In this document: positions 1-64,000 of the stretch, one piece after another
Position numbering within the stretch: the first letter of the stretch is position 1
How the letters are laid out: the number at the start of each line of letters is the position of its first letter
Assembly (NCBI RefSeq): GCF_020906515.1
Contig: NC_085852.1
Span: 3,348,001 to 3,412,000, forward strand
Direction of reading: 5' to 3'
From: Vanrija pseudolonga
Taxonomy: Eukaryota > Basidiomycota > Tremellomycetes > Trichosporonales > Trichosporonaceae
DNA: 64,000 nucleotides
Made by a program: the position numbers and the translations under genes
The notes under the pieces: model-generated
The model's input: the letters and a program-made list of their open reading frames with translations, nothing else
The model's database searches: none
What the model was told of the DNA's origin: nothing

Positions 1-2
1 TC

Positions 3-497
3 GAGGAGCGCCAGAACACCAACGCCGTTGACGCCTTCAGCAACAACTCGCCCCTCAACAACTACTACTCGTTCGACCAGAACTCGGGCACCGTTACCTC
101 GAAGAACGGTGACTCGCAGATCACCAAGAACGGCCCCGAGAACCTCATCACCTCGGACGACAACAACCCGCTCATCCAGAAGGGCAAGCGTGGCGTCGAG
201 GACCCCGCCTACGACCCCTCCAACCCCCACGACCCCGCTGAGGACCCCACCAAGCGCGACATCCTCCTCGAGGACGCCGCCAAGCGTGACGCCCTCGTCC
301 AGGACAAGCGCACCTTCTTCCGTGGTCTCTCGGGCTACTACGGCTACAACGTCTACAACTGGGGCTACGGCCGCTACCTCTACGCCCCCAACCGCTGGGT
401 CGGCAACTACTACGGCTTCTGGGGCTGGAACTACTGGGGCTCGTACTACAACAACTGGTGGCCCAACAGCTACTACGGCTACGGCGGCTGGTACTAA
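3..497 (+). CDS. Secreted-type protein with Kex2 sites and an aromatic-rich C-terminus (3' part only)
   Basis: Open in the third frame from the window edge to a TAA; the start lies outside, so 164 C-terminal residues are seen. The visible part opens Asn/Ser/Asp-rich. It then carries four Lys-Arg pairs at fragment residues 62-63, 84-85, 94-95 and 102-103, spaced as in fungal proproteins cut by the Golgi protease Kex2. Cleavage would free acidic peptides of about 20, 8 and 6 residues. The last 61 residues hold 16 Tyr, 8 Trp and 3 Phe among Gly and Asn, in runs such as NYYGFWGWNYWG, and contain no Cys. I recognise no enzyme family. Role (wall, adhesion or secreted peptide precursor) is inference. 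Codon use is strongly C-ended (aac, tac, ctc, gac), as in highly expressed genes. Confidence 0.75.
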   Translation, partial: EERQNTNAVDAFSNNSPLNNYYSFDQNSGTVTSKNGDSQITKNGPENLITSDDNNPLIQKGKRGVEDPAYDPSNPHDPAEDPTKRDILLEDAAKRDALVQDKRTFFRGLSGYYGYNVYNWGYGRYLYAPNRWVGNYYGFWGWNYWGSYYNNWWPNSYYGYGGWY

Positions 498-1874
498 GCG
501 GCTGGCCCTCCTCTTTTGGAGCGCTGGATCGCTGAGGCCATAGCCTGATGGACACTATCGACTACCGCCTCTAGTCGGCCCCGGACACTTCTACCCTTAT
601 AAACTAGGCCCGTAGTTAAACTTTCAAAGGATGCAGTTATTGTGGAGGTTAGCGTTATACTGGTACTTGTTGCTTGCTACTTCTTTGCTTGCTACTTCTT
701 CTTCTTCCTTCTTGGCTCGTCGCCACTGACTCGCCACTGAACTTGACCTTCGCCACGGCCACCACTCGACTTGACTGACCCGACGCCTGTTCGAATGATG
801 GAAAGGTATACATGATATGGAAAGGCTCTGGATACTTGGATTTGCCTTCCTAGCCCAGCAGCCGTGATCTCCTCGGCACCATGAGTTTATCAACAACCGC
901 CGCAGGTAAATTGAAGTGATCACCAAGGTCGTGCGACTGCCTCGGTAACCATCAGTGGTGGGCGCCGCTGGGCAGTAACCACTAACGTGCAATGCGGCGC
1001 GATAAGCAAGCCATTAGGAATTAACGCATGCTACTAAACCTTCCATGCTGCTCGGTGCCATGCATCAGACGGCTGGATGCCCAGTCCGATGCTGTGGGCG
1101 ATGTTGAACGGTGTATTCTAGATGTGGAAGGATAGGCGTCCTGTGGAATGGAAGACGAGGGGGTTGTGCGTCGCACTCCCCCCCCCCGTCATACGAGCGT
1201 CGTCGTCGCCGCACACCTTAGACATAATCCGCCCTAACCACTGCTTGTTTGGACGTCGACGCGATCCCTAGCACAACAGCATGCACGCGACATCAAGCAG
1301 CGGCGCGGTGGAGGGTGGTTCGTCCTCGAAAGGGAGTCGAGCCGTGCAAGTCCGTACGAGCGGTACTCGCCCCCGAGCCACGATGGATTGACACACCCGG
1401 CACCCATGCGAGATCCCCAGCCTCCATCGCTGACAGTCACCCACCGCCCAGCAATAATGCATCGGGCCGCCCCATCATTCCAGGAATCAGTGGTACATAA
1501 CCTCTGCTCGTCGTCATCCACCACGCCCTGCAAGCTGCATATGCATACAGCCGTCCTGTTCTGTGGTCGGCGTCGCAGGTCACTCGGCGACCTCAATGGT
1601 GGTTTAGGCAAGGGTGGCTGGTCGCGGGGAGAGCGGGTTGGAACGTGGCTACAGTATCGCGTGGTGGGTGGAAGACGCAAGTCGCTAGAGCCGCCGTGCC
1701 GCCTTTCTTGCCTTGCGTGCCCTTCTTTGCCTAGATCAAACCCAGAAAGCCCATGCATTCATTCGTTCCACCAATAGCAGTAATAATAATATTGATACAG
1801 CATTCTAATCTTACACTAATGCCATAAGCATGACCAAACTGTAGTCTACAACGTTCATCAGCATCGTTGCACCA
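498..1874. other. Gap without a supported gene
   Basis: Between two gene 3' ends. It has AT-richer stretches and a run of ten C at 1178-1187. Open frames at about 1230-1780 on both strands mirror each other and show no domain or intron-style boundary, so none is called. Confidence 0.6.
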
Positions 1875-4800
1875 TCAACTTCTCATCATCTGGGCAGTCG
1901 CTGTGACCGCTTCTAATCGAACACGATGGTGGGCAACAGCCTCACGCATCTTGGCGACGAGATCTGGAAGGCGGTAGGGTTTGATAACCACTGACATGGT
2001 TAGCCTGCGCAAAGGGTGGTTGCCGAGGCTTTCACATACCATCATCCATGCCAGCTGCAAACGCGCGGTCGACCTGCCCCTCCCGCGCGTTACCAGTGAG
2101 GGCAAACACGAGCTGACTCCGCAGGGTCCCCTGCTTCTCAGCCTCACGGATATGGTGGAGCGCTGTGAGGCCGTCCATGACGGGCATCTCGAGGTCCATC
2201 AGAACAATGTCGTACGCCGCACGCTTGGGCTTGTTTTCGAACATTGGCGGCGCCCTGTCGCCGTCTGGTCTGGGGGAGGAGCGGAATCGCTCTGGTCGCG
2301 ACGCGTCAAACAGGGCCACGAGCGCCTCCTTGCCATTGGAAGCTACATCGCATGTCAGTCCGCACTTGACCAGCTGGCGCTTCAGGACGCGCTGATTGAT
2401 CTCATTGTCCTCCACAATGAGGACATTGAGCGTCGGCCCGCCGTCAGGAGTGGCTAGTATGGCAAGCTCAGGCGACGAGAGTGGTACGCCGCCGCTTCCC
2501 AGGCTGACGCCCAGGCCGATCCCCGGGCTGGGGGTGGGAGCGAAGATGCCGGGGGAGTCAGCGGGAGCCTTGGTGAGCGGAGGTGACAGGTCGGACAGTA
2601 CGCTGGGAGCGTGCTTATCACTCCCAGGAACGCTCCCAATCCCACTGTCAGCGCCGGGGCTGATGCGCTGGTTGATCCCAACGGCGCGTGTCTTGACGGC
2701 GAATCGGAAGGTTGTGCCCTTGCCTATTGTAGAGTCGACTTCGATACCACCGCCGAGGAGTTCTGTGAGGCCTGAGAAGGGTGAGCTGTGACCAGTACGC
2801 AAGGCTCACTCTTGCACAGGAAGAGACCGAGCCCCGTGCCGCCAAAGCGCGTGTGGATGGTGCTGTTTCCTTCTGTGCCCCAAGTTAGTTCGACCCATCA
2901 CCTCTCTCCGAATCTGCAGCCCAACTCACGATGGAAACGCTGGAACAGAACAGTCTGCTCCTCGGGAGTGATACCCGGCCCGGTGTCGCTCACGGACACA
3001 TAGAGATACACCTCAGGCTCGCTCTCGATGCCGATGGGTGGGAGCCTCCCACTCGGCGGCGGGATGTTGTAGTGGCCGTTTACCGGCGAGTCGAACGAGA
3101 TGTCAAAGGTCACCACCACCCTCCGCACTGGAGACACGGCCGTGAACCTTATCGCATTCGAGATGAGGTTGGTGACCACCTGTCCAAGCCGTACCGGGTC
3201 GGTCAGGATAGCAGACACGCCAGTGGCATCGAGCGAATCTCCAAACTCGACCACGAGGTCAATCTTCTTCATGCGCGCTTCGTTGGCGAAGACGGAGACC
3301 ATCTTCTTGCCGCCCTGCCTGATGTCGACATGAACGTCGTGGAAGGACAGCATGTCCTGCTGGATACTGGCAAGGGAGAGAATGTCGCCGGCAATACGCT
3401 CCTGCACCAGACCACACTGGTAGATGCCTGCGGGTTAGCTTGGCCGACACACCCAAACTTACTGTCAAGTGCCTCGACATCCTCCTCCAGATCATCCAAG
3501 AGCGACGGAGTGGGATGGAAGCCCCGGTCTCCCGAGAATCGCAGCTGCTCACGCAAGGCAGCCAGATTCTGCCGGGCAAGCTGGGAACACTGCAGGATGG
3601 CAGAGACGGGGGTCCGAATCTCGTGCGAGATGAGGTCCACTAGGAACTCTTGTTGCTCCCTGCTCTCCTCAGCCTCGATCCTCCGGCGCTCTACATCCAG
3701 GAGTTGTTCTTCGAACATTTGCTGCAGCTTGGCACGTTTCTTGCCCATCTGCATGTGTAGATGCACGCGGAGAACGAGCTCCTTCGAGCCAACAGGTTTG
3801 GCGAGGTAGTCGTCGGCACCGGCGATGAATGCCTCGACACGAGACTGGTCGTCGTCTGACATTATAACGAACGGCACAAACCGAGTGGCCGGCGAGGTGC
3901 GCACGGCGGTAAGGAGGTCCATCGTCGTTTGCCCCGCTCCCTGCAGTCCATTATCACACAGGACGAGGTGTGGTGGGGTCGCGGCGATCAGCTCGAGGGC
4001 GTGTTCGGCATCGGGCGCCTCAAGCACGGTGCAGAACGTGCTGAACATTGACCGCAATAGGTCGCGCATGTCGACTGAAGGGTCGACGACCAGCAACACG
4101 TCCTCGGAGGCAAACATGAGACCAGGTAGTGACAAACCGCCGGTCGATCCAGAGCCCTTGGACCCATTGGACGTCTTCTCGTCATCGTCCTCGTGTATCC
4201 AGTCGGCAATCTCCCTGGCGCACTGTCGGGCAAACGCACCGAACGGGGACCTAATGGTTGACGTGTCCGCGCCCTCGGTAGGCGGGAGATCGAGGGACAG
4301 GCGGGCAGTGAAGGTTGAGCCATGCTTGTTGCTCACGCTCTCGGCAGCCGTCGTACTCTCCACGATGAGCTCGCCGCCATGGAGGAGCACGATCTCGTTT
4401 ACGAGCGCCAGACCCACCCCGGTTACATTCGCGCCGCGGTCTTGGAGTGACGTCTCCGCCCGATGGGAGGGGTCGGTGACTGACTCGACCTCTGACGCTG
4501 GGATCCCATGCCCCGTGTCCGACACGCAAATGTTCGCGTACAGGGGATCGAACCACACCTTGAGTTTAACTGTCCCCATGTGCGTGTACTTGAGCGCGTT
4601 CATGAGGAGATTCGAGACGACCATTTCCAGCAGAACGCGGTCCACGTTCACCATGGTCGGCGGAGCGGCAGAATCGCTGTCGACCTCCAGCACAAAGTTG
4701 ATGTACTTGAGTGTCTTGATCGCTGGGCGGAACAGGTCCATGATGTCGCCGACAAACGTCTCCAGGCGCGTGGGGATAAAGCTTGTCTCCACCTGGCCGG

Positions 4801-7300
4801 ACTCTAGACCCATAAAGTTGAGTAGCGAGTTGACCAGACTCTCCAAGCGTTGGACATTGCGCCGAGCCATGGCAAGCTTGCCAGTCTGCCCCGGTGCCAA
4901 CTTGGTGTATGACAGTTCTTCCAGTGGGACCGAGATGAGCGTCAATGGCGAACGGAGCTCGTGTGCCGAACCGCGGAACCACGTTGCCTTTGCCCGCTCG
5001 AGCTTTGCTCGTTCCTCCCGTCGAGATACCTCCTCCTCCAGCGCCTTGACTGACCCGAGGCCGAGCGAAATATGACCACGAAGAACCTGCACCCACTCCT
5101 CGTAATCCGGGTCCAGTGGACGGTAGAGGTTGAGTCCAAGCACCATGACACCAGATGGAGTCTCCTCTGACCCCTCAGACGAGATGGGGACAACGACCGC
5201 CAGGTCGGGGAGTTCGGTCCACTGTCGCACCGGGAACCCTTGGATGAGCGCCTGGATATTGTCAACCACGAGGCACTGGCGAGTGCTGAGCGCCTCCTCA
5301 AAAGGCCACGGCACAGTGGGGTTGGTGGAGGTGGCGGTCGGCACGGGCATGGTGGCAGGGGCGGCGGCGACCGGGGACCCGGTCCGAGGAGACGGGGTAT
5401 GACTACCCAGGGGCGACTGAAAGCCTGGCGAGCCCGGTACCGGCACCGGTAGCGGCGACCCCACAGACGAGGTTGAAACAGCTGACGGCGATCGGCGGAG
5501 TGGCGCTGATGCCTTGGCGCGTGACTCGGACGGCAACCTGGCGGCGGCTTCCGGAGATGGTGCTGGTGCAGGGTCCGCTGAGGCAGGGTTGGCCCGCACT
5601 GCACCGTCCTCCCCAGACACGTCGGTAAACGTAGGTTGGCCTGATGGAGACGTCCGTCGACTCTTTGGGATCTTGTACTTCAAGAACGTTGGGGCTGCGC
5701 CGTGTCCTTCCGGCACACCCACCGTCGATCGGAGCTGGAGGCTGATTTCAGTGTGCTCATCTGACCCGGTCTCCTTCTTGGCCAGGCTGTACAGGATGGC
5801 AAACGGTGCGTCAGCGGGGTTGCCTTCCAGTGCGGCAGCCACCTGCTCGAAGAAGGCCTCTGTCGTGCGCGCGAGCGAAACCATCTCGACGAGATCCTTT
5901 GTCGTCCCCAGGCGTCGTTCCGCCAGGACCTTTTCTGTCGTGTCCAAGCTCGGGTTGTATATTCCAATCACCTCCTTTTTGGCGTGATGCACGATAGGTA
6001 TCAAGCTGTAGCTCTGGTACCGTTCGATGAACTTGCCTCGGTCGTTTCGCTGATGAAGGACGAGATCATTTTCGCGGTGGACCGGGTCCCCGCCGTAGAC
6101 GTGCATCATCAACGGACCAAGAACGCTCCATAACGGGGCCCACACCTCCTTCATGGGACGTCCAAAGCTCTTGGGGTGCTCAACCATGACCGAGTACTTT
6201 TGGTTGCTGGGAAGTCAGCGGCAGTGACCAGCATTGCACCCACTAGATCATGATAAGGTCCTTGCCAACGTAGACACAGTCCTGGGTAAAACTTGAGAAT
6301 GCGATGGAAGCCGTCGCGAGAATCTCGACCGGCCAGTCGGCCTTGGGGCCAAGGACAGTTTCAGACCAGTCAACCTCGTCCATCAACAGGTGGCACTGCT
6401 TGGTGAGGTTGTATCTTCTGCCGTCATCATTGTAGACCAGGGAGTTGCGAGTTCGGCGGCGGTACGGCATGAGGAAGGATACCGTATCCGGGGGCAGCGT
6501 CTCGATCGACATTGCATTGGGGCCCTGGAGAGTGTACGGCGGTGCGAGGAGGCGGTTCTGGAAACGAGCGCCGGGCTTGACCATATCCTCGTCAACCCGT
6601 GCTGGTGCGACTGCAGTAAGAACAACGCACGCCCACGGACTTCCTGGCTCGACTGGCAGCCGCGACTTGACGACGTCGACGCTCATCCCGGTGGCCGACA
6701 TCTTGAGCGTCAGGACTGTAGAGGGCGACAGGATCTCGAAGCCGACAATTTGGTCCGTTTCCGCCCATTCTTGCAACCCAGCAGCCATGTGCGAGTCCAT
6801 CAAGCTGGCAATGGGTCGCCCGAGGGTTAGGCGGTTCATGTGAACGTTCTCCCAAAGGATCTTCATTGTAGACGCGAGCGGAGCCGACACTGGGGCCACC
6901 TTTCGTATTGTCGGTGGGATTTCTCCAACATACGGGGTCTGCACAGCCTGGAGAAGACGTGATTGTGGGGGGCGTGGAGGTGTGGTACTCCGTTCGCTTG
7001 ATGGCATGGCCGGTTCACCCAATGGCCTGGTCGGCGTCCTTGCATGGCCGCCTGTTCCGCTGTCGTTCTGGGCAACAGCGACCCTGTGTCTGGTCTGCTC
7101 ATCGATCCACAGCTCGGACATCTTGTCCAAATCTTCTGGCCCGCGAACATTCTCGCGGCTCGCAGCTGCGACCGTGGGGTCGACATTGGGCGACCGAACG
7201 CGCAGCACGCAGGCAGGGTACGGATACGCCTGGAAAAGGAATGAGCTAAGGCTCTGGGTAAGTGACATACCTCCAAGTACGTGTATGGTAGTTCCGGCAT
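1875..7300 (-). CDS. Dual hybrid histidine kinase (PAS-GAF, HisKA-HATPase-REC twice)
   Basis: Seven exons: 7300-7271, 7229-6244, 6206-3463, 3427-2930, 2872-2810, 2771-2040, 1990-1875, giving 1722 residues. The first exon codes only ten residues and joins in phase to a PAS-like N-terminus. A second PAS-like stretch lies near residues 340-380, then a GAF-like sensor region and a Pro/Ser/Ala-rich linker. The first phospho-acceptor histidine is in SAHELRSPL (about 754), with an ATPase N-box in LLMNALKYT (about 871). The first receiver has LCDNG (about 1088) and a Lys in LAKPVG. A second H-box SHEIRTP follows (about 1201), then a second ATPase (NLISNAIRF, FGGTGLGL). The last receiver has VEDNEINQ, LMDLEMPVMDG (about 1629) and a KPYR end. 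No membrane segment is evident, so it is probably cytosolic, relaying to an HPt protein of the HOG-type pathway. The twin kinase layout resembles basidiomycete dual kinases such as Cryptococcus Tco2; orthology is untested. Confidence 0.93.
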
Positions 7301-8606
7301 GGCGCCTGCGCAGGGCGGCCGAGGCCGCTGACTATCACGCAGGCGTTGCTACTGTCGCCTTGCGTGAGCCCACAGATTCCAGACTGGGAGGGGCGCGGTG
7401 GACGGCGAGGATGGGCGCGTTTGGTTGTTGACAACGGAGTGAGGCAAGGGCTATGATAATGACAATGTGGGTATCATGCACGCTGTATGTATGTGTCGTC
7501 AATCGAGTATGTTTGAATGGATGTTGGAGGTGAGTACGAAGCTGCGATGTCGACCCAAGTGAACAGACACCAACTTGCTGTTGACTTGGGGAGTGACAAC
7601 AGGTCAGCAGGTGCACTCTTGAGAATAACAACTACCCATGGCCCCGTGCTGGCTGGCTGCTAGGGTCATATCTCTCTCTGGTTGTCTGCCATGCATTTGC
7701 CACCCCTTAGGGGTCTGGATGCTGGTCATTGAAGGCAGGCGGCATGCAGCTATTCAGCGGGTAGCAGAACAAGAGAGCCTTGAACAGGGTCGCGCCCAGG
7801 GAGGGAAAGCCTGGGCTGACGGACGGGTAGCCCGACGAGTCGTACATATGTACTGTAAGCAAGCATGTTCAAGGTCAGGTGGCAGGGAACGAGGCAAGCT
7901 AGAGAGGCTGCCATGACGTCAGGGGGTAACAAGCAAGACAAGGCCGCCGTGGACATGGGGCAGGCCGTGTTGTGCCCGGTGCCCGTGTCTTTGCTGGTGT
8001 TCAACTCACGCCAGCATGGATCACTGTTGGCCTTGCATTCGCATCCACCAGTATGCAAAGGATATTCATGTTCTGCTGGTTAGTCCATGCGGTCTGCTCT
8101 GCGTGATGGATTTCTTGACATGGGACCGAGCATGTCCCGGATTAATTAGATGTACCTCGGGCCGTTCAACAAACAAATGGCCAATTACAAATTCCAGGCA
8201 CCGTATTACGCCCCCTCATTTTGTCTTTCTAATGTTGATTAAGAAAATTGGCGTCATGTCATGAAAACGCGTCGCTCCAATGGTCACGGGGACGGGATAG
8301 ATGACGAGGAGCAGAACACTGGTGGGCACCGAGGTTTGGCGGTAAGAGTACATGCACACTGCCAACTCGTGGACAATGAAAGGTGAGAGAGTGGAGCATT
8401 CGAAGATGGCGAGGTCGAGGGAGCGGTGTGAGTCGCGGCTATTTGTGGCCTGCTGGGTTCGACCAGACTGCCTGCCTGCCCCCACCCGTTATCCACGGCC
8501 GATGCTGCTTCATACTACTCATCCAGCTACTATCCTGCTACTAACCACAATGCCTAGAGAAAATAACCACTCCTCCTGCTCCTCGTTCTACCTGCACAGC
8601 GCCCGC
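7301..8606. other. Gap: promoter of the histidine kinase, 3' side of permease A
   Basis: Holds the upstream region of the leftward kinase gene and, at its right end, the 3' flank of the leftward permease. I see no further gene, repeat or RNA. Confidence 0.6.
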
Positions 8607-10727
8607 TTAAGCCTTCTCAACGTGCTCGGTCTTGCCCTTGTGGTCGTCCTCGACAGCAAGGTGGGCGGCGGCAATGTTCTCGTCGGTGCGCTCGAAAATG
8701 TTCATGTCGACCGACTGGAACTTGCGGGCGGGGACCTTGGCCTCGAAACGAGCGTTGATCTCCTGGTAGGTGAGACCCTTAGGCTCGGGGAGGCGGAAGT
8801 AGATCCAGACGCAGCAAAGCGAGCACATGCCGGCCCAGTAGAAGGCAGTCTTGCCGCCCCAGTTCCAGGCAGTGGGGTTGAGCATGTAGGCCATGTACGA
8901 GCCGTTGACAATACCGATAACGTTGTAGAAACCACGGCCAATGTTGATCGACTTGATGGCGAGACGGCGCGAGGGGAGCTCGGCAACGAGGGCGTAGCAG
9001 ACAGTGCCGACAGTGAACTGGTAGGCAACCGACCAGACGAGGAGCATGACACCGACAGCCCAAGACGATCCCTTGCTGCCGATAAGAGAGACACCGCCAA
9101 TGATGAGGAGGACACACGCCATCCAGATGCAGCCGTAGAGGTAGATGGCGCGGCGGCCAATGCCCATGCCCATGAGGCCCCAGGCGATGAAGGTACCGCC
9201 GGTGTTGATAGCGTACTGGCCCATGGTCATGGAAAAGGAGTTCTCAACCGAGAAGCCGGCCTGCTGAAGGAAGTAGGTGCAGTAGCCCATGAACGAAGAG
9301 CCACAAAGCTGCTGAACGGCCCAGGCACCGCAAACGATCTCGGTACGGCGGAGGTTGACACCCTTGAAGAGTTCGAGGTAGGTGGCACCGGCGGTCGTGG
9401 CACGCTCCATGGCAATGGTGTGCTCCATCATGGCAAGAGTCGACTGAATCTCCTCCTCGTCGTTACCGGAATACAGGCGGCGGAGCGACTTGCGGGCCTC
9501 CTCGACCTTGCCCTTGCGAACGAGCCACCAGGGAGACTCGGGGGCGAAGATCGCAGTGATGATGAGGGGAATAGGCCAGAACCACTGGATGGCGTAGGGG
9601 ATCTGGGGAGGTCAGCACAGTCACAGGATGCGTCTGCAGTTTTTTGCCACTCACGCGCCACGCCCACTCGTCGGTGCGGTTGACCATTCCACGGAGGAGA
9701 CCGACAGCAATGAGCTGTCCAATACCCCAGCACGCGTTAACCCAGGTCGTAAGGATACCGCGGAGAGGCAGGGGAGCGACCTCGGCGGCGTAGGTGGTGG
9801 TGAGAGTCTGGAAGATGCCCCAAGCGAAGCCGGCGAGGAACTGAGCGGCGAGGAGCATGCCAAGCGACTTGCAGAAGAACATGAGGAAAATGACACCGGT
9901 CATCCAGATAAGAGTCCAGAACATGGTCCTGCGGTAGCCGAAGCGCTCAGCGAGGATACCGTTGAGCTGGGAGAGGTGTCAGCGATTGTTGTCTCGATTT
10001 TGTGATATCCGGATGGTGGCGCGGGGCACTGTGCGGGGAAGAGAGTGCGTAATCTGGGTTTCGTTTTCCGGGGCCTTGCCTCTGGCTGACCGCGGCGGGG
10101 TGGAAGAACCCTGCCAGCACCAACGGCGGCCGGAGTGCGCCGCAGTTCGTCGTCGGAAGGGCAGAAGATCTGGCTTGGCCGTCGACAGGCGTCCCAGGAT
10201 CTGGCTAGCCGGAGGCACCCTGTCCCAAGGTCGGTCGGCACCCGGCCCGCCCGGCGCACCGAACCCCGAAAGTTGAAAAGTGACAACCGCCCGCAACCAT
10301 GTCGCCGCACGGACAACACTCACAAGGACACCAATGATAGAGCAGACACCCGAGGCGTTGCCGAGACCCGCCTGCCAGCGGGCAGGGACCTGCCAGTCGG
10401 GGTTACCGTTCTTGTCGGTCGTGGGCTCGCCGAACTGCCTCTTGAAAGCAGGGTAGGCGTCTGGCGAGTGTTTAGCTCGAGTCGTTGCTTGTGGTCGCGT
10501 GGCCACTCACAAAAGTTTCCGAGGAGGACAACGTCGTAGCCCTCCATGATGACAGCAACCGAGATCATCATGGACCAGAAGCAAGCCTTGGGGTACTTGC
10601 GAAGACCCTCCCAGAGGGTCATGTTGTGCTCGATCTCGGTACCCTTCTCGGCCTCGCGGAGGAGGTCCTCGACACGAGTCTCCTCGGCCGTCTTCTCGTC
10701 GAGGTACGGCTTGGCGACCGTCGACAT
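8607..10727 (-). CDS. Alpha-glucoside-type MFS sugar permease (copy A)
   Basis: Four exons: 10727-10511, 10460-10324, 9966-9655, 9602-8607; 553 residues. A proton-coupled sugar transporter of the plasma membrane (MFS, sugar porter family) with about 12 hydrophobic segments. The N-terminal stretch MEGYDVVLLGNFY is the signature region of yeast Mal11/Mal31 maltose permeases. Other family marks are FGYRRTM, APESPWWLVRKGK before the central loop, ELPSRRLAIK and RLPEPKG. The exact sugar cannot be read; given the neighbours, an alpha-linked oligosaccharide is plausible. The second intron (10323-9967) is 357 nt, about seven times the local norm, and is absent at that size from copy B (29639-31602), which otherwise shares this splice position. 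Divergent from the alpha-galactosidase gene, with GAACGGGAAT sites in the shared gap. The start is the first ATG in frame, giving MSTVAKPY. Confidence 0.92.
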
Positions 10728-11192
10728 GGTGGCGGGTGGTGGTGAGCGGTAGTCGGAGTGTGTGGCTAGTGGTGCTGCTCGAGCTGGTGCGGGGCCGAAT
10801 CGACTCAAGTCGGTAAGAGAGGTTTTGCTGGCTGTGGGGATCCGCAACAACAAGTCGAGGCGTCTTGCTTAAGTATTTCTTTCTCTGGAGCACCTTGGCC
10901 ACCCCTCAGGGGGCATGTCGAGGGCCCAGAGACTGCATCGCGGGGCATCCAGTGCAGCGATCCGGTCAGTCGCCGGCGCACGCCGCGGGGCTCGCCCCGG
11001 GCCCTGCCTGCCCTCACCCACCGCAGCCGCCTACAGCCTCGGTGCTGGTGGACGCGAGCGCGTGCACCCGGGCCAGCCCAGTAGAATTACCGCCATCGGT
11101 CACTGTCTGACCGGCCTTGCCGAACGCAAACTCGCTCAGCCGTGCACACGGCGTCCCTCATGGTCAACCATCCTGGCTGTCGAGCCTTTGCG

Positions 11193-11201
11193 AACGGGAA
11201 T
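11193..11201 (+). promoter_or_regulatory. GAACGGGAAT-type site, single
   Basis: AACGGGAAT preceded by G and followed by TTTTGG, 466 bp upstream of the permease A ATG. Same extended core as the other sugar-gene sites. Confidence 0.5.
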
Positions 11202-11551
11202 TTTTGGCTGATATCGCAAATGACATGACCCAGCTGGGTCAGTCCAGGGTGCGGCTGAGGCGGCTACGGCCCAGCTGAGCCGACGTCGGACATGGAGCGG
11301 CGCATGTAACCCTTGCCAGCTTACCAACTCTGGTGGTGAGCTGCCTTGCTTCAGTATCCGATCGAGGGGCCGACAAGGGCCCCGGGTCGAGATCCATTCG
11401 AGTGGGGGTTGACAGAAAGGTTTGTTTATCCTGGTGGTATCCAGGGTGGGGGCCAGGGAGTTCGGTCCGTGATCTGGCGTGCTGCCAGAGGATTGGAGGC
11501 CGAACCTCCGTGTTCCTGGTGAGCCCTCATTGTCGTCTTGTCCCTGGAACG

Positions 11552-11560
11552 AACGGGAAT
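11552..11560 (+). promoter_or_regulatory. GAACGGGAAT-type site, single
   Basis: AACGGGAAT in the context GAACGGGAATTTTTG, nearly identical over 15 bases to the site at 11193 and in the same orientation. Confidence 0.5.
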
Positions 11561-11941
11561 TTTTGTTGAGGATTGGAAAGAACTGCATGGCAGGCCGCAA
11601 GATACGGTGGAAGGGGAGGCGGTCAGGGCGGGGTGTCGTTGCGGCCCTGTAGCCGCTTTCCGTCTATGGACCACTCATCCTGAGTGGGGGTGAGCCACAG
11701 TCGCCTACCTGTCCGACCAACCGGTGTCAATGCTAATTCTAGAGGGCAAGCATGCACGCAGTGCATCTCATGACCAGTCAGGAGCCCGTATACAGCGCCG
11801 ACCGCGGACCGACGTCGGAGGTGTGAACGGCGCTGCCATCTCCGTGAGCCCCGTGCAAGGCTCCATCACATCGGGGTTGAGGCAGTAACCCGCGCCAATC
11901 CCTCGGCACACAGGTGTCGCTGTCGCTTCTCAATGCTCAAG

Positions 11942-11982
11942 ATTCCCGTTCACCGCGTTTCCAACAGCCCAACATTCCCGTT
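11942..11982 (-). promoter_or_regulatory. Tandem pair of ATTCCCGTT sites, 32 bp apart
   Basis: Two exact copies, at 11942-11950 and 11974-11982, both followed by C. Opposite in orientation to the copies at 11193 and 11552, about 1.1 kb before the GH36 ATG. The 32-bp step recurs at 25501 and, as 33 bp, at 31851. Confidence 0.55.
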
Positions 11983-13039
11983 CTTACACGGCCAAACCGG
12001 GACGACGAGCCGTATCTAGTCGGAACGGTGGACCGTAGCTATGATTATCGCGAGGTGGACATGGCGATGGGCGCGCGCCACGTCCGACGCGGACCCGATC
12101 CCACCCACCTCCCCCACCCGCACTTTTGTCTGTCTGTCTGCAACAAACTTGGCACATGATGCGCCCCACGGATCCCCACTCTGGATAATACTGCAGCATT
12201 CCCCGCAGCCGGAAGTGCTGCTGCGCGGTTTGCATGCCTTGGAGACAGTCAGACTTACATTGCCGGACTCTGACGCCCGCGGCATCGGCGAGATCGCCAC
12301 TCTGCTATGTCAGTTTACAAGCGGGGGCCGACAGTGTGCACTCCATACCAGGCAAATCTCTGCCTTTCGCCCCGAACCGTTTGGCCGGACCTCCGCATGT
12401 ACATACGGCCGAGTGCAGTCTTGGAAACCTCGCTACTATGCAGCATTGTCGGGACGAGTCCACTCTGATTCGCAACCGTCGGCACACAGACCGATCGCCG
12501 TTCCGAACATGAGGCATGTGGCCCCGCAGTCAGTCTTCTACTTCACATGCCGCTTGTTCTCGTCAGCGCCCGCCAGTTTGGCGAAAGCGCGTTTTACACG
12601 GAACCTTGGCCCGCACAACAAGCGATGGAACAGGAGTTGACGGACTCTCCGAACGCCAGGTTACCCACCTTGCGCATACAGATTGCGCCAAGGCAATACC
12701 CTGGTTATACGTGGTTGGTTGGCGCCCGTAACCGGCGCATGCTCTCTCAGTTGACACCCTAACCCTCCCTGGGACGGTCGGGTCCAGGTCCGAACGCTTA
12801 TAACCCCACATCGTATTGCCCATTCTTTGACAGGACTCGCGTTCGCAATGTTGCCCCGCCCACACAACTGCAACCCTTACTCTCGTCACCCTCGGCCCGA
12901 CCCCACCGACCCCGGCGGGCAGCTCGTTTATTGACATTGGCGCTGACAGCTCCACGGCATACATCGTGTCCTGCTGAACTGGTTGTCTGACGCTGTGACA
13001 TTGTAGCCGAAGACGTCGACGACCTCGCTGACGACCACA

Positions 13040-15325
13040 ATGACCACCATCAACGGCAACGCGAGCGCCAACACCGGCGCCAGCTCCAGCACCACCTCAG
13101 TGCCCTCGGCCGACCTCGGCATTCACGTTCGCGACAAGCAGTTTGCGCTCACTTCCCGCGGCGCCGACTACCGGTTCCACGTCGATTCTGACGGCGAGCT
13201 CGTTCACGACTACTTCGGTGCGCATGCCCCGGGACTAGCCCCGTGGGAGTCGCGCGGCGCCAACGGGTGGGGACACAAGCAGGTGGACGAGCGCCGCGAG
13301 TTCCCCGACCATGGCCGTGGTGACTTCCGCTTGCCGGCTGTCCATGTCCGGCACTCCACGGGCTCGACGGTCAGCTTCTTCGAGTACGTCGGCCACGACA
13401 TCGTTCCAGGCAAGCCCAAGCTGCCTGGTCTTCCGGCGACGTTTGGCACACCAGAGGACGTCACCACGCTGGTGGTACATCTCGAGGACCACCGGTCAGG
13501 CGTCAAGGCCGACCTCAACTACTCGGTGTTTCACCAGCACAATGCCATCGCGCGTAGCTTCACTCTCACGAACAACGGCTCGAGTTCGGTAGAGATCCAG
13601 CGTGCGGCGAGCTTCTCCATCGATTTTGGGTCGGGCGACTGGGACATGGTCTCGCTCTCGGGCGAGTGGTGCCGTGAGGCCCAGGAGACGCGCCGCAAGG
13701 TGCAGATTGGGACGCAGGGGTAGGTCCAAGACCCGCAGTTGACCGCTACGAGCCCAGCTGAACACTGCAGCTTCCAGAGCTCCACCGGCTACTCGTCGCA
13801 CTACTTCAACCCCTTCGTCGCCCTTCTCCCATCCACGACAACCGAGACCCACGGTCCGGCATACGGCATCTCGCTTGTGTACTCTGGCTCGTTCAGCGTC
13901 GATGTCGAGCGGCACGCATTCAACCTCGTTCGAGCTTCGATTGGCCTTAACCCGCTTCACCTCTCGTGGCCTCTGGCCCCCGGCCAGTCGTTCACGACTC
14001 CCGAAGCCGTGGCCGTCTATTCGTCCGAGGGTCTCGGCGGCATGAGCCGAAATCTGCACCGACTCTATCGCAACCACCTGTCTCGCTCCCCATGGACGCT
14101 GCGGGAACGACCGGTGCTCCTCAACTCGTGGGAGGGCATGTACTTCAATTTCACCGCCGAGATGCTCTACAAGCGTGCCAGGGACGCGGCTGAGCTTGGC
14201 GTGAGCCTGTTCGTTCTCGACGACGGATGGTTTGGTGACAAACACCCTCGCGTGCATGACAATGCCGGGCTCGGTGACTGGGTCGTCAATCCCAAACGCT
14301 TGCCCTCCGGGCTGGACGCCTTTGTCAAGACAGTCAATGCGATCGAGGTCAAAGGAGGACGCGGCCCACTCAAATTCGGTATCTGGGTCGAGCCGGAGAT
14401 GGTTAACCCCAGCTCGGAGCTATACGAGGCACACCCAGACTGGGTGCTCCACTCTGGGACACACAAGCGCACCGAGATGCGCCAGCAACTCGTGCTCGAT
14501 CTGAGCAAACGCGAGGTGCAAGACTACATCATCGACGCCATTGGCAAGATCCTGTCATGCGCAAACATCGAGTATGTCAAGTGGGACAACAACCGAGGCA
14601 TGCACGAGGTGCCGTCGCCGACCACGCCGCACTCCTACATGCTCGGCCTGTACCGCATCCTTGACTCGTTGACGACATCGTTCCCGAAGATACTGTTCGA
14701 GGGATGTGCATCGGGCGGTGGGCGATTCGACCCCGGCATCCTGTGCTACTGGCCCCAGTCGTGGACGTCGGACGACACGGACGCTGTCGAGCGCCTGCAT
14801 ATCCAGTTCGGCACGTCGCTCGCGTACCCTCCCTCGTCGATGGGCTGCCACGTGTCGGCGGCGCCAGGGGAGCAGGTGGGCCGCACCACCCCCCTGCTAT
14901 TCCGCGCACATGTCGCGCTCATGGGCGGTTCGTTTGGATTTGAGCTCGAGACCGAGAAGATGTCACCCGAGGAGCGCGGGCAGGTGACAGAGATTGTTGC
15001 GCTCGCAGAAAAGGTCAACCCGTACGTCATCGACGGCGACCTGTACAGACTGGCGCTGCCCGACGAGTCGAATTGGCCAGCAGCACTGTACGTCAAGCCG
15101 GATGGCTCTAGCGCTGTGCTACTCGCCTTCCAGGTCTACGCGCGCATCCGCATCGACACGCCGCTACTCCGTCTCCAGGGCCTGGACCACTCGGTGTACG
15201 AGATCGACGGTGTGCACTACTCCGGCGCGGTACTTGCCCACGTCGGCCTCAAACTCGACTGGAAGCCGGTGCACTTGCCAGCGGCTGATCATCAAAGCAA
15301 GGTGCTCTTCATCAACCGGGTGTAG
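13040..15325 (+). CDS. GH36 alpha-galactosidase, apparently intracellular
   Basis: Two exons, 13040-13719 and 13771-15325; 744 residues, the usual length of GH36 enzymes. It hydrolyses terminal alpha-1,6-galactose from melibiose, raffinose or galacto-oligosaccharides by a retaining mechanism. The beta-sandwich N-domain is followed by the TIM barrel. Barrel motifs are LLNSWEG, FVLDDGWFG (about 374), GIWVEPEMV, HPDWVLH, the nucleophile Asp in YVKWDNNRG (about 499) and the acid/base Asp in TSDDTDAVER (about 560). A CASGGGRFDPG motif lies between them. The N-terminus is Asn/Ser/Thr-rich without a hydrophobic signal core, so the protein should stay in the cell and act on imported sugar. This fits the divergent alpha-glucoside-type permease. 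The intron joins in frame at GTQG-FQSS. Confidence 0.95.
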
Positions 15326-15659
15326 ATGTAGATTGCAAGGGCGGCTTGTGCGTGATAAGATGAGTGTGTAGGAGATTAGCAGTGATTGCAGATACATAGA
15401 TTGCCCTGAAGTTGCCGAGATGCAACGCAGCTCCCCCACTCTGGCGGATAACGATGCGATGAGACTAGGATCATGCAGAGAGCGCGGCGAGGTGCCCGAT
15501 ACACTCGTTGTGCGTGGCGACGTGCATATGGCGGCGATGATGTGCGACGACAAGGTTGACCCGACCGCCCACAGTGGTGGACATGTCCTCGGACCGCTCT
15601 CCTCCGTCGCCGATATACCGGTCCTCGGCACAGGGACCGACCTCCACACGTCAACAGTC

Positions 15660-15668
15660 ATTCCCGTT
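15660..15668 (-). promoter_or_regulatory. ATTCCCGTT site before GH95
   Basis: Exact copy followed by C (ATTCCCGTTC), 109 bp upstream of the chosen GH95 ATG. It is the only one of the set lying within 110 bp of a start codon. Confidence 0.55.
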
Positions 15669-15730
15669 CTTGCCAGGTCAGTATATGTAATTGTCTGGAG
15701 CTCATAAAGCCAGCCAGCGCACCGTCGAGG

Positions 15731-15757
15731 CCCCCACCCCCCCCCCCCCCCCCCCCC
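15731..15757 (+). repeat. Poly-C tract (21 uninterrupted C)
   Basis: Five C, one A, then 21 C, ending 11 bp before the GH95 start codon, so probably inside the 5' leader. Tracts of this kind are slippage-prone, and the true length may differ in the genome. Confidence 0.85.
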
Positions 15758-15768
15758 GCGGCAACACG

Positions 15769-18060
15769 ATGACACGGCAACATCTCGCTCACTCAGGGCC
15801 GGCGTCGCAATGGCTCGAGGCCTTGCCCCTCGGCAACGGCTCCCTTGGGGCCATGGTTTTCGGCGGGCCTCTGCGAGAACGGATCGCGCTCAACGAAGCC
15901 ACGCTGTGGTCCGGCAGCCCGCGCAACGAGCGTGAGGCGGCCATCCCAGCCGAGGTGGCCCAGCCTGCCATTTCCGACGCGCGAAAGGCCACTCTGGAGC
16001 GCAGGTTTGCCGACGCGACGGCTGCTGTCCAGAAGCTCCAGAGCCGATACTCGCAGTGCTTCCTCCCCCTGGGCGACTTGGAGCTTGAGTTGAAGACTGG
16101 GGATGGTGACAAAGTGGCCGACTATGCCCGCGCGCTCGACCTCGACCGCGGGCTTCACACGGCCAGCTACACGCTCAACGGAGCAAAGGTTCGATGGACG
16201 ACGCTGGTCAGCCACCCGGACAACGTACTGCAGGTGGTGATCGAGTCGGACGTCGCCGTGGACATTAGCGCGAGCTTCAAGAGCCAGCTGAGGTCGGTTG
16301 ATCTGGTCGAGGCTTCCACCCCCCGCCGTCTGGTCCGCGCGGTCCGCGCACCGAGCGACTGCCCCCCGCCTCACGAGCCCGAGGAGGGCGTCACCTGGTC
16401 CAACGCTCCGGGCGACGCCATGCGCGCGGCTGTCGTCGTCGGTTGGACGCACGATGGGCAGGACGGCGAGGGTATGTCTGCAACCGACGTGCGGAGTCTC
16501 ACTCTCGTTCTCGCCGCCGCCACGACCTTCAACGGCGCGCGCGAGCTCCCCTGGTCCGACCCCGCTTCTGCCATCGCGGCGGCAGCTGCGCGTGTCGACG
16601 CTGGGCTAGCTGCCGGCGCCGCTGCTGTCACATCCCGCCATGAGACAGACTACAGCGCGCTATTCTCTCGCGTGACCCTCTCTCTGCCTGGGCGCGCGCT
16701 CGACTCGACCCTATTCGACTACGGCCGATACCTCCTCATTGCCGGCTCGCGCGGCCCCATTCCCATGACGCTCCAGGGGCTCTGGAACCACCACCTCCGT
16801 GCGCCGTGGTCGTCAAATTACACCACCAACATCAACCTGCAGATGAACTACTGGGGCGCACATGCTGCCAGTCTCCCCGAGACGGCCGACACGCTGTTCG
16901 ACTTCATCGACGACCTGGCCGCGGCTGGATCCGAGACGGCACGCAGGCTGTATGGCGCCAACGGATGGGTCGCGCACCATAACGCTGACATATGGGCGTA
17001 CACTTCTCCTGTGGGCCTGGGTCGTGCTTCCCCGCAGTGGGCATTCTGGCCGTTCGCCGGCGCGTGGTTGTGCTTCGCGCTTGTCGAGCATGTGCGCCAC
17101 GGTGCCAGCCCCGAGTTTGTTAAGACTCGTGCTCTGCCTGCAATCCGGGGCGCGATGTCCTTCCTGCTCGACTGGGTGGTTGTCGTCGACGGTGTGGCGA
17201 CCACAGCGCCATCCACGTCGCCAGAAAACACATTCATCCCCGACGGCTCCGAACAGTCATTTGCAGTCGGCCGGTCGTCGACCTGTGACCTGGCGCTGAC
17301 GGCCGAGCTCGGCCAAGCGCTGTTGGACCTCACGGCAGCGGTTGGGCTGCCTGACGATGAAGTGACAATGTCGACACGCAAGCTGTTGCCTACCATCCCC
17401 AAGGCTGTGGCGGGCCGCGACGGCCTCGTGCCCGAGTGGGCCGATGACGACCCACAGGCCGAGCCGCTGCACCGGCACATCTCCCACCTCGTCGGCCTGT
17501 ACCCCGGCACGACGCTGCGCGAGCCCGAACAACTCAAGGCTGCTGCTGCGAGCCTCGATGACCGAGGGGACGACTCGACGGGCTGGTCATTGGTTTGGAA
17601 GCTCGCCGCCCGCGCGAGGCTACGCGACAATGCCGCTGTCGACCGACTCCTCGAGCTCATCTTCCGCGACGCCGACATGGAGGAGGGTGACGAAGACTTT
17701 GAGCAGCGCGGCGGCCTGTACCCCAACCTGTTCTCGGCTCACCCTCCATTCCAAATCGATGGCAACCTGGGATATGTGGCCGGAGTCGCCGAGGTGCTCG
17801 TTCAGAGCCATGAGGACGGCATCATTGTCCTTGCAGCAGCACTACCAGCAGCCTGGCCCAGTGGAAGCGTCAAGGGACTGGTGGCTCGCCCGGGGGTCAC
17901 CGTTGACTTGGCATGGGAGGCAGGGAAGCTGGTCGAGGCTAGCCTTTCAGCTCAGTCCGATGCTGCCCGTCGCCAACTGCAGGTGCAGTATGGCAGCGCT
18001 AGAGCGAGTGTGGACCTCGGCGCAGGTCCTGTCACCCTTCGCGTCGCCGACTTTGCATGA
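15769..18060 (+). CDS. GH95 alpha-L-fucosidase, apparently intracellular
   Basis: A single exon of 763 residues, typical of GH95, an inverting family of 1,2-alpha-L-fucosidases with some alpha-L-galactosidases. Motifs in order: LPLGNGSLGAMVFG (about 19) and NEATLWSG in the N-domain; LQGLWN and SNYTTNINLQMNYW (about 349, carrying the catalytic Asn pair); WPFAGAWL; SPENTFIPDG (about 483); HISHLVGLYPG; FQIDGNLG (about 661-668, whose Asp corresponds to a catalytic acid). The ATG at 15769 is chosen because the only longer extension lacks an ATG and would translate the poly-C tract into a proline run. With this start there is no signal peptide, unlike the secreted fungal GH95 enzymes I know of. It follows the alpha-galactosidase in the same direction. 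Confidence 0.93.
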   Translation: MTRQHLAHSGPASQWLEALPLGNGSLGAMVFGGPLRERIALNEATLWSGSPRNEREAAIPAEVAQPAISDARKATLERRFADATAAVQKLQSRYSQCFLPLGDLELELKTGDGDKVADYARALDLDRGLHTASYTLNGAKVRWTTLVSHPDNVLQVVIESDVAVDISASFKSQLRSVDLVEASTPRRLVRAVRAPSDCPPPHEPEEGVTWSNAPGDAMRAAVVVGWTHDGQDGEGMSATDVRSLTLVLAAATTFNGARELPWSDPASAIAAAAARVDAGLAAGAAAVTSRHETDYSALFSRVTLSLPGRALDSTLFDYGRYLLIAGSRGPIPMTLQGLWNHHLRAPWSSNYTTNINLQMNYWGAHAASLPETADTLFDFIDDLAAAGSETARRLYGANGWVAHHNADIWAYTSPVGLGRASPQWAFWPFAGAWLCFALVEHVRHGASPEFVKTRALPAIRGAMSFLLDWVVVVDGVATTAPSTSPENTFIPDGSEQSFAVGRSSTCDLALTAELGQALLDLTAAVGLPDDEVTMSTRKLLPTIPKAVAGRDGLVPEWADDDPQAEPLHRHISHLVGLYPGTTLREPEQLKAAAASLDDRGDDSTGWSLVWKLAARARLRDNAAVDRLLELIFRDADMEEGDEDFEQRGGLYPNLFSAHPPFQIDGNLGYVAGVAEVLVQSHEDGIIVLAAALPAAWPSGSVKGLVARPGVTVDLAWEAGKLVEASLSAQSDAARRQLQVQYGSARASVDLGAGPVTLRVADFA

Positions 18061-18228
18061 GCCATGGCTGTCCCCTCCACGGTCGCTGCATGGACGTGTA
18101 TGATAACAATGACATAGAGCAAGGGTCCTCCAATATGATACAGATGTGTGGGAGGTTAGGTCAACAGACACCGCGCATGTTGAAAGCGAGATGCAGGGAT
18201 TATAACTGACGGGGAGAAGCGTAGTTGC

Positions 18229-20225
18229 CTAGGCCTTTTCGAGGTTGTTCTCGTCCGACTCTTCGGCTGGTCGCGTGTCGAGAGGGAACTCGACCATCTC
18301 GGCTGGGCCAAAGTAGTGGCGACGCGCAAAGACAAGATACCAGACGGCGCCGAGAAGCATGACACCGATCGTGATGGGACCGGCGTAGTTCATAGTCTCC
18401 TTGGTGACGGGGTACACGGCCGGGATTGAGAGGATGACGCACTCGAACACGATGTAGATGACAGCGACCCAGTTGATTACCTTGCTGAGCCAGCCATCGC
18501 CCATGTAGAATGGCCCGGGCTTGAAGTCGACGCCCTCATGGCCGGCAAAGATCATGCGGAAGAAGATGGGCAAGCCGTACGACAGGTCAAGGGCGACTGT
18601 GGCCAGGGAGAAGACTGCTTCGGCTGCGATGGGGCTCGCAAAGTCGAGGCAGCCGAGAGCCACGGACAGAATAACAACACACCACACAGCGTTGATAGGT
18701 GTCTTGGTGTACGGGTTGATCTTGCCCAGGAGCTTGCCGTCGGGAAGGCCGTGGTCACGGCTGAAGGCAAAGAGTGCGCGGGCGTTGGCTGGGGTCAGAC
18801 GTGCTCAGGAAGCGGGGCACTCACCCTGAAGACCAGTCTGGAGAGTGAAGAACGAGATGAGAATGGTGAACGACCACACAACGAGTGCGCCGGGACGTCC
18901 GAGACGGAGGATAAGGATGGCGAGGTAGGCATTGCCCGTCGAGCCTGGGAGGTCGGCCAGCGGACCAGAAACCAAGACCATGACGATGCTGGGCGAGTTA
19001 GCGGAGGTTGTCGGCTGGCTGACTCACTTGAGAATCCAGCCCAGGAGACCAGTGCTGATGACAGCAAGGAAGATTGCGACCGGCGCAGCAATGGCAGCAC
19101 GCTTGACTTCCTCGGTGATATGCGCCGTGGCATCGTATCTGGGAGGGCGTGAGATGTGACTCCGTAAAACTTGCTTACCCAGTCATGGTCCACTGCACCG
19201 ACAACAGGCCGAGGAGGAAGGACAGCCCCGTGTTGGCCCAGCCGCTCTGGTTCTCGAGGTAGGTGAAACTGTACTTTGCTGTGTGGATCTCGTGGCGAGG
19301 CGTCTTGGCGAGGACCGCAATGACGGTGCATAGCAGCACACCGATGTTAACTGGGATCAGCAGGTGTCGGCAGCGCAAGCTCACTAAAGGCAAAGTACTG
19401 AGTGACGAACGCCAGTTGCTTCGTTCTCAACGAGTTGAAGAGTCCGTGGATGAAGAGCAAGCCGACAAACAGGCCGACAACCTGGCCGGCACTCGGGTCG
19501 TAACCTGCCTCTCCCCGGGACGCGCCGTACGCCGCCCAGATCATCTGCGCAAGGCCAAACTCTGTCGAGGCCGCGCCGGCAATGTTGCCCAGGACGTTCA
19601 TCCAGCCAATGATGTAGCCGACCCAGATTCGGTGCTTGGGTGGGACGAGACGTGCCGAGGCCGTGTAGCTTGGGGGGGCGTTAGTACGTCGTCGCCACCG
19701 CTCCCTGCTCACAGTGCGCCGGAGGTGGGGTAGGCCGAAACAAGCTCGGCAACTGCCGTTCCGATGAAGCACGAGAAGAAGGCACCGATGAGCCAACACC
19801 AGATGACGCTGGCCGGGCCACCTGTGAGCATGGGCGTCGAGAACGTCACCGCGATGGACGATGAGACGCCCATGATGGAGAAAGCGAACGAGAACGTCGC
19901 AATGTTGCCAAACTCGCGGATAAACTCTTGCTGCATGGTGTCAGCACGCCCAAGGGAGACACCACACCGCGAGGCAGACCTATCGACTATGCAGTGTGCG
20001 GTGTCGCGCGGCGTGCTCTCGCCTCACTCTCCTCCTCATCGCAGCCGTAACTGGGATTAGAGCCCCGGCTCTAGGCGGCGCGGGCCGCGTACGCACCTTG
20101 TATCCCTGCTTCTCAAGCTCGATGCGGTCCTCATAGTCGGAGGACGCCTCGGAAGTCGGGGCCGGCACGACAGTGTCGCTGGGCTTGGCGACCGAGAGCC
20201 GTCTGTTGATGGCGGCGAAGGACAT
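18229..20225 (-). CDS. APC-family amino-acid/GABA-type permease
   Basis: Seven exons: 20225-20097, 19930-19713, 19668-19385, 19350-19179, 19138-19028, 18988-18825, 18788-18229; 545 residues. A plasma-membrane or vacuolar symporter of the amino acid-choline family (fungal Uga4/Hnm1 type) with about 12 membrane segments. Marks are FGNIATFSFAFSIMG in the first segment, GGPASVIWCWLIGAFF, AELVSAYPTSGAL, GYDATAHITEEVKRAA (the consensus loop after segment 5) and ALFAFSRDHGLP. Substrate specificity cannot be read. It converges on the GH95 gene, with 168 bp between stops. No GAACGGGAAT site was found upstream, so membership of the sugar set is doubtful. Start: first ATG in frame (MSFAAINRR); the frame extends a little further upstream only through non-ATG codons. 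Confidence 0.92.
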
Positions 20226-22231
20226 GGCGGAGGGTGAAGATGTGGTGGAGTCGGCCACAACACAAGGGTGCTAAGCAGACCAAGTGTTTGAGATTGTCTC
20301 GGGGTTCAGTGAGGAGGGCAGTAGAGAGAGTGTGGGGGGTAAAGAGTGAGGGACGGCAAGGACCTCTTGTCTTGCGCAAGACGTCCAAGCTGTGGGGTAA
20401 GTAAACGAATGTGATGTCCCAGGAGGAGGGATGGGAAGGCGTGTGGTCACCAGGTCCTTGCATCGCACGTATCGGCTGTTTCGAACACACAGTTGTCGCA
20501 TGAAAAAGTGGATAAAAATAAACCAACGCAGACGTCACAGAGCTTGTCAGGAGTGATGGACGGGCAGGTTAGGGGCTGGCGCATCAACACGCAGCGCAGG
20601 CTGGGTGGGGCTCTCGCCGCCGCGCATGCGCAATATCACTGGTCAGGAGTGCCAGGGGTTACCGGTTAGCTCGTTGCCAGAGTGCCGTGGGAACAATGGT
20701 CCAACGAGCAAACAGGCTAAGAAGCGGAACAGTTGGTGTCGTCAAGCAAGCGCGATTGTGTTCGCACTTGGAACTGCCTACTTTTCGCGTTGATGCATTG
20801 TTGTTTGGTGCAGAGTTCAGGTCACATGACGGGCAAGGGACATCAAACTTGTCAGTACCTCGCTTGTTTGCCGCCAGTCAAATCGAGGAGAGGCAGGCAG
20901 CTTCGGCAAGACAGTCTAGCCGGTGACCATGTGCCCAAATGCGGGGCTCCTGCCGAAGAAACACCACCTGGCGCTCGAGTGTCCACACGCGAGCGACATC
21001 CGACTAATGGAGTACAATGCTTACACTAGGTGATCCCGAGAGGTGTCACGACTAACGGGCAAAGGGCAGGCGGTGTACCTTGGCCCCAACTTCACACTCA
21101 GCTTGGACGACTGCTAACCGCCGGCATAAACCCCATCACAGCCCACACCAACATTCCCATCGCGGGTGGCCACTTGTCGTGCGTATCTCAACACACAGCG
21201 TTGGGATCGTCCCAGCCTGCCTGCGGATCAGCCAGTCGATCAGGTCAGCTTCCAGCAAGCTTGAAATAGAACGCCAAGTGGAGAATCAGGGGGTTTGACA
21301 CCGTGAGCAGCGATCCGCGCACCACGCCATCTTCGCACAATTAGACGAGTGGCAGGGCGCTCGAGGTGGCCCGAGCTACGACGCGTGGGGAGATTCCAGA
21401 CCTTGTGCCTCGTTCACGGAGCTTGAGTGAGCCCCAGACGATCCCCGGGCACAATCGGCTCGATGGGAGGTCATCAACTCGTTGCTGCTCCATGGCAAGC
21501 GTGGCCTCATGGAAACAAGGGGAGGGGGACCGTTCGGTGGTCGCTGTTCGGTGACTGCTCGGCTCCGGCTCCCCTCGGCTCTCTTCTGATAATTATTTGA
21601 CCATAACTACCGCGGAAATGGTATTAGACCCAGGCGGGGCCATTTGGAGAGAACAATGGCCTTGAAGACTGGCGCAGAGGTTCATTGTGGCCACAACAGG
21701 TGCGCACTGCCACCCTTAGCTACGTCTAGTCTCACGCCGGGCTTCTCATTGACCCATATTTCTCCAAGCGGTTCTCAAAGTATCCCTACACCACGTACCG
21801 GCTTCTTGAGCCTCACCAGCTTCGGACAGCCGTGGAGCATGGATATTCAACGTCAGCCAGCCCCACCAAAACCGCGGCTGGCGCTGGCGGATCGGCCGAG
21901 TTTGAGTTGTTGAAATCATCCACGTGTAAAACCACATGGGAATCGCGTGGTCCAAATTTCCTCAGGTGATTTTTGGGATCCAACTTCCCTGCCGTCCCTG
22001 CACTTCGCTTCACTGTCAACTTCGCCAGAAGGGTCTTCATCTCAGGCAAGCTATGAACAGGGTCCACCGCAGATCCTGGAGAGGTGGGCAGGTCCGTCTA
22101 CCGCCGACAGAGGCGTTGGAAAACACCTCGGAGTCCGTGAATCTCGGGGACGGCAACGGTGGCCTTGGCATTGGCCATGGGCTGTGCATGTGCGGTGTCC
22201 AGCCGCTGGAAGGGTCCGAGCACGCATCGGA
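20226..22231. other. Gap: APC permease promoter and GNL1 3' flank
   Basis: Two kilobases with no supported gene. The short open frames here lack domains, intron borders or codon bias. Confidence 0.55.
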
Positions 22232-24237
22232 TCACTCCTCCTCGTCCTCCTCGTCTTGCGGGTCGGCCAGGCTCAGCGCGGCGAAGAAGCTGGCGTTGTT
22301 GGCTTTGATAAAGTCGTCGAGAATGTCCTCGCCCTCATCGTCCTTGTCCTCCACCACGTCCTCGTCTGGTCCTGATGTAACGAGGTGGGGTGGGACATCT
22401 CCATGATCGCCCATCTCTTCCTCACCCTCGCTTGCTGTGGCATCACCATGCCACTCGCCGAGGCAGATGCCCTCGCCGCCACGTATAGGCATGGAACCAG
22501 GCGGCCAGAAGCCCCAGCGAACTCGACCGTCAGCGAGCGCGCGCATTATGCCGTCTGCCGCGCGGTTCGAGTCTGGGCGTGCTGATCGGGCAGTCACTGC
22601 CAAAATCAGCTGGGGCATCGCGGGTTGCACACTCACCGAACCCGCGGTCCAGCGCCCGACGGTCCATGATCTCGCCGGCGGTCCAGCGCGGGCCCTTGGG
22701 CTCAGGTGCGGCGACTACCATGCCCTTGCGCCAGGTGCGCTTGGCAGACATCTGGTCGATCTGTGGCTCGGGTGGCGGGAGGCGGAACACGCGCTCGAGA
22801 GGCAGGTACCGCGCAGCGAACGAGATGCAGGCTGGGAGTGAAGGAATCTGGGCGATGGACAGGACTGGGGTGTCAGCGGCGGGTGGATACGGTGTACGTC
22901 ATGCCACTCACTCCCCGACATGGCCTGTAGTTCCATTGGCACCAGACTAGGGCACACCAGACCCGGACAGTCGACGATGCGCACCTCGCGCCGGGCGCCC
23001 CAAAGCATAGTCTGCCAGTGCTTTGTCTTGCCTGGTGTCCGACTGGCATGGACGCGGGTGGTACCGAGGAGAGCATTGAGGAGAGACGACTTGCCGACGT
23101 TTGGCTGACCGACGAGGCCGATGGTCAGGGGCTCGGTGATAGCACCGTTCTGGTATGTTGCCTCCTGCTCGTGCCCCTCCGACTCGAGGTGTACCTCGGC
23201 AGCTCCCTCGAGCTCTGACCAGTTCACAGTCTCTCGGACTTCGGGGTGCCACGCCGCTGTCTTCTCGATCTTGGAGGCGGTCGACGGTGGTACTCGAAGC
23301 CGCTCGTGCGCGGTCTTGAGTGCGCAGATGAGGGCGTTACGCGACTCCGCTGGGATGAGGGGCTTGTGACGACCGTCACCGTACAGCAACTCGGTGTCAT
23401 AGCTACTGACCGAGACGACCTGAACCGGGTCATCGTTCTGCCCCTCGTTGTCGGTGGACCACCATCCGGTCAACCACTGCTTCCAGCCCTCCAGTGCGGC
23501 CGGGTCGACAAGGTCAGCCTTGGTGAGCACGAGTATGATCTCCCGCTTTGGTCGGTGCGAGCGGAGATATGATCGCAGGCTGGGCGGGCAGTGGACAGGT
23601 GGGCAACGTGCGTCGATCAGGAGTAGGACAATGGAGGAGGCTTCGACCACGCGCCAGCTGGTTGTCAGCAGACTGCCTTTGCGTGCACTTACAGTTGACG
23701 CCAAACTTCGAGGTTGGTTTCGAAGCGACTGGGGCTGTGTATTGTGCTCCCAGCGGCTCCGTCCTCCTCACGGTCGTCGTTGACCCAGGCATCGACAGTG
23801 GCTCGGGAACCGGCAAGCCACTTGCGGAACACACCCTCCTCGTTTTCCTCAACCTCGCGCTTGCTCTGGCCAAAGCGGAAGCCTGGGCGCGACGGCACAG
23901 TGAGTTTGCGCGCAGCGGGGTTGTCGACAAGCTCGAGCGGGAACACCGCTGTCGAATCTGGGAGTGGGCGCTGCAGCTCGTCGGCCCAAGCAGCGTTCTG
24001 TGTACGCTCGGCATAGTCGCGCGGTACTGCCAAGAATGTGCTGTGGAGCTCGAGCACGTCTTGTACTTCACTGCGTGCTGTTTTCGTCTTGTCGATCTTG
24101 GTTCGCCCGTTGCTCTTGGGCAGGTCGGCCTCTTCGGGCTCAAGGTCACCGCGCTTCATCGCCCTCTTGGTTTGGAGGTACTCTTTCTTCTGCTTTGCCG
24201 AGAAGGCTACGTGCCTTGGGCGCGCAGGGGAGGGCAT
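22232..24237 (-). CDS. GNL1: GNL1-type circularly permuted GTPase
   Basis: Four exons: 24237-23693, 23657-22912, 22864-22637, 22581-22232; 622 residues, close to human GNL1 (607). MMR1/HSR1-type GTPases of this class act in ribosome biogenesis or nuclear export. The G motifs are permuted as expected: G4 LTKADLVD (about 226) comes before G1 GQPNVGKSSLLN (about 367), followed by DCPGLVCPS as G3. The N-terminus is basic (KQKKEYLQTKRAMKR). The C-terminus is acidic, ending in a run of Asp and Glu. The last junction skips a first possible acceptor; only the second keeps the family stretch ARPDSNRAADGI in frame. A housekeeping gene lying inside the sugar-use region. Confidence 0.93.
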
Positions 24238-25819
24238 CGTGGAGGGAGGGGTGTGTATCGAGGCCTTGGTCTTGTTGTTGTTGCCTGTTGTGGCCTTGTG
24301 TTTGTGTCTAGTGGTCTAGTCTATGAGAATGCAATGATCGTCCTCAGAGTTCTCTGTCGATGCTTTATATTCCCCTCTTGGCGGCCCACCCGCGATGCCA
24401 GACCGACGACTTGTCGAGCATTGTCTTTGCGTGGCACCACCCACATCGTCGTCTCGACAACTGCATCTGCCTCGGATCCGAGTGCTACGTCATAGAATCT
24501 CGGATCCGAAAACTCTCCATTAGGTTTGTGGCCAATTACAATTTCTTTTGTTGAGTGTAATTGTTTTGTATTCATCGAGGCCAACCTCGGTCACCATCGA
24601 CTGTGTTGTTCATGGCCTCGCCTCCTCCTGCCTTGACCTTGATGCCGGGGGCGCCTTGGCACCGCTGATTAGCTCGGGGCTGACAAGCAAGGGAGGAAGA
24701 TCACACCGGCGGATTCACCACCCAGCACACTCCAGCACTCCGAGAACCCCCGAGCACACCCAGCACTGTCCATCGGCCCTCCGTGAGCGGCCAACCACTT
24801 CGACTCGCCGTGGGTTTGGCGGGCAAGGCATGGTATTGTCCACGCTGATGGCGCGGCTGCACCATCACAGGCCCACAGGCGGAACCAATGGCATGGCACA
24901 TACGCCCTACCCATCTCCCTGCTACAGCCCAGAGAGAGTGTGTAAGAACGTATGCCGCTCGAGCCTGTGAGCCAACTCGGGCACCAGTGTGTCTGTCCTC
25001 GGTGGTCCCCCCCCGTATGAAACTATCCACTATCAAGTGCTATACGGCTCCACTCTGTGATAGGCTATCTACGCATGAGGTGCACGCTCCGGGGGTTGAC
25101 AGGGCGTCGGTCATCGCGTACCGACTACATATCCTCAGGAAGCACCCGATACAAGACATCGAACCCCGAGATAGCGGGCGCATCATCAAGATCAACACCC
25201 AGGTGTGCCCCGTTATCGTCGAGTGGTTGATGGGGCGCGCGCAGACAAGCCGGATTGCGATCCACATTCATCAGTAAGTGGAGGACATCAGCGCCCTTCG
25301 GCCTTCGTGAAACGTCTCTGAACACGCGACCGCGACCACGCCCAGCACGTGACGCAAAAGACCTCGGTCCGACGGCCTCCGCCGTGCCCCCTGGATTCTT
25401 TACTGGCCAATGAGGGCGGTGGTCCCTGTGTAAGGATTCCTTTGTCCCTCGGCCCGACAGACACCGACTTGTGCTCTGCTGTTGCCCATAAACAAGCAAA
25501 ATTCCCGTTCGCCCGCTCTTCTGGGCCTCAGGATTCCCGTTCTATCACCAATTTTCGCTTTGTGATGCAGGCAGGCTGCCCACGCGCACAGGAACAGAAG
25601 CCGCCGCCCTCCCCCGCAGGCCACACCGGCAACACAGCCGGGTGGAGTGGAGGGATTGGTGGGGGCTCCTGACTACCACGCCATGGAGGTGGGCTGCTCC
25701 GGTGTCCGCCGCCCATCGTGCGCCTCGCCTTCACAGACAGAGAAGGGACCATCACTGTTGTGTTCTCCAACGCCCCGACAAACCATCTCTGACGGCCCCG
25801 CACCCGGCCCCGCCTCGCC
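24238..25819. promoter_or_regulatory. Divergent promoter region, GNL1 / Zn2Cys6 regulator
   Basis: Divergent upstream region. It contains a tandem pair of ATTCCCGTT sites at 25501-25541 close to the regulator gene. Nothing else supported. Confidence 0.5.
25501..25541 (-). promoter_or_regulatory. Tandem pair of ATTCCCGTT sites, 32 bp apart
   Basis: Exact copies at 25501-25509 and 25533-25541, each followed by C, about 280-320 bp before the regulator ATG. Same orientation and spacing as the pair at 11942. Suggests autoregulation if the regulator binds this motif. Confidence 0.55.
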
Positions 25820-28800
25820 ATGTCTGACCATCCCAGCGCCGGCCAAGACGAAGGCGGCATCCCACCCCGTAGGTCTTGTTGTGATCTCGGCCTGCCTCTC
25901 CGGGAGGCCTGCCGATGGCGGCACATGCTAACACTGCCGTTCCTCACTGCCGACCGCCGCTGCCATGTTCCATGCTACCCAGGTGCCTGCGTGAGTCATA
26001 CGAACGTGGTCACCGTGGCGTGCTGACCATTGCCTGCAGGATGCCTGTCGAAAGGTCCGTTAACCTCAACGTCACCTTTGGAGTTCTTCTGACATGGTTG
26101 CAGATGAAGATCCGATGCGAAGGCAAGGAAGATCCTCCATGCCGGAGGTGAGTGACATGACTCGGCATCCTGGCACAGCTGATGCGGCCAAGATGTCGGA
26201 ATTTTCGCCTGGAGTGCACATTCACCCAGAGCAAGGGTCGGGGGGACGACGACGAGGGCGAGCAAGCTCGGAGGTGAGCATACGCCCAACACCCAAGCCC
26301 TTTCCTTGGAACGTGCGCTCACCAGTGTCACCAAGACGTATTGCGTCACTCGAAGGAGAAGTAACCGGTATCAGTCATACGGTCACCGGTATCAACCAGA
26401 AGCTCGAAGACCTAGGCGTGTTACTGCAGCGGTTGGCCGGCGGGGCAGTCGGTGGCGGACTGCCCCGGATGCATCAGCACAGCAGCCCAGCAATGCCACA
26501 CCACGGAGGGCACCTCGGGTATGGTGGCCCGATGGACGAAGTGTCCCCCGCACACACGCATTCGACAACCCACCCCACGCCACCGACGGCTCGGGATCGT
26601 GAGTGAACCAAGCCTGAGCCGTTGCTGATAACCCAGTGGCAATTGATGCCATTACGGGTCCTATGTCCAATTCGCCGTCTCACCACCCCTCGTCGTCCGC
26701 CTCACATCACTACACGCTCGTTGGTCGCTCACCTGCAGCCATGAATCCACCATGGACCGGGAGCGTGCCTCCAGAGGCTGTATCGCGAGCCATACCCGGA
26801 CGCACACACGGGGGAGAGTGGGCCAATGGGCACCCACCACCCTCCGTACCGGGAACGGACAGCCTGCCATCGCTGGTCCGCGAGGGAACGATATCGGATG
26901 AAGACGACCATGACCCACTTGAGAGCTCCATGCAGGAGCCGTTCCGCGAACTGACACGCAAGGAGGAGGAGGCGAGGCTACGCGCCGAAGGCCATGACCC
27001 CGCTGTCAGGCGCATGAGTCACTCGCGCAACGCCGAGGGAGGTGCGGTGAGGAGCTCGAAGCGCAAACGTCTCAACGATGAGGACGATCCCGACTGGGGA
27101 ACGTCGCCGATTGTAGAGAAGGGCGACCCGAGAGCCAATGCCCAGGACCCAGTCACTGCCGGGTTCTGTACCGAGGAGGAGGGCAAGGAGCTATTCCAAG
27201 CGTGAGTCTGCTCGATTTGATCAGCCTGACGCCTAGATTCTTCAAGCACGCACACCCGTTCATCCCAGTGCTCAACCCGCGAGAGGATACGTGGGAGAAG
27301 TGGGTCCACCCGGCAGGATGTAACTGATGATGAGCCTGCGCCAACGGTCTCCGTTCATCGTCACCGTTATCTTGTCGATCGCCTTGCGTGCTCGGGACGG
27401 GTGCGGACCTCCCTCGGACCTTACCAAGAAGTGTCGCGATTCAGCAGAGGATATGGCTAAGCAGACCCTCTTCTCCCCTATCGCGACACTCGAGACAGTC
27501 CAGGCTTTGAGTGAGTCGTCATCACGGGAGATTAGTGCTGACGGCACCAGCCTTGATTACGTCCTGGGGTGAGCATGCTTGGAGGACATGCTGTCACGCC
27601 ATGGCGCTGGCCGTCGATATGCGGCTATACCGCTGTCTGCCATACCTATACAAGATCCGCACGCAGTCTCGTAAGCCGGACGCAAATCTCGAGAGACAGA
27701 TGCCTCTCGTGGCCGGTGCGAGGGTCTGGCTGGCGGTGAGTAGATGCTCAAGTGTGCTGCGCTGACATTCAGCTCGTCAAGCAGTCGTACGAAATGTCGT
27801 TCAACCACGCGCAGCCCATCCAGTTTTCCGGGTCACTGCAAGAGCGTATCCCATACGCACGTGAACTTCTCCAGCACCCCTTGTCGACCGTGTACGACAG
27901 TCGGTTCCTTGTATCGATCGAGCTCTGCGCTGCACGTGAAGAGGCTTTCCGCCCATGGACTGCATCTAGCTGTCAAGATCTGTCCAGTGTAGATGACGTC
28001 CTCCGCAAGGTCAACAAGGGCATCGACACGTGCTATGAGTACTGGCTCAACTACTACCACCGTGTGGGTGTGCCGTCCGACCACTTCCTCGTCAAGGAGC
28101 TCGGCAGCCAGAAGGCCTATGGTATCATGTTCGCCAACGCCGCAGCATGGTATGGCGTGCACTCGAAGAATGACGCTGTATTGTTGTCCGCAGAGCGCCG
28201 GCAGTGGGTCCAGTCGGCTTTACGTGCGGCGGCCTTCCTCACATCGTCGATTGGCAGTGGCAGGCAAGAGAAGGACTCAGAGTTTGGTAACCACAACTTC
28301 CATGTCGCCATTGTTGCCACTGCACGGTACCTTATTCGCATGTGCGAGCTCATCCCGGACGCGGCGGACCTCAATCAGGTCAGCTTGGACATTGACCGAC
28401 TGTTGTTGAAGCTGCCGTTCTGTGAGTGTATCGCCCGAGATCAGAGCTGACATTTAGATCCTGTGGTACCATTCGCAGAGAGCCTGCGGCGCACGCTCGC
28501 CAAGGCTCGTGACCAAGGCGTGCTGCCGTACACGTCGATATCAGAGCAGGCCGACGCAGCGGTACGCGGTCTCAGCCCACGCGATCCCGAGCAACCATCA
28601 CCAGCATCGGTAGGGAGCCTCGACATCTCGTCACTCCTTCCACCCGGATTCAACGCCTTCCCATGGAACGACCCAGCCGTGGCCGGACGGACGCCTGCAA
28701 GTGTGCTACCATCACAGTCGCCCGCCAACCAATACGGCGCTGAGTTACTGTCTGCCGGGGTCACCTGGCCTGATGACATCTCATTGTCAAACTGGCTGTT

Positions 28801-28934
28801 ACCAGACGGTGCGTTGCGACTCGGGGGCGTGGCTAACCTGTCCAGATGTGAACGGCGCTTCGGGGCTGACAGCCAACGAGCATGACCCAGAAGTTGTTGA
28901 GTGGCTGTCGGCGGTGGCGGGGCCGACTGGTTGA
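25820..28934 (+). CDS. Zn2Cys6 transcription factor with fungal-specific domain
   Basis: Thirteen exons: 25820-25868, 25983-25990, 26040-26054, 26104-26147, 26193-26273, 26336-26598, 26637-27201, 27237-27299, 27335-27510, 27551-27735, 27773-28421, 28458-28808, 28846-28934; 845 residues. Only this splicing gives the binuclear zinc cluster RGACDACRKMKIRC...CRRCRNFRLEC, with Cys at 20, 23, 30, 38, 41 and 48 (CX2CX6CX7CX2CX6C). Exons 2 and 3 are 8 and 15 nt. The first intron is 114 nt, in frame and stop-free; keeping it would still leave a zinc cluster but lose the consensus Arg before Gly-Ala-Cys. A short coiled coil (IASLEGEVTGI) follows, then a disordered Ser/Pro/His-rich stretch. The fungal-specific regulatory domain starts around HPFIPVLNPRED and SPFIVTVILSIALRA. 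Nuclear. It sits between the sugar genes, so control of them is a natural but untested inference. Confidence 0.9.
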
Positions 28935-29638
28935 TGATGAGCGCCTCGACGGCTGATATTGTATTCACGGTGTTGTAAAGGCATGAAATTCCCCCCAGGA
29001 GCCTAATAGTGGTGGCTGGTGAAGGAGGATAGGCGCAATGAGCGGCACATCCATACTATGGTTCCACTCCACGATCGTTATCACTTGAACCTTCCGTGCG
29101 TTGCTTGCCTGCCTATTCGGCGAGAACAACGCCGACTTGGCGACCTTGGCATGCAGGAGGTTGGTTAGGGTTTGAACATTGCGGAGCATTTGGGCGGTTT
29201 GGATTCGAGCCAACGCCGGAGCAATGTTGTACACCAACTACTTCGCTTCTTGGCGGGTCTGGGCATGAGTCGATTGCTACAGATCCTTCAGAGTCACTGC
29301 CCCACATGTTAAGCCACAAGTGATCTGTAGAGGCATCAAGCGACGTCGGAGTGTCTGTAGGTATGGCTGGAGGCGACGTGTGGCGGATTGGACGGATTGG
29401 TGGCGGGCGACGTCCTGTCAAGACCGAGCTGTTCTAAGTTATGTTCAAGCTGTTTCACACAGCGTTCTAACTCCAGAATTGGAACGGGAAACCGCAATCC
29501 ATATTTTTCTTCCCTATGCTTTCATCAACATTTTGTTAAGACAGGCCGCCTCCCCTTTCTCCTTAGGCCCCGCGACCCTGCCTCGTTCACCATTGCGGAT
29601 CCGCATCCTTCGGAACACTCCCAGGTCCACCTTAAGAC
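28935..29638. other. Convergent gap, regulator / permease B
   Basis: Both neighbours end here. A one-off variant, AACGGGAAA at 29483-29491, resembles the sugar motif but differs at the last base and does not lie in a promoter. Confidence 0.55.
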
Positions 29639-31602
29639 CTAAGCCTTGGTGTTGTTGTTCTCAATGTGATCGCGCTCGACGTCCTGTTTGTCGATAGCGT
29701 CATGGGCACCCGCGATCGTCGTGTCGTTGCGTTCGAACACGTCAATGTCGACAGACTGGAACTTGCGCGCGGGGACCTTGGCGACGAACCGGGCGTTCAG
29801 TTCGTGGAAGGTAAGTCCCTGAGTGTTAATCAGCTCTGAAAACCACAGGGGCAGCAGTCGAGAAACTCACCTTCGGCTCGGGGAGACGGAAGTAGATCCA
29901 CACGATGCACAGCCCACACATGCCGGCCCAGTAGAAGGCCGTCTTTCCGCCCCAGTTCCACGCTGTCGGGTTGAGCATGTAGCTGCTGTATGAGCCGTTG
30001 ATGACACCGACGACATTGTAGAAGCCCCGGCCGAGGTTGATAGTCTTGATCGCGAGACGACGGGAAGGAAGCTCGGCGACAAGAGAGTAGCAGACCTGTG
30101 TGGGGGTCAGAGGTGTATTAAAATGCTGCAGTGGGCAACTTACAGTTCCAACAGTGAACTGGTAGCAGACACTCCAGATGAGCAGCATGCAGCCGACGGC
30201 CCAGGAAGACGCCGTGGTGTTGAGGGTGGAGACACCACCAATAATGAGCAGAACGGCGCACATCCAGATGCAGCCGTAGAGGTACATGGAGCGACGGCCG
30301 ATTCCCATTCCGATCAGGACCCAGGAGATGAAAGTACCACCAGTGTTGATCGCATACTGTCCCATGGTCATCGAGAAAGCATTCTCGGGCGAGAAACCAG
30401 CTTGTTCCTGGCCGAGTCAGTGGTGGCGCTTGGGGAAGAGGATCGACATACCAGGAAATAGGTGGCACTGCCCATGAGCGACGATCCGCACATTTGCTGT
30501 ACTGCCCAGGCACCACAAACAATCTCGGTGCGACGGAGGTTGGTTCCGCGGAAGAGCTCCTTGTAGCTGGCACCGGACGTGGCCTGACGCTCCATGGCGA
30601 TAGTGTGCTCGATCATAGCCAGAGCGTTGTTGACCTCTTCCTCCTGGTCACCAGAGTAGAGGCGCTTGAGGGACAAGCGGGCCTCTTCGGGACGTCCACG
30701 GCGGACGAGCCACCAAGGTGACTCGGGGGCGAAAATGGCGGTGAGGATAAGCGGAATAGGCCACACCCACTGCACCGCATACGGGATACGCCAGCCCCAA
30801 TCGTCGGTGCGACGGAGGAGACCTGAAAAGTCAGCAACGGTTCAGCCGGTGTAAAGTAGCTCGCCTCTCAGCATTCCAATGCCAATGAGCTGGCCGATTC
30901 CCCAGCAAGCGTTCACCCACGTGGTGAGGATGCCACGGAGGGGAAGAGGGGCGACTTCGGCGGCGTAGGTCGTCGTGAGGGTCTGGAAGATGCCCCAGGC
31001 AAAGCCGACCAGGAATTGGGCTGCGAGCAGCATGCCGAGAGAGTTGGCGAAGAAGAAGAGGAAGAAGACGCCGCACATCCACACGAGGGTGACGAGCATG
31101 GTGCGACGGTATCCAAAGCGCTCGGCAATCCAGCCGTTGAGCTGTGGTGGTCAGCGCGGGGTGCCACATTGTCACTCACAATGACGCCAACAATGGCCGT
31201 GCAACCGGCAGCATTACCGAGACCGGCCATCCAGCGGGCAGGAATCTGGTAGTCCACCTCGCCGTTCTTGTCAATGTGCATTTGGCCAAAGCGCTTGCGG
31301 AAGGAGGGGTAGGCGTCTGGTTCGTCAGCGCTGGGCTGCCATAGGTACTTACAAAAGTTGCCGGTCAAAACCATGTCGAATGCCTCCATCACGACGGCCA
31401 CCGAAATCATCATGGACCAGAAGCATGCCTTGGGGTACTGCCTGAGACCTTGGATGAGGGTCATCTTGTGCTGCGATCGAGTGGCCTGCTCGGCCTGGAG
31501 AATGAGCTGCTCGACGCGCTCCGACTCGGCTTGAACTTTGTCATCGGCAAAGTGGGCGGCCGGTGGAGGGGCGTCGGTAACGCCAGTACTGGACTTGGGC
31601 AT
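29639..31602 (-). CDS. Alpha-glucoside-type MFS sugar permease (copy B)
   Basis: Seven exons: 31602-31353, 31316-31180, 31141-30865, 30822-30452, 30407-30144, 30095-29871, 29818-29639; 567 residues. Clear paralogue of the permease at 8607-10727: the same MEAFDMVLTGNFYAYP signature region, FGYRRTM, APESPWWLVRRGR, ELPSRRLAIK and RLPEPKG. The first two intron positions are shared. Copy B has four further introns that copy A lacks, while copy A has one that B lacks. The third intron of B (30864-30823) starts GC rather than GT; no GT is available that would restore the reading frame. A tandem pair of AACGGGAAT sites lies 249-290 bp upstream of the start. Substrate is probably an alpha-linked oligosaccharide, by analogy only. 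Confidence 0.92.
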
Positions 31603-33063
31603 TGTCGATTTGTGATGTCGGGGTGAGTGTGGGGCTCTCGATGGCCCCGGCTGGTGGTTATATGTGCACTAAAAGCCTCTGGAGCGCCGCGGTCGGAGTT
31701 GGAGTTGACCATGCTCGAACCGATTTATCGGCTGATTGCGATGATCGACGACTCTGGCCATGTTTCTATGAGCAAGTTGAGGACTTGTTCAGAATCCCAC
31801 AACTCCAGGAGCACTTTGATCCGTCTGTGGTCCGGCCGGGCGACGTTGCGAACGGGAATAATTTTGCGAAGGAGTGGCAATCCAACGGGAATCTTGCGAT
31901 CTGCTGATGCTTTCTCTCTTTTCCTCTGCAATGTTCGGGACACTCTGGACCGGGTGGGGCGATGGGGGTGGACTCAAGGGCCATAGTGGACGTGGGTGGG
32001 AGGTTTGTGGCAAAGCCGCGACCACGAGCCGCGCAAGTGGTGCGCACCTGACCGCCACACACTGTGCATTTGATCTCGACCCTGTCCGCTCCCGGCGGAC
32101 CTCGGAGCTTGCACCGATAGCACCCGCCAGCTGGGAGCCTAGCGAGGTGGGGGCGAGGTTTGATGCGTGGCTACATTTAGGCGTAGGAACAACATGACTC
32201 CGCTTTGGACTGCGAGTTTAAGATGATCACGACGAAATCCGAAATCCGTATCGTCGGTGTGCGGTATGCCTGCCCCCAATTCTCGCTCGCTTCAGTTCGA
32301 CCTCACTATCTCCCCGACGTCAGCAATACAAGTGCGAGGTCATTGCATCTCGTACCACTGTCCTGCGGTGACTCCGTCGCTGACAGAATGTAGACTGATG
32401 GTTGCTTGCGTTCCGAGCGAGGGACATGTGGTTTGCTCGGTTGTCGGTCCCGTCGCCCCTCGGTCAGCGATTTGCGGATATCATGGCGGAGTATTCCCGC
32501 TGATGCGGGGGCTTCCTGCTTTCCTTTGGGCACACACGCGCTTGTGCTTGGCCTTGGCAAAGACTCTCTGTCACATTGTCGGCTCGGCTGCCGATGTAAA
32601 TCGGTGCCGATGTAAGCGAGCGTCTTATTCCGAGCGAGCTGCGGTGGCAGGTGGCTCGTCGACGTTGTTCGTGGCAGTGCTTTCAGTACTCCCCCACTCT
32701 GGTAACCTATGGGCAGGGTCAGCACCCACTCACACGGGGTTCCCGAGGCCTCCACTCATGCTCTTTCCAGTTAATTGGCAACCCCCACCGTGGATCCGAG
32801 GGTGTCAAGGGGGCGGCAAGTTACGGCCCAACGTGAAGCGGCGTCGCGGAGCGTGGGAGTCGTGAGTTTGCACGGTCTTGCAGCCCGTGTCCTAATTACC
32901 GTCAGCAACAGAGGCAGCTCGGGGCGAATACCACCACCGAATTATCGGTGTGCGGGGGACTGTGATCCGCCATTGTCGGATGTGGTTCGGTGTCCCTCCC
33001 GACAAGTGACAGCCGATCCTGCTCACTTCGCCCTTGACGGTTTCATGGTAAAGTCTTAACAGA
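31603..33063. promoter_or_regulatory. Divergent promoter region, permease B / alpha-mannosidase
   Basis: Shared upstream region of two diverging genes. It holds the exact motif pair at 31851-31892 near permease B and a one-mismatch relative (ATTCCCGCT) at about 32493. No gene supported. Confidence 0.5.
31851..31892 (+). promoter_or_regulatory. Tandem pair of AACGGGAAT sites, 33 bp apart
   Basis: Exact copies at 31851-31859 and 31884-31892. The first is preceded by G as in the other sites, the second by C. Both are followed within a few bases by a TTGCG stretch. Confidence 0.55.
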
Positions 33064-36000
33064 ATGTCGGTCGAGCACGCCGTCGAAACCTCTGAAGCAA
33101 CTCTCGAAATGAGTGAACGTGAAACTGCACACGGAAACCATCGAAGTCCCACAAATGGCACACCTAGTCACCGACATAGTCCCGCAAGCTCATATCCAAC
33201 GCACACGCACGAGGCCCGTGAGTAATTGCTGGACGTTGCCCAGCTGATAGCCGTAGGTTACAAAGCGCTCCCTCAATCTGGTCGTCGACTGGAAGAGTTT
33301 ATTGTGGGTCGTTTTATACCCTCGCCGCTCACCATCCCCTAGGGTGGTTACTACCGGAACTACAACCTCTCGTCGCTTCTTGACATACACCGACATGACG
33401 GGAGGCCGCACGTTCACCTGGAGCTCTGGTCCGCGCCGGCCGGCGCAAAGCCATCGTTCAAACAGGCAAGGGCCCAGGCGTATGCCCCAGTGTGGAAGGG
33501 CATGATTCTTGGCCCAAGCTGGGTGAGTGTTGAGCAGGCAGCCCAAGTTGACATCAGTCAAACCATTGGTTCAAAGTCACTTTGAACATCCCGCCCGAGT
33601 ATAGCCAATTTGAAAGCGTCGTGTTCGAGTTTGATGCCGAAGGTGAAGCCCTCATCTTTGATATCGAGGGGAGGCCTCTGCAAGGTGAGATATTTGATGG
33701 ATCAGCTCCGTGCTGATGTCAGGTTTGACGGGCGGTACCAACAAAGACCGACGAGTGGGGTTCACTATCCCAGCCCACGATGTGGCCGCCGGCACCGTAA
33801 GCTACTACATTGAAGCGAACTGCAACGGAGGCTACGGGGTTGACGACAACATGTTTAGTGAACAACAGGCAAGTGCCCATGGCATGTGTCTTACTGATGT
33901 GCCACAGCCCCGCACCCGTTGGGAGTTGAAGTCAGCCGACCTTGTCGTGCCCAACATGGAAGCCCACCGCCTTCTGTACGACTTCGAGTTTATCCATGAC
34001 CTGAGCCGGGAGCTGCCGCGTGAGAGCACACTTGCCCAACGCGCGCTATACACAGCCAACCAGATGATGAATGCCTTCGTTCGCGGCGACCTCGATAGCG
34101 TCCACGAGGCGCGGAATGCCGCGGACCAGGTCCTGGGGTCCCAGTGGGAGCGGCGCGTCGAGGAGCAGTGCCGACGTGGAGAGCAGCAAGGCCGCACCTC
34201 AGACATCTCACTCTGGGCGATTGGGCATTGGTGAGTGGATTCAACGCGTACGCCAACCCTAACTTCCAGTCACATTGACACGGCGTGGCTCTGGCCATAC
34301 AGCGTGACGCAGCAAAAGGCGGGTCGGAGCTGGAGCGCCCAGCTCGACCTCCTTGAGAGATACCCCGAGTTCATCTTCACGGCGACCCAGCCGCAACAGT
34401 TCCAATGGGTCGAAGAGCTGTACCCTGACCTATGGGCCCGTATCCTCGACCGCGTAAAGGAAGGTCGATTCCAGCCCCTCGGGTGTACGTGGGTCGAGAT
34501 GGACACCAATATCCCATCGGGCGAGTCTCTTGTCCGCCAGTTCCTCTACGGGCAGAGGTATTTCCAGCGCAAGTTTGGCAACAAGTCGCAGACGTTTGTT
34601 TTGCCCGACACGTTTGGGTACTCGTCCCAGCTACCCCAGCTGGCGAGGCTGGCAGGCGCACCAAACTTCTTTACCCAGAAGCTGTCTTGGAACGACGTGT
34701 GAGTGGTCGTCAGTGTCAGCATTGCTGACCGGTCAGAAACACGTTCCCGCACTCAACCTTCAACTGGGTTGGGCTCGATGGGTCCCAGGTGCTCACGCAC
34801 ATGACTCCTGTGGACGCATACAACGCGCAGTGCAAGGTGCGAGAGCTGCGGATGGGGATGACAGGCAAGAACGCCGATGTAAGCGCGCACGCACTGCTGC
34901 TCTTCGGGCACGGGGATGGCGGTGGCGGCCCCACGGCGCCGATGCTCGAGAGGCTCCGTCGCACGCGTGCACTCGAATCGCGTGCCGACGCGGGAGGGGT
35001 CATGCCACGCATTCGGACGGGCAGCTTTGAAGACTTTTTCGACGCCGTCAGAGCCGACTCTGACAATGGTGTGCGCTTGCCGACTTGGCACGGCGAGCTT
35101 TACCTCGAGCTGCACCGAGCGACGTACACTTCCGGGGGTGCGATCAAGAAATCCAATCGACTGAGCGAGAACCTGCTCCGCGAAGCAGAGTACGCGGCGA
35201 CCATGGCGAGCTTGCACGACCCGGATTACAAGTACCCCAAGGCCCACCTCGACGCCATTTGGGAAGACGTCATGCTCAATCAGTTCCACGACGTCCTGCC
35301 CGGGACTTGCATCACCGAGGTGTACGTTGACACGGCTGATATATATAGGCGGGTGAAGTGCGACTTGGAAGAGATCATCAGCGAGGCTTACGACGTCTTG
35401 TACGGCCCCGCTGGCACAATGGTGCTGGTCATCAACACTCTGCCTGGCTTTGCACGCACCGAGGTGGTCCATGTACCGAAAGGCGCACCCAACAGTCATC
35501 AAACCCCGCCCAATGGTGGGGAGTACGTCTTGGCGAGGATGGATGGGCGGCGAGATGTCGCAGAGCTTGCAGACTATGCTGGGACGCCAGTGTCGACCCA
35601 GGAGGTCTCGCCTGGAGTGTTCGTCCTGTCCAACGCCTTCATCACCGTTACCATCAGCAATGGGCGGATTACAAGCTTAGTGGACGTTGGTCTCGAGTAA
35701 GTTGCTTCCCTGGTGCGGCGCGGCGGCTGACGGTCAGGCGTGAACTTCTCGCAGAAGGCGCTTCGGCAGGCCTCGCCATGTACCAGGACATGCCCAATTT
35801 CTGGGATGCCTGGGATGTGGATGTTCACCATCTCCACCAGGTAAAGCACCTGGCCTTTGATAGCGTGGCTGTCCACGAGTCTGGGCCGCTGCGGGGAAGC
35901 CTCATTGCCAAGCTGAGATACGGCGACAGCTCGTTTGAGATCACCATCTCGCTCGACGCTGTACCCGTGGTCCCCAGTGCAGAGGCTCGCACCATGCTCC

Positions 36001-36804
36001 GATTCAATGCCCGCGTCGACTGGAATCAGCAGCACGAGTTTGTCAAGTTTGAGCTCCCGCTCGCAATCCGGTCCGAGACGGCGACATACGATACGCAGTT
36101 TGGGATTCTGCGCCGACCGACACATCGCAACACTTCGTGGGATGCTGCCCGCTTCGAGGTTTGTGCGCACCGCTTTGCCGACGTCTCCGAGTGGGGGTAC
36201 GGCGTCGCTCTGCTCAGTGACTGCAAGTATGGGTACGCCGTCACGGGCAATGTCATGACGTTGTCGCTGCTTCGTGGATCGCGGATGCCCGACCCGACCC
36301 TCGACAAGGGCACCCACGAGTTCTCGTTTGCCGTTTACCCGCACGCCAAGAGCTTTGGCGAATCCGACGTTCCTGCCGTGGCCGCCGTGTTCAACAACCC
36401 GTTGCGCCTACGGACGTGTGGTGGCCTCGGTCTCGGGGCCCGAGGGTTTTTGGGAACGCCATTCAGTGTGACTGGCGCGCCGAACGTTGTTCTGGAGACC
36501 ATCAAGCGCGGAGAGGATGACGGCGCATCAGGTGCCAAGACGATGATTGTGCGGCTTTATGAACACCAAGGTGGCACGGCTCGTGCAGCGGTCAACATGT
36601 GAGTAGGGGTTGGTGGGCGGAGTTAGTACTGCTGGCACTAACATTTGATCCCTTAGTGCTGGGCTGGCCGTTGCCCGAGCAGAGGTTGTCAACATTCTCG
36701 AGGAGCATGTCTCAGAGTTGAGCTTGCGGAGGGAGAATGGGGTGGCTGTTCGAGTCTCCCTGGGGCCGTTTGAGGTCAAGACTGTCAGGTTGACACTCGC
36801 GTAG
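33064..36804 (+). CDS. AMS1: GH38 alpha-mannosidase, Ams1 type
   Basis: Ten exons: 33064-33217, 33251-33303, 33343-33522, 33558-33684, 33723-33868, 33908-34230, 34270-34698, 34737-35696, 35738-36598, 36657-36804; 1126 residues (yeast Ams1 about 1083). A class IIC alpha-mannosidase that trims free oligosaccharides in cytosol and vacuole. The zinc-binding His-x-Asp is in GHCHIDTAWLWPY (about 326), assembled across an intron. The nucleophile Asp is in VLPDTFGYSSQLPQL (about 440). DVLPGTCI and the C-terminal beta domain follow. No signal peptide, as usual for this class. The intron at 33869-33907 has a GC donor (CAG/GCAAGT), is 39 nt, in frame and stop-free; if kept, 13 residues are added. The first intron is 33 nt. 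Diverges from permease B. Confidence 0.93.
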
Positions 36805-37982
36805 CGTCAGGTTGATACTCAAGAGTAATGCTGTACATCTCTTGTATGTTGCCCATGCCCGCAATGTCATTTGTGGTGCACGTGATTTCTGTTCGCCGAG
36901 TTGCCGTGATAGAATCCCGAAGGGCCCATGGCCGATTTTGAGACAACTGGGATTTAGGGACACATGCTTGACACTCTGTATTCATCCCCAACCCCCTTTG
37001 CCTCATAGCTTGGGCAGGAGGACGCGACTCTAGACGCGTCTGCCTCTCAGGACCACGTCCTTTGTCGCGCTCGACGGCTGTTATGACATGTGGCTTGGGC
37101 AAACACATGAGGAAAGTGGGCCCAACACCCCAGCAGGCCATGCCTCCACTGCAGAAGCTAGCGTAGACGGCAATCAAAGACGCGCAGGGTCCATGCACTG
37201 AATACGGACGGGTCCTTGTATTGTTTAGTGTCGTTTGCGTCGGAAGAAAAGCGAGACCATGTCGCCCATGGCCCGAGGCGGCAGGCAGGCGTTCTGACCA
37301 AAGATGCCGAAAGGTGCGAGAGCAGAGTCGTCGTCGTCGCCCCCTCCCGCTTCGTGACGTTGACGGCTCTCTGCAACCCTTGCCCCCGGTTAGTGCCAAG
37401 ATGGTCACAGTTCGGCCATACTTACCGGCATTGAATGGCTATTGGTGTCTTGGGTGTGTTGGTGATCTCGCGCGAGGCCACCCACCCCAAGCAGCCGCGT
37501 CATGCGGCTAGCGCTCGTGACTAGTTGGTGTAGGGGTGACCCGCCTGGGGCCGCATGGCTCCATGGGGTCAGTCGGACGATAACTCTGCGCATCCTCGAC
37601 AGCCGACGAGCGGCAGGCAAACTCGGTTTCGCTCAGCTCCAACCGCTCCAGGCTAGGCCAGGTATGGGAACCCTACCGCTCAACTGTCTTCCCAGCAGAC
37701 GCAGACCTGGCGGATACTTGAATGCATGGCCCGTCAAGGATGCCGCCCGGCGGCTGCGCCTACCGTGATTGTCGCCAAGGTTGCGGCATTCTCCTCGACA
37801 GCGTCTGTCCTCCCGAGCGTTGCCGGGGTACAACGGCAGTGCCCACATGTGCTCTCCAACAAGCTATTTGAGTCTAGTCACCACGTCCTCTGCAGCGCGT
37901 CGCCCACTGTCTCGCAAGCTATTTAAACCGAGGTATCGCGTTGTTTTCCCGTCTGATCACCAACCACTCGAATCCCCTCACC
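36805..37982. other. Gap before the CFEM gene
   Basis: No gene supported. A TATTTAAA box at 37920-37927, 56 bp before the downstream ATG, is a good TATA-type promoter candidate for the CFEM gene. Confidence 0.55.
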
Positions 37983-38787
37983 ATGAAGTTCATCGCTGCC
38001 ACGCTCCTTGTCGCCGCCGCCGGCGTTGCCGCCCAGGGTGTCTCGTGAGTGACGACTATCACCAGCTGGCCCAGAGCTGATATCCCCGCCTAGCATCTCG
38101 GCCGTCCCCGCCTGTATCCTTCAGTGCGTCACCAGCTCGTCCTCGACCGCTGGATGTGCCGGCCCCACCGATGTCCAGTGCATGTGTGTCACCAAGCAGA
38201 ACGAGTTCATCACGGCCTCGACCCCCTGTATCCTCCAGAACAAGTGTGACATCAACCAGGCCCTGTCCCTCCTCGACCAGATGTGCACTGGGGGTATCGG
38301 TGAGTGATGGCACCTTCGTGCCTGTCTAAGATCTAACAACGTTACAGCCGGCTTCGCTCCCGGTGCTACTGGCTACCAGGGCGGCGCCGCCGCTTCTGCT
38401 GCCGCAGCCTCGGCCACTGGTGGTGGTGGCGGTGGTGCTGCTTCGACGTCTGCCGAAGCCCCCGCTTCGTCGGCTGCTCCCACGTCCGAGGCCCCGGCTT
38501 CTTCGTCCGCCGCGCCGTCTGCCGCCGAGTCGTCCGGCGGTGCCGGAGCCAGCGCCAGCGGAGCCAGCGCCAGTGCCGTCAGCGCCAGCGCCGGTGCCAG
38601 CCACTCTGCCGCTTCTGCATCTGGCGCTTCTGCCTCTGCCGCTGCCGGCTCTGCCTCGGGTACCCACTCGGCTGCGCCTACTACCAGCCCCACGGCCAAG
38701 CCCTCGTCTGGCTTCACCGCCATCACTCTTCCTGCCCTCCCGGTGGCCGTCGCCGCCCTCGTTCTTCCCTTCATGCTCATGTGGTAA
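37983..38787 (+). CDS. CFEM-domain, probably GPI-anchored surface protein
   Basis: Three exons: 37983-38044, 38094-38299, 38348-38787; 235 residues. The start MKFIAATLLVAAAGVAAQG is a classical signal peptide. A CFEM domain follows (about 25-88) with eight Cys in the family order: ACILQC, AGC, QCMC, TPC, NKC, QMC. Then comes a long Ser/Ala/Gly/Pro low-complexity stalk (about 95-205), expected to be O-glycosylated. A hydrophobic C-terminus ending LVLPFMLMW suits GPI addition. CFEM proteins of fungi serve in haem/iron capture, wall integrity or host contact; which applies here is open. The Asp typical of haem-binding CFEM may be the one in PTDVQC, but that is a guess. Confidence 0.92.
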
Positions 38788-39299
38788 ATGCTGAAGAGGC
38801 AATCGCTTATCACTCGTGTGCACCACGTCTTTTGTCGGAGAAGAGCTATTGGTGGTGGTGATTGTAGCCTGTCTTGGACATGTATCAACACCATTCGAAG
38901 GCTCGCGATAACTGTGACTTGATTTGTCCATCTTGGTGCGCGAGTTGAGTGAAGGTGGGCATTGAGATTTCCGCCAGGCAAGAGCCGCTCACATGGTGTT
39001 GGGGCTAATGGGTGAAAAGCCTCACATGGAATGCGGCAGGGGTCATGGAATGTCGAGTGAGCTTCACGGTGCTATCAGCTTCAGACCGAAGCCTTCACCG
39101 GGAGGACTCCAAGCCAGGTTCCACCTCGTGGGCGGCTTAGAAGGAGCAGCGATTGGAAGAACCTCGACAGCCGTAGCATGACTTCGACAACTTTGTGCAT
39201 CAACAGATATCGGCTGCCCACAACTGAACCTCCACACGTGACTGATGCTAGTCACCCACTACGGCGTCCCCCCACCCCCACCCCACTCCCCTTCCCAAC

Positions 39300-41266
39300 C
39301 TACGCACGATTGTCTTCGCGGACCGCAACGACAACATTGGACTTGGCGTCTGGGGATGTCTCCGAGGCCAAGTCGTCGGCCTCGAGAGCCGCATCCTCCC
39401 TCTGACGGGCGTTGCGGGGCCGGACATAGTAAAGATCGACGTAGCGTGTGAGGGCGAGCATCGCGAAGATGAAGCACCACAAGCCGATGGTGACTTGCCA
39501 ACCGACGGGATAGTGAGGCGCCTTGCTGGCTGGCCACACGAGGATGTTGACCCAGCTGTTGAACGCATACCACGATGCCGTTGTACAGCCGATGATGAAG
39601 GCTCGCTGCTCGGCGTCGTTCGGGGTCATGTCCGATAGCCATGCCATGAGCGGCGGTGTGGTGGCAAGGAACGTGAAACAGAGGTAGTAGGCAAAGTACT
39701 TTGCCCCAATCGGAATGTTCCACACGCTCATCATGATGCCTGGGATCAAACCGATGGTCTGCGGGGTGTCAGCGGTGTGCAAGCGGATGGCGGACACACT
39801 CACACCCTGGGCGGCTACCACGATCCACCGGTTTTGGAAACGATCAGATACAAAGCCCCACATCCAAACGCAAAGGATGGAAGCAGCATAGCCGGCCATC
39901 GGGAGGGCGTTGACCTGTGTGATTGACCAGCGAGGGGAGCCATCGGCATTCTTGAGGGATTTCAGCCACAAGTTGAAGTAGAGGTACCCTTGCTGAGCGA
40001 GCTGCGAGGCTACGTAAAGTGTAGGGATGAGGAGCGTCTGGGGAGACTTGAAGGCGCGCTTGACCGCGCGGAGGTTGAACGACTTGTTGGCTGCACGGCC
40101 AAAGCGCTTGCTGCGCTCATTGGCAATCTCCAGGTGACGATCATTGAGCCAGAATGCACGAGGGCTGGGAGGGTCAGCTGCAAGTCTGAGCAATTCACGA
40201 CGTGACCGACTTCTTCTTTGACGGATAGCCAGGAATGAGGAAGAAGCCACCGGCGGCCAGTGCCACCGTCAGGATGGCATCGATGATCTGTGATAGTGTC
40301 AAACAAGCTCACCGGCGCGTACCTGTCACTCACAAACATCCAGCGCCAGCCCGCGATGCCATGAACGCCGTCAAGACCTTGGAAGATGGCGGCAGTGAGG
40401 CCGCTCGATATCTGTTTCCAAGCTTAGGGACCATGTGTGATGGACAGAATGAGACTGACCATTGAGCCGACTGTGAATGGTCAGCATCGACAGCATACGC
40501 ATAAAGCGACTCACCCCACTGAGCACTGTGGTAGACCGAAATACGGAAGGCGAGCTCACGCGGCGTGTACCACGCAGCGAGCAGCGTGACCGTGCCGGGG
40601 TACGCGCTGGCCTCGAATGCACCGACGAACGCGCGCATGATGTAGATCTGGGTTACGTTTTGGACGCGGAAGAAGGCGAGGGTGAGGATGCCCCAGGCGA
40701 TCTCGAGGGACGGCAGCCAGATAGCAGGGTCGACCTTGGTCATCATGATTTGCGAGGGCTGCGTGAGTTAGCACCTGCGTGCGATCCGATCCGTCACCAC
40801 ATACAATGACGAAGATGGCGTAGCCAATGTTGAAATACCTGTCTGGTGTAAGCGGTGTGCCTACAGCACTGCTTGGGCCCTGCTCTCACGTTGTGAAGTA
40901 GTTGTACTCGTTGCCCTTGATGTGAAGGTCTGAGAGGGTCAGCAATGCCTCGCCGACGCGACTGCGACACTCACCCTCCTTCATACCCGACACGTATGCC
41001 GACGCAACATCTGCAGCCCATCAGCATTCTCCTCTGTCCACATCGCTACCCAACTCACTCTGCTGGTCGAGAATCTTGATCACCTGAGACAGAAAGGCAA
41101 AGACCATGAGCACGCAGTCGAGGCGGGCGACAAACAAGCGCTCCTCCTTTGACTTGACATGTTCAGCTGCCTGGGCAGCAATGTCGACGACTGCCTTGTC
41201 GCTGTAATCGTTCTCTTCAAAATCGACAGGCCGAGTAGCGGGGGGCGCCGCGTTGTTGGAAACCAT
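39300..41266 (-). CDS. MFS anion:cation symporter (Dal5/Tna1-type permease)
   Basis: Ten exons: 41266-41059, 41010-40975, 40929-40890, 40838-40805, 40758-40515, 40470-40460, 40411-40334, 40287-40199, 40164-39804, 39758-39300; 519 residues. The ACS family carries allantoate, nicotinate, pantothenate and similar organic anions. Family marks are LDQQNVASAYVSGMKE after the first segment, GNEYNYFTT, PSQIMMTKV, RAFVGAFEASAYPGT, WYTPRELAFRISVY, GLIPGIMMSVWNIP and FIIGCTTASWYAFNSW. Exon 6 is only 11 nt and is needed to code VGSM and keep frame. A longer in-frame start (41320) exists, but the ATG at 41266 has the better context (AACATGG). Divergent from the lyase gene; three CGGAC-N2-GTCCG palindromes lie between them. 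Confidence 0.9.
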
Positions 41267-41468
41267 GTTGTGCGCTGTCCCGGAGGGCGAGAGGAGGCGG
41301 GGCTGGTTGGGGGCCCTCATTCGTGACCGCTCTGTCGTCTCATAAATAAGACACGACGGCGGACATGTCCACTGCGGTTACAGTCGAGCGCATCTGCTGA
41401 CAACGACAGAGATAAGGTCAGTGTCCAAGTTGCTGCAGTATCAGTCGTCTACGATGGAGGTCGTCGGG

Positions 41469-41480
41469 CGGACGAGTCCG
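41469..41480. promoter_or_regulatory. Palindrome CGGACGAGTCCG (CGG-N6-CCG)
   Basis: Extends to GGCGGACGAGTCCGCC at 41467-41482. About 200 bp upstream of the ACS permease start. Inverted CGG triplets with six bases between are typical Zn2Cys6 half-site geometry. Confidence 0.55.
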
Positions 41481-42174
41481 CCGCGACGAGTGGGCCCTGT
41501 CAACTTTTCATATCCCGGGCCGGGATCTGGGGGCTTAACGCGGGGCAGTGAGCCCTTGGCGGCCCGGAGATCCATCGCTGGTGTTGTGGGGCCACATTTG
41601 CCCTTGTGAGCTCGGAGGACATGATCATGGCAGTGAATGGGGCCGGCGGTGGGCTGTGGGACTGTGCAGAGTGAGAGTGAGAGCGAGAGTGCCGAGAGGA
41701 GATTGGCCGCGACTGGGGTTGCATGGTGCGCTGGTGCTGGTGTCTCGTTGGCCACGTGGTGCCGAGGTGCGGGGCACAGCTAAGTTGCCCGACCACGCTG
41801 TGGTCATTCAATCTCGACAACCCAGCTTATTCTTGCCACCTCGCTCCCCACATATTCCAGCGCGATCCGCTATCCGAAAGCGATGCGCAGGGCTACTACT
41901 GCACATTACCCATTGACGACGAGCGCAAGCCGGGATCCTACTCTACCATGCCCCGGTCGTCGTTACTCCCATCCCTTGCTGCGGGCAATATTACCCCAAC
42001 GTCCCCGAACGCAAGGCTGCCCCGCAGACAAATGACGGCGGTATCGGCATACATGTACACGGCTCGCGTGAGCTAGTCGTGTGATTCCAACACGGAACAG
42101 TGCCGCTCGGTCTATTTGGTGAATGTAGGCGACTGCATTGGCCGAACCGGGCGATGGCAGGCACCCCACGTCGG

Positions 42175-42186
42175 CGGACTCGTCCG
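42175..42186. promoter_or_regulatory. Palindrome CGGACTCGTCCG (CGG-N6-CCG)
   Basis: Second copy, 366 bp before the lyase ATG, in the flank GGCGGAC...GTCCGCT. Confidence 0.55.
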
Positions 42187-42235
42187 CTGAGCATTTTCCG
42201 GAGGAACGGCCTTGATCAACAACTGATACTGCGGG

Positions 42236-42247
42236 CGGACCAGTCCG
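42236..42247. promoter_or_regulatory. Palindrome CGGACCAGTCCG (CGG-N6-CCG)
   Basis: Third copy, 305 bp before the lyase ATG, flanked as GGCGGAC...GTCCGCC like the first. Confidence 0.55.
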
Positions 42248-42360
42248 CCAGTGTTGTTGTGGATCCACTGTGCGCAACATTGCGGCATCCCTCGCTACAC
42301 TTGGCCTCTAATGCTGTCAACACCATGTCACCCTCGTCTCCTTGGAGATCCTGCGACTGG

Positions 42361-42372
42361 CGGGGTCGTCCG
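42361..42372. promoter_or_regulatory. Degenerate CGG-N6-CCG site
   Basis: CGGGGTCGTCCG: keeps the CGG/CCG arms and one full half-site (GTCCG) but not the other. Weaker than the three upstream copies. Confidence 0.35.
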
Positions 42373-42551
42373 CCGAACCCAGTCGCGAAGCGTCCACAGC
42401 CGCACGATACAAAACCGCGGAGTTGGCCAATGCCAAGAACGGCCCAACCCAGACACCGAGTTGTCGACTTAGAGGCGATAACAACTTGAGGCAAAGAGCC
42501 TTGGTGAGTTCGGTTCAGCAGAGCCGTGTAGCTGACCCTCCAACAGACACC

Positions 42552-44147
42552 ATGGCCATCACCGTCACCGAGACCCCTACAGACGCCAATGGTGCCCATG
42601 CCAATGGCAAGGTGATTGTCAATGCCAGCGGCCATGGGCATGCCACCGGACATGCCACCGCAGCGTTCACCGAAGCTCGCCTCGCTAAACCCCCGAGTGC
42701 CCACCTGCTCCAGTACGACCTCATTCCCCTACTCGAGCGCGAGAAGAAGCAGTTCGACCAATACCTGCAAATCGATCTCGCACACCTTGTCATGCTTGTT
42801 GAGCAGGGCATCGTTGCTCGCGATGTTGGCCGTGCCCTCCTTCCCGCCCTCAGCGATCTACGCAAGCGCGGTGCGGCCGGAGTCAACATTGACCCAGCCA
42901 AGGGCAGCATGTTACTCCAAATCGAGGGAACTCTTGCTGCTGCCCTCGGTGAGGACATTGCTGGTAACCTTCACACGGGTCGCAGCCGAATCGACCAGGG
43001 TGCCACTGCTCGCCGACTCTTCAAGCGTAATGTTCTCCTCGAGATCCTCAACGCAGTTGCCACCCTCGAGGAGACGCTCATCAAGACCGCCAAGCGTCAT
43101 CCCGGTAATCTCATTCCCACATACACGCACCTACAACAAGCTCAGCCCGGTCATTTTGCACACTATCTGCTTGGCTATGCCGACCGCCTTCACGACGACT
43201 TTCAGCGCTGCTCCGATGCCTTCGCCCGCGCCAACAGGAGTCCTCTGGGCTGCGTCGGCTTGTCTGGCACTTCCTGGCCCATCGACCGTCAGCGTACCCG
43301 CGAGCTTCTCGGCTTTGATGACATTGTACTGAGCTCACGACTTGCTCGCGAAGCGTACTACGCCGCCGAGATTGCCAGCTCCTTGGCGTTTGTCATGGCC
43401 ACGCTCAACGACCTCGCGACGGACCTCCACATCTGGTCCAGCATCGAATTCGGCTTCATCCAACTAGACGACGGATACTGCAGCACCAGCAGCATCTTCC
43501 CTCAGAAGAAGAACCCTGTCGCGCTCGAGGTTATCAAGTATGGAGCAGGGCCGGCAGTCAATTGGGGCGGTTCGGCCCTCGCTGCTTTCCGGGGTGAAGG
43601 TTCTGGCGACCAAGCAGTGCGAAAGGTGCCCGAGCTTGACGCGGCGTTCGACAAGACAATCGCAATGCTTGACCTCGCAGGCGGCATCGTGTCAACTTTG
43701 ACTGTCAACTCGGACCGTGTGCAGAAGACTTTGCATGAGAGTTGGTCGACCACAAGTAACCTCGCCGACGAGCTCGTGCGCAAGAATGGTCTCTCATTCC
43801 GTCAAGCCCACCACGTCGTGGCTCGCCTCGTGCGCATCTGCGAGGTCCAGGGCATCGCCCGTGCCGGCGTTACACCAGCGGTGCTGTCACAGGCTGCGTT
43901 CGAGACACTAGGCCAGCCCCTCGACGGTTGGACTGCCGAGGAGTTATCGGCGTCACTTGACCCTGTGGCTTTTGTGCAGACCCGCATTAGCGAGGGGAGC
44001 ATCGGCCCGGAGCAACTCGCCAAGCTTACCGCGGTCGCTGAACAGCGTGTCAAGGGCGACCGCATGTGGCTTCAGAACAAGAAGGACCAGATTGCTCTGG
44101 CAGCGAGCAAGCTTGATGCGGCCATTGTCTCCATTGTAGAAGGTTGA
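42552..44147 (+). CDS. Argininosuccinate-lyase-family C-N lyase
   Basis: A single coding exon of 531 residues; a 5'-leader intron ends five bases before the ATG. Member of the fumarase/aspartase superfamily, which removes fumarate from N-substituted aspartates. Visible motifs are GNLHTGRSRIDQ (about 137), IPTYTHLQQAQPGHFAHYL (about 188, with the conserved catalytic-region His) and the mobile-loop signature SSIFPQKKNPVALEV (about 312, with the serine base). Genuine arginine-pathway enzymes read GRSRNDQ; here Asn is Ile, and the signature loop is IFPQ instead of LMPQ. The protein is about 70 residues longer than yeast Arg4, mostly an Ala/Gly/His-rich N-terminus. I infer a different N-succinyl-type substrate and a catabolic role, in line with the neighbouring anion permease. 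A second possible reading is a plain Arg4 paralogue. Confidence 0.88.
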   Translation: MAITVTETPTDANGAHANGKVIVNASGHGHATGHATAAFTEARLAKPPSAHLLQYDLIPLLEREKKQFDQYLQIDLAHLVMLVEQGIVARDVGRALLPALSDLRKRGAAGVNIDPAKGSMLLQIEGTLAAALGEDIAGNLHTGRSRIDQGATARRLFKRNVLLEILNAVATLEETLIKTAKRHPGNLIPTYTHLQQAQPGHFAHYLLGYADRLHDDFQRCSDAFARANRSPLGCVGLSGTSWPIDRQRTRELLGFDDIVLSSRLAREAYYAAEIASSLAFVMATLNDLATDLHIWSSIEFGFIQLDDGYCSTSSIFPQKKNPVALEVIKYGAGPAVNWGGSALAAFRGEGSGDQAVRKVPELDAAFDKTIAMLDLAGGIVSTLTVNSDRVQKTLHESWSTTSNLADELVRKNGLSFRQAHHVVARLVRICEVQGIARAGVTPAVLSQAAFETLGQPLDGWTAEELSASLDPVAFVQTRISEGSIGPEQLAKLTAVAEQRVKGDRMWLQNKKDQIALAASKLDAAIVSIVEG

Positions 44148-44313
44148 TTGTAATCGTAGTGATATGCAGGGTGTGGCCCGGGCAGACGACCAGAGTTGTG
44201 ATTGTAAATGCGGCGCACGCCGGGCGCGAGTCAAGCTTTTGCTCAGCTCCGTCAACCCCAACTCCAAGTCGTCAGTCATGGACATTACTGGGCACTGTGA
44301 TACCATGCATGCA

Positions 44314-46529
44314 CTACGCATTGGGAACCAAGTTCTGGGCCCAGAACCCCATCATGACGCTGCTTGGGGATGTGCCGCTGCCAGGTTGCCCCACAGATCC
44401 GGCAAGTCCGCCCCCATCGGTCTGGGTCGAGTTGAACAGGTCAAATATTGACAGGTCCACCTCGCCGCCTCCGTTGGTGACGCTCGGAATGGTCGCGACA
44501 CTGGCAACATTTGACAACGGGATCTGCAGCGGTGCGGGCTCCTCCGCATGTTGCACAGCTAGAGGCTGTGGCCGGATAACTGGTGCCTCCATGGAGTGGG
44601 TTGGCGAGGGCTGGGACGATCTGAACGACTGCACCAAGGCGTCAAACATGGCCTGGTACCGCTGAGATTCCGGCCAAGCGGGTCCGAAGCGCGCAAGCAA
44701 GTCCTGGCACTGTGCAATCTTGCCCTCGACCTGTTCTGAGGGTAGGTCGACCAAATCTGGACGAGAGCGGTACTCGCAGAAGCAGTACACCAGTGTTGTA
44801 CAGGACGAGATGATCTGGTACAGGTGAGTCCAAACTGACAAGACCTGCTGTCGTGGCCAATAGTGCCTGTAGAGGTCGACCGATATGCTTGCTGACGACT
44901 TTAGGATTGTCACATAGCTAGATGGAACGTGGGGCATGAGTGGGGATGGTCGATACAGTCCCATGGTCATTTGGTGATACGAGATGTCGTCGGCGGCCTG
45001 TCGCGAGATGCTGGAGTCGGACATTGGGAAGAATGCTGCACGGAAGGGGCTGTTGTCGTACCATTCCTGAACCTCACGGGCGCGATCTGCGACAATGGCT
45101 TCGCGTGCGGACACTGACAAGTCATTTCGAGACGGTACTGTGAGGAGCGACTCGTAGATCTTGCCATAGAGTCGGCGAAGCTGAATGTTATGGATGCGTA
45201 ACGCGACCTCGGGAACTTCTAGCGATGCACCTGACGACGATATGGGCACTGTTGGCATCTGGGGCGTCAGTGCAGTTGAGAGCAGGGACTTACATCCACG
45301 TCGATGTCGCTATCGCGGATAGCTGGCGGCAGGCCGAGGGTGAACACGGCAAGCCGGTCCAAGCAGTACACGGCCCAGAATATGTTCTTGCGCTTCTCGT
45401 TGTGGGCGCGCAAGGCTGCCTCATCATGGAAGGTATCCAAGATGCTGGGAAAGTACACTTCGTCACGGCGGTGGATGCCAATGGAGAGTGCTGTGCGGGC
45501 TGCAAAGCCGACCACTTGGAACAGGCTTGGTCCGCCAGGCTCGTACAGGCTTATCAACGACATGAGGGCGAGGGCCTGGACTGCTGTCTGCATGTCAGCG
45601 CGTTCTGCAATAGTGATGCGCTTACCAAGTCCTCCTGTGCAGTCACGTTGGCAAGTTCTTGGAGCGCAAAGGCTCGACAAGCTCGACACGACTCGCTGAT
45701 TTGCCCATCGCCTCGACGGTTCTGTATCATCCCACCCAGGTACATGACCGCAAATGTTCTGAAGCGTGAGGCTGATAGGCCAGGTGCAATGAGGCCGTTC
45801 TCGCCGTACACGAGGCTTGTGTCGTCATGCAGCTCTTGGGGGTTGATGCAATGTCGGCTCTGACTATGTGTCGCAAACACGGCGCGGCTCCACTCGTGCG
45901 CTTCGTCCAACGTCGGCAGAGCGGGGTGGAGTGCAGCGGAGGTGATGGGAGGAGAGTGGTTTGACGATCCAGCCAGCGCAAGAGGCGGAGTGCTCGTGTC
46001 GACTCGCATAGCCGCGCCAGACGACACCAAAGTCGACAGCTGGACCGTCGTCGTCACGGTCGGCGGCGGGGCCAGTTGCGCCGGCGAGTCATACGACGAC
46101 ACTGGTTGGGGTAGCTGGGAGCCCGTGGGCCGAACAGATATGTCCCCAAGCACTGGCGACACCTGTCGAATGTACCCTTCAAGCCATTCGATGCGCTTCT
46201 GCAGGTCGACAGTACCTGCCCGCAGCTCGTTGAGTTGGCTGTGAAGTGGTGAGCACTTGCATGGCGAAAGAACTTACACGAACAGCGACTTTTGTGCTGC
46301 CTTGCCATCGAGCTCACAAGGGACATTCGCCTCAATGCACGCCGAGCACTTTGGATGCCTTCTATCGCACTGTGATATCGGTGAGTTCATCCTCGTCGGA
46401 CACTTGCCGCACTCGAGCCCCACTCACTTTTCTCTTGCGTGAATAACAACGCTTGCATGCCTGTGGGGCCTGGAAAACAGGCTGTGGTGATGACTGGGGT
46501 GAGTTGTAGTCACGCGCTGCCGGCGGCAT
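44314..46529 (-). CDS. Zn2Cys6 transcription factor of the second cluster
   Basis: Five exons: 46529-46428, 46369-46278, 46238-45626, 45587-45294, 45258-44314; 681 residues. The zinc cluster ACKRCYSRKRKCDRRH...CSACIEANVPC spans exons 1 and 2, with Cys at 25, 28, 35, 42, 45 and 52 (CX2CX6CX6CX2CX6C). A linker and coiled coil follow (LQKRIEWLEGYIRQV). The fungal-specific regulatory domain covers about 270-480, with GFAARTALSIGIHRRD and IFWAVYCLDRLAVFTLGLP as its most typical stretch. The start is the first ATG in this frame (MPPAARDY); a longer frame opens only with TTG, though an upstream exon is possible. Converges on the lyase and lies downstream of the FAD hydroxylase. Likely local regulator; the CGG-N6-CCG sites are its obvious candidate targets. 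Confidence 0.9.
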
Positions 46530-46969
46530 CGAGACGGTCGTCTGCAGTGACCCGATGACTTGAAAGCCAGTGGGTGATAACAAGCAAGTGAAGACGGCTT
46601 GTTGTTCATAAAGTGCGGCGACTGTCCGCGGGGCCGACCCTCTTCGCTTGGCCTGAGGTCGCAGCCCTCAGGACCCGATCCAGCCGAGCCGACATCCTCC
46701 TCGCCCTGGACGCCGTCGAGTACCGCCTTGAGGTGACGGTTATCCGGATGCACATGGGTCGCCCGTGAGGCTGTGAACATCGCACCATGCATGCGCGTGG
46801 ACCGCCAAATGGCTGTGCAGAGCTTGAAGGGCCAGATGACAGAGCAACAATGGCATGCATTGTCGAGTTGCGACAAGGGCTGCTGCCGTCACGTTGAGTG
46901 TTCGGCAACCTTCCTGCATGAGGCGGCAATTCATCCCGATCTCGGAGTGTCTATGACTCTAACATTCAT

Positions 46970-48622
46970 CTACCTACCCGTCGACCTAGCCAGAACGGCT
47001 TCAGCATCGTCCACCTCCTCACCAACCCAAGACACGAAGCGGTCGGGTCGAACGAGGGTCAAGCTCTGGGGAAACTTACTCCCAGCCAAAGCCGAGTCAA
47101 TGGTGACAACCTTGACGTCGATACCGGCAGCCTCGCCAGCGGCAACGAGCTTGGAAGCTTGGTCACCAGCCTGGGCCTCTGAAGAGACTTGGATCACGGT
47201 GAAGTGCTTGCCAAGGTGGTCGATGAGCGGCTGGCCGTCGGTAAGGACTAAGTGAGGTGCACGGTGGCCAGGATAGGCCACGTTCCAGTACTGCGAGGGG
47301 TGCCAGACAGGTGGTGTCGGCAGCCCATCCCTGCTCCCAATCGCCGTCGAGTCATACCGGATATCCAGAGTGATGCCTTTTGTGTTCCACTGCTTGAACG
47401 TCGCCTGCCAGGCAATGTCGGCTCGTTCGCTTGCCGAGAGGTCGGCGTACGTGTCCTTGATTCGCTCCAGGGCACGCCGCATGGACAGTGAGTTGTCGAG
47501 CGACTCTGCGGAAACACTGAGACCCACTGGTCGACGCTCAGCCTCGTATGTGTCCAGCAGCGCATCAGAGCCCCAGCCTTGCACGACGGCCGCAAGCTTC
47601 CACGCCAGGTTGACCGCATCGTCGATGCCGACGTTCATGTTGTGACCGCCCGTCGGGGGGCAAATGTGTGCTGCGTCACCTGCGACGAAGAACCGACCGT
47701 TGCGATAGGCATCGGCGATGCGAGTGATGAGCCGGTAGTCGGCACGAGAGACAATGTCAAAGTCAACAGCGCCCGGCCCACCAAGGAGGGCCTGTGCCTT
47801 GAGCTTGGCGACATCGTCCGAAAGTGCAGGCGCATCGGCGCCGGGAATGAACACACCGTATCCCCAGTCGTCGTCATTGGGGGTGGACACAATCCCGCTT
47901 GCCTCCTGGTTGATAACGACCAGCATTCCTAGAGCATCGTACACGGGGGAGCTGTTGAGAATGTCCCGGATGCGGTGTCCATCCGACTTGACGACGTAGC
48001 TGAAGGTTCGGCCGAGCGGGCCCTCGCCGTTGACCGCGATGCCGACAGCCTTGCGCACCCGACTTCCCGGGCCATCCGCTCCAACGATGTACTGGGCCGA
48101 GATAGATTGGAACGCTCCATCCGCGTCGCGTACGACAACGGCGGTAGCAACTGAATCGTCCTGCACAAAGTTGCCTGCTCGCCATCCCCGATACACCTTG
48201 GCGCCGAGCTCGAGTGCACGTGCCTCAAGGATCCTCTGAAGGCGGGGCTGTGGAATCGACAGACTTGTCTCTGCAGCGAGTTCCACAACTTCGGCCTCGT
48301 CGCGGCCTACGCGCATGGTGAACGATCCGATTGGAGGCGTGAGGAGTGACTCGGTGATGACGACTTGGTGCTTGGGGTCGGCTGTCGTCCATGCCTGCTG
48401 ACGAACAGATTCGATGACACCCCACTGGCGATAGTGCTCTACAGTTCTCAGGTCTGTCGAGCGGCCCTTTGGATGGCCATCGCGAACCTCAAGGTCCTTC
48501 TCAATCACCACAGTGTCGACATCGAGGAGGCGAAGCTGAACTGCAAGCGATAGGCCGACGGGACCGGCGCCGATAATGAGCACCGTGGCTGTCGCGGGAG
48601 GGATGGCAGTGTCGATGGTCAT
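46970..48622 (-). CDS. FAD-dependent aromatic hydroxylase (PHBH/phenol-hydroxylase fold)
   Basis: A single exon of 550 residues. Class A flavoprotein monooxygenase (FAD_binding_3), using NAD(P)H and O2 to hydroxylate an aromatic ring. The dinucleotide-binding GAGPVGLS is at residues 18-25. The GADGPGSRVRK motif (about 181), which binds both FAD and NAD(P)H, comes next. GDAAHICPPTGGHNMNVGI (about 312) holds the FAD ribityl. The C-terminal 120 residues have the thioredoxin-like look of the phenol hydroxylase/MhpA group. No signal or membrane segment, so cytosolic. With the benzoylformate-decarboxylase-like gene nearby, an aromatic acid or phenol is the likely substrate type; which one is not readable. 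Confidence 0.93.
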   Translation of the reverse strand: MTIDTAIPPATATVLIIGAGPVGLSLAVQLRLLDVDTVVIEKDLEVRDGHPKGRSTDLRTVEHYRQWGVIESVRQQAWTTADPKHQVVITESLLTPPIGSFTMRVGRDEAEVVELAAETSLSIPQPRLQRILEARALELGAKVYRGWRAGNFVQDDSVATAVVVRDADGAFQSISAQYIVGADGPGSRVRKAVGIAVNGEGPLGRTFSYVVKSDGHRIRDILNSSPVYDALGMLVVINQEASGIVSTPNDDDWGYGVFIPGADAPALSDDVAKLKAQALLGGPGAVDFDIVSRADYRLITRIADAYRNGRFFVAGDAAHICPPTGGHNMNVGIDDAVNLAWKLAAVVQGWGSDALLDTYEAERRPVGLSVSAESLDNSLSMRRALERIKDTYADLSASERADIAWQATFKQWNTKGITLDIRYDSTAIGSRDGLPTPPVWHPSQYWNVAYPGHRAPHLVLTDGQPLIDHLGKHFTVIQVSSEAQAGDQASKLVAAGEAAGIDVKVVTIDSALAGSKFPQSLTLVRPDRFVSWVGEEVDDAEAVLARSTGR

Positions 48623-49332
48623 GTTGGAGGTGAGCTTGATGGAGATGAGCTCTCGCCGGCTTTAAAGCCTGCATTCTTGTGGCGTGGTGCGTTCGTCTCC
48701 CCGACCCATCTTGATCCAGCATGTCATCATCTATACACCACTCACGACTGCGGCTTGTCTGATAAAACGAGCGACGATAAACTAGACGGTATGGTTTGCC
48801 TTGCTGACCTCGTCGTGACGATGGATAACGCCATTTGGCTGTGGATTGCAAACCACCGACTTGTCCTATTGGCTTGTCGGCATCGGTTTCGGCAGCGGAA
48901 GCGGCACCGGCAACTCGCCCGGCAACAATGCGACTGCTTTGTCAGTCTGTGCTGTGGCCTAATACACTGCATGTCTATTTTGATGCGGCAGGACTGTGTC
49001 AGTCACAGCAAGGAGTGGATTCCGTCTCGGCCCAATACCGCCGAGGCTCATTGGCCGCTGATTCGAAAGCCATATTCGGCTCTCCTCCTGCGTCTCCGGC
49101 ATTACTTGGCGGGGCACAGCGCGATCACGTCCATCTCCCAACTGCACTCGTCCTTCGGTGTGCGTTAGGCCCCACATGTCAGCCGCCAGGTCGACGCCTT
49201 CCGCCAGCGATCGCGTCCGACCCATGTGAAGACAGCGCCGAATGTGCAGATCACATCCCCACGGCAGATACATGTACACTAGAAAGAAGACCGAGCGAGG
49301 CTGTCAGGTACCCATCCAAGACGTTTGTCACC
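48623..49332. other. Gap before the FAD hydroxylase
   Basis: Upstream region of the leftward hydroxylase and 3' flank of the leftward APC permease. It has several CGG triplets near 48880-48915 but no exact copy of the palindrome. No gene. Confidence 0.5.
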
Positions 49333-51109
49333 TCACAGGGCAGTGGCGGCGATCGCAAGTCTGGCGTCGATGTCTCTAGGCCCATGATAGTTCTTGCGGC
49401 CATCCACGAACCACGTGCCGAGGCATAGAATGATGGCTACGCCGAGCACTGCGACAACATAGTTCATGCTCTCGCCGTTGACGGGGATGGCGGGCGGGAA
49501 GGTGAAGATGACGGTCGTGAAGATCAGCATCGCGAGGGCAATGCTGTTGATGACGCGGCGGAAGCGACCGAGGCTCCAGACCGCCTTCTGGTGGTGATTA
49601 CCTTCCAAGCAAGCCTGCCCACGAATGACAAGCGCTGTCATAGGAATGATGTAGGAGATCTGCAGGAAGACGACCGATGAAGCGATGATGGCGTTGAATG
49701 CAATCGACGAGCCGAGCTGGATACACCCGAGGACAACGATCCAGATGCACACAAAGGTAATAGCGTTGACCGGCGTCTTGAGGCCAACGTGAACGTGGCC
49801 GACGTAGGGCGAAATGTGTCCGAGACCGCGGTCACGGGCAAACGAAAAGACCATGCGCGAAGCAACGGTAGTGAGGCCTTGTCCTGCGAAGATTTGAGCG
49901 ATTAGGTTGAAAATGACCAACAAGGCGGTCGCTCCGCCCAGGCTCTTGGTCGACTGCAGGAAGACCTGGAGGATAGGGCCAGTGGGCGACGACACAAGGG
50001 CGTCGAAATCTTGAACGCAGAAGAGGAAGATGACGAGGTAGATGAATGCCGAGGTCGCTCCGAGGCAAATCGACATGACCATGACCATTGGAGCAGTGCG
50101 AGCAGGTCTTGGGACCTCATCCACAAGATGACTGACCGCATCGAATCCGGTAAGCCCAAACATGGATTGGAGTAGCCCGAGGAAGAAGGCCAAGCCGTCT
50201 GGCCACCCTGTTTCGTTGCTGAACTTTGTAAACACATCTGCGGCGCTGGCAAAGCGTCCACTCGAGCATGCGAGGATCGTAATGGATACGACGACAATAC
50301 CTGCCATGCTCCATAGGCCTGCAATCCGGTCGAGTGTGGGCAAGATCTTGAGGCCAAAGGCGTTGAGACCCCAGGAGATGATTGTCGCCGCTAGGTAGAA
50401 CAAGAAGCTCTGCCACGTCTTGAGCTCAAAGTTTTCGTTCCACATGACGATGATGCCACTCAGAAAGTTGGACACGATGATGGATGCGCTTGCAGCGAGT
50501 GAGATCCAGCCGGTGCTACCCATCCACCCGACGAAGAAGGACGCAAAGTTGCGGTACTTTTCGGGGACGAGAAGGTCTTGGAGGTCAGTATGATCCTATG
50601 GTGAGGCGGGGGATATGAACGCACATGTCCAATCGAGCTGCCCTCCGGTCATGGGATAGACGTGGCATACCTCGGCACTGGGGCGTGAGAAGAGGGTCGT
50701 GGTGCAACCGGACGGACTCACAACGAGACGGCCATGGTCAGGGTGGCGAGGGCCGACACAACGAGGCCCCAGAGCATGGCGACGCTGCCGCCAGAGGGCA
50801 ACACAATCTGTGCAGATGCCGACCTGCAAGGTTAGGAGGTTTCGGGTATCAGTCGAACGCTTACATTGCTGAGTTGTCAGCTGCGCTCTCGGTATAAAGA
50901 CCATACTCACCGTTCCAACTGTTGAGGATTGCGAATGCGAGGCCCAAGCATGACAGGAGCGAGAACCCGCGCCTGAGTTCTCCCTCTTCTTGGTAGTGGC
51001 CATGGGATGCGTTGTGGACATGGACGGCGGCCGTGTCCTTCTCCCCGACCGTTCCGACGTTGACGCTGGCTGCCGGGCTGTTTGATTTGCTTTCCGTTGT
51101 CGACATCAT
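49333..51109 (-). CDS. APC-family GABA/choline-type permease with a 4-nt exon
   Basis: Five exons: 51109-50911, 50868-50865, 50823-50722, 50677-50625, 50576-49333; 533 residues, about 12 membrane segments. Marks of the fungal amino acid-choline group: RRGFSLLSCLGLAFAILNSW, NAMSAS, LPSGGSVAMLWGL, EVCHVYPMTGGQLDWTY, FVGWMGSTGWISL, GFDAVSHLVDEVPRPAR and MVFSFARDRGLGH. The conserved Asn-Ala-Met-Ser-Ala-Ser needs a four-base exon CAAT between two introns. If the acceptor at 50881-50882 is used instead, that exon is 16 nt and four residues are added, still in frame. The substrate (amino acid, GABA, choline or amine) is not readable. Diverges from the decarboxylase gene. Confidence 0.9.
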
Positions 51110-52334
51110 GTGTAGCTGAAGCGGGGGTGACGCCTCAATACTCTGCTCTTTTAACCCTGCTCGACAGCCTCGGCTGGGGACTTTTCTTGTCGTCAGAGAT
51201 GTACGTACGGGCCCCGGTCGGAACAGGCGGGCGGTAAGCAGGAGCTCCAAAGCGCGCAGCCGTAGAGCGCCTAAACGAGAAACGGGGCTGAGACGGGGCT
51301 CCTGGACAGTGTTATCTGCGCGGTTAACTGGTCCATAGAACATGGGCCATGCGATAGGGATGCTGAGTTGAGAGGGCTCATGCGCCGGTGGTGACGGGGA
51401 GCGAGTGGCAAGACTTTCAGTGGTGGGTGAGCGGTTCGGTCGTTGTCGTCCTATGGCATAGGATCTCATTATCAGAACAATCGCGTTAAGCGAACGCCTC
51501 GGCGCTTGACAAGGGCATTTTTTTGTTCCAGACTAGGTCGAGATGGGGGTCAAGTCGTGGATCTGACCTGCACAGCCGTGCGTTTATTCTTGGATCCCTG
51601 GCCTTGACTCCCTGGTCGGCAAACATACTAAGCGCGCAAAGTGCAGAGTCTCGGCAGATGGGTCGACGTCGATGCCTGCCCACCAGATTAGACGCCGGGC
51701 GTCGGACATTTGCTCTCAAGCGCCCATCAAGCGCGGCGCTGCTCCGCAGACTGTGTGTTGATTTGTTCAGAGGCAGAGTTGTTGATAAACAACCGCGGCC
51801 TGTGGACTGTTTTCCGACGACACTTGGCGTTTGCCTTCACCGTATGCGTCGGCAATTGGTGTTTGCACAAGCTTCAGACGCACGGCACCCATTTGGCAAC
51901 GCTCTCAGAGCTTGCTTGAGAGCCGATTCCAGCAGCAAGGGGGGTAGTATGGTGTGAGAGCTCAATGACGATGCAGGCCAGGTGAGCCGCTCCGTAGACG
52001 GCGGAACCAGATGACGAGCAGTGACTTCGTCGGACAAGTCCGGCGCGATGCACCCAACCATGTCGCAACTTGGCTGGCATCCATCCACATCTACAAGCGC
52101 CTGAGCTTCTTGGTGAAGGAGGCGACCCGACGTGATGGATCTGGGGCGGGGAACATGCACATGCTGAGCGATCTTGGGAGGCTTTGGTAATGGTTTGAGC
52201 TGAGGAGAGAGGAGGGCCCAACACCAGCCGCCAGGTTGACCCGTCTTTGTTGGTTTACCCAGCGCGCCCTTTGTCGGCATTACCATGGGCCCAGTCCGTA
52301 TCCACAATCTCACCGTTGCTCTTTCCACTACAAC
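51110..52334. promoter_or_regulatory. Divergent promoter region, APC permease / ThDP decarboxylase
   Basis: No gene supported. It contains the palindrome CGGACAAGTCCG at 52031-52042. Confidence 0.5.
52031..52042. promoter_or_regulatory. Palindrome CGGACAAGTCCG (CGG-N6-CCG)
   Basis: Same architecture as the three sites between 41469 and 42247; 304 bp upstream of the decarboxylase ATG. Confidence 0.55.
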
Positions 52335-53948
52335 ATGGATATGACCAGACGTACAGTGCTCGACTCGACGGTGGATATCCTCCTCGCACATGGACTAACG
52401 ACAGTCTTTGGCAATCCTGGTTCAAACGAGCTTCCGTTCCTCGCCGGTCTCCCAAAGGACAAGTTTGACTATGTCCTGGGGCTACAGGAAGGCGTTGTCG
52501 TCGGCATGGCTGATGGCTACGCGCAGTCCACTGGCAAAGCCGTCTTGGTCAGCCTGCACGCTGCCAGCGGTACAGGGAATGCAATGGGCGCTCTGACCAA
52601 TGCGCACTACTCGCACTCGCCGCTGGTGCTCCTTGCCGGTCAACAGATTCGCGGCACAGTGGGTCAAGAAGTCATGCTGTCCAATGTCGACGCTTCCATC
52701 CTTCCTCGCCCCTTGGTCAAGTACTCTCATGAACCGCTGGCTGCCTCCGACGTGCCTCGAGCCGTATCACAGGCCATTCTCGAAGCCTCGACACACCCCA
52801 AGGGGCCAGTGTACCTCTCGGTACCCTACGACGACTGGGCCGCGGAAGCCCTTCCTAGTGACAGCTTGCTGCCCAAACGCAGAGTCAACACAGCGGGGTC
52901 ACTATCCAACGCGCAGCTGGTTGACATTAAAGCCATCCTAAGCCGATCCAGCAGCCCAGTGGTAGTTGTTGGCCCCGACGTCGACGCCGCTAGAGCCCAG
53001 CAACACGTCGCGAAGATTGCCGAGCGTCTCGGCGCCCCCGTCTGGATCGCTCCATCCGCCCCTCGGTGTCCGTTCCCGACTACCCATACCCACTACCGCG
53101 GGCTCCTGCACCCGGGCATTGAATCAGTCCGCAGCAAGCTAGAGGGCCACGACCTGGTGCTCCTCCTTGGCGCTCCAGCCATGCGATATCACCGCTGGGA
53201 GCCGGGAGAATACTTGCCAGACGGAACCGAGGTCATTCATCTTACGTGTGATCCCAAGGAGGCGACAAGGGCACCGTACGGAACTGCTTGGGTAGTCGAA
53301 CTGCTCGACGCACTCGCTCAACTCGCCGATGTCATTGAGGATCGCATAGTTCACCTGGATCCCCGGACTATACCCTCCAGTGGGGCCGATGGTACACTGA
53401 CAGGCACAAAGATCCTCGATGTGCTGGCCGCCGCAGGCGAAGAAGTGCCCACCCCCAGCGGTACCCGGCCCATCACCTATGTCAACGAATGCACAACACT
53501 CGATCTGCTCTTCCTGGACCGTGTCCCAATAACAAGCCCAGGCGGATACCACTTTCCAGCCTCTGGCGGGCTCGGGTTTGGGATGCCGGCAGCCGTTGGC
53601 GTCTCACTTGGCCGACCAGGCGCCACTGTTGTCGCCGTCATTGGCGATGGTAGTGCAAACTATGGTATCACGGCGCTCTACACGGCTGCCCAGAGACAAA
53701 CCCGGACAGTCTTCGTTATTGTCAACAATGGCTCCTACGGCGCCCTACGTGGGTTTGCAAAGCGACTCAATGCCCTCGATGCCCCAGGACTCGACGTTCC
53801 CGGTATCGACTTTGTCAGTATTGCAACTGGGTACGGTGTCCCGGCGACGCGAGTGACGACGGTTAATGGGTTTCAAACGGCCTATCTCGACGCTCTGAGG
53901 GCTGAGGGGCCAGTGCTGGTAGAGGCCGTGGTGAGGTTGGAACACTGA
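52335..53948 (+). CDS. Benzoylformate-decarboxylase-like ThDP enzyme
   Basis: A single exon of 537 residues (Pseudomonas MdlC 528). It removes CO2 from aryl-glyoxylates, giving aldehydes, with thiamine diphosphate and Mg. It follows MdlC closely along its length: GNPGSNELPFL with Ser30, LQEGVVVGMADGYAQ with the ThDP-activating Glu52, SLHAASGTGNAMGAL with His75, and RYHRWEPGEYL with the second active-site His near 287. These match MdlC Ser26, Glu47, His70 and His281. The ThDP/Mg motif starts at GDGSANYGITALYTAAQ (about 437), followed by NNGSYGALRGF and PGLDVPGIDF. All key polar residues are kept, so real activity on benzoylformate or a ring-hydroxylated analogue is likely. Such close matches are uncommon in fungi to my knowledge; bacterial transfer is possible but base composition does not stand out. 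Confidence 0.93.
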   Translation: MDMTRRTVLDSTVDILLAHGLTTVFGNPGSNELPFLAGLPKDKFDYVLGLQEGVVVGMADGYAQSTGKAVLVSLHAASGTGNAMGALTNAHYSHSPLVLLAGQQIRGTVGQEVMLSNVDASILPRPLVKYSHEPLAASDVPRAVSQAILEASTHPKGPVYLSVPYDDWAAEALPSDSLLPKRRVNTAGSLSNAQLVDIKAILSRSSSPVVVVGPDVDAARAQQHVAKIAERLGAPVWIAPSAPRCPFPTTHTHYRGLLHPGIESVRSKLEGHDLVLLLGAPAMRYHRWEPGEYLPDGTEVIHLTCDPKEATRAPYGTAWVVELLDALAQLADVIEDRIVHLDPRTIPSSGADGTLTGTKILDVLAAAGEEVPTPSGTRPITYVNECTTLDLLFLDRVPITSPGGYHFPASGGLGFGMPAAVGVSLGRPGATVVAVIGDGSANYGITALYTAAQRQTRTVFVIVNNGSYGALRGFAKRLNALDAPGLDVPGIDFVSIATGYGVPATRVTTVNGFQTAYLDALRAEGPVLVEAVVRLEH

Positions 53949-54075
53949 CCCGCCCCTAGGCTGGTAATTCTCAGGCCACCTTGGAACTGTCGTAAGCGAC
54001 ATGCATAATTCACGGCGGCGCCAATAGTTGGCCTCAGGAGGAAGCGGTGATTTGGGAAGTTCGTACTCAGGAGCA

Positions 54076-57000
54076 TCACAGTTTGCCAGTGTAACGAAGG
54101 GCGATGTAGAGGCTGAGAACGCCGGGTCAGTCATTGAATAGCCCCCAGAGGCGATTGACTTACAAGAAGCGGTAGAGAACGAAGATGCCCAGAAGAATGA
54201 AAGCGTACCCAGTGACAGAAATTCCGCCAAAGCCTAGGTACTGGCGCACGTCAGCATATCTGGACAACCCTTAGAGCTCACGTCGATGACGTCCTGTCCC
54301 GTCACAGCACATTTTCCGTACATGTCGATTGTCTCCTGTGATGCTGGGTACACGCAATTGCAGTCTGTGGTGCTTCCCGGGAAGAAGTTGCGGCATTTGA
54401 ACACAACCCCGACCAGGTCGTTCTTGGCCAGGATCTCGAAAGCGTAAGTCTGAGGCACGTCAGTACATGCGTCGACGGAGGAGTACTCACTTGGTAGTCC
54501 ATGAAGTGGAAGCTGTAGTACCAAAACCTCGGCAGAGACCGGCCTCGAATGAAGAAGCCTTGAACACACATCCCTGATGACCGGTATCAGCATTGGTGAG
54601 CCGTCTCACCAGCAACTACTAACAGAAACCATTAACGAAGGCGGTCAAGGCTAGCGCAGCAACAAAGATGGGCACGATGGCCGCAATCAGACTAGATCTG
54701 CGTGTTGGTTAGCATGCATCTCGGTCCGGCTCGTCGCGAATCCATCTACCCACTGGGTTTCGGCAACTGGTGCAGCAGTCAGCTTTCCTGCGCAATGTTT
54801 TCGCCCGCAGAATAGACCCACCCAAGAGAGCAAGGAAGAGGAAGGAGAGGAATCGGAAAAAGTGTCCCGCCCCGGGGTGGAGACCAATGGACCAGTAGAT
54901 GATGATGCTGAAGATTAGAGCGCAGCCAAAGACGAATGGAATGAGCACAAATGTGTTGGCCAAAAGGAAAGGGAGAGGGCCATCTGGGGCGTGTCAGTTT
55001 CGGGCCACCGTATTTTACAATTTCTGCTTACAAAGTCCGTTTCTACGCTCTCGAACATAAACCGACCGTTCCTCGATGACTGGGAGCGGCTGGTTAGACC
55101 ACCAATACGAAGGGAAGCAGGCTGTGGGTGACTTACAAGACGGAATCCCGGCTACACTCATGAAGGACTGTGAAGGTGAGCGTTATGCGGGGCGCGGGCA
55201 GCGATCGCGCATGACGTCTCTTACCAGAAAAGCAACGGAGAAGAAGTGGATCGACAGCCTATACGATGTTAGTCAAGACAACATCTCTTTCGCTCTCACC
55301 TGTCATTGATCCTGTCATCGACCCTGGCGAGATTGATCCAGATAAGGGCCAGCATTGCTCTATGGCACGTTAACCTCATACTGCAGCCCTGGACAAGGGT
55401 GTTGCAGCTCACCCCATTCCCAGGAACATTCCCATTCGAATTCCAAACGCAAGCAGGTTCCTGCATGATGTCAGCTGGGCACTCGATTCAGGACAGCGAC
55501 GACGCACCGAGAGTAGTTGGTGAGCAGCCGATCAAACAGAACGGCGATAACGTTGAATTGATGCGAGATTCCTCTCCGTTTGACAAGGTCGCCAGTGTGA
55601 AGAGTTGCCGAACCGTATCGCACAGTCTCCATCTCTTTCCCGAGTAGAGAAAGCTCATAGTGTTCGCGCATAGCTACAGCAGGAGCTTTATTATTGACGA
55701 TGGGGATGATTCCAGAGACCATCTCAATTAACTTGTCGGCAGGGTTGTCCTACACCATCAGTCCTGAACATGTGTCGAGGTGCATTTCGACCCACATATT
55801 TCCGGAGCAACATGTTGTCCCTGCAGAAGTTCTCTGCGTCGATCATGGTCCCCAAGAAGACAAGCCGGCCCTTGTCAAGAACCGCAATTTCTTCAAAATG
55901 TTCCCAAAGGGCCACGGATGGTTGATGAAGCGACGCGAAGACCGCAATGTCGTGCTTGTATGCGTAATCCCTTATGCAGGCGATAACGCGCTTTGATGTG
56001 AACGAGTCAAGTCCCTGAAAAGTTGTCAGCATCTTGTGCTGACGGGTCAGACCTCAACACTGAGCACATACACTTGTGGGTTCGTCTAGGAACAAGATCT
56101 TGGGGCTGTTTCCAATGTCAGTTCAAGCCACGTGTGGGCAGGAAGGGTGCCGCCGAGTCTCAGGCTCACGAAGTAACGAGGGCGGTGGCAACCGTAAGCC
56201 GCCGCTTTTGGCCACCAGAAATGCCTTTTTGAATTGCGTTTCCAATCTAATCGTTAAATCAAGTTCCACGACAGTGTCCTTTTCTAGCTGTTGCTTACCC
56301 TGACGTTTTGACAAGACGAGAGACCCATTTCCTCAATGATCCTGTCCAGTTGAGAGACCTCATACCTTCCGGCGAGTTTCATAGCAAACGCGATTGTCTC
56401 CCTCACGGTCAGGACGCCAAAGTCTGTCACAAACATCAGCTTGAAACCACTGTTTTCTGGAAAGCCCAAACTCACGATCGTCGTCCTGCTCAACGAGCGC
56501 GCCAAGAACAGCCATCTGGTACGGTTGGACCTCCTGTTCGTTGACGTAGCACTGGTGACAGGCATTAGGCACAATCCTGACACGAGCTCTTGGAACCCAG
56601 AGACACAAACCTTTCCGCCATGCTGGTATCCATTTCTGCGGAATGACATGACCTCCAGTAGAGTCGACTTGCCTGAACCACTGAGAATCGCGAGTTAGCA
56701 CCTAGAAAGCCAAGGCAAGGCGACCCGAGAGCTCACGATGGACCAAGAATGGCAGTCATTCCCTTGGCAGGGGCCCTGATTGACACATCGTCGAGGATGC
56801 GCTTGGTTGTCGACTTCTTCCAATCGAAAGTCGCAACCTTCTTCCACCAGGGCTTGCCGCCTTTCACCTCGTAAGTCAGATGGCGGTATACGACTCGCAT
56901 TGAGGCACGTTCAAATTCCGAGCGAATGTCGATGTCCACAGCCTTGACGGGAGAGGCGTGCGAGTGATCATCGCTGGTCTCAATGGTGCCAGTATTCGAC

Positions 57001-57167
57001 GCAATCTCTGCCCTAGCGGACGAGTGCCCAGCGAGCTTGAGGTCGACGTCGTGACTGAACTTGAAGTCCTCGACGCTGTTGAGTTGGTGTGTCTCGATTT
57101 CGTCGCGATGAGTCGCTGATTTCCTGCCCAAGAGGGCTGACATGCTCTTGGACTGAAGCGGCGACAT
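54076..57167 (-). CDS. ABCG-type half transporter, 20 exons
   Basis: Exons: 57167-56737, 56680-56611, 56551-56476, 56423-56299, 56246-56170, 56105-56072, 56014-55796, 55749-55508, 55460-55413, 55359-55300, 55258-55225, 55167-55137, 55079-55032, 54983-54822, 54766-54754, 54697-54624, 54573-54491, 54449-54282, 54240-54164, 54112-54076; 702 residues. One nucleotide-binding domain then one membrane domain (White/ABCG order), so it should dimerise. Walker A GPSGSGKSTLLE (about 142), signature ISGGQKRRLT (about 243), Walker B ILFLDEPTSGLDS (about 263), H-loop ASLHQPS and DNPADKL. The membrane part has FGIRMGMFLGMG, VYVRERRNGLYG, ANTFVLIPFVFG, CVQGFFIRGRSLPRFWYY and TYAFEILAKNDLVG. Exon 15 is 13 nt and restores LLVAETQSSLIAAI. 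An exporter of a lipid or small molecule; substrate unknown. Converges on the decarboxylase. Confidence 0.9.
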
Positions 57168-58310
57168 CCTGAGGCAGAGTGAGGTTGTCGACAGTGTGTT
57201 TGTAACAAGTTCAACGTGTCAAGCATTGTCGTGACAGGTGTTTTAACCTTGGATTTCAGCGTGGCCGGGTTGCCTCGTGACTTTTTCACACTGCAACGTT
57301 GCGACGGGCCAGATTGTGTGCCTGATGTCCCAACCCCTCTGGGGACGGAAGCCAACAGACCCCCAGACCTCAGACCAGCAGACCCCAAACACAGGCCCCC
57401 AAACACAGACATCAGGGAAATGAGTCAAGCTGGGGCTGTCAAAGTTTGTTTGGTTGCCAGGCAACAGGTGTTTGACGACATCTGTGTACCTCCCCCGCCC
57501 GTAGCCGGGTGCTCCCTGTTCTCAGATCTGTCACTCCTGGCGACGGACTTGACACCAAAGTTTCGTTATCGTTTATGTTACAGTTCGGCTAGTGAATCCA
57601 AAGGAGATACAGGGTCGCCTGAAAACGGCATGTGACAGGGCGAGGAGATCTTCTCTTCAAACGCGGCTGTGCCTGAAGGGGGTCTTTGGGCTGCCCAGGC
57701 CCAAACTGCAGAGAGCACAAGCGCAGCAAGGCGGAGCGAGCTTTAATCGTCGATGAAACAACGTTCGGGACACACCCCATTCACATAACAAACTTCCTCC
57801 CCCATCACACAGTGGCTTCCTCTGGTTGATTGGCTGGCCATCTCGGGTGCCTTGGTCACTCAAAGAGCCCGGTTGCCAGGCACAGCGCCAGACGCTAAAG
57901 CAGGCAGGAAAGCTGCACCATTCCGTGAGGTGCTCTACAGTAACGCCGGCAACTGCACGCGCCGTTGCCTGTAACCATTTCGACTATCGTACGTATGTAC
58001 GTACCACAGGGCTTGCCGTAGCTAGGCCGGTCGCGACCGAGGCAAGTCGCGACCAACACTACCAACCAGACAACTTGACCGCCTGTCCGCCTTGCCAACC
58101 GACGCGGCGCAAAGCCGTCTGCTTTCTCGCAGACGATGTCCCAGGTTTGTCCTCTCTTGGGTGCAGGTTGCCTAGACGGCCATCCAGGGTCGGGTTATAT
58201 TCCAAGGACGGTTGGCTTCAGCTTAAACATGGTGACACTGTCCTTCCCATTCCCACATTTCTCTTCTCAACTACACAATCGACATCCACCTGCGCCCGCC
58301 GAGAGATATC
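57168..58310. other. Divergent gap, ABCG transporter / PLP enzyme
   Basis: Shared upstream region. The stretch near 57350-57420 is rich in repeated CAGACCC/CCCCAAACACAG words. No gene or known site recognised. Confidence 0.5.
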
Positions 58311-60838
58311 ATGGTCTCCTCACGGTCCACGTCTTCTTTCTCCCTTTTGGGAGGTCCCCGTCACCCGCTGTTAGAACTCTCAGAGGTTCAAATGTTTCGC
58401 AACTTTACGACCAGCGCGCACAAATGGTTAACTTTGGACGAGAAGAGTGAGCGATACGGTGGTATTCACTCTGACTCTTGCCAGGATGTATGCGGGAGGT
58501 CCGCGAACGTGTCATTGGCTACAACTCGACCCTTCCCACACCCGACAATGGGAGCGTTCCCCTTGTGTACGCAGACCACGCCGGGTCCGGAAGGTCTATG
58601 GACATTATTGAAGACACCATCCAAAGGTACATTGCACCAATGGCAGGCAATCCTCATAGCGACTCTGCCTACACGGCTCGACAGATCACTCAGTATCGTG
58701 AAGAATCGCGCGAAACTATAAAGAAGATTCTCGGGAACCCTAGCAATTGCTCTGTCATCTTTGCGGGTAACGGAGTCACTGGCGCCATTAACAAGCTGGT
58801 GGCGATACTGGGAACCCGCATAGGATATAGATGTGGCGATAAAGATTTCATCGTCAAGAGTAACGACCGGCCCATCGTCTTGATAGGCCCATACGAACAC
58901 CATTCGAACATCCTCCCTTGGCAAGAAACCATCGCGGACGTTGTCATCATCAAGAAGTCCGAGTCGGGGCAGATTGATCCTGTTGATCTCCGCGCGAAGT
59001 GCTCGAAGTACAGTTCTCGCAAGCTCAAGATCGGATCGTTCTCGGCCGGATCCAATGTCACCGGCGTCTTCACAAACATCACCCATATTGCCCAAGTCCT
59101 CCGCGATTTCGGGTTCCTGTCGTTTTGGGATCATGGATCCTCTGGACCTCATCAGAAGGTCTCCTTTACCCCTATCATGGACGCCCTCTTCCTTTCTCCC
59201 CACAAGTACGCCGGCGGCCCGGGAAGTTCAGGGATTCTCGTCGTGAGGAACTCTATCTTCGCCGATACCACAATGGGCCGACCTCCGGTACCATCTCAAC
59301 CTGGCGGTGGTACTGTTCGATACGTCGGTCGAAACCCAGGCGACCATGCCTATGAGCCTATTCATCACACGAGAGAGGAAGGCGGCTCTCCCAACTTTTT
59401 GGCAGACATTCGGGCCGGAATGGTCCTGGCACTTCATGATAGTACGCCCATCGACTGGATCAAGGGAATCGAGGGCATGTACGTTTCGCAGGCCATCCTC
59501 TCGTGGGGGCAACCGCAAATAGTGGTATACGGCACGTCAGAAGCAGAGCGGGCACCGACGATCGCCTTCAACTTTCGACACGGCATTGGCAGCTTTCTAC
59601 ACTACAACTTTGTTGCCGCAGTTCTCAGCGACTACTTCGGGATCCAGGTGAGGGCAGGATGCCTTTGTGCTGCACCTTATGGTCACGAACTCCTCAACAT
59701 CTCACGCGAGGAGTCGAGCACCGTCAAGCAGTTGGTCGTCGACGATGGAACGGTAGGAGCCAAGCCCGGCTACCTCCGGGCATCATTCGCCTACTACATG
59801 TCACCAGAGGAGGTTGGCTACATCATCTCCGCCGTCCAGTTTCTTGCCAGGAACGCAGGTGGTCTGCTGCTTGCCTACGAGTTCTTCCCCACAACTGGGG
59901 TTTGGCGCGTCAGGCGCCACGCCGGTAGGGACTTACGGACCGATCCGCCGGCTACCATGAAGCTCCATCAGCTCCCCTTCAGCTCTGTCTTAGAGAACAA
60001 GAAGGCACGCCATGAAGCCGAGAAGGCAGAAGCCGCAGCAGCCATCAAACGGCTTGCCGCTCAAGCGGCAGAAGCCAAACGGCTTGCCGCTCAAGCCGAG
60101 AAGGCAGGAGCCGCATCAGCAGGCAAACAGCGTGCCACTGTGACACCGATGGGAAGTGTCTTGGAGGCCGAGGAAGGCGAGGAAACGGAACCCTCTTGCG
60201 ACCCCGAGGGCAGCCAGTCGTCCTGTCCATCGTCCAGTCACAGATCCACTAGTCTGCTTTCCACCTTCAGCAGCCCCTATTCGACAGCTATTGGCACCGA
60301 AACAATCGAGTCTTCGTTGTTTAGCACACACCGACAAGTCAATTTGGACAATTCATGTTTGGGAGACATCCAGCACCTTGCGGATCAGCCGCCTTTTGTT
60401 GGCAAGATCGAGTACAACGACAAGGGCGAGATCGACTATGAGTTCTACCTCGTCAAGGGAATAGACCTCGTCAACGCGCATACCGCTGAAATCAAGCGGC
60501 TTGTCGAAGAGGCGAGAGTGCGGGGAGACCCATTGGGTTACTCCTATGTGCCACCATCAAAAGAGTACATGGGTGGTATGACCGGCTTTACCCTTCCAGC
60601 ATTCTGTCTGCGGCAAGAAGACGGTAGCCTCAGGAGCCGGGTGGGAACCCCAGCCTCGATGAACACATCTCACGACCAAATCACACATGCGGCGCGAGCG
60701 CCCAACTCCACAAACCTCGCCGCAACATCCACAGGCGGTTTCGGCAGCACAAACGGTTTGCCATCACGAGAGATTCGCCGCTCGATACTCCAGCCCAAGG
60801 ACAAATCGTCACGATGGAAGAAGTTTGTAGGGACATAA
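58311..60838 (+). CDS. Class V PLP-dependent enzyme with a long C-terminal extension
   Basis: Two exons, 58311-58446 and 58485-60838; 829 residues. Residues about 50-480 have the NifS/cysteine-desulfurase fold: YADHAGSG near the N-terminus, NPHSDS, GNGVTGAINKL, GPYEHHSNILPW (the HHSN that stacks on PLP), WDHGSSGPH, and the Schiff-base Lys in FLSPHKYAGGPGSSG (about 285). RAGCLCAAPYGHELL (about 434) has Cys where desulfurases keep their active Cys, but the family is broad and this is not proof of sulfur transfer. After it comes an unusual extension of about 320 residues. This has a Lys/Ala/Glu coiled-coil block with two KRLAAQAAEA-like repeats (about 550-590), an acidic Ser-rich stretch, an IEYNDKGEIDYEFYLVKG segment and a basic tail. 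Standard class V enzymes end near 450 residues. Confidence 0.88.
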
Positions 60839-63164
<2,326 letters not shown>

Positions 63165-63390
63165 TGTGAAGTCTCAGCCGGCGGTCGCAATGATCCCCGT
63201 GCGCGGTCAGGGTGAGAGCAGTATCAAACTGGACAGGTCACTGGATGCAGAAGTGCTTGCATGGGGTACGGGTATGAGTCTGACTTTGGTCTGACGGCCG
63301 TGTCGCGGTACAGAGCACTGTGAGAATTGTCCACTGCTTGGTGCGAGCTATTGTCCCTGTCCTGATAGAGGCGCTGGCTCGAAGGAGTTC

Positions 63391-63708
63391 TCACTGCATC
63401 GATCCCGAGATTGCGAACTGCTGGTTCTGGTTGCCATCATAGCATTGCCAGATCTGAAGAACCGTCCCGTGCACGGCGAGGCCATCGGTCGTGTCCATGC
63501 ACAGGTCTGCCGAGTCAGCGGTCAGTCTGTCGGCGGGTCTGCTTACTGTGTCCGGCGAGCCCAATCTTGCCGTCGTGAACGTGCCAGCGCTGCTGCGGTA
63601 CATCATAGCAATCCCACACCTTGAGCTTGACGCCGTTACCAGGTGCTGCAAAATCAGCTCTGCGTGCTGACTGTATGCAGTTTGCTCACAGAGCCCCGCG
63701 TCGACGCA
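63391..63708 (-). CDS. Ricin-B-type (CBM13-like) lectin domain, C-terminal exons only
   Basis: Three exons seen: 63708-63690 (upstream border uncertain), 63645-63547, 63506-63391, ending in TGA. The read is CVDAGLSPGNGVKLKVWDCY, then VPQQRWHV, IGLAGHNLCMDTTDG, VLQIWQCYDGNQNQQFAI. Two repeats of the beta-trefoil pattern are clear, each with Cys-x-Asp and a Q-x-W/F box (QQRW, QQF). Such domains bind galactose/GalNAc or glycans and in fungi usually end secreted glycosidases or stand alone. The N-terminal part cannot be resolved with confidence in the remaining 300 bp to the window edge, where several frames stay open. The protein may be longer, or this may be a remnant. Confidence 0.6.
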   Translation of the reverse strand, partial: CVDAGLCEQTAYSQHAELILQHLVTASSSRCGIAMMYRSSAGTFTTARLGSPDTVSRPADRLTADSADLCMDTTDGLAVHGTVLQIWQCYDGNQNQQFAISGSMQ

Positions 63709-64000
63709 CTTTTACTCGCCGGTGATCAGAAACATTTTGATCTGTCCCCAACCTCCAGAGGGGAGGATCCAGGTGTCGGGGGTGTACCGGGCACCACTGG
63801 AGCTACCAAGGTCAGAACTGGGATACATACAGGGAACTTGCAGGATGAGTGGAAGGCCATTGGAGATGTGGTCGAGCGAGTCGCGGGAAATGGCGGCGTT
63901 GAGTCGCTGACCTGCCGGAGCAATTACTGGTCGGATGTACTTGACATTGCTGGGCGGCTGCTGGCGCTCGTCCAGTTCAACGAGGGGAGATGCGGATAAG

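Follow-up and report, generated by a model that had tools for sequence, protein, structure and literature searches.

GAACGGGAAT as a very probable cis-element of a dispersed galactose regulon in the trichosporonalean yeast Vanrija pseudolonga

Galactose control in other fungi and in Vanrija

The regulation of GAL genes is a textbook case of regulatory rewiring. In Saccharomyces and Kluyveromyces, the upstream activating sequence read by Gal4 and Lac9 is CGG-N11-CCG. In excerpts of the published accounts, the Gal4 site is described as two half-sites 11 apart (PMC5067116), and the GAL genes of Candida albicans as controlled by Rtg1-Rtg3 and Rep1-Cga1 (PMC5067116, PMC9925049). The excerpted text on Aspergillus presents GalR and GalX as Zn2Cys6 galactose regulators, gives their binding sites as unknown, and reports no orthologues outside Aspergillus (PMC5468973). 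The GAL cluster of Cryptococcus contains galactose-regulated Leloir genes together with a permease and an alpha-galactosidase, and the excerpt describing it names no regulator or motif (PMC8022950). All the named galactose regulators in the literature that we looked at are from ascomycetes. Among the matches listed in our literature searches, there was neither a site like the one described here nor a basidiomycete galactose regulator; the literal-word search, for which 20 of 2,103 matches were listed, with titles from unrelated fields, excludes little.

We found that a 10-mer, GAACGGGAAT, is very probably the cis-element of a dispersed galactose regulon in V. pseudolonga. Its core would be RACGGGAA, mostly preceded by C or T. 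Like the Gal4/Lac9 regulon, it combines a candidate regulator of the Zn2Cys6 type, several sites per promoter, and a gene set of Leloir enzymes, galactosidases, and permeases; one place (L023) has a divergent beta-galactosidase/permease pair with the sites in between, resembling LAC4-LAC12, which is named in the title of a reference in PMC11497787. GAL1, GAL7, and GAL10 have the element in common, as the Leloir genes of a Gal4-type regulon do. Unlike the Gal4/Lac9 site, each Vanrija site consists of one 10-mer containing one CGG, and such sites occur mostly as direct repeats with variable but helically phased spacing. The flanks of 52 sites (three of them in tRNA genes) contained no further CGG or CCG at a constant distance, such as CGG-N11-CCG would require. 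The GAL genes are also unlinked, and the regulator resembles solved structures in its zinc cluster alone. Galactose control without Gal4 would be shared with C. albicans, although the factors and motifs in the excerpts on that species differ (PMC5067116, PMC9925049). The candidate regulator is of the same type as GalR and GalX, and the combination of Leloir, permease, and alpha-galactosidase genes recalls Cryptococcus, where the GAL genes are clustered, whereas those of Vanrija lie on three contigs.

Copies, clustering, and spacing of the element

The window, i.e., the whole stretch of DNA analyzed, is 64,000 nt long. It contains nine copies of AACGGGAAT, a number reached in none of 100 dinucleotide shuffles (mean, 0.27), and eight of them are GAACGGGAAT; the copy at 31883 starts with C and is thus CAACGGGAAT. 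The preliminary description had listed these copies and three same-orientation pairs with steps of 32, 32, and 33 bp, and all of its coordinates and strands were confirmed. Two plus-strand copies (11192..11201 and 11551..11560) lie between the permease A and GH36 genes, the former preceding the permease A ATG by ~465 bp. In the same interval, the minus-strand copies at 11942..11951 and 11974..11983 are paired (32 bp); the pair does precede GH36, as described, with ~1.06 to 1.1 kb between it and the start codon. Another minus-strand pair (25501..25510 and 25533..25542; 32 bp) is located ~280 to 320 bp upstream of the Zn2Cys6 ATG, and a plus-strand pair (31850..31859 and the CAACGGGAAT copy at 31883..31892; 33 bp) precedes the start codon of permease B by ~250 to 290 bp. 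The single minus-strand copy at 15660..15669 comes just ahead of the GH95 reading frame; considered on its own, it might be a chance occurrence. RACGGGAA has three more matches in the window (29483, 30059, and 37946), each isolated, and these look like background.

Genome-wide, single copies were not enriched over the reversed word, either for AACGGGAAT (75 versus 76) or for GAACGGGAAT (50 versus 40). The departure from chance is in clustering, not in single-copy frequency. Same-strand pairs of the form ACGGGAATN{5,35}ACGGGAAT numbered 13, compared with 0 in the control; gaps between neighbors of at most 75 bp also numbered 13, against a mean of 0.018 under random placement, and gaps of at most 1 kb numbered 24, against a mean of 0.23. 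The initial claim that the 10-mer marks promoters needs to be narrowed: the copies lie non-randomly upstream of sugar genes, but the word by itself is no commoner than its reversal. The control is clean for the stricter pair pattern only, since the looser pattern built on RACGGGAA gave 17 matches versus 45 for its reversed control, which does not favor it.

Neither of the two refuting patterns named in the preliminary description, an even scatter and a dispersed repeat, was borne out. GAACGGGAAT was found at 27 places, of which 16 are multi-site and three, all tRNA-Asp genes, represent a single type of repeat. These three (L022, L024, and L025), which have identical flanks and were considered as a dispersed repeat, proved to be tRNA-Asp acceptor stems. 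A flank comparison that took in 52 of the 75 9-mer sites, three of them tRNA, revealed no apparent common sequence besides the tRNAs and the four L028 sites. In k-mer counts over 18 upstream segments, several words (including ACACCAC, GGACCGA, CACGTG, ATATCG, ATTGCCAC, and C-runs) exceeded a mostly coding background, but we could not distinguish them from ordinary promoter composition.

The pairs are spaced by 18 to 22, 32 to 33, 38, or 42 to 43 bp, with one at 62 bp, so the 32- to 33-bp pairing first noticed in the window is just one of several arrangements. The proposed helical phasing held, with same-strand pairs ~2, 3, or 4 turns apart. In a test whose spacing range was set after the pairs had been seen, the 17 spacings showed a 10.5-bp periodicity (R=0.68, p=2e-4), which persisted with one spacing per promoter, picked by the analyst where there were two (p=7e-4). 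When the period was not fixed, the significance was lower (p=0.006). With three tRNA pairs removed, 18 pairs were direct, 2 convergent, and 1 divergent; with these included, 18 of 24 were direct (two-sided p=0.023, pairs in the same promoter not being independent). We found no excess over the control for convergent pairs (2 places versus 2), divergent pairs (1 versus 3), or spacings of 44 to 74 bp (6 matches versus 21). We propose that one transcription factor would occupy each 10-mer as a separate site, and that groups of at least two sites, in most cases sharing a strand and lying 2, 3, or 4 helical turns apart, would place the bound proteins on one DNA face, so that they would act together upstream of GAL1, GAL7, GAL10, the alpha- and beta-galactosidase genes, and the sugar permease genes.

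Genes downstream of the sites

All three Leloir genes have several RACGGGAA sites upstream, on three contigs. GAL1 (contig C3), which is the sole PF10509 match found in the genome and has gal_kin fragments, lies 300 bp downstream of a pair, and GAL7 is on contig C1. GAL10 (contig C2) is 492 bp from a 9-mer and is alone among 12 galE-type matches within 1 kb of one. As negative controls, the remaining 11 galE-type matches and the nine scored Sugar_tr matches (out of 275 candidates) all have no 9-mer closer than 26 kb. The chance of all three unlinked Leloir genes being marked is ~5e-8 to 2e-7, assuming 30 to 40 random targets among 7000 to 8000 genes. The element is also found upstream of two GH2 beta-galactosidase genes, two GH36 genes, and six permease genes, and GH95 and GH92 have single sites. 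No sugar gene was assigned to L009, L020, L026, and L042, which are four of the 16 multi-site places, and two of these four lack a clear downstream gene; the L020 protein had no PDB match below E 0.3, and a FucP-like transporter scoring below the cut-off lies ~2 kb from the L042 pair. What had been described as an element of sugar genes is indeed upstream of such genes, but its range is genome-wide and centers on galactose, i.e., on Leloir genes, alpha- and beta-galactosidases, and permeases.

Within the window, permease A (8231..10727, minus strand; Sugar_tr family, PF00083, 1.5e-48; ATG at 10727, low end approximate) is followed by a GH36 alpha-galactosidase (13040..15325, plus strand; PF02065, 8e-140; exons ~13040-13723 and 13739-15325; ATG at 13040) and a GH95 enzyme (15691..18060, plus strand; PF22124, 8e-118; start codon provisional). 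Permease B (29645..31602, minus strand; Sugar_tr family; ATG at 31602, low end approximate) is a paralogue of permease A, with 75% identity over 179 aa, and is divergent from a GH38 alpha-mannosidase (33561..36602, plus strand; limits approximate), which may share the pair at 31850/31883. The ATGs of both permeases and of GH36 were set by paralogues. Codon-score limits overran the sites at permease B, L016, and L023, as if these were inside genes, but start codons from paralogues or reading frames place them upstream. As described earlier, the copies fall outside the coding regions of both permeases, GH36, and the Zn2Cys6 gene.

The candidate regulator and the competing explanations

The Zn2Cys6 gene (25820..28934, plus strand; ATG at 25820 from the spliced model) has 13 exons encoding 845 aa. 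Its zinc cluster is complete in this model, C-x2-C-x6-C-x7-C-x2-C-x6-C, with an 8-nt micro-exon (25983-25990) inside it, and scores 34.7 bits for PF00172 (cut-off, 21; 2e-8); the Fungal_trans middle domain, PF04082, scores 22.5 bits (cut-off, 23). The best PDB relatives of the zinc cluster, compared alone, are LAC9 (3e-5) and GAL4 (8.5e-4), similarity to solved structures being confined to this cluster, and the best named whole-length relatives are Trichosporonales proteins. The gene has its own upstream GAACGGGAAT pair and sits within the sugar gene group. We infer that this protein is the best candidate, and on balance a likely one, for the binder of GAACGGGAAT; as the most likely factor, it would also control its own gene. 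The full account, a galactose-regulon element in phased multi-site promoters with the Zn2Cys6 protein as the likely factor, is probable.

A less probable but still sizable possibility is that an unlinked factor reads the galactose element and that the Zn2Cys6 gene itself is among the targets, e.g., for feedback or as a fucose/mannose-specific regulator. With at least 111 Zn_clus matches in the genome, the binder could be a different factor; the resident cluster is missing from these because introns split it, and other split clusters will have been missed too. The Zn2Cys6 protein also has at least a dozen relatives, and the site has one CGG in place of the CGG-CCG pair of Gal4. On the other hand, the 111 listed matches all lie more than 4.9 kb away from the nearest 9-mer, none of the 18 places of relatives is within 11.9 kb, and the resident gene carries a pair and lies among the target genes.

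It is improbable that the element serves carbon-source control in general (derepression or hydrolases) without being specific to galactose, as might be suggested by the single GH95 and GH92 sites, the nearby GH38 gene, and the FucP-like transporter; the multi-site places center on Leloir and galactosidase genes, and the scored Sugar_tr genes are remote from every copy. Chance or repeat-borne copies would account for the single-copy frequency and the three tRNA-Asp stems, but hardly for the excess of pairs and short gaps, the flanks devoid of visible shared sequence other than in the tRNAs and at L028, or the marking of three unlinked Leloir genes, and we regard this explanation as extremely improbable. 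A more elaborate form of the preferred reading is doubtful: a galactose circuit of Trichosporonales in which unlinked GAL genes would be joined, in place of a gene cluster, by a single-CGG 10-mer repeated in the same direction with helical phasing and read cooperatively by a self-regulated Zn2Cys6 protein. The zinc cluster of this reader would be completed just by splicing in the micro-exon, so that splicing could itself switch the regulator.

The putative galactose regulon of this basidiomycete is readable from sequence as one word, 16 multi-site places, and one candidate regulator. If true, it would be another independent route to galactose control, differing from the textbook Gal4 system and with unclustered Leloir genes. 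It would make it possible to test directly whether cis-elements held in common can take the place of gene clustering, and its promoters are candidates for lactose- or galactose-inducible expression in related yeasts.

Genomic distribution of the word

All nine copies of the 9-mer AACGGGAAT reported by the preliminary description were recovered in the window (at 11193, 11552, 11942, 11974, 15660, 25501, 25533, 31851, and 31884), eight of them carrying the full 10-mer GAACGGGAAT, and none of 100 window shuffles reached nine. Across the genome of V. pseudolonga (Basidiomycota, Tremellomycetes, Trichosporonales; 24.87 Mb on nine contigs, the window being C4:3348001-3412000), single copies were not enriched, with 50 10-mers versus 40 for the reversed word and 75 9-mers versus 76. 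The departure from chance lies in the position of the copies, not in the number of singles: 39 of the 75 9-mers had a neighbor within 1 kb, and there were 24 gaps of ≤1 kb (random mean, 0.23) and 13 of ≤75 bp (random mean, 0.018).

A genome-wide search for same-strand pairs of the form ACGGGAATN{5,35}ACGGGAAT gave 13 matches versus 0 for the control. The looser pattern, built on the core RACGGGAA, gave 17 matches, all at loci found before, and its reversed control, AAGGGCAR, gave 45 close direct pairs; we therefore relied on the strict pattern. Pairs spaced 44 to 74 bp had 6 matches genome-wide, two at new places, versus 21 in the control, and neither convergent pairs (2 places versus 2) nor divergent pairs (1 place versus 3) exceeded their genome-wide controls.

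Form, orientation, and spacing of the sites

The word in its extended form is Y-G-R-A-C-G-G-G-A-A-T. Among 52 sites, all chosen because they carry the motif and three of them tRNA copies, 44 have the preceding C or T, and a weak T is seen two bases past the word; the flanks of these sites held no second CGG or CCG at a fixed distance. Direct orientation was found in 18 of the 24 close pairs at the surveyed loci (two-sided p = 0.023), or in 18 of 21 without the three tRNA pairs (one-sided p = 7e-4). The spacing of 32 to 33 bp described earlier was present, but not as the only one: the direct spacings were 18, 19, 20, 21, 22, 22, and 22 bp, then 32, 32, 33, 33, 33, and 38 bp, and finally 42, 42, 42, and 43 bp, with one further spacing of 62 bp. 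The first 17 showed a 10.5-bp periodicity (p = 2e-4) that persisted when each promoter contributed a single spacing (p = 7e-4), and a period left free was best at 11.0 (p = 0.006). Since the spacing is variable but phased, we favor separate proteins cooperating on one DNA face over one dimer with a fixed grip.

Genes next to the sites

We surveyed the surroundings of all 27 places with the 10-mer, scanning large exons of some of the neighboring genes; the survey covered 52 of the 75 9-mers, the others all being without the leading G. Three places were tRNA-Asp genes with the 10-mer in the acceptor stem (L022:4935-5006, L024:4997-5068, and L025:4938-5009, in local coordinates of the loci), which are background. 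Eight had a single site, in or beside genes for PIG-L (L010), WD40 (L013), GH92 (L015), MFS (L019), and AAA (L044) proteins, at GH95 in the window, or without a Pfam match (L012 and L043); several of these are probably due to chance.

The remaining 16 were multi-site places, defined as having two or more copies of RACGGGAA within 75 bp, and 12 of them had sugar genes or the Zn2Cys6 gene: GAL7 (L011), GAL10 (L014), GAL1 (L021), GH2 (L017), GH2 with a divergent permease (L023), GH36 (L027), permeases (L016, L018, and L028), and, in the window, permease A-GH36, permease B, and the Zn2Cys6 gene. Wherever start codons could be placed (permeases A and B, L016, L018, and both GH2 genes), the sites lay upstream of them. 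At L023:4709-5282, four sites separate the start codons of the GH2 beta-galactosidase and the sugar permease, a layout resembling Kluyveromyces LAC4-LAC12. One permease has ten RACGGGAA sites distributed over the 2.2 kb at L028:81-2317, upstream of the gene. Steps of 139 to 165 bp separate the first five sites, and in four of these ATTGCCAC lies about 20 bp downstream.

No sugar gene was assigned at four multi-site places. Phased site groups at L009:4996-5018 and L026:4945-5007 had no clear gene downstream and perhaps mark non-coding transcripts or missed genes. L020 had a ricin-lectin match below the cut-off, and at L042 the genes matched the histidine phosphatase and the ornithine cyclodeaminase family. 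A FucP/GluP-like MFS transporter (L042:561-1946), also below the cut-off, lies about 2 kb from the L042 site pair; taken together with the GH95 gene of the window, it is a hint that fucose or galactose is used.

GAL1, whose nearer site lies 300 bp before the galactokinase-signature match, was the only such match found in the genome. Among 12 galE-type matches, GAL10 alone lies close to a 9-mer, at a distance of 492 bp, the second closest being 38.5 kb away. No 9-mer occurred within 26 kb of the nine Sugar_tr genes scored, and no site preceded the amino-acid permease gene of the window (~18.2 to 20.3 kb, minus strand). The 25501/25533 pair lies in an interval common to the Zn2Cys6 gene (0.3 kb to its ATG) and a GTPase gene (~22.1 to 24.3 kb, minus strand; 1.2 kb). 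The word is real, non-random, and functionally coherent.

Candidate regulator and known galactose control

The Zn2Cys6 gene (25820-28934) was modeled with 13 exons and GT-AG introns, encoding 845 amino acids. Its zinc cluster aligns with those of LAC9 and GAL4 and keeps the lysine equivalent to Gal4 Lys18, a CGG contact. The first cysteine is encoded by an 8-nt micro-exon (25983-25990), which is a possible splicing switch because skipping it would shift the frame. The V. albida orthologue (P0001; 91% identical) pairs with it in the tree, and its deposited model begins MKIRC without the first two cysteines, probably an annotation slip. Among 8000 candidates scored, relatives were found in Cutaneotrichosporon and Saitozyma; there are also many within the same genome, and 18 checked places of these had no 9-mer within 11.9 kb. 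The window also encodes a hybrid histidine kinase (3269-6187) with a weak match to GAF in addition to its HisKA, HATPase, and receiver domains.

A micro-exon switch is reported for a Zn2Cys6 sugar regulator of Trichoderma (PMC11121469). According to a 2017 review, galactose regulators were known only in aspergilli and yeasts, other species being "not clear yet" (PMC5468973). Excerpts from other papers attribute galactose control in C. albicans to Rtg1-Rtg3 or Rep1 (PMC5067116, PMC9925049), place Lac9 motifs of C. intermedia only in the GALLAC cluster (PMC11497787), report a GAL10-GAL1-GAL7 cluster in many basidiomycetes (PMC10218983), and describe Cryptococcus GAL genes as regulated by galactose, the factor not being named in that portion (PMC8022950). 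"Promoter" and "transcription factor" are absent from the main text of a U. maydis galactose paper (PMC11264902).

The word is most likely an element of a galactose regulon; the Zn2Cys6 protein is the candidate binder of the word, and galactose would be the inducer. As far as our literature searches reach, the element is new in sequence and arrangement and of a known general kind.
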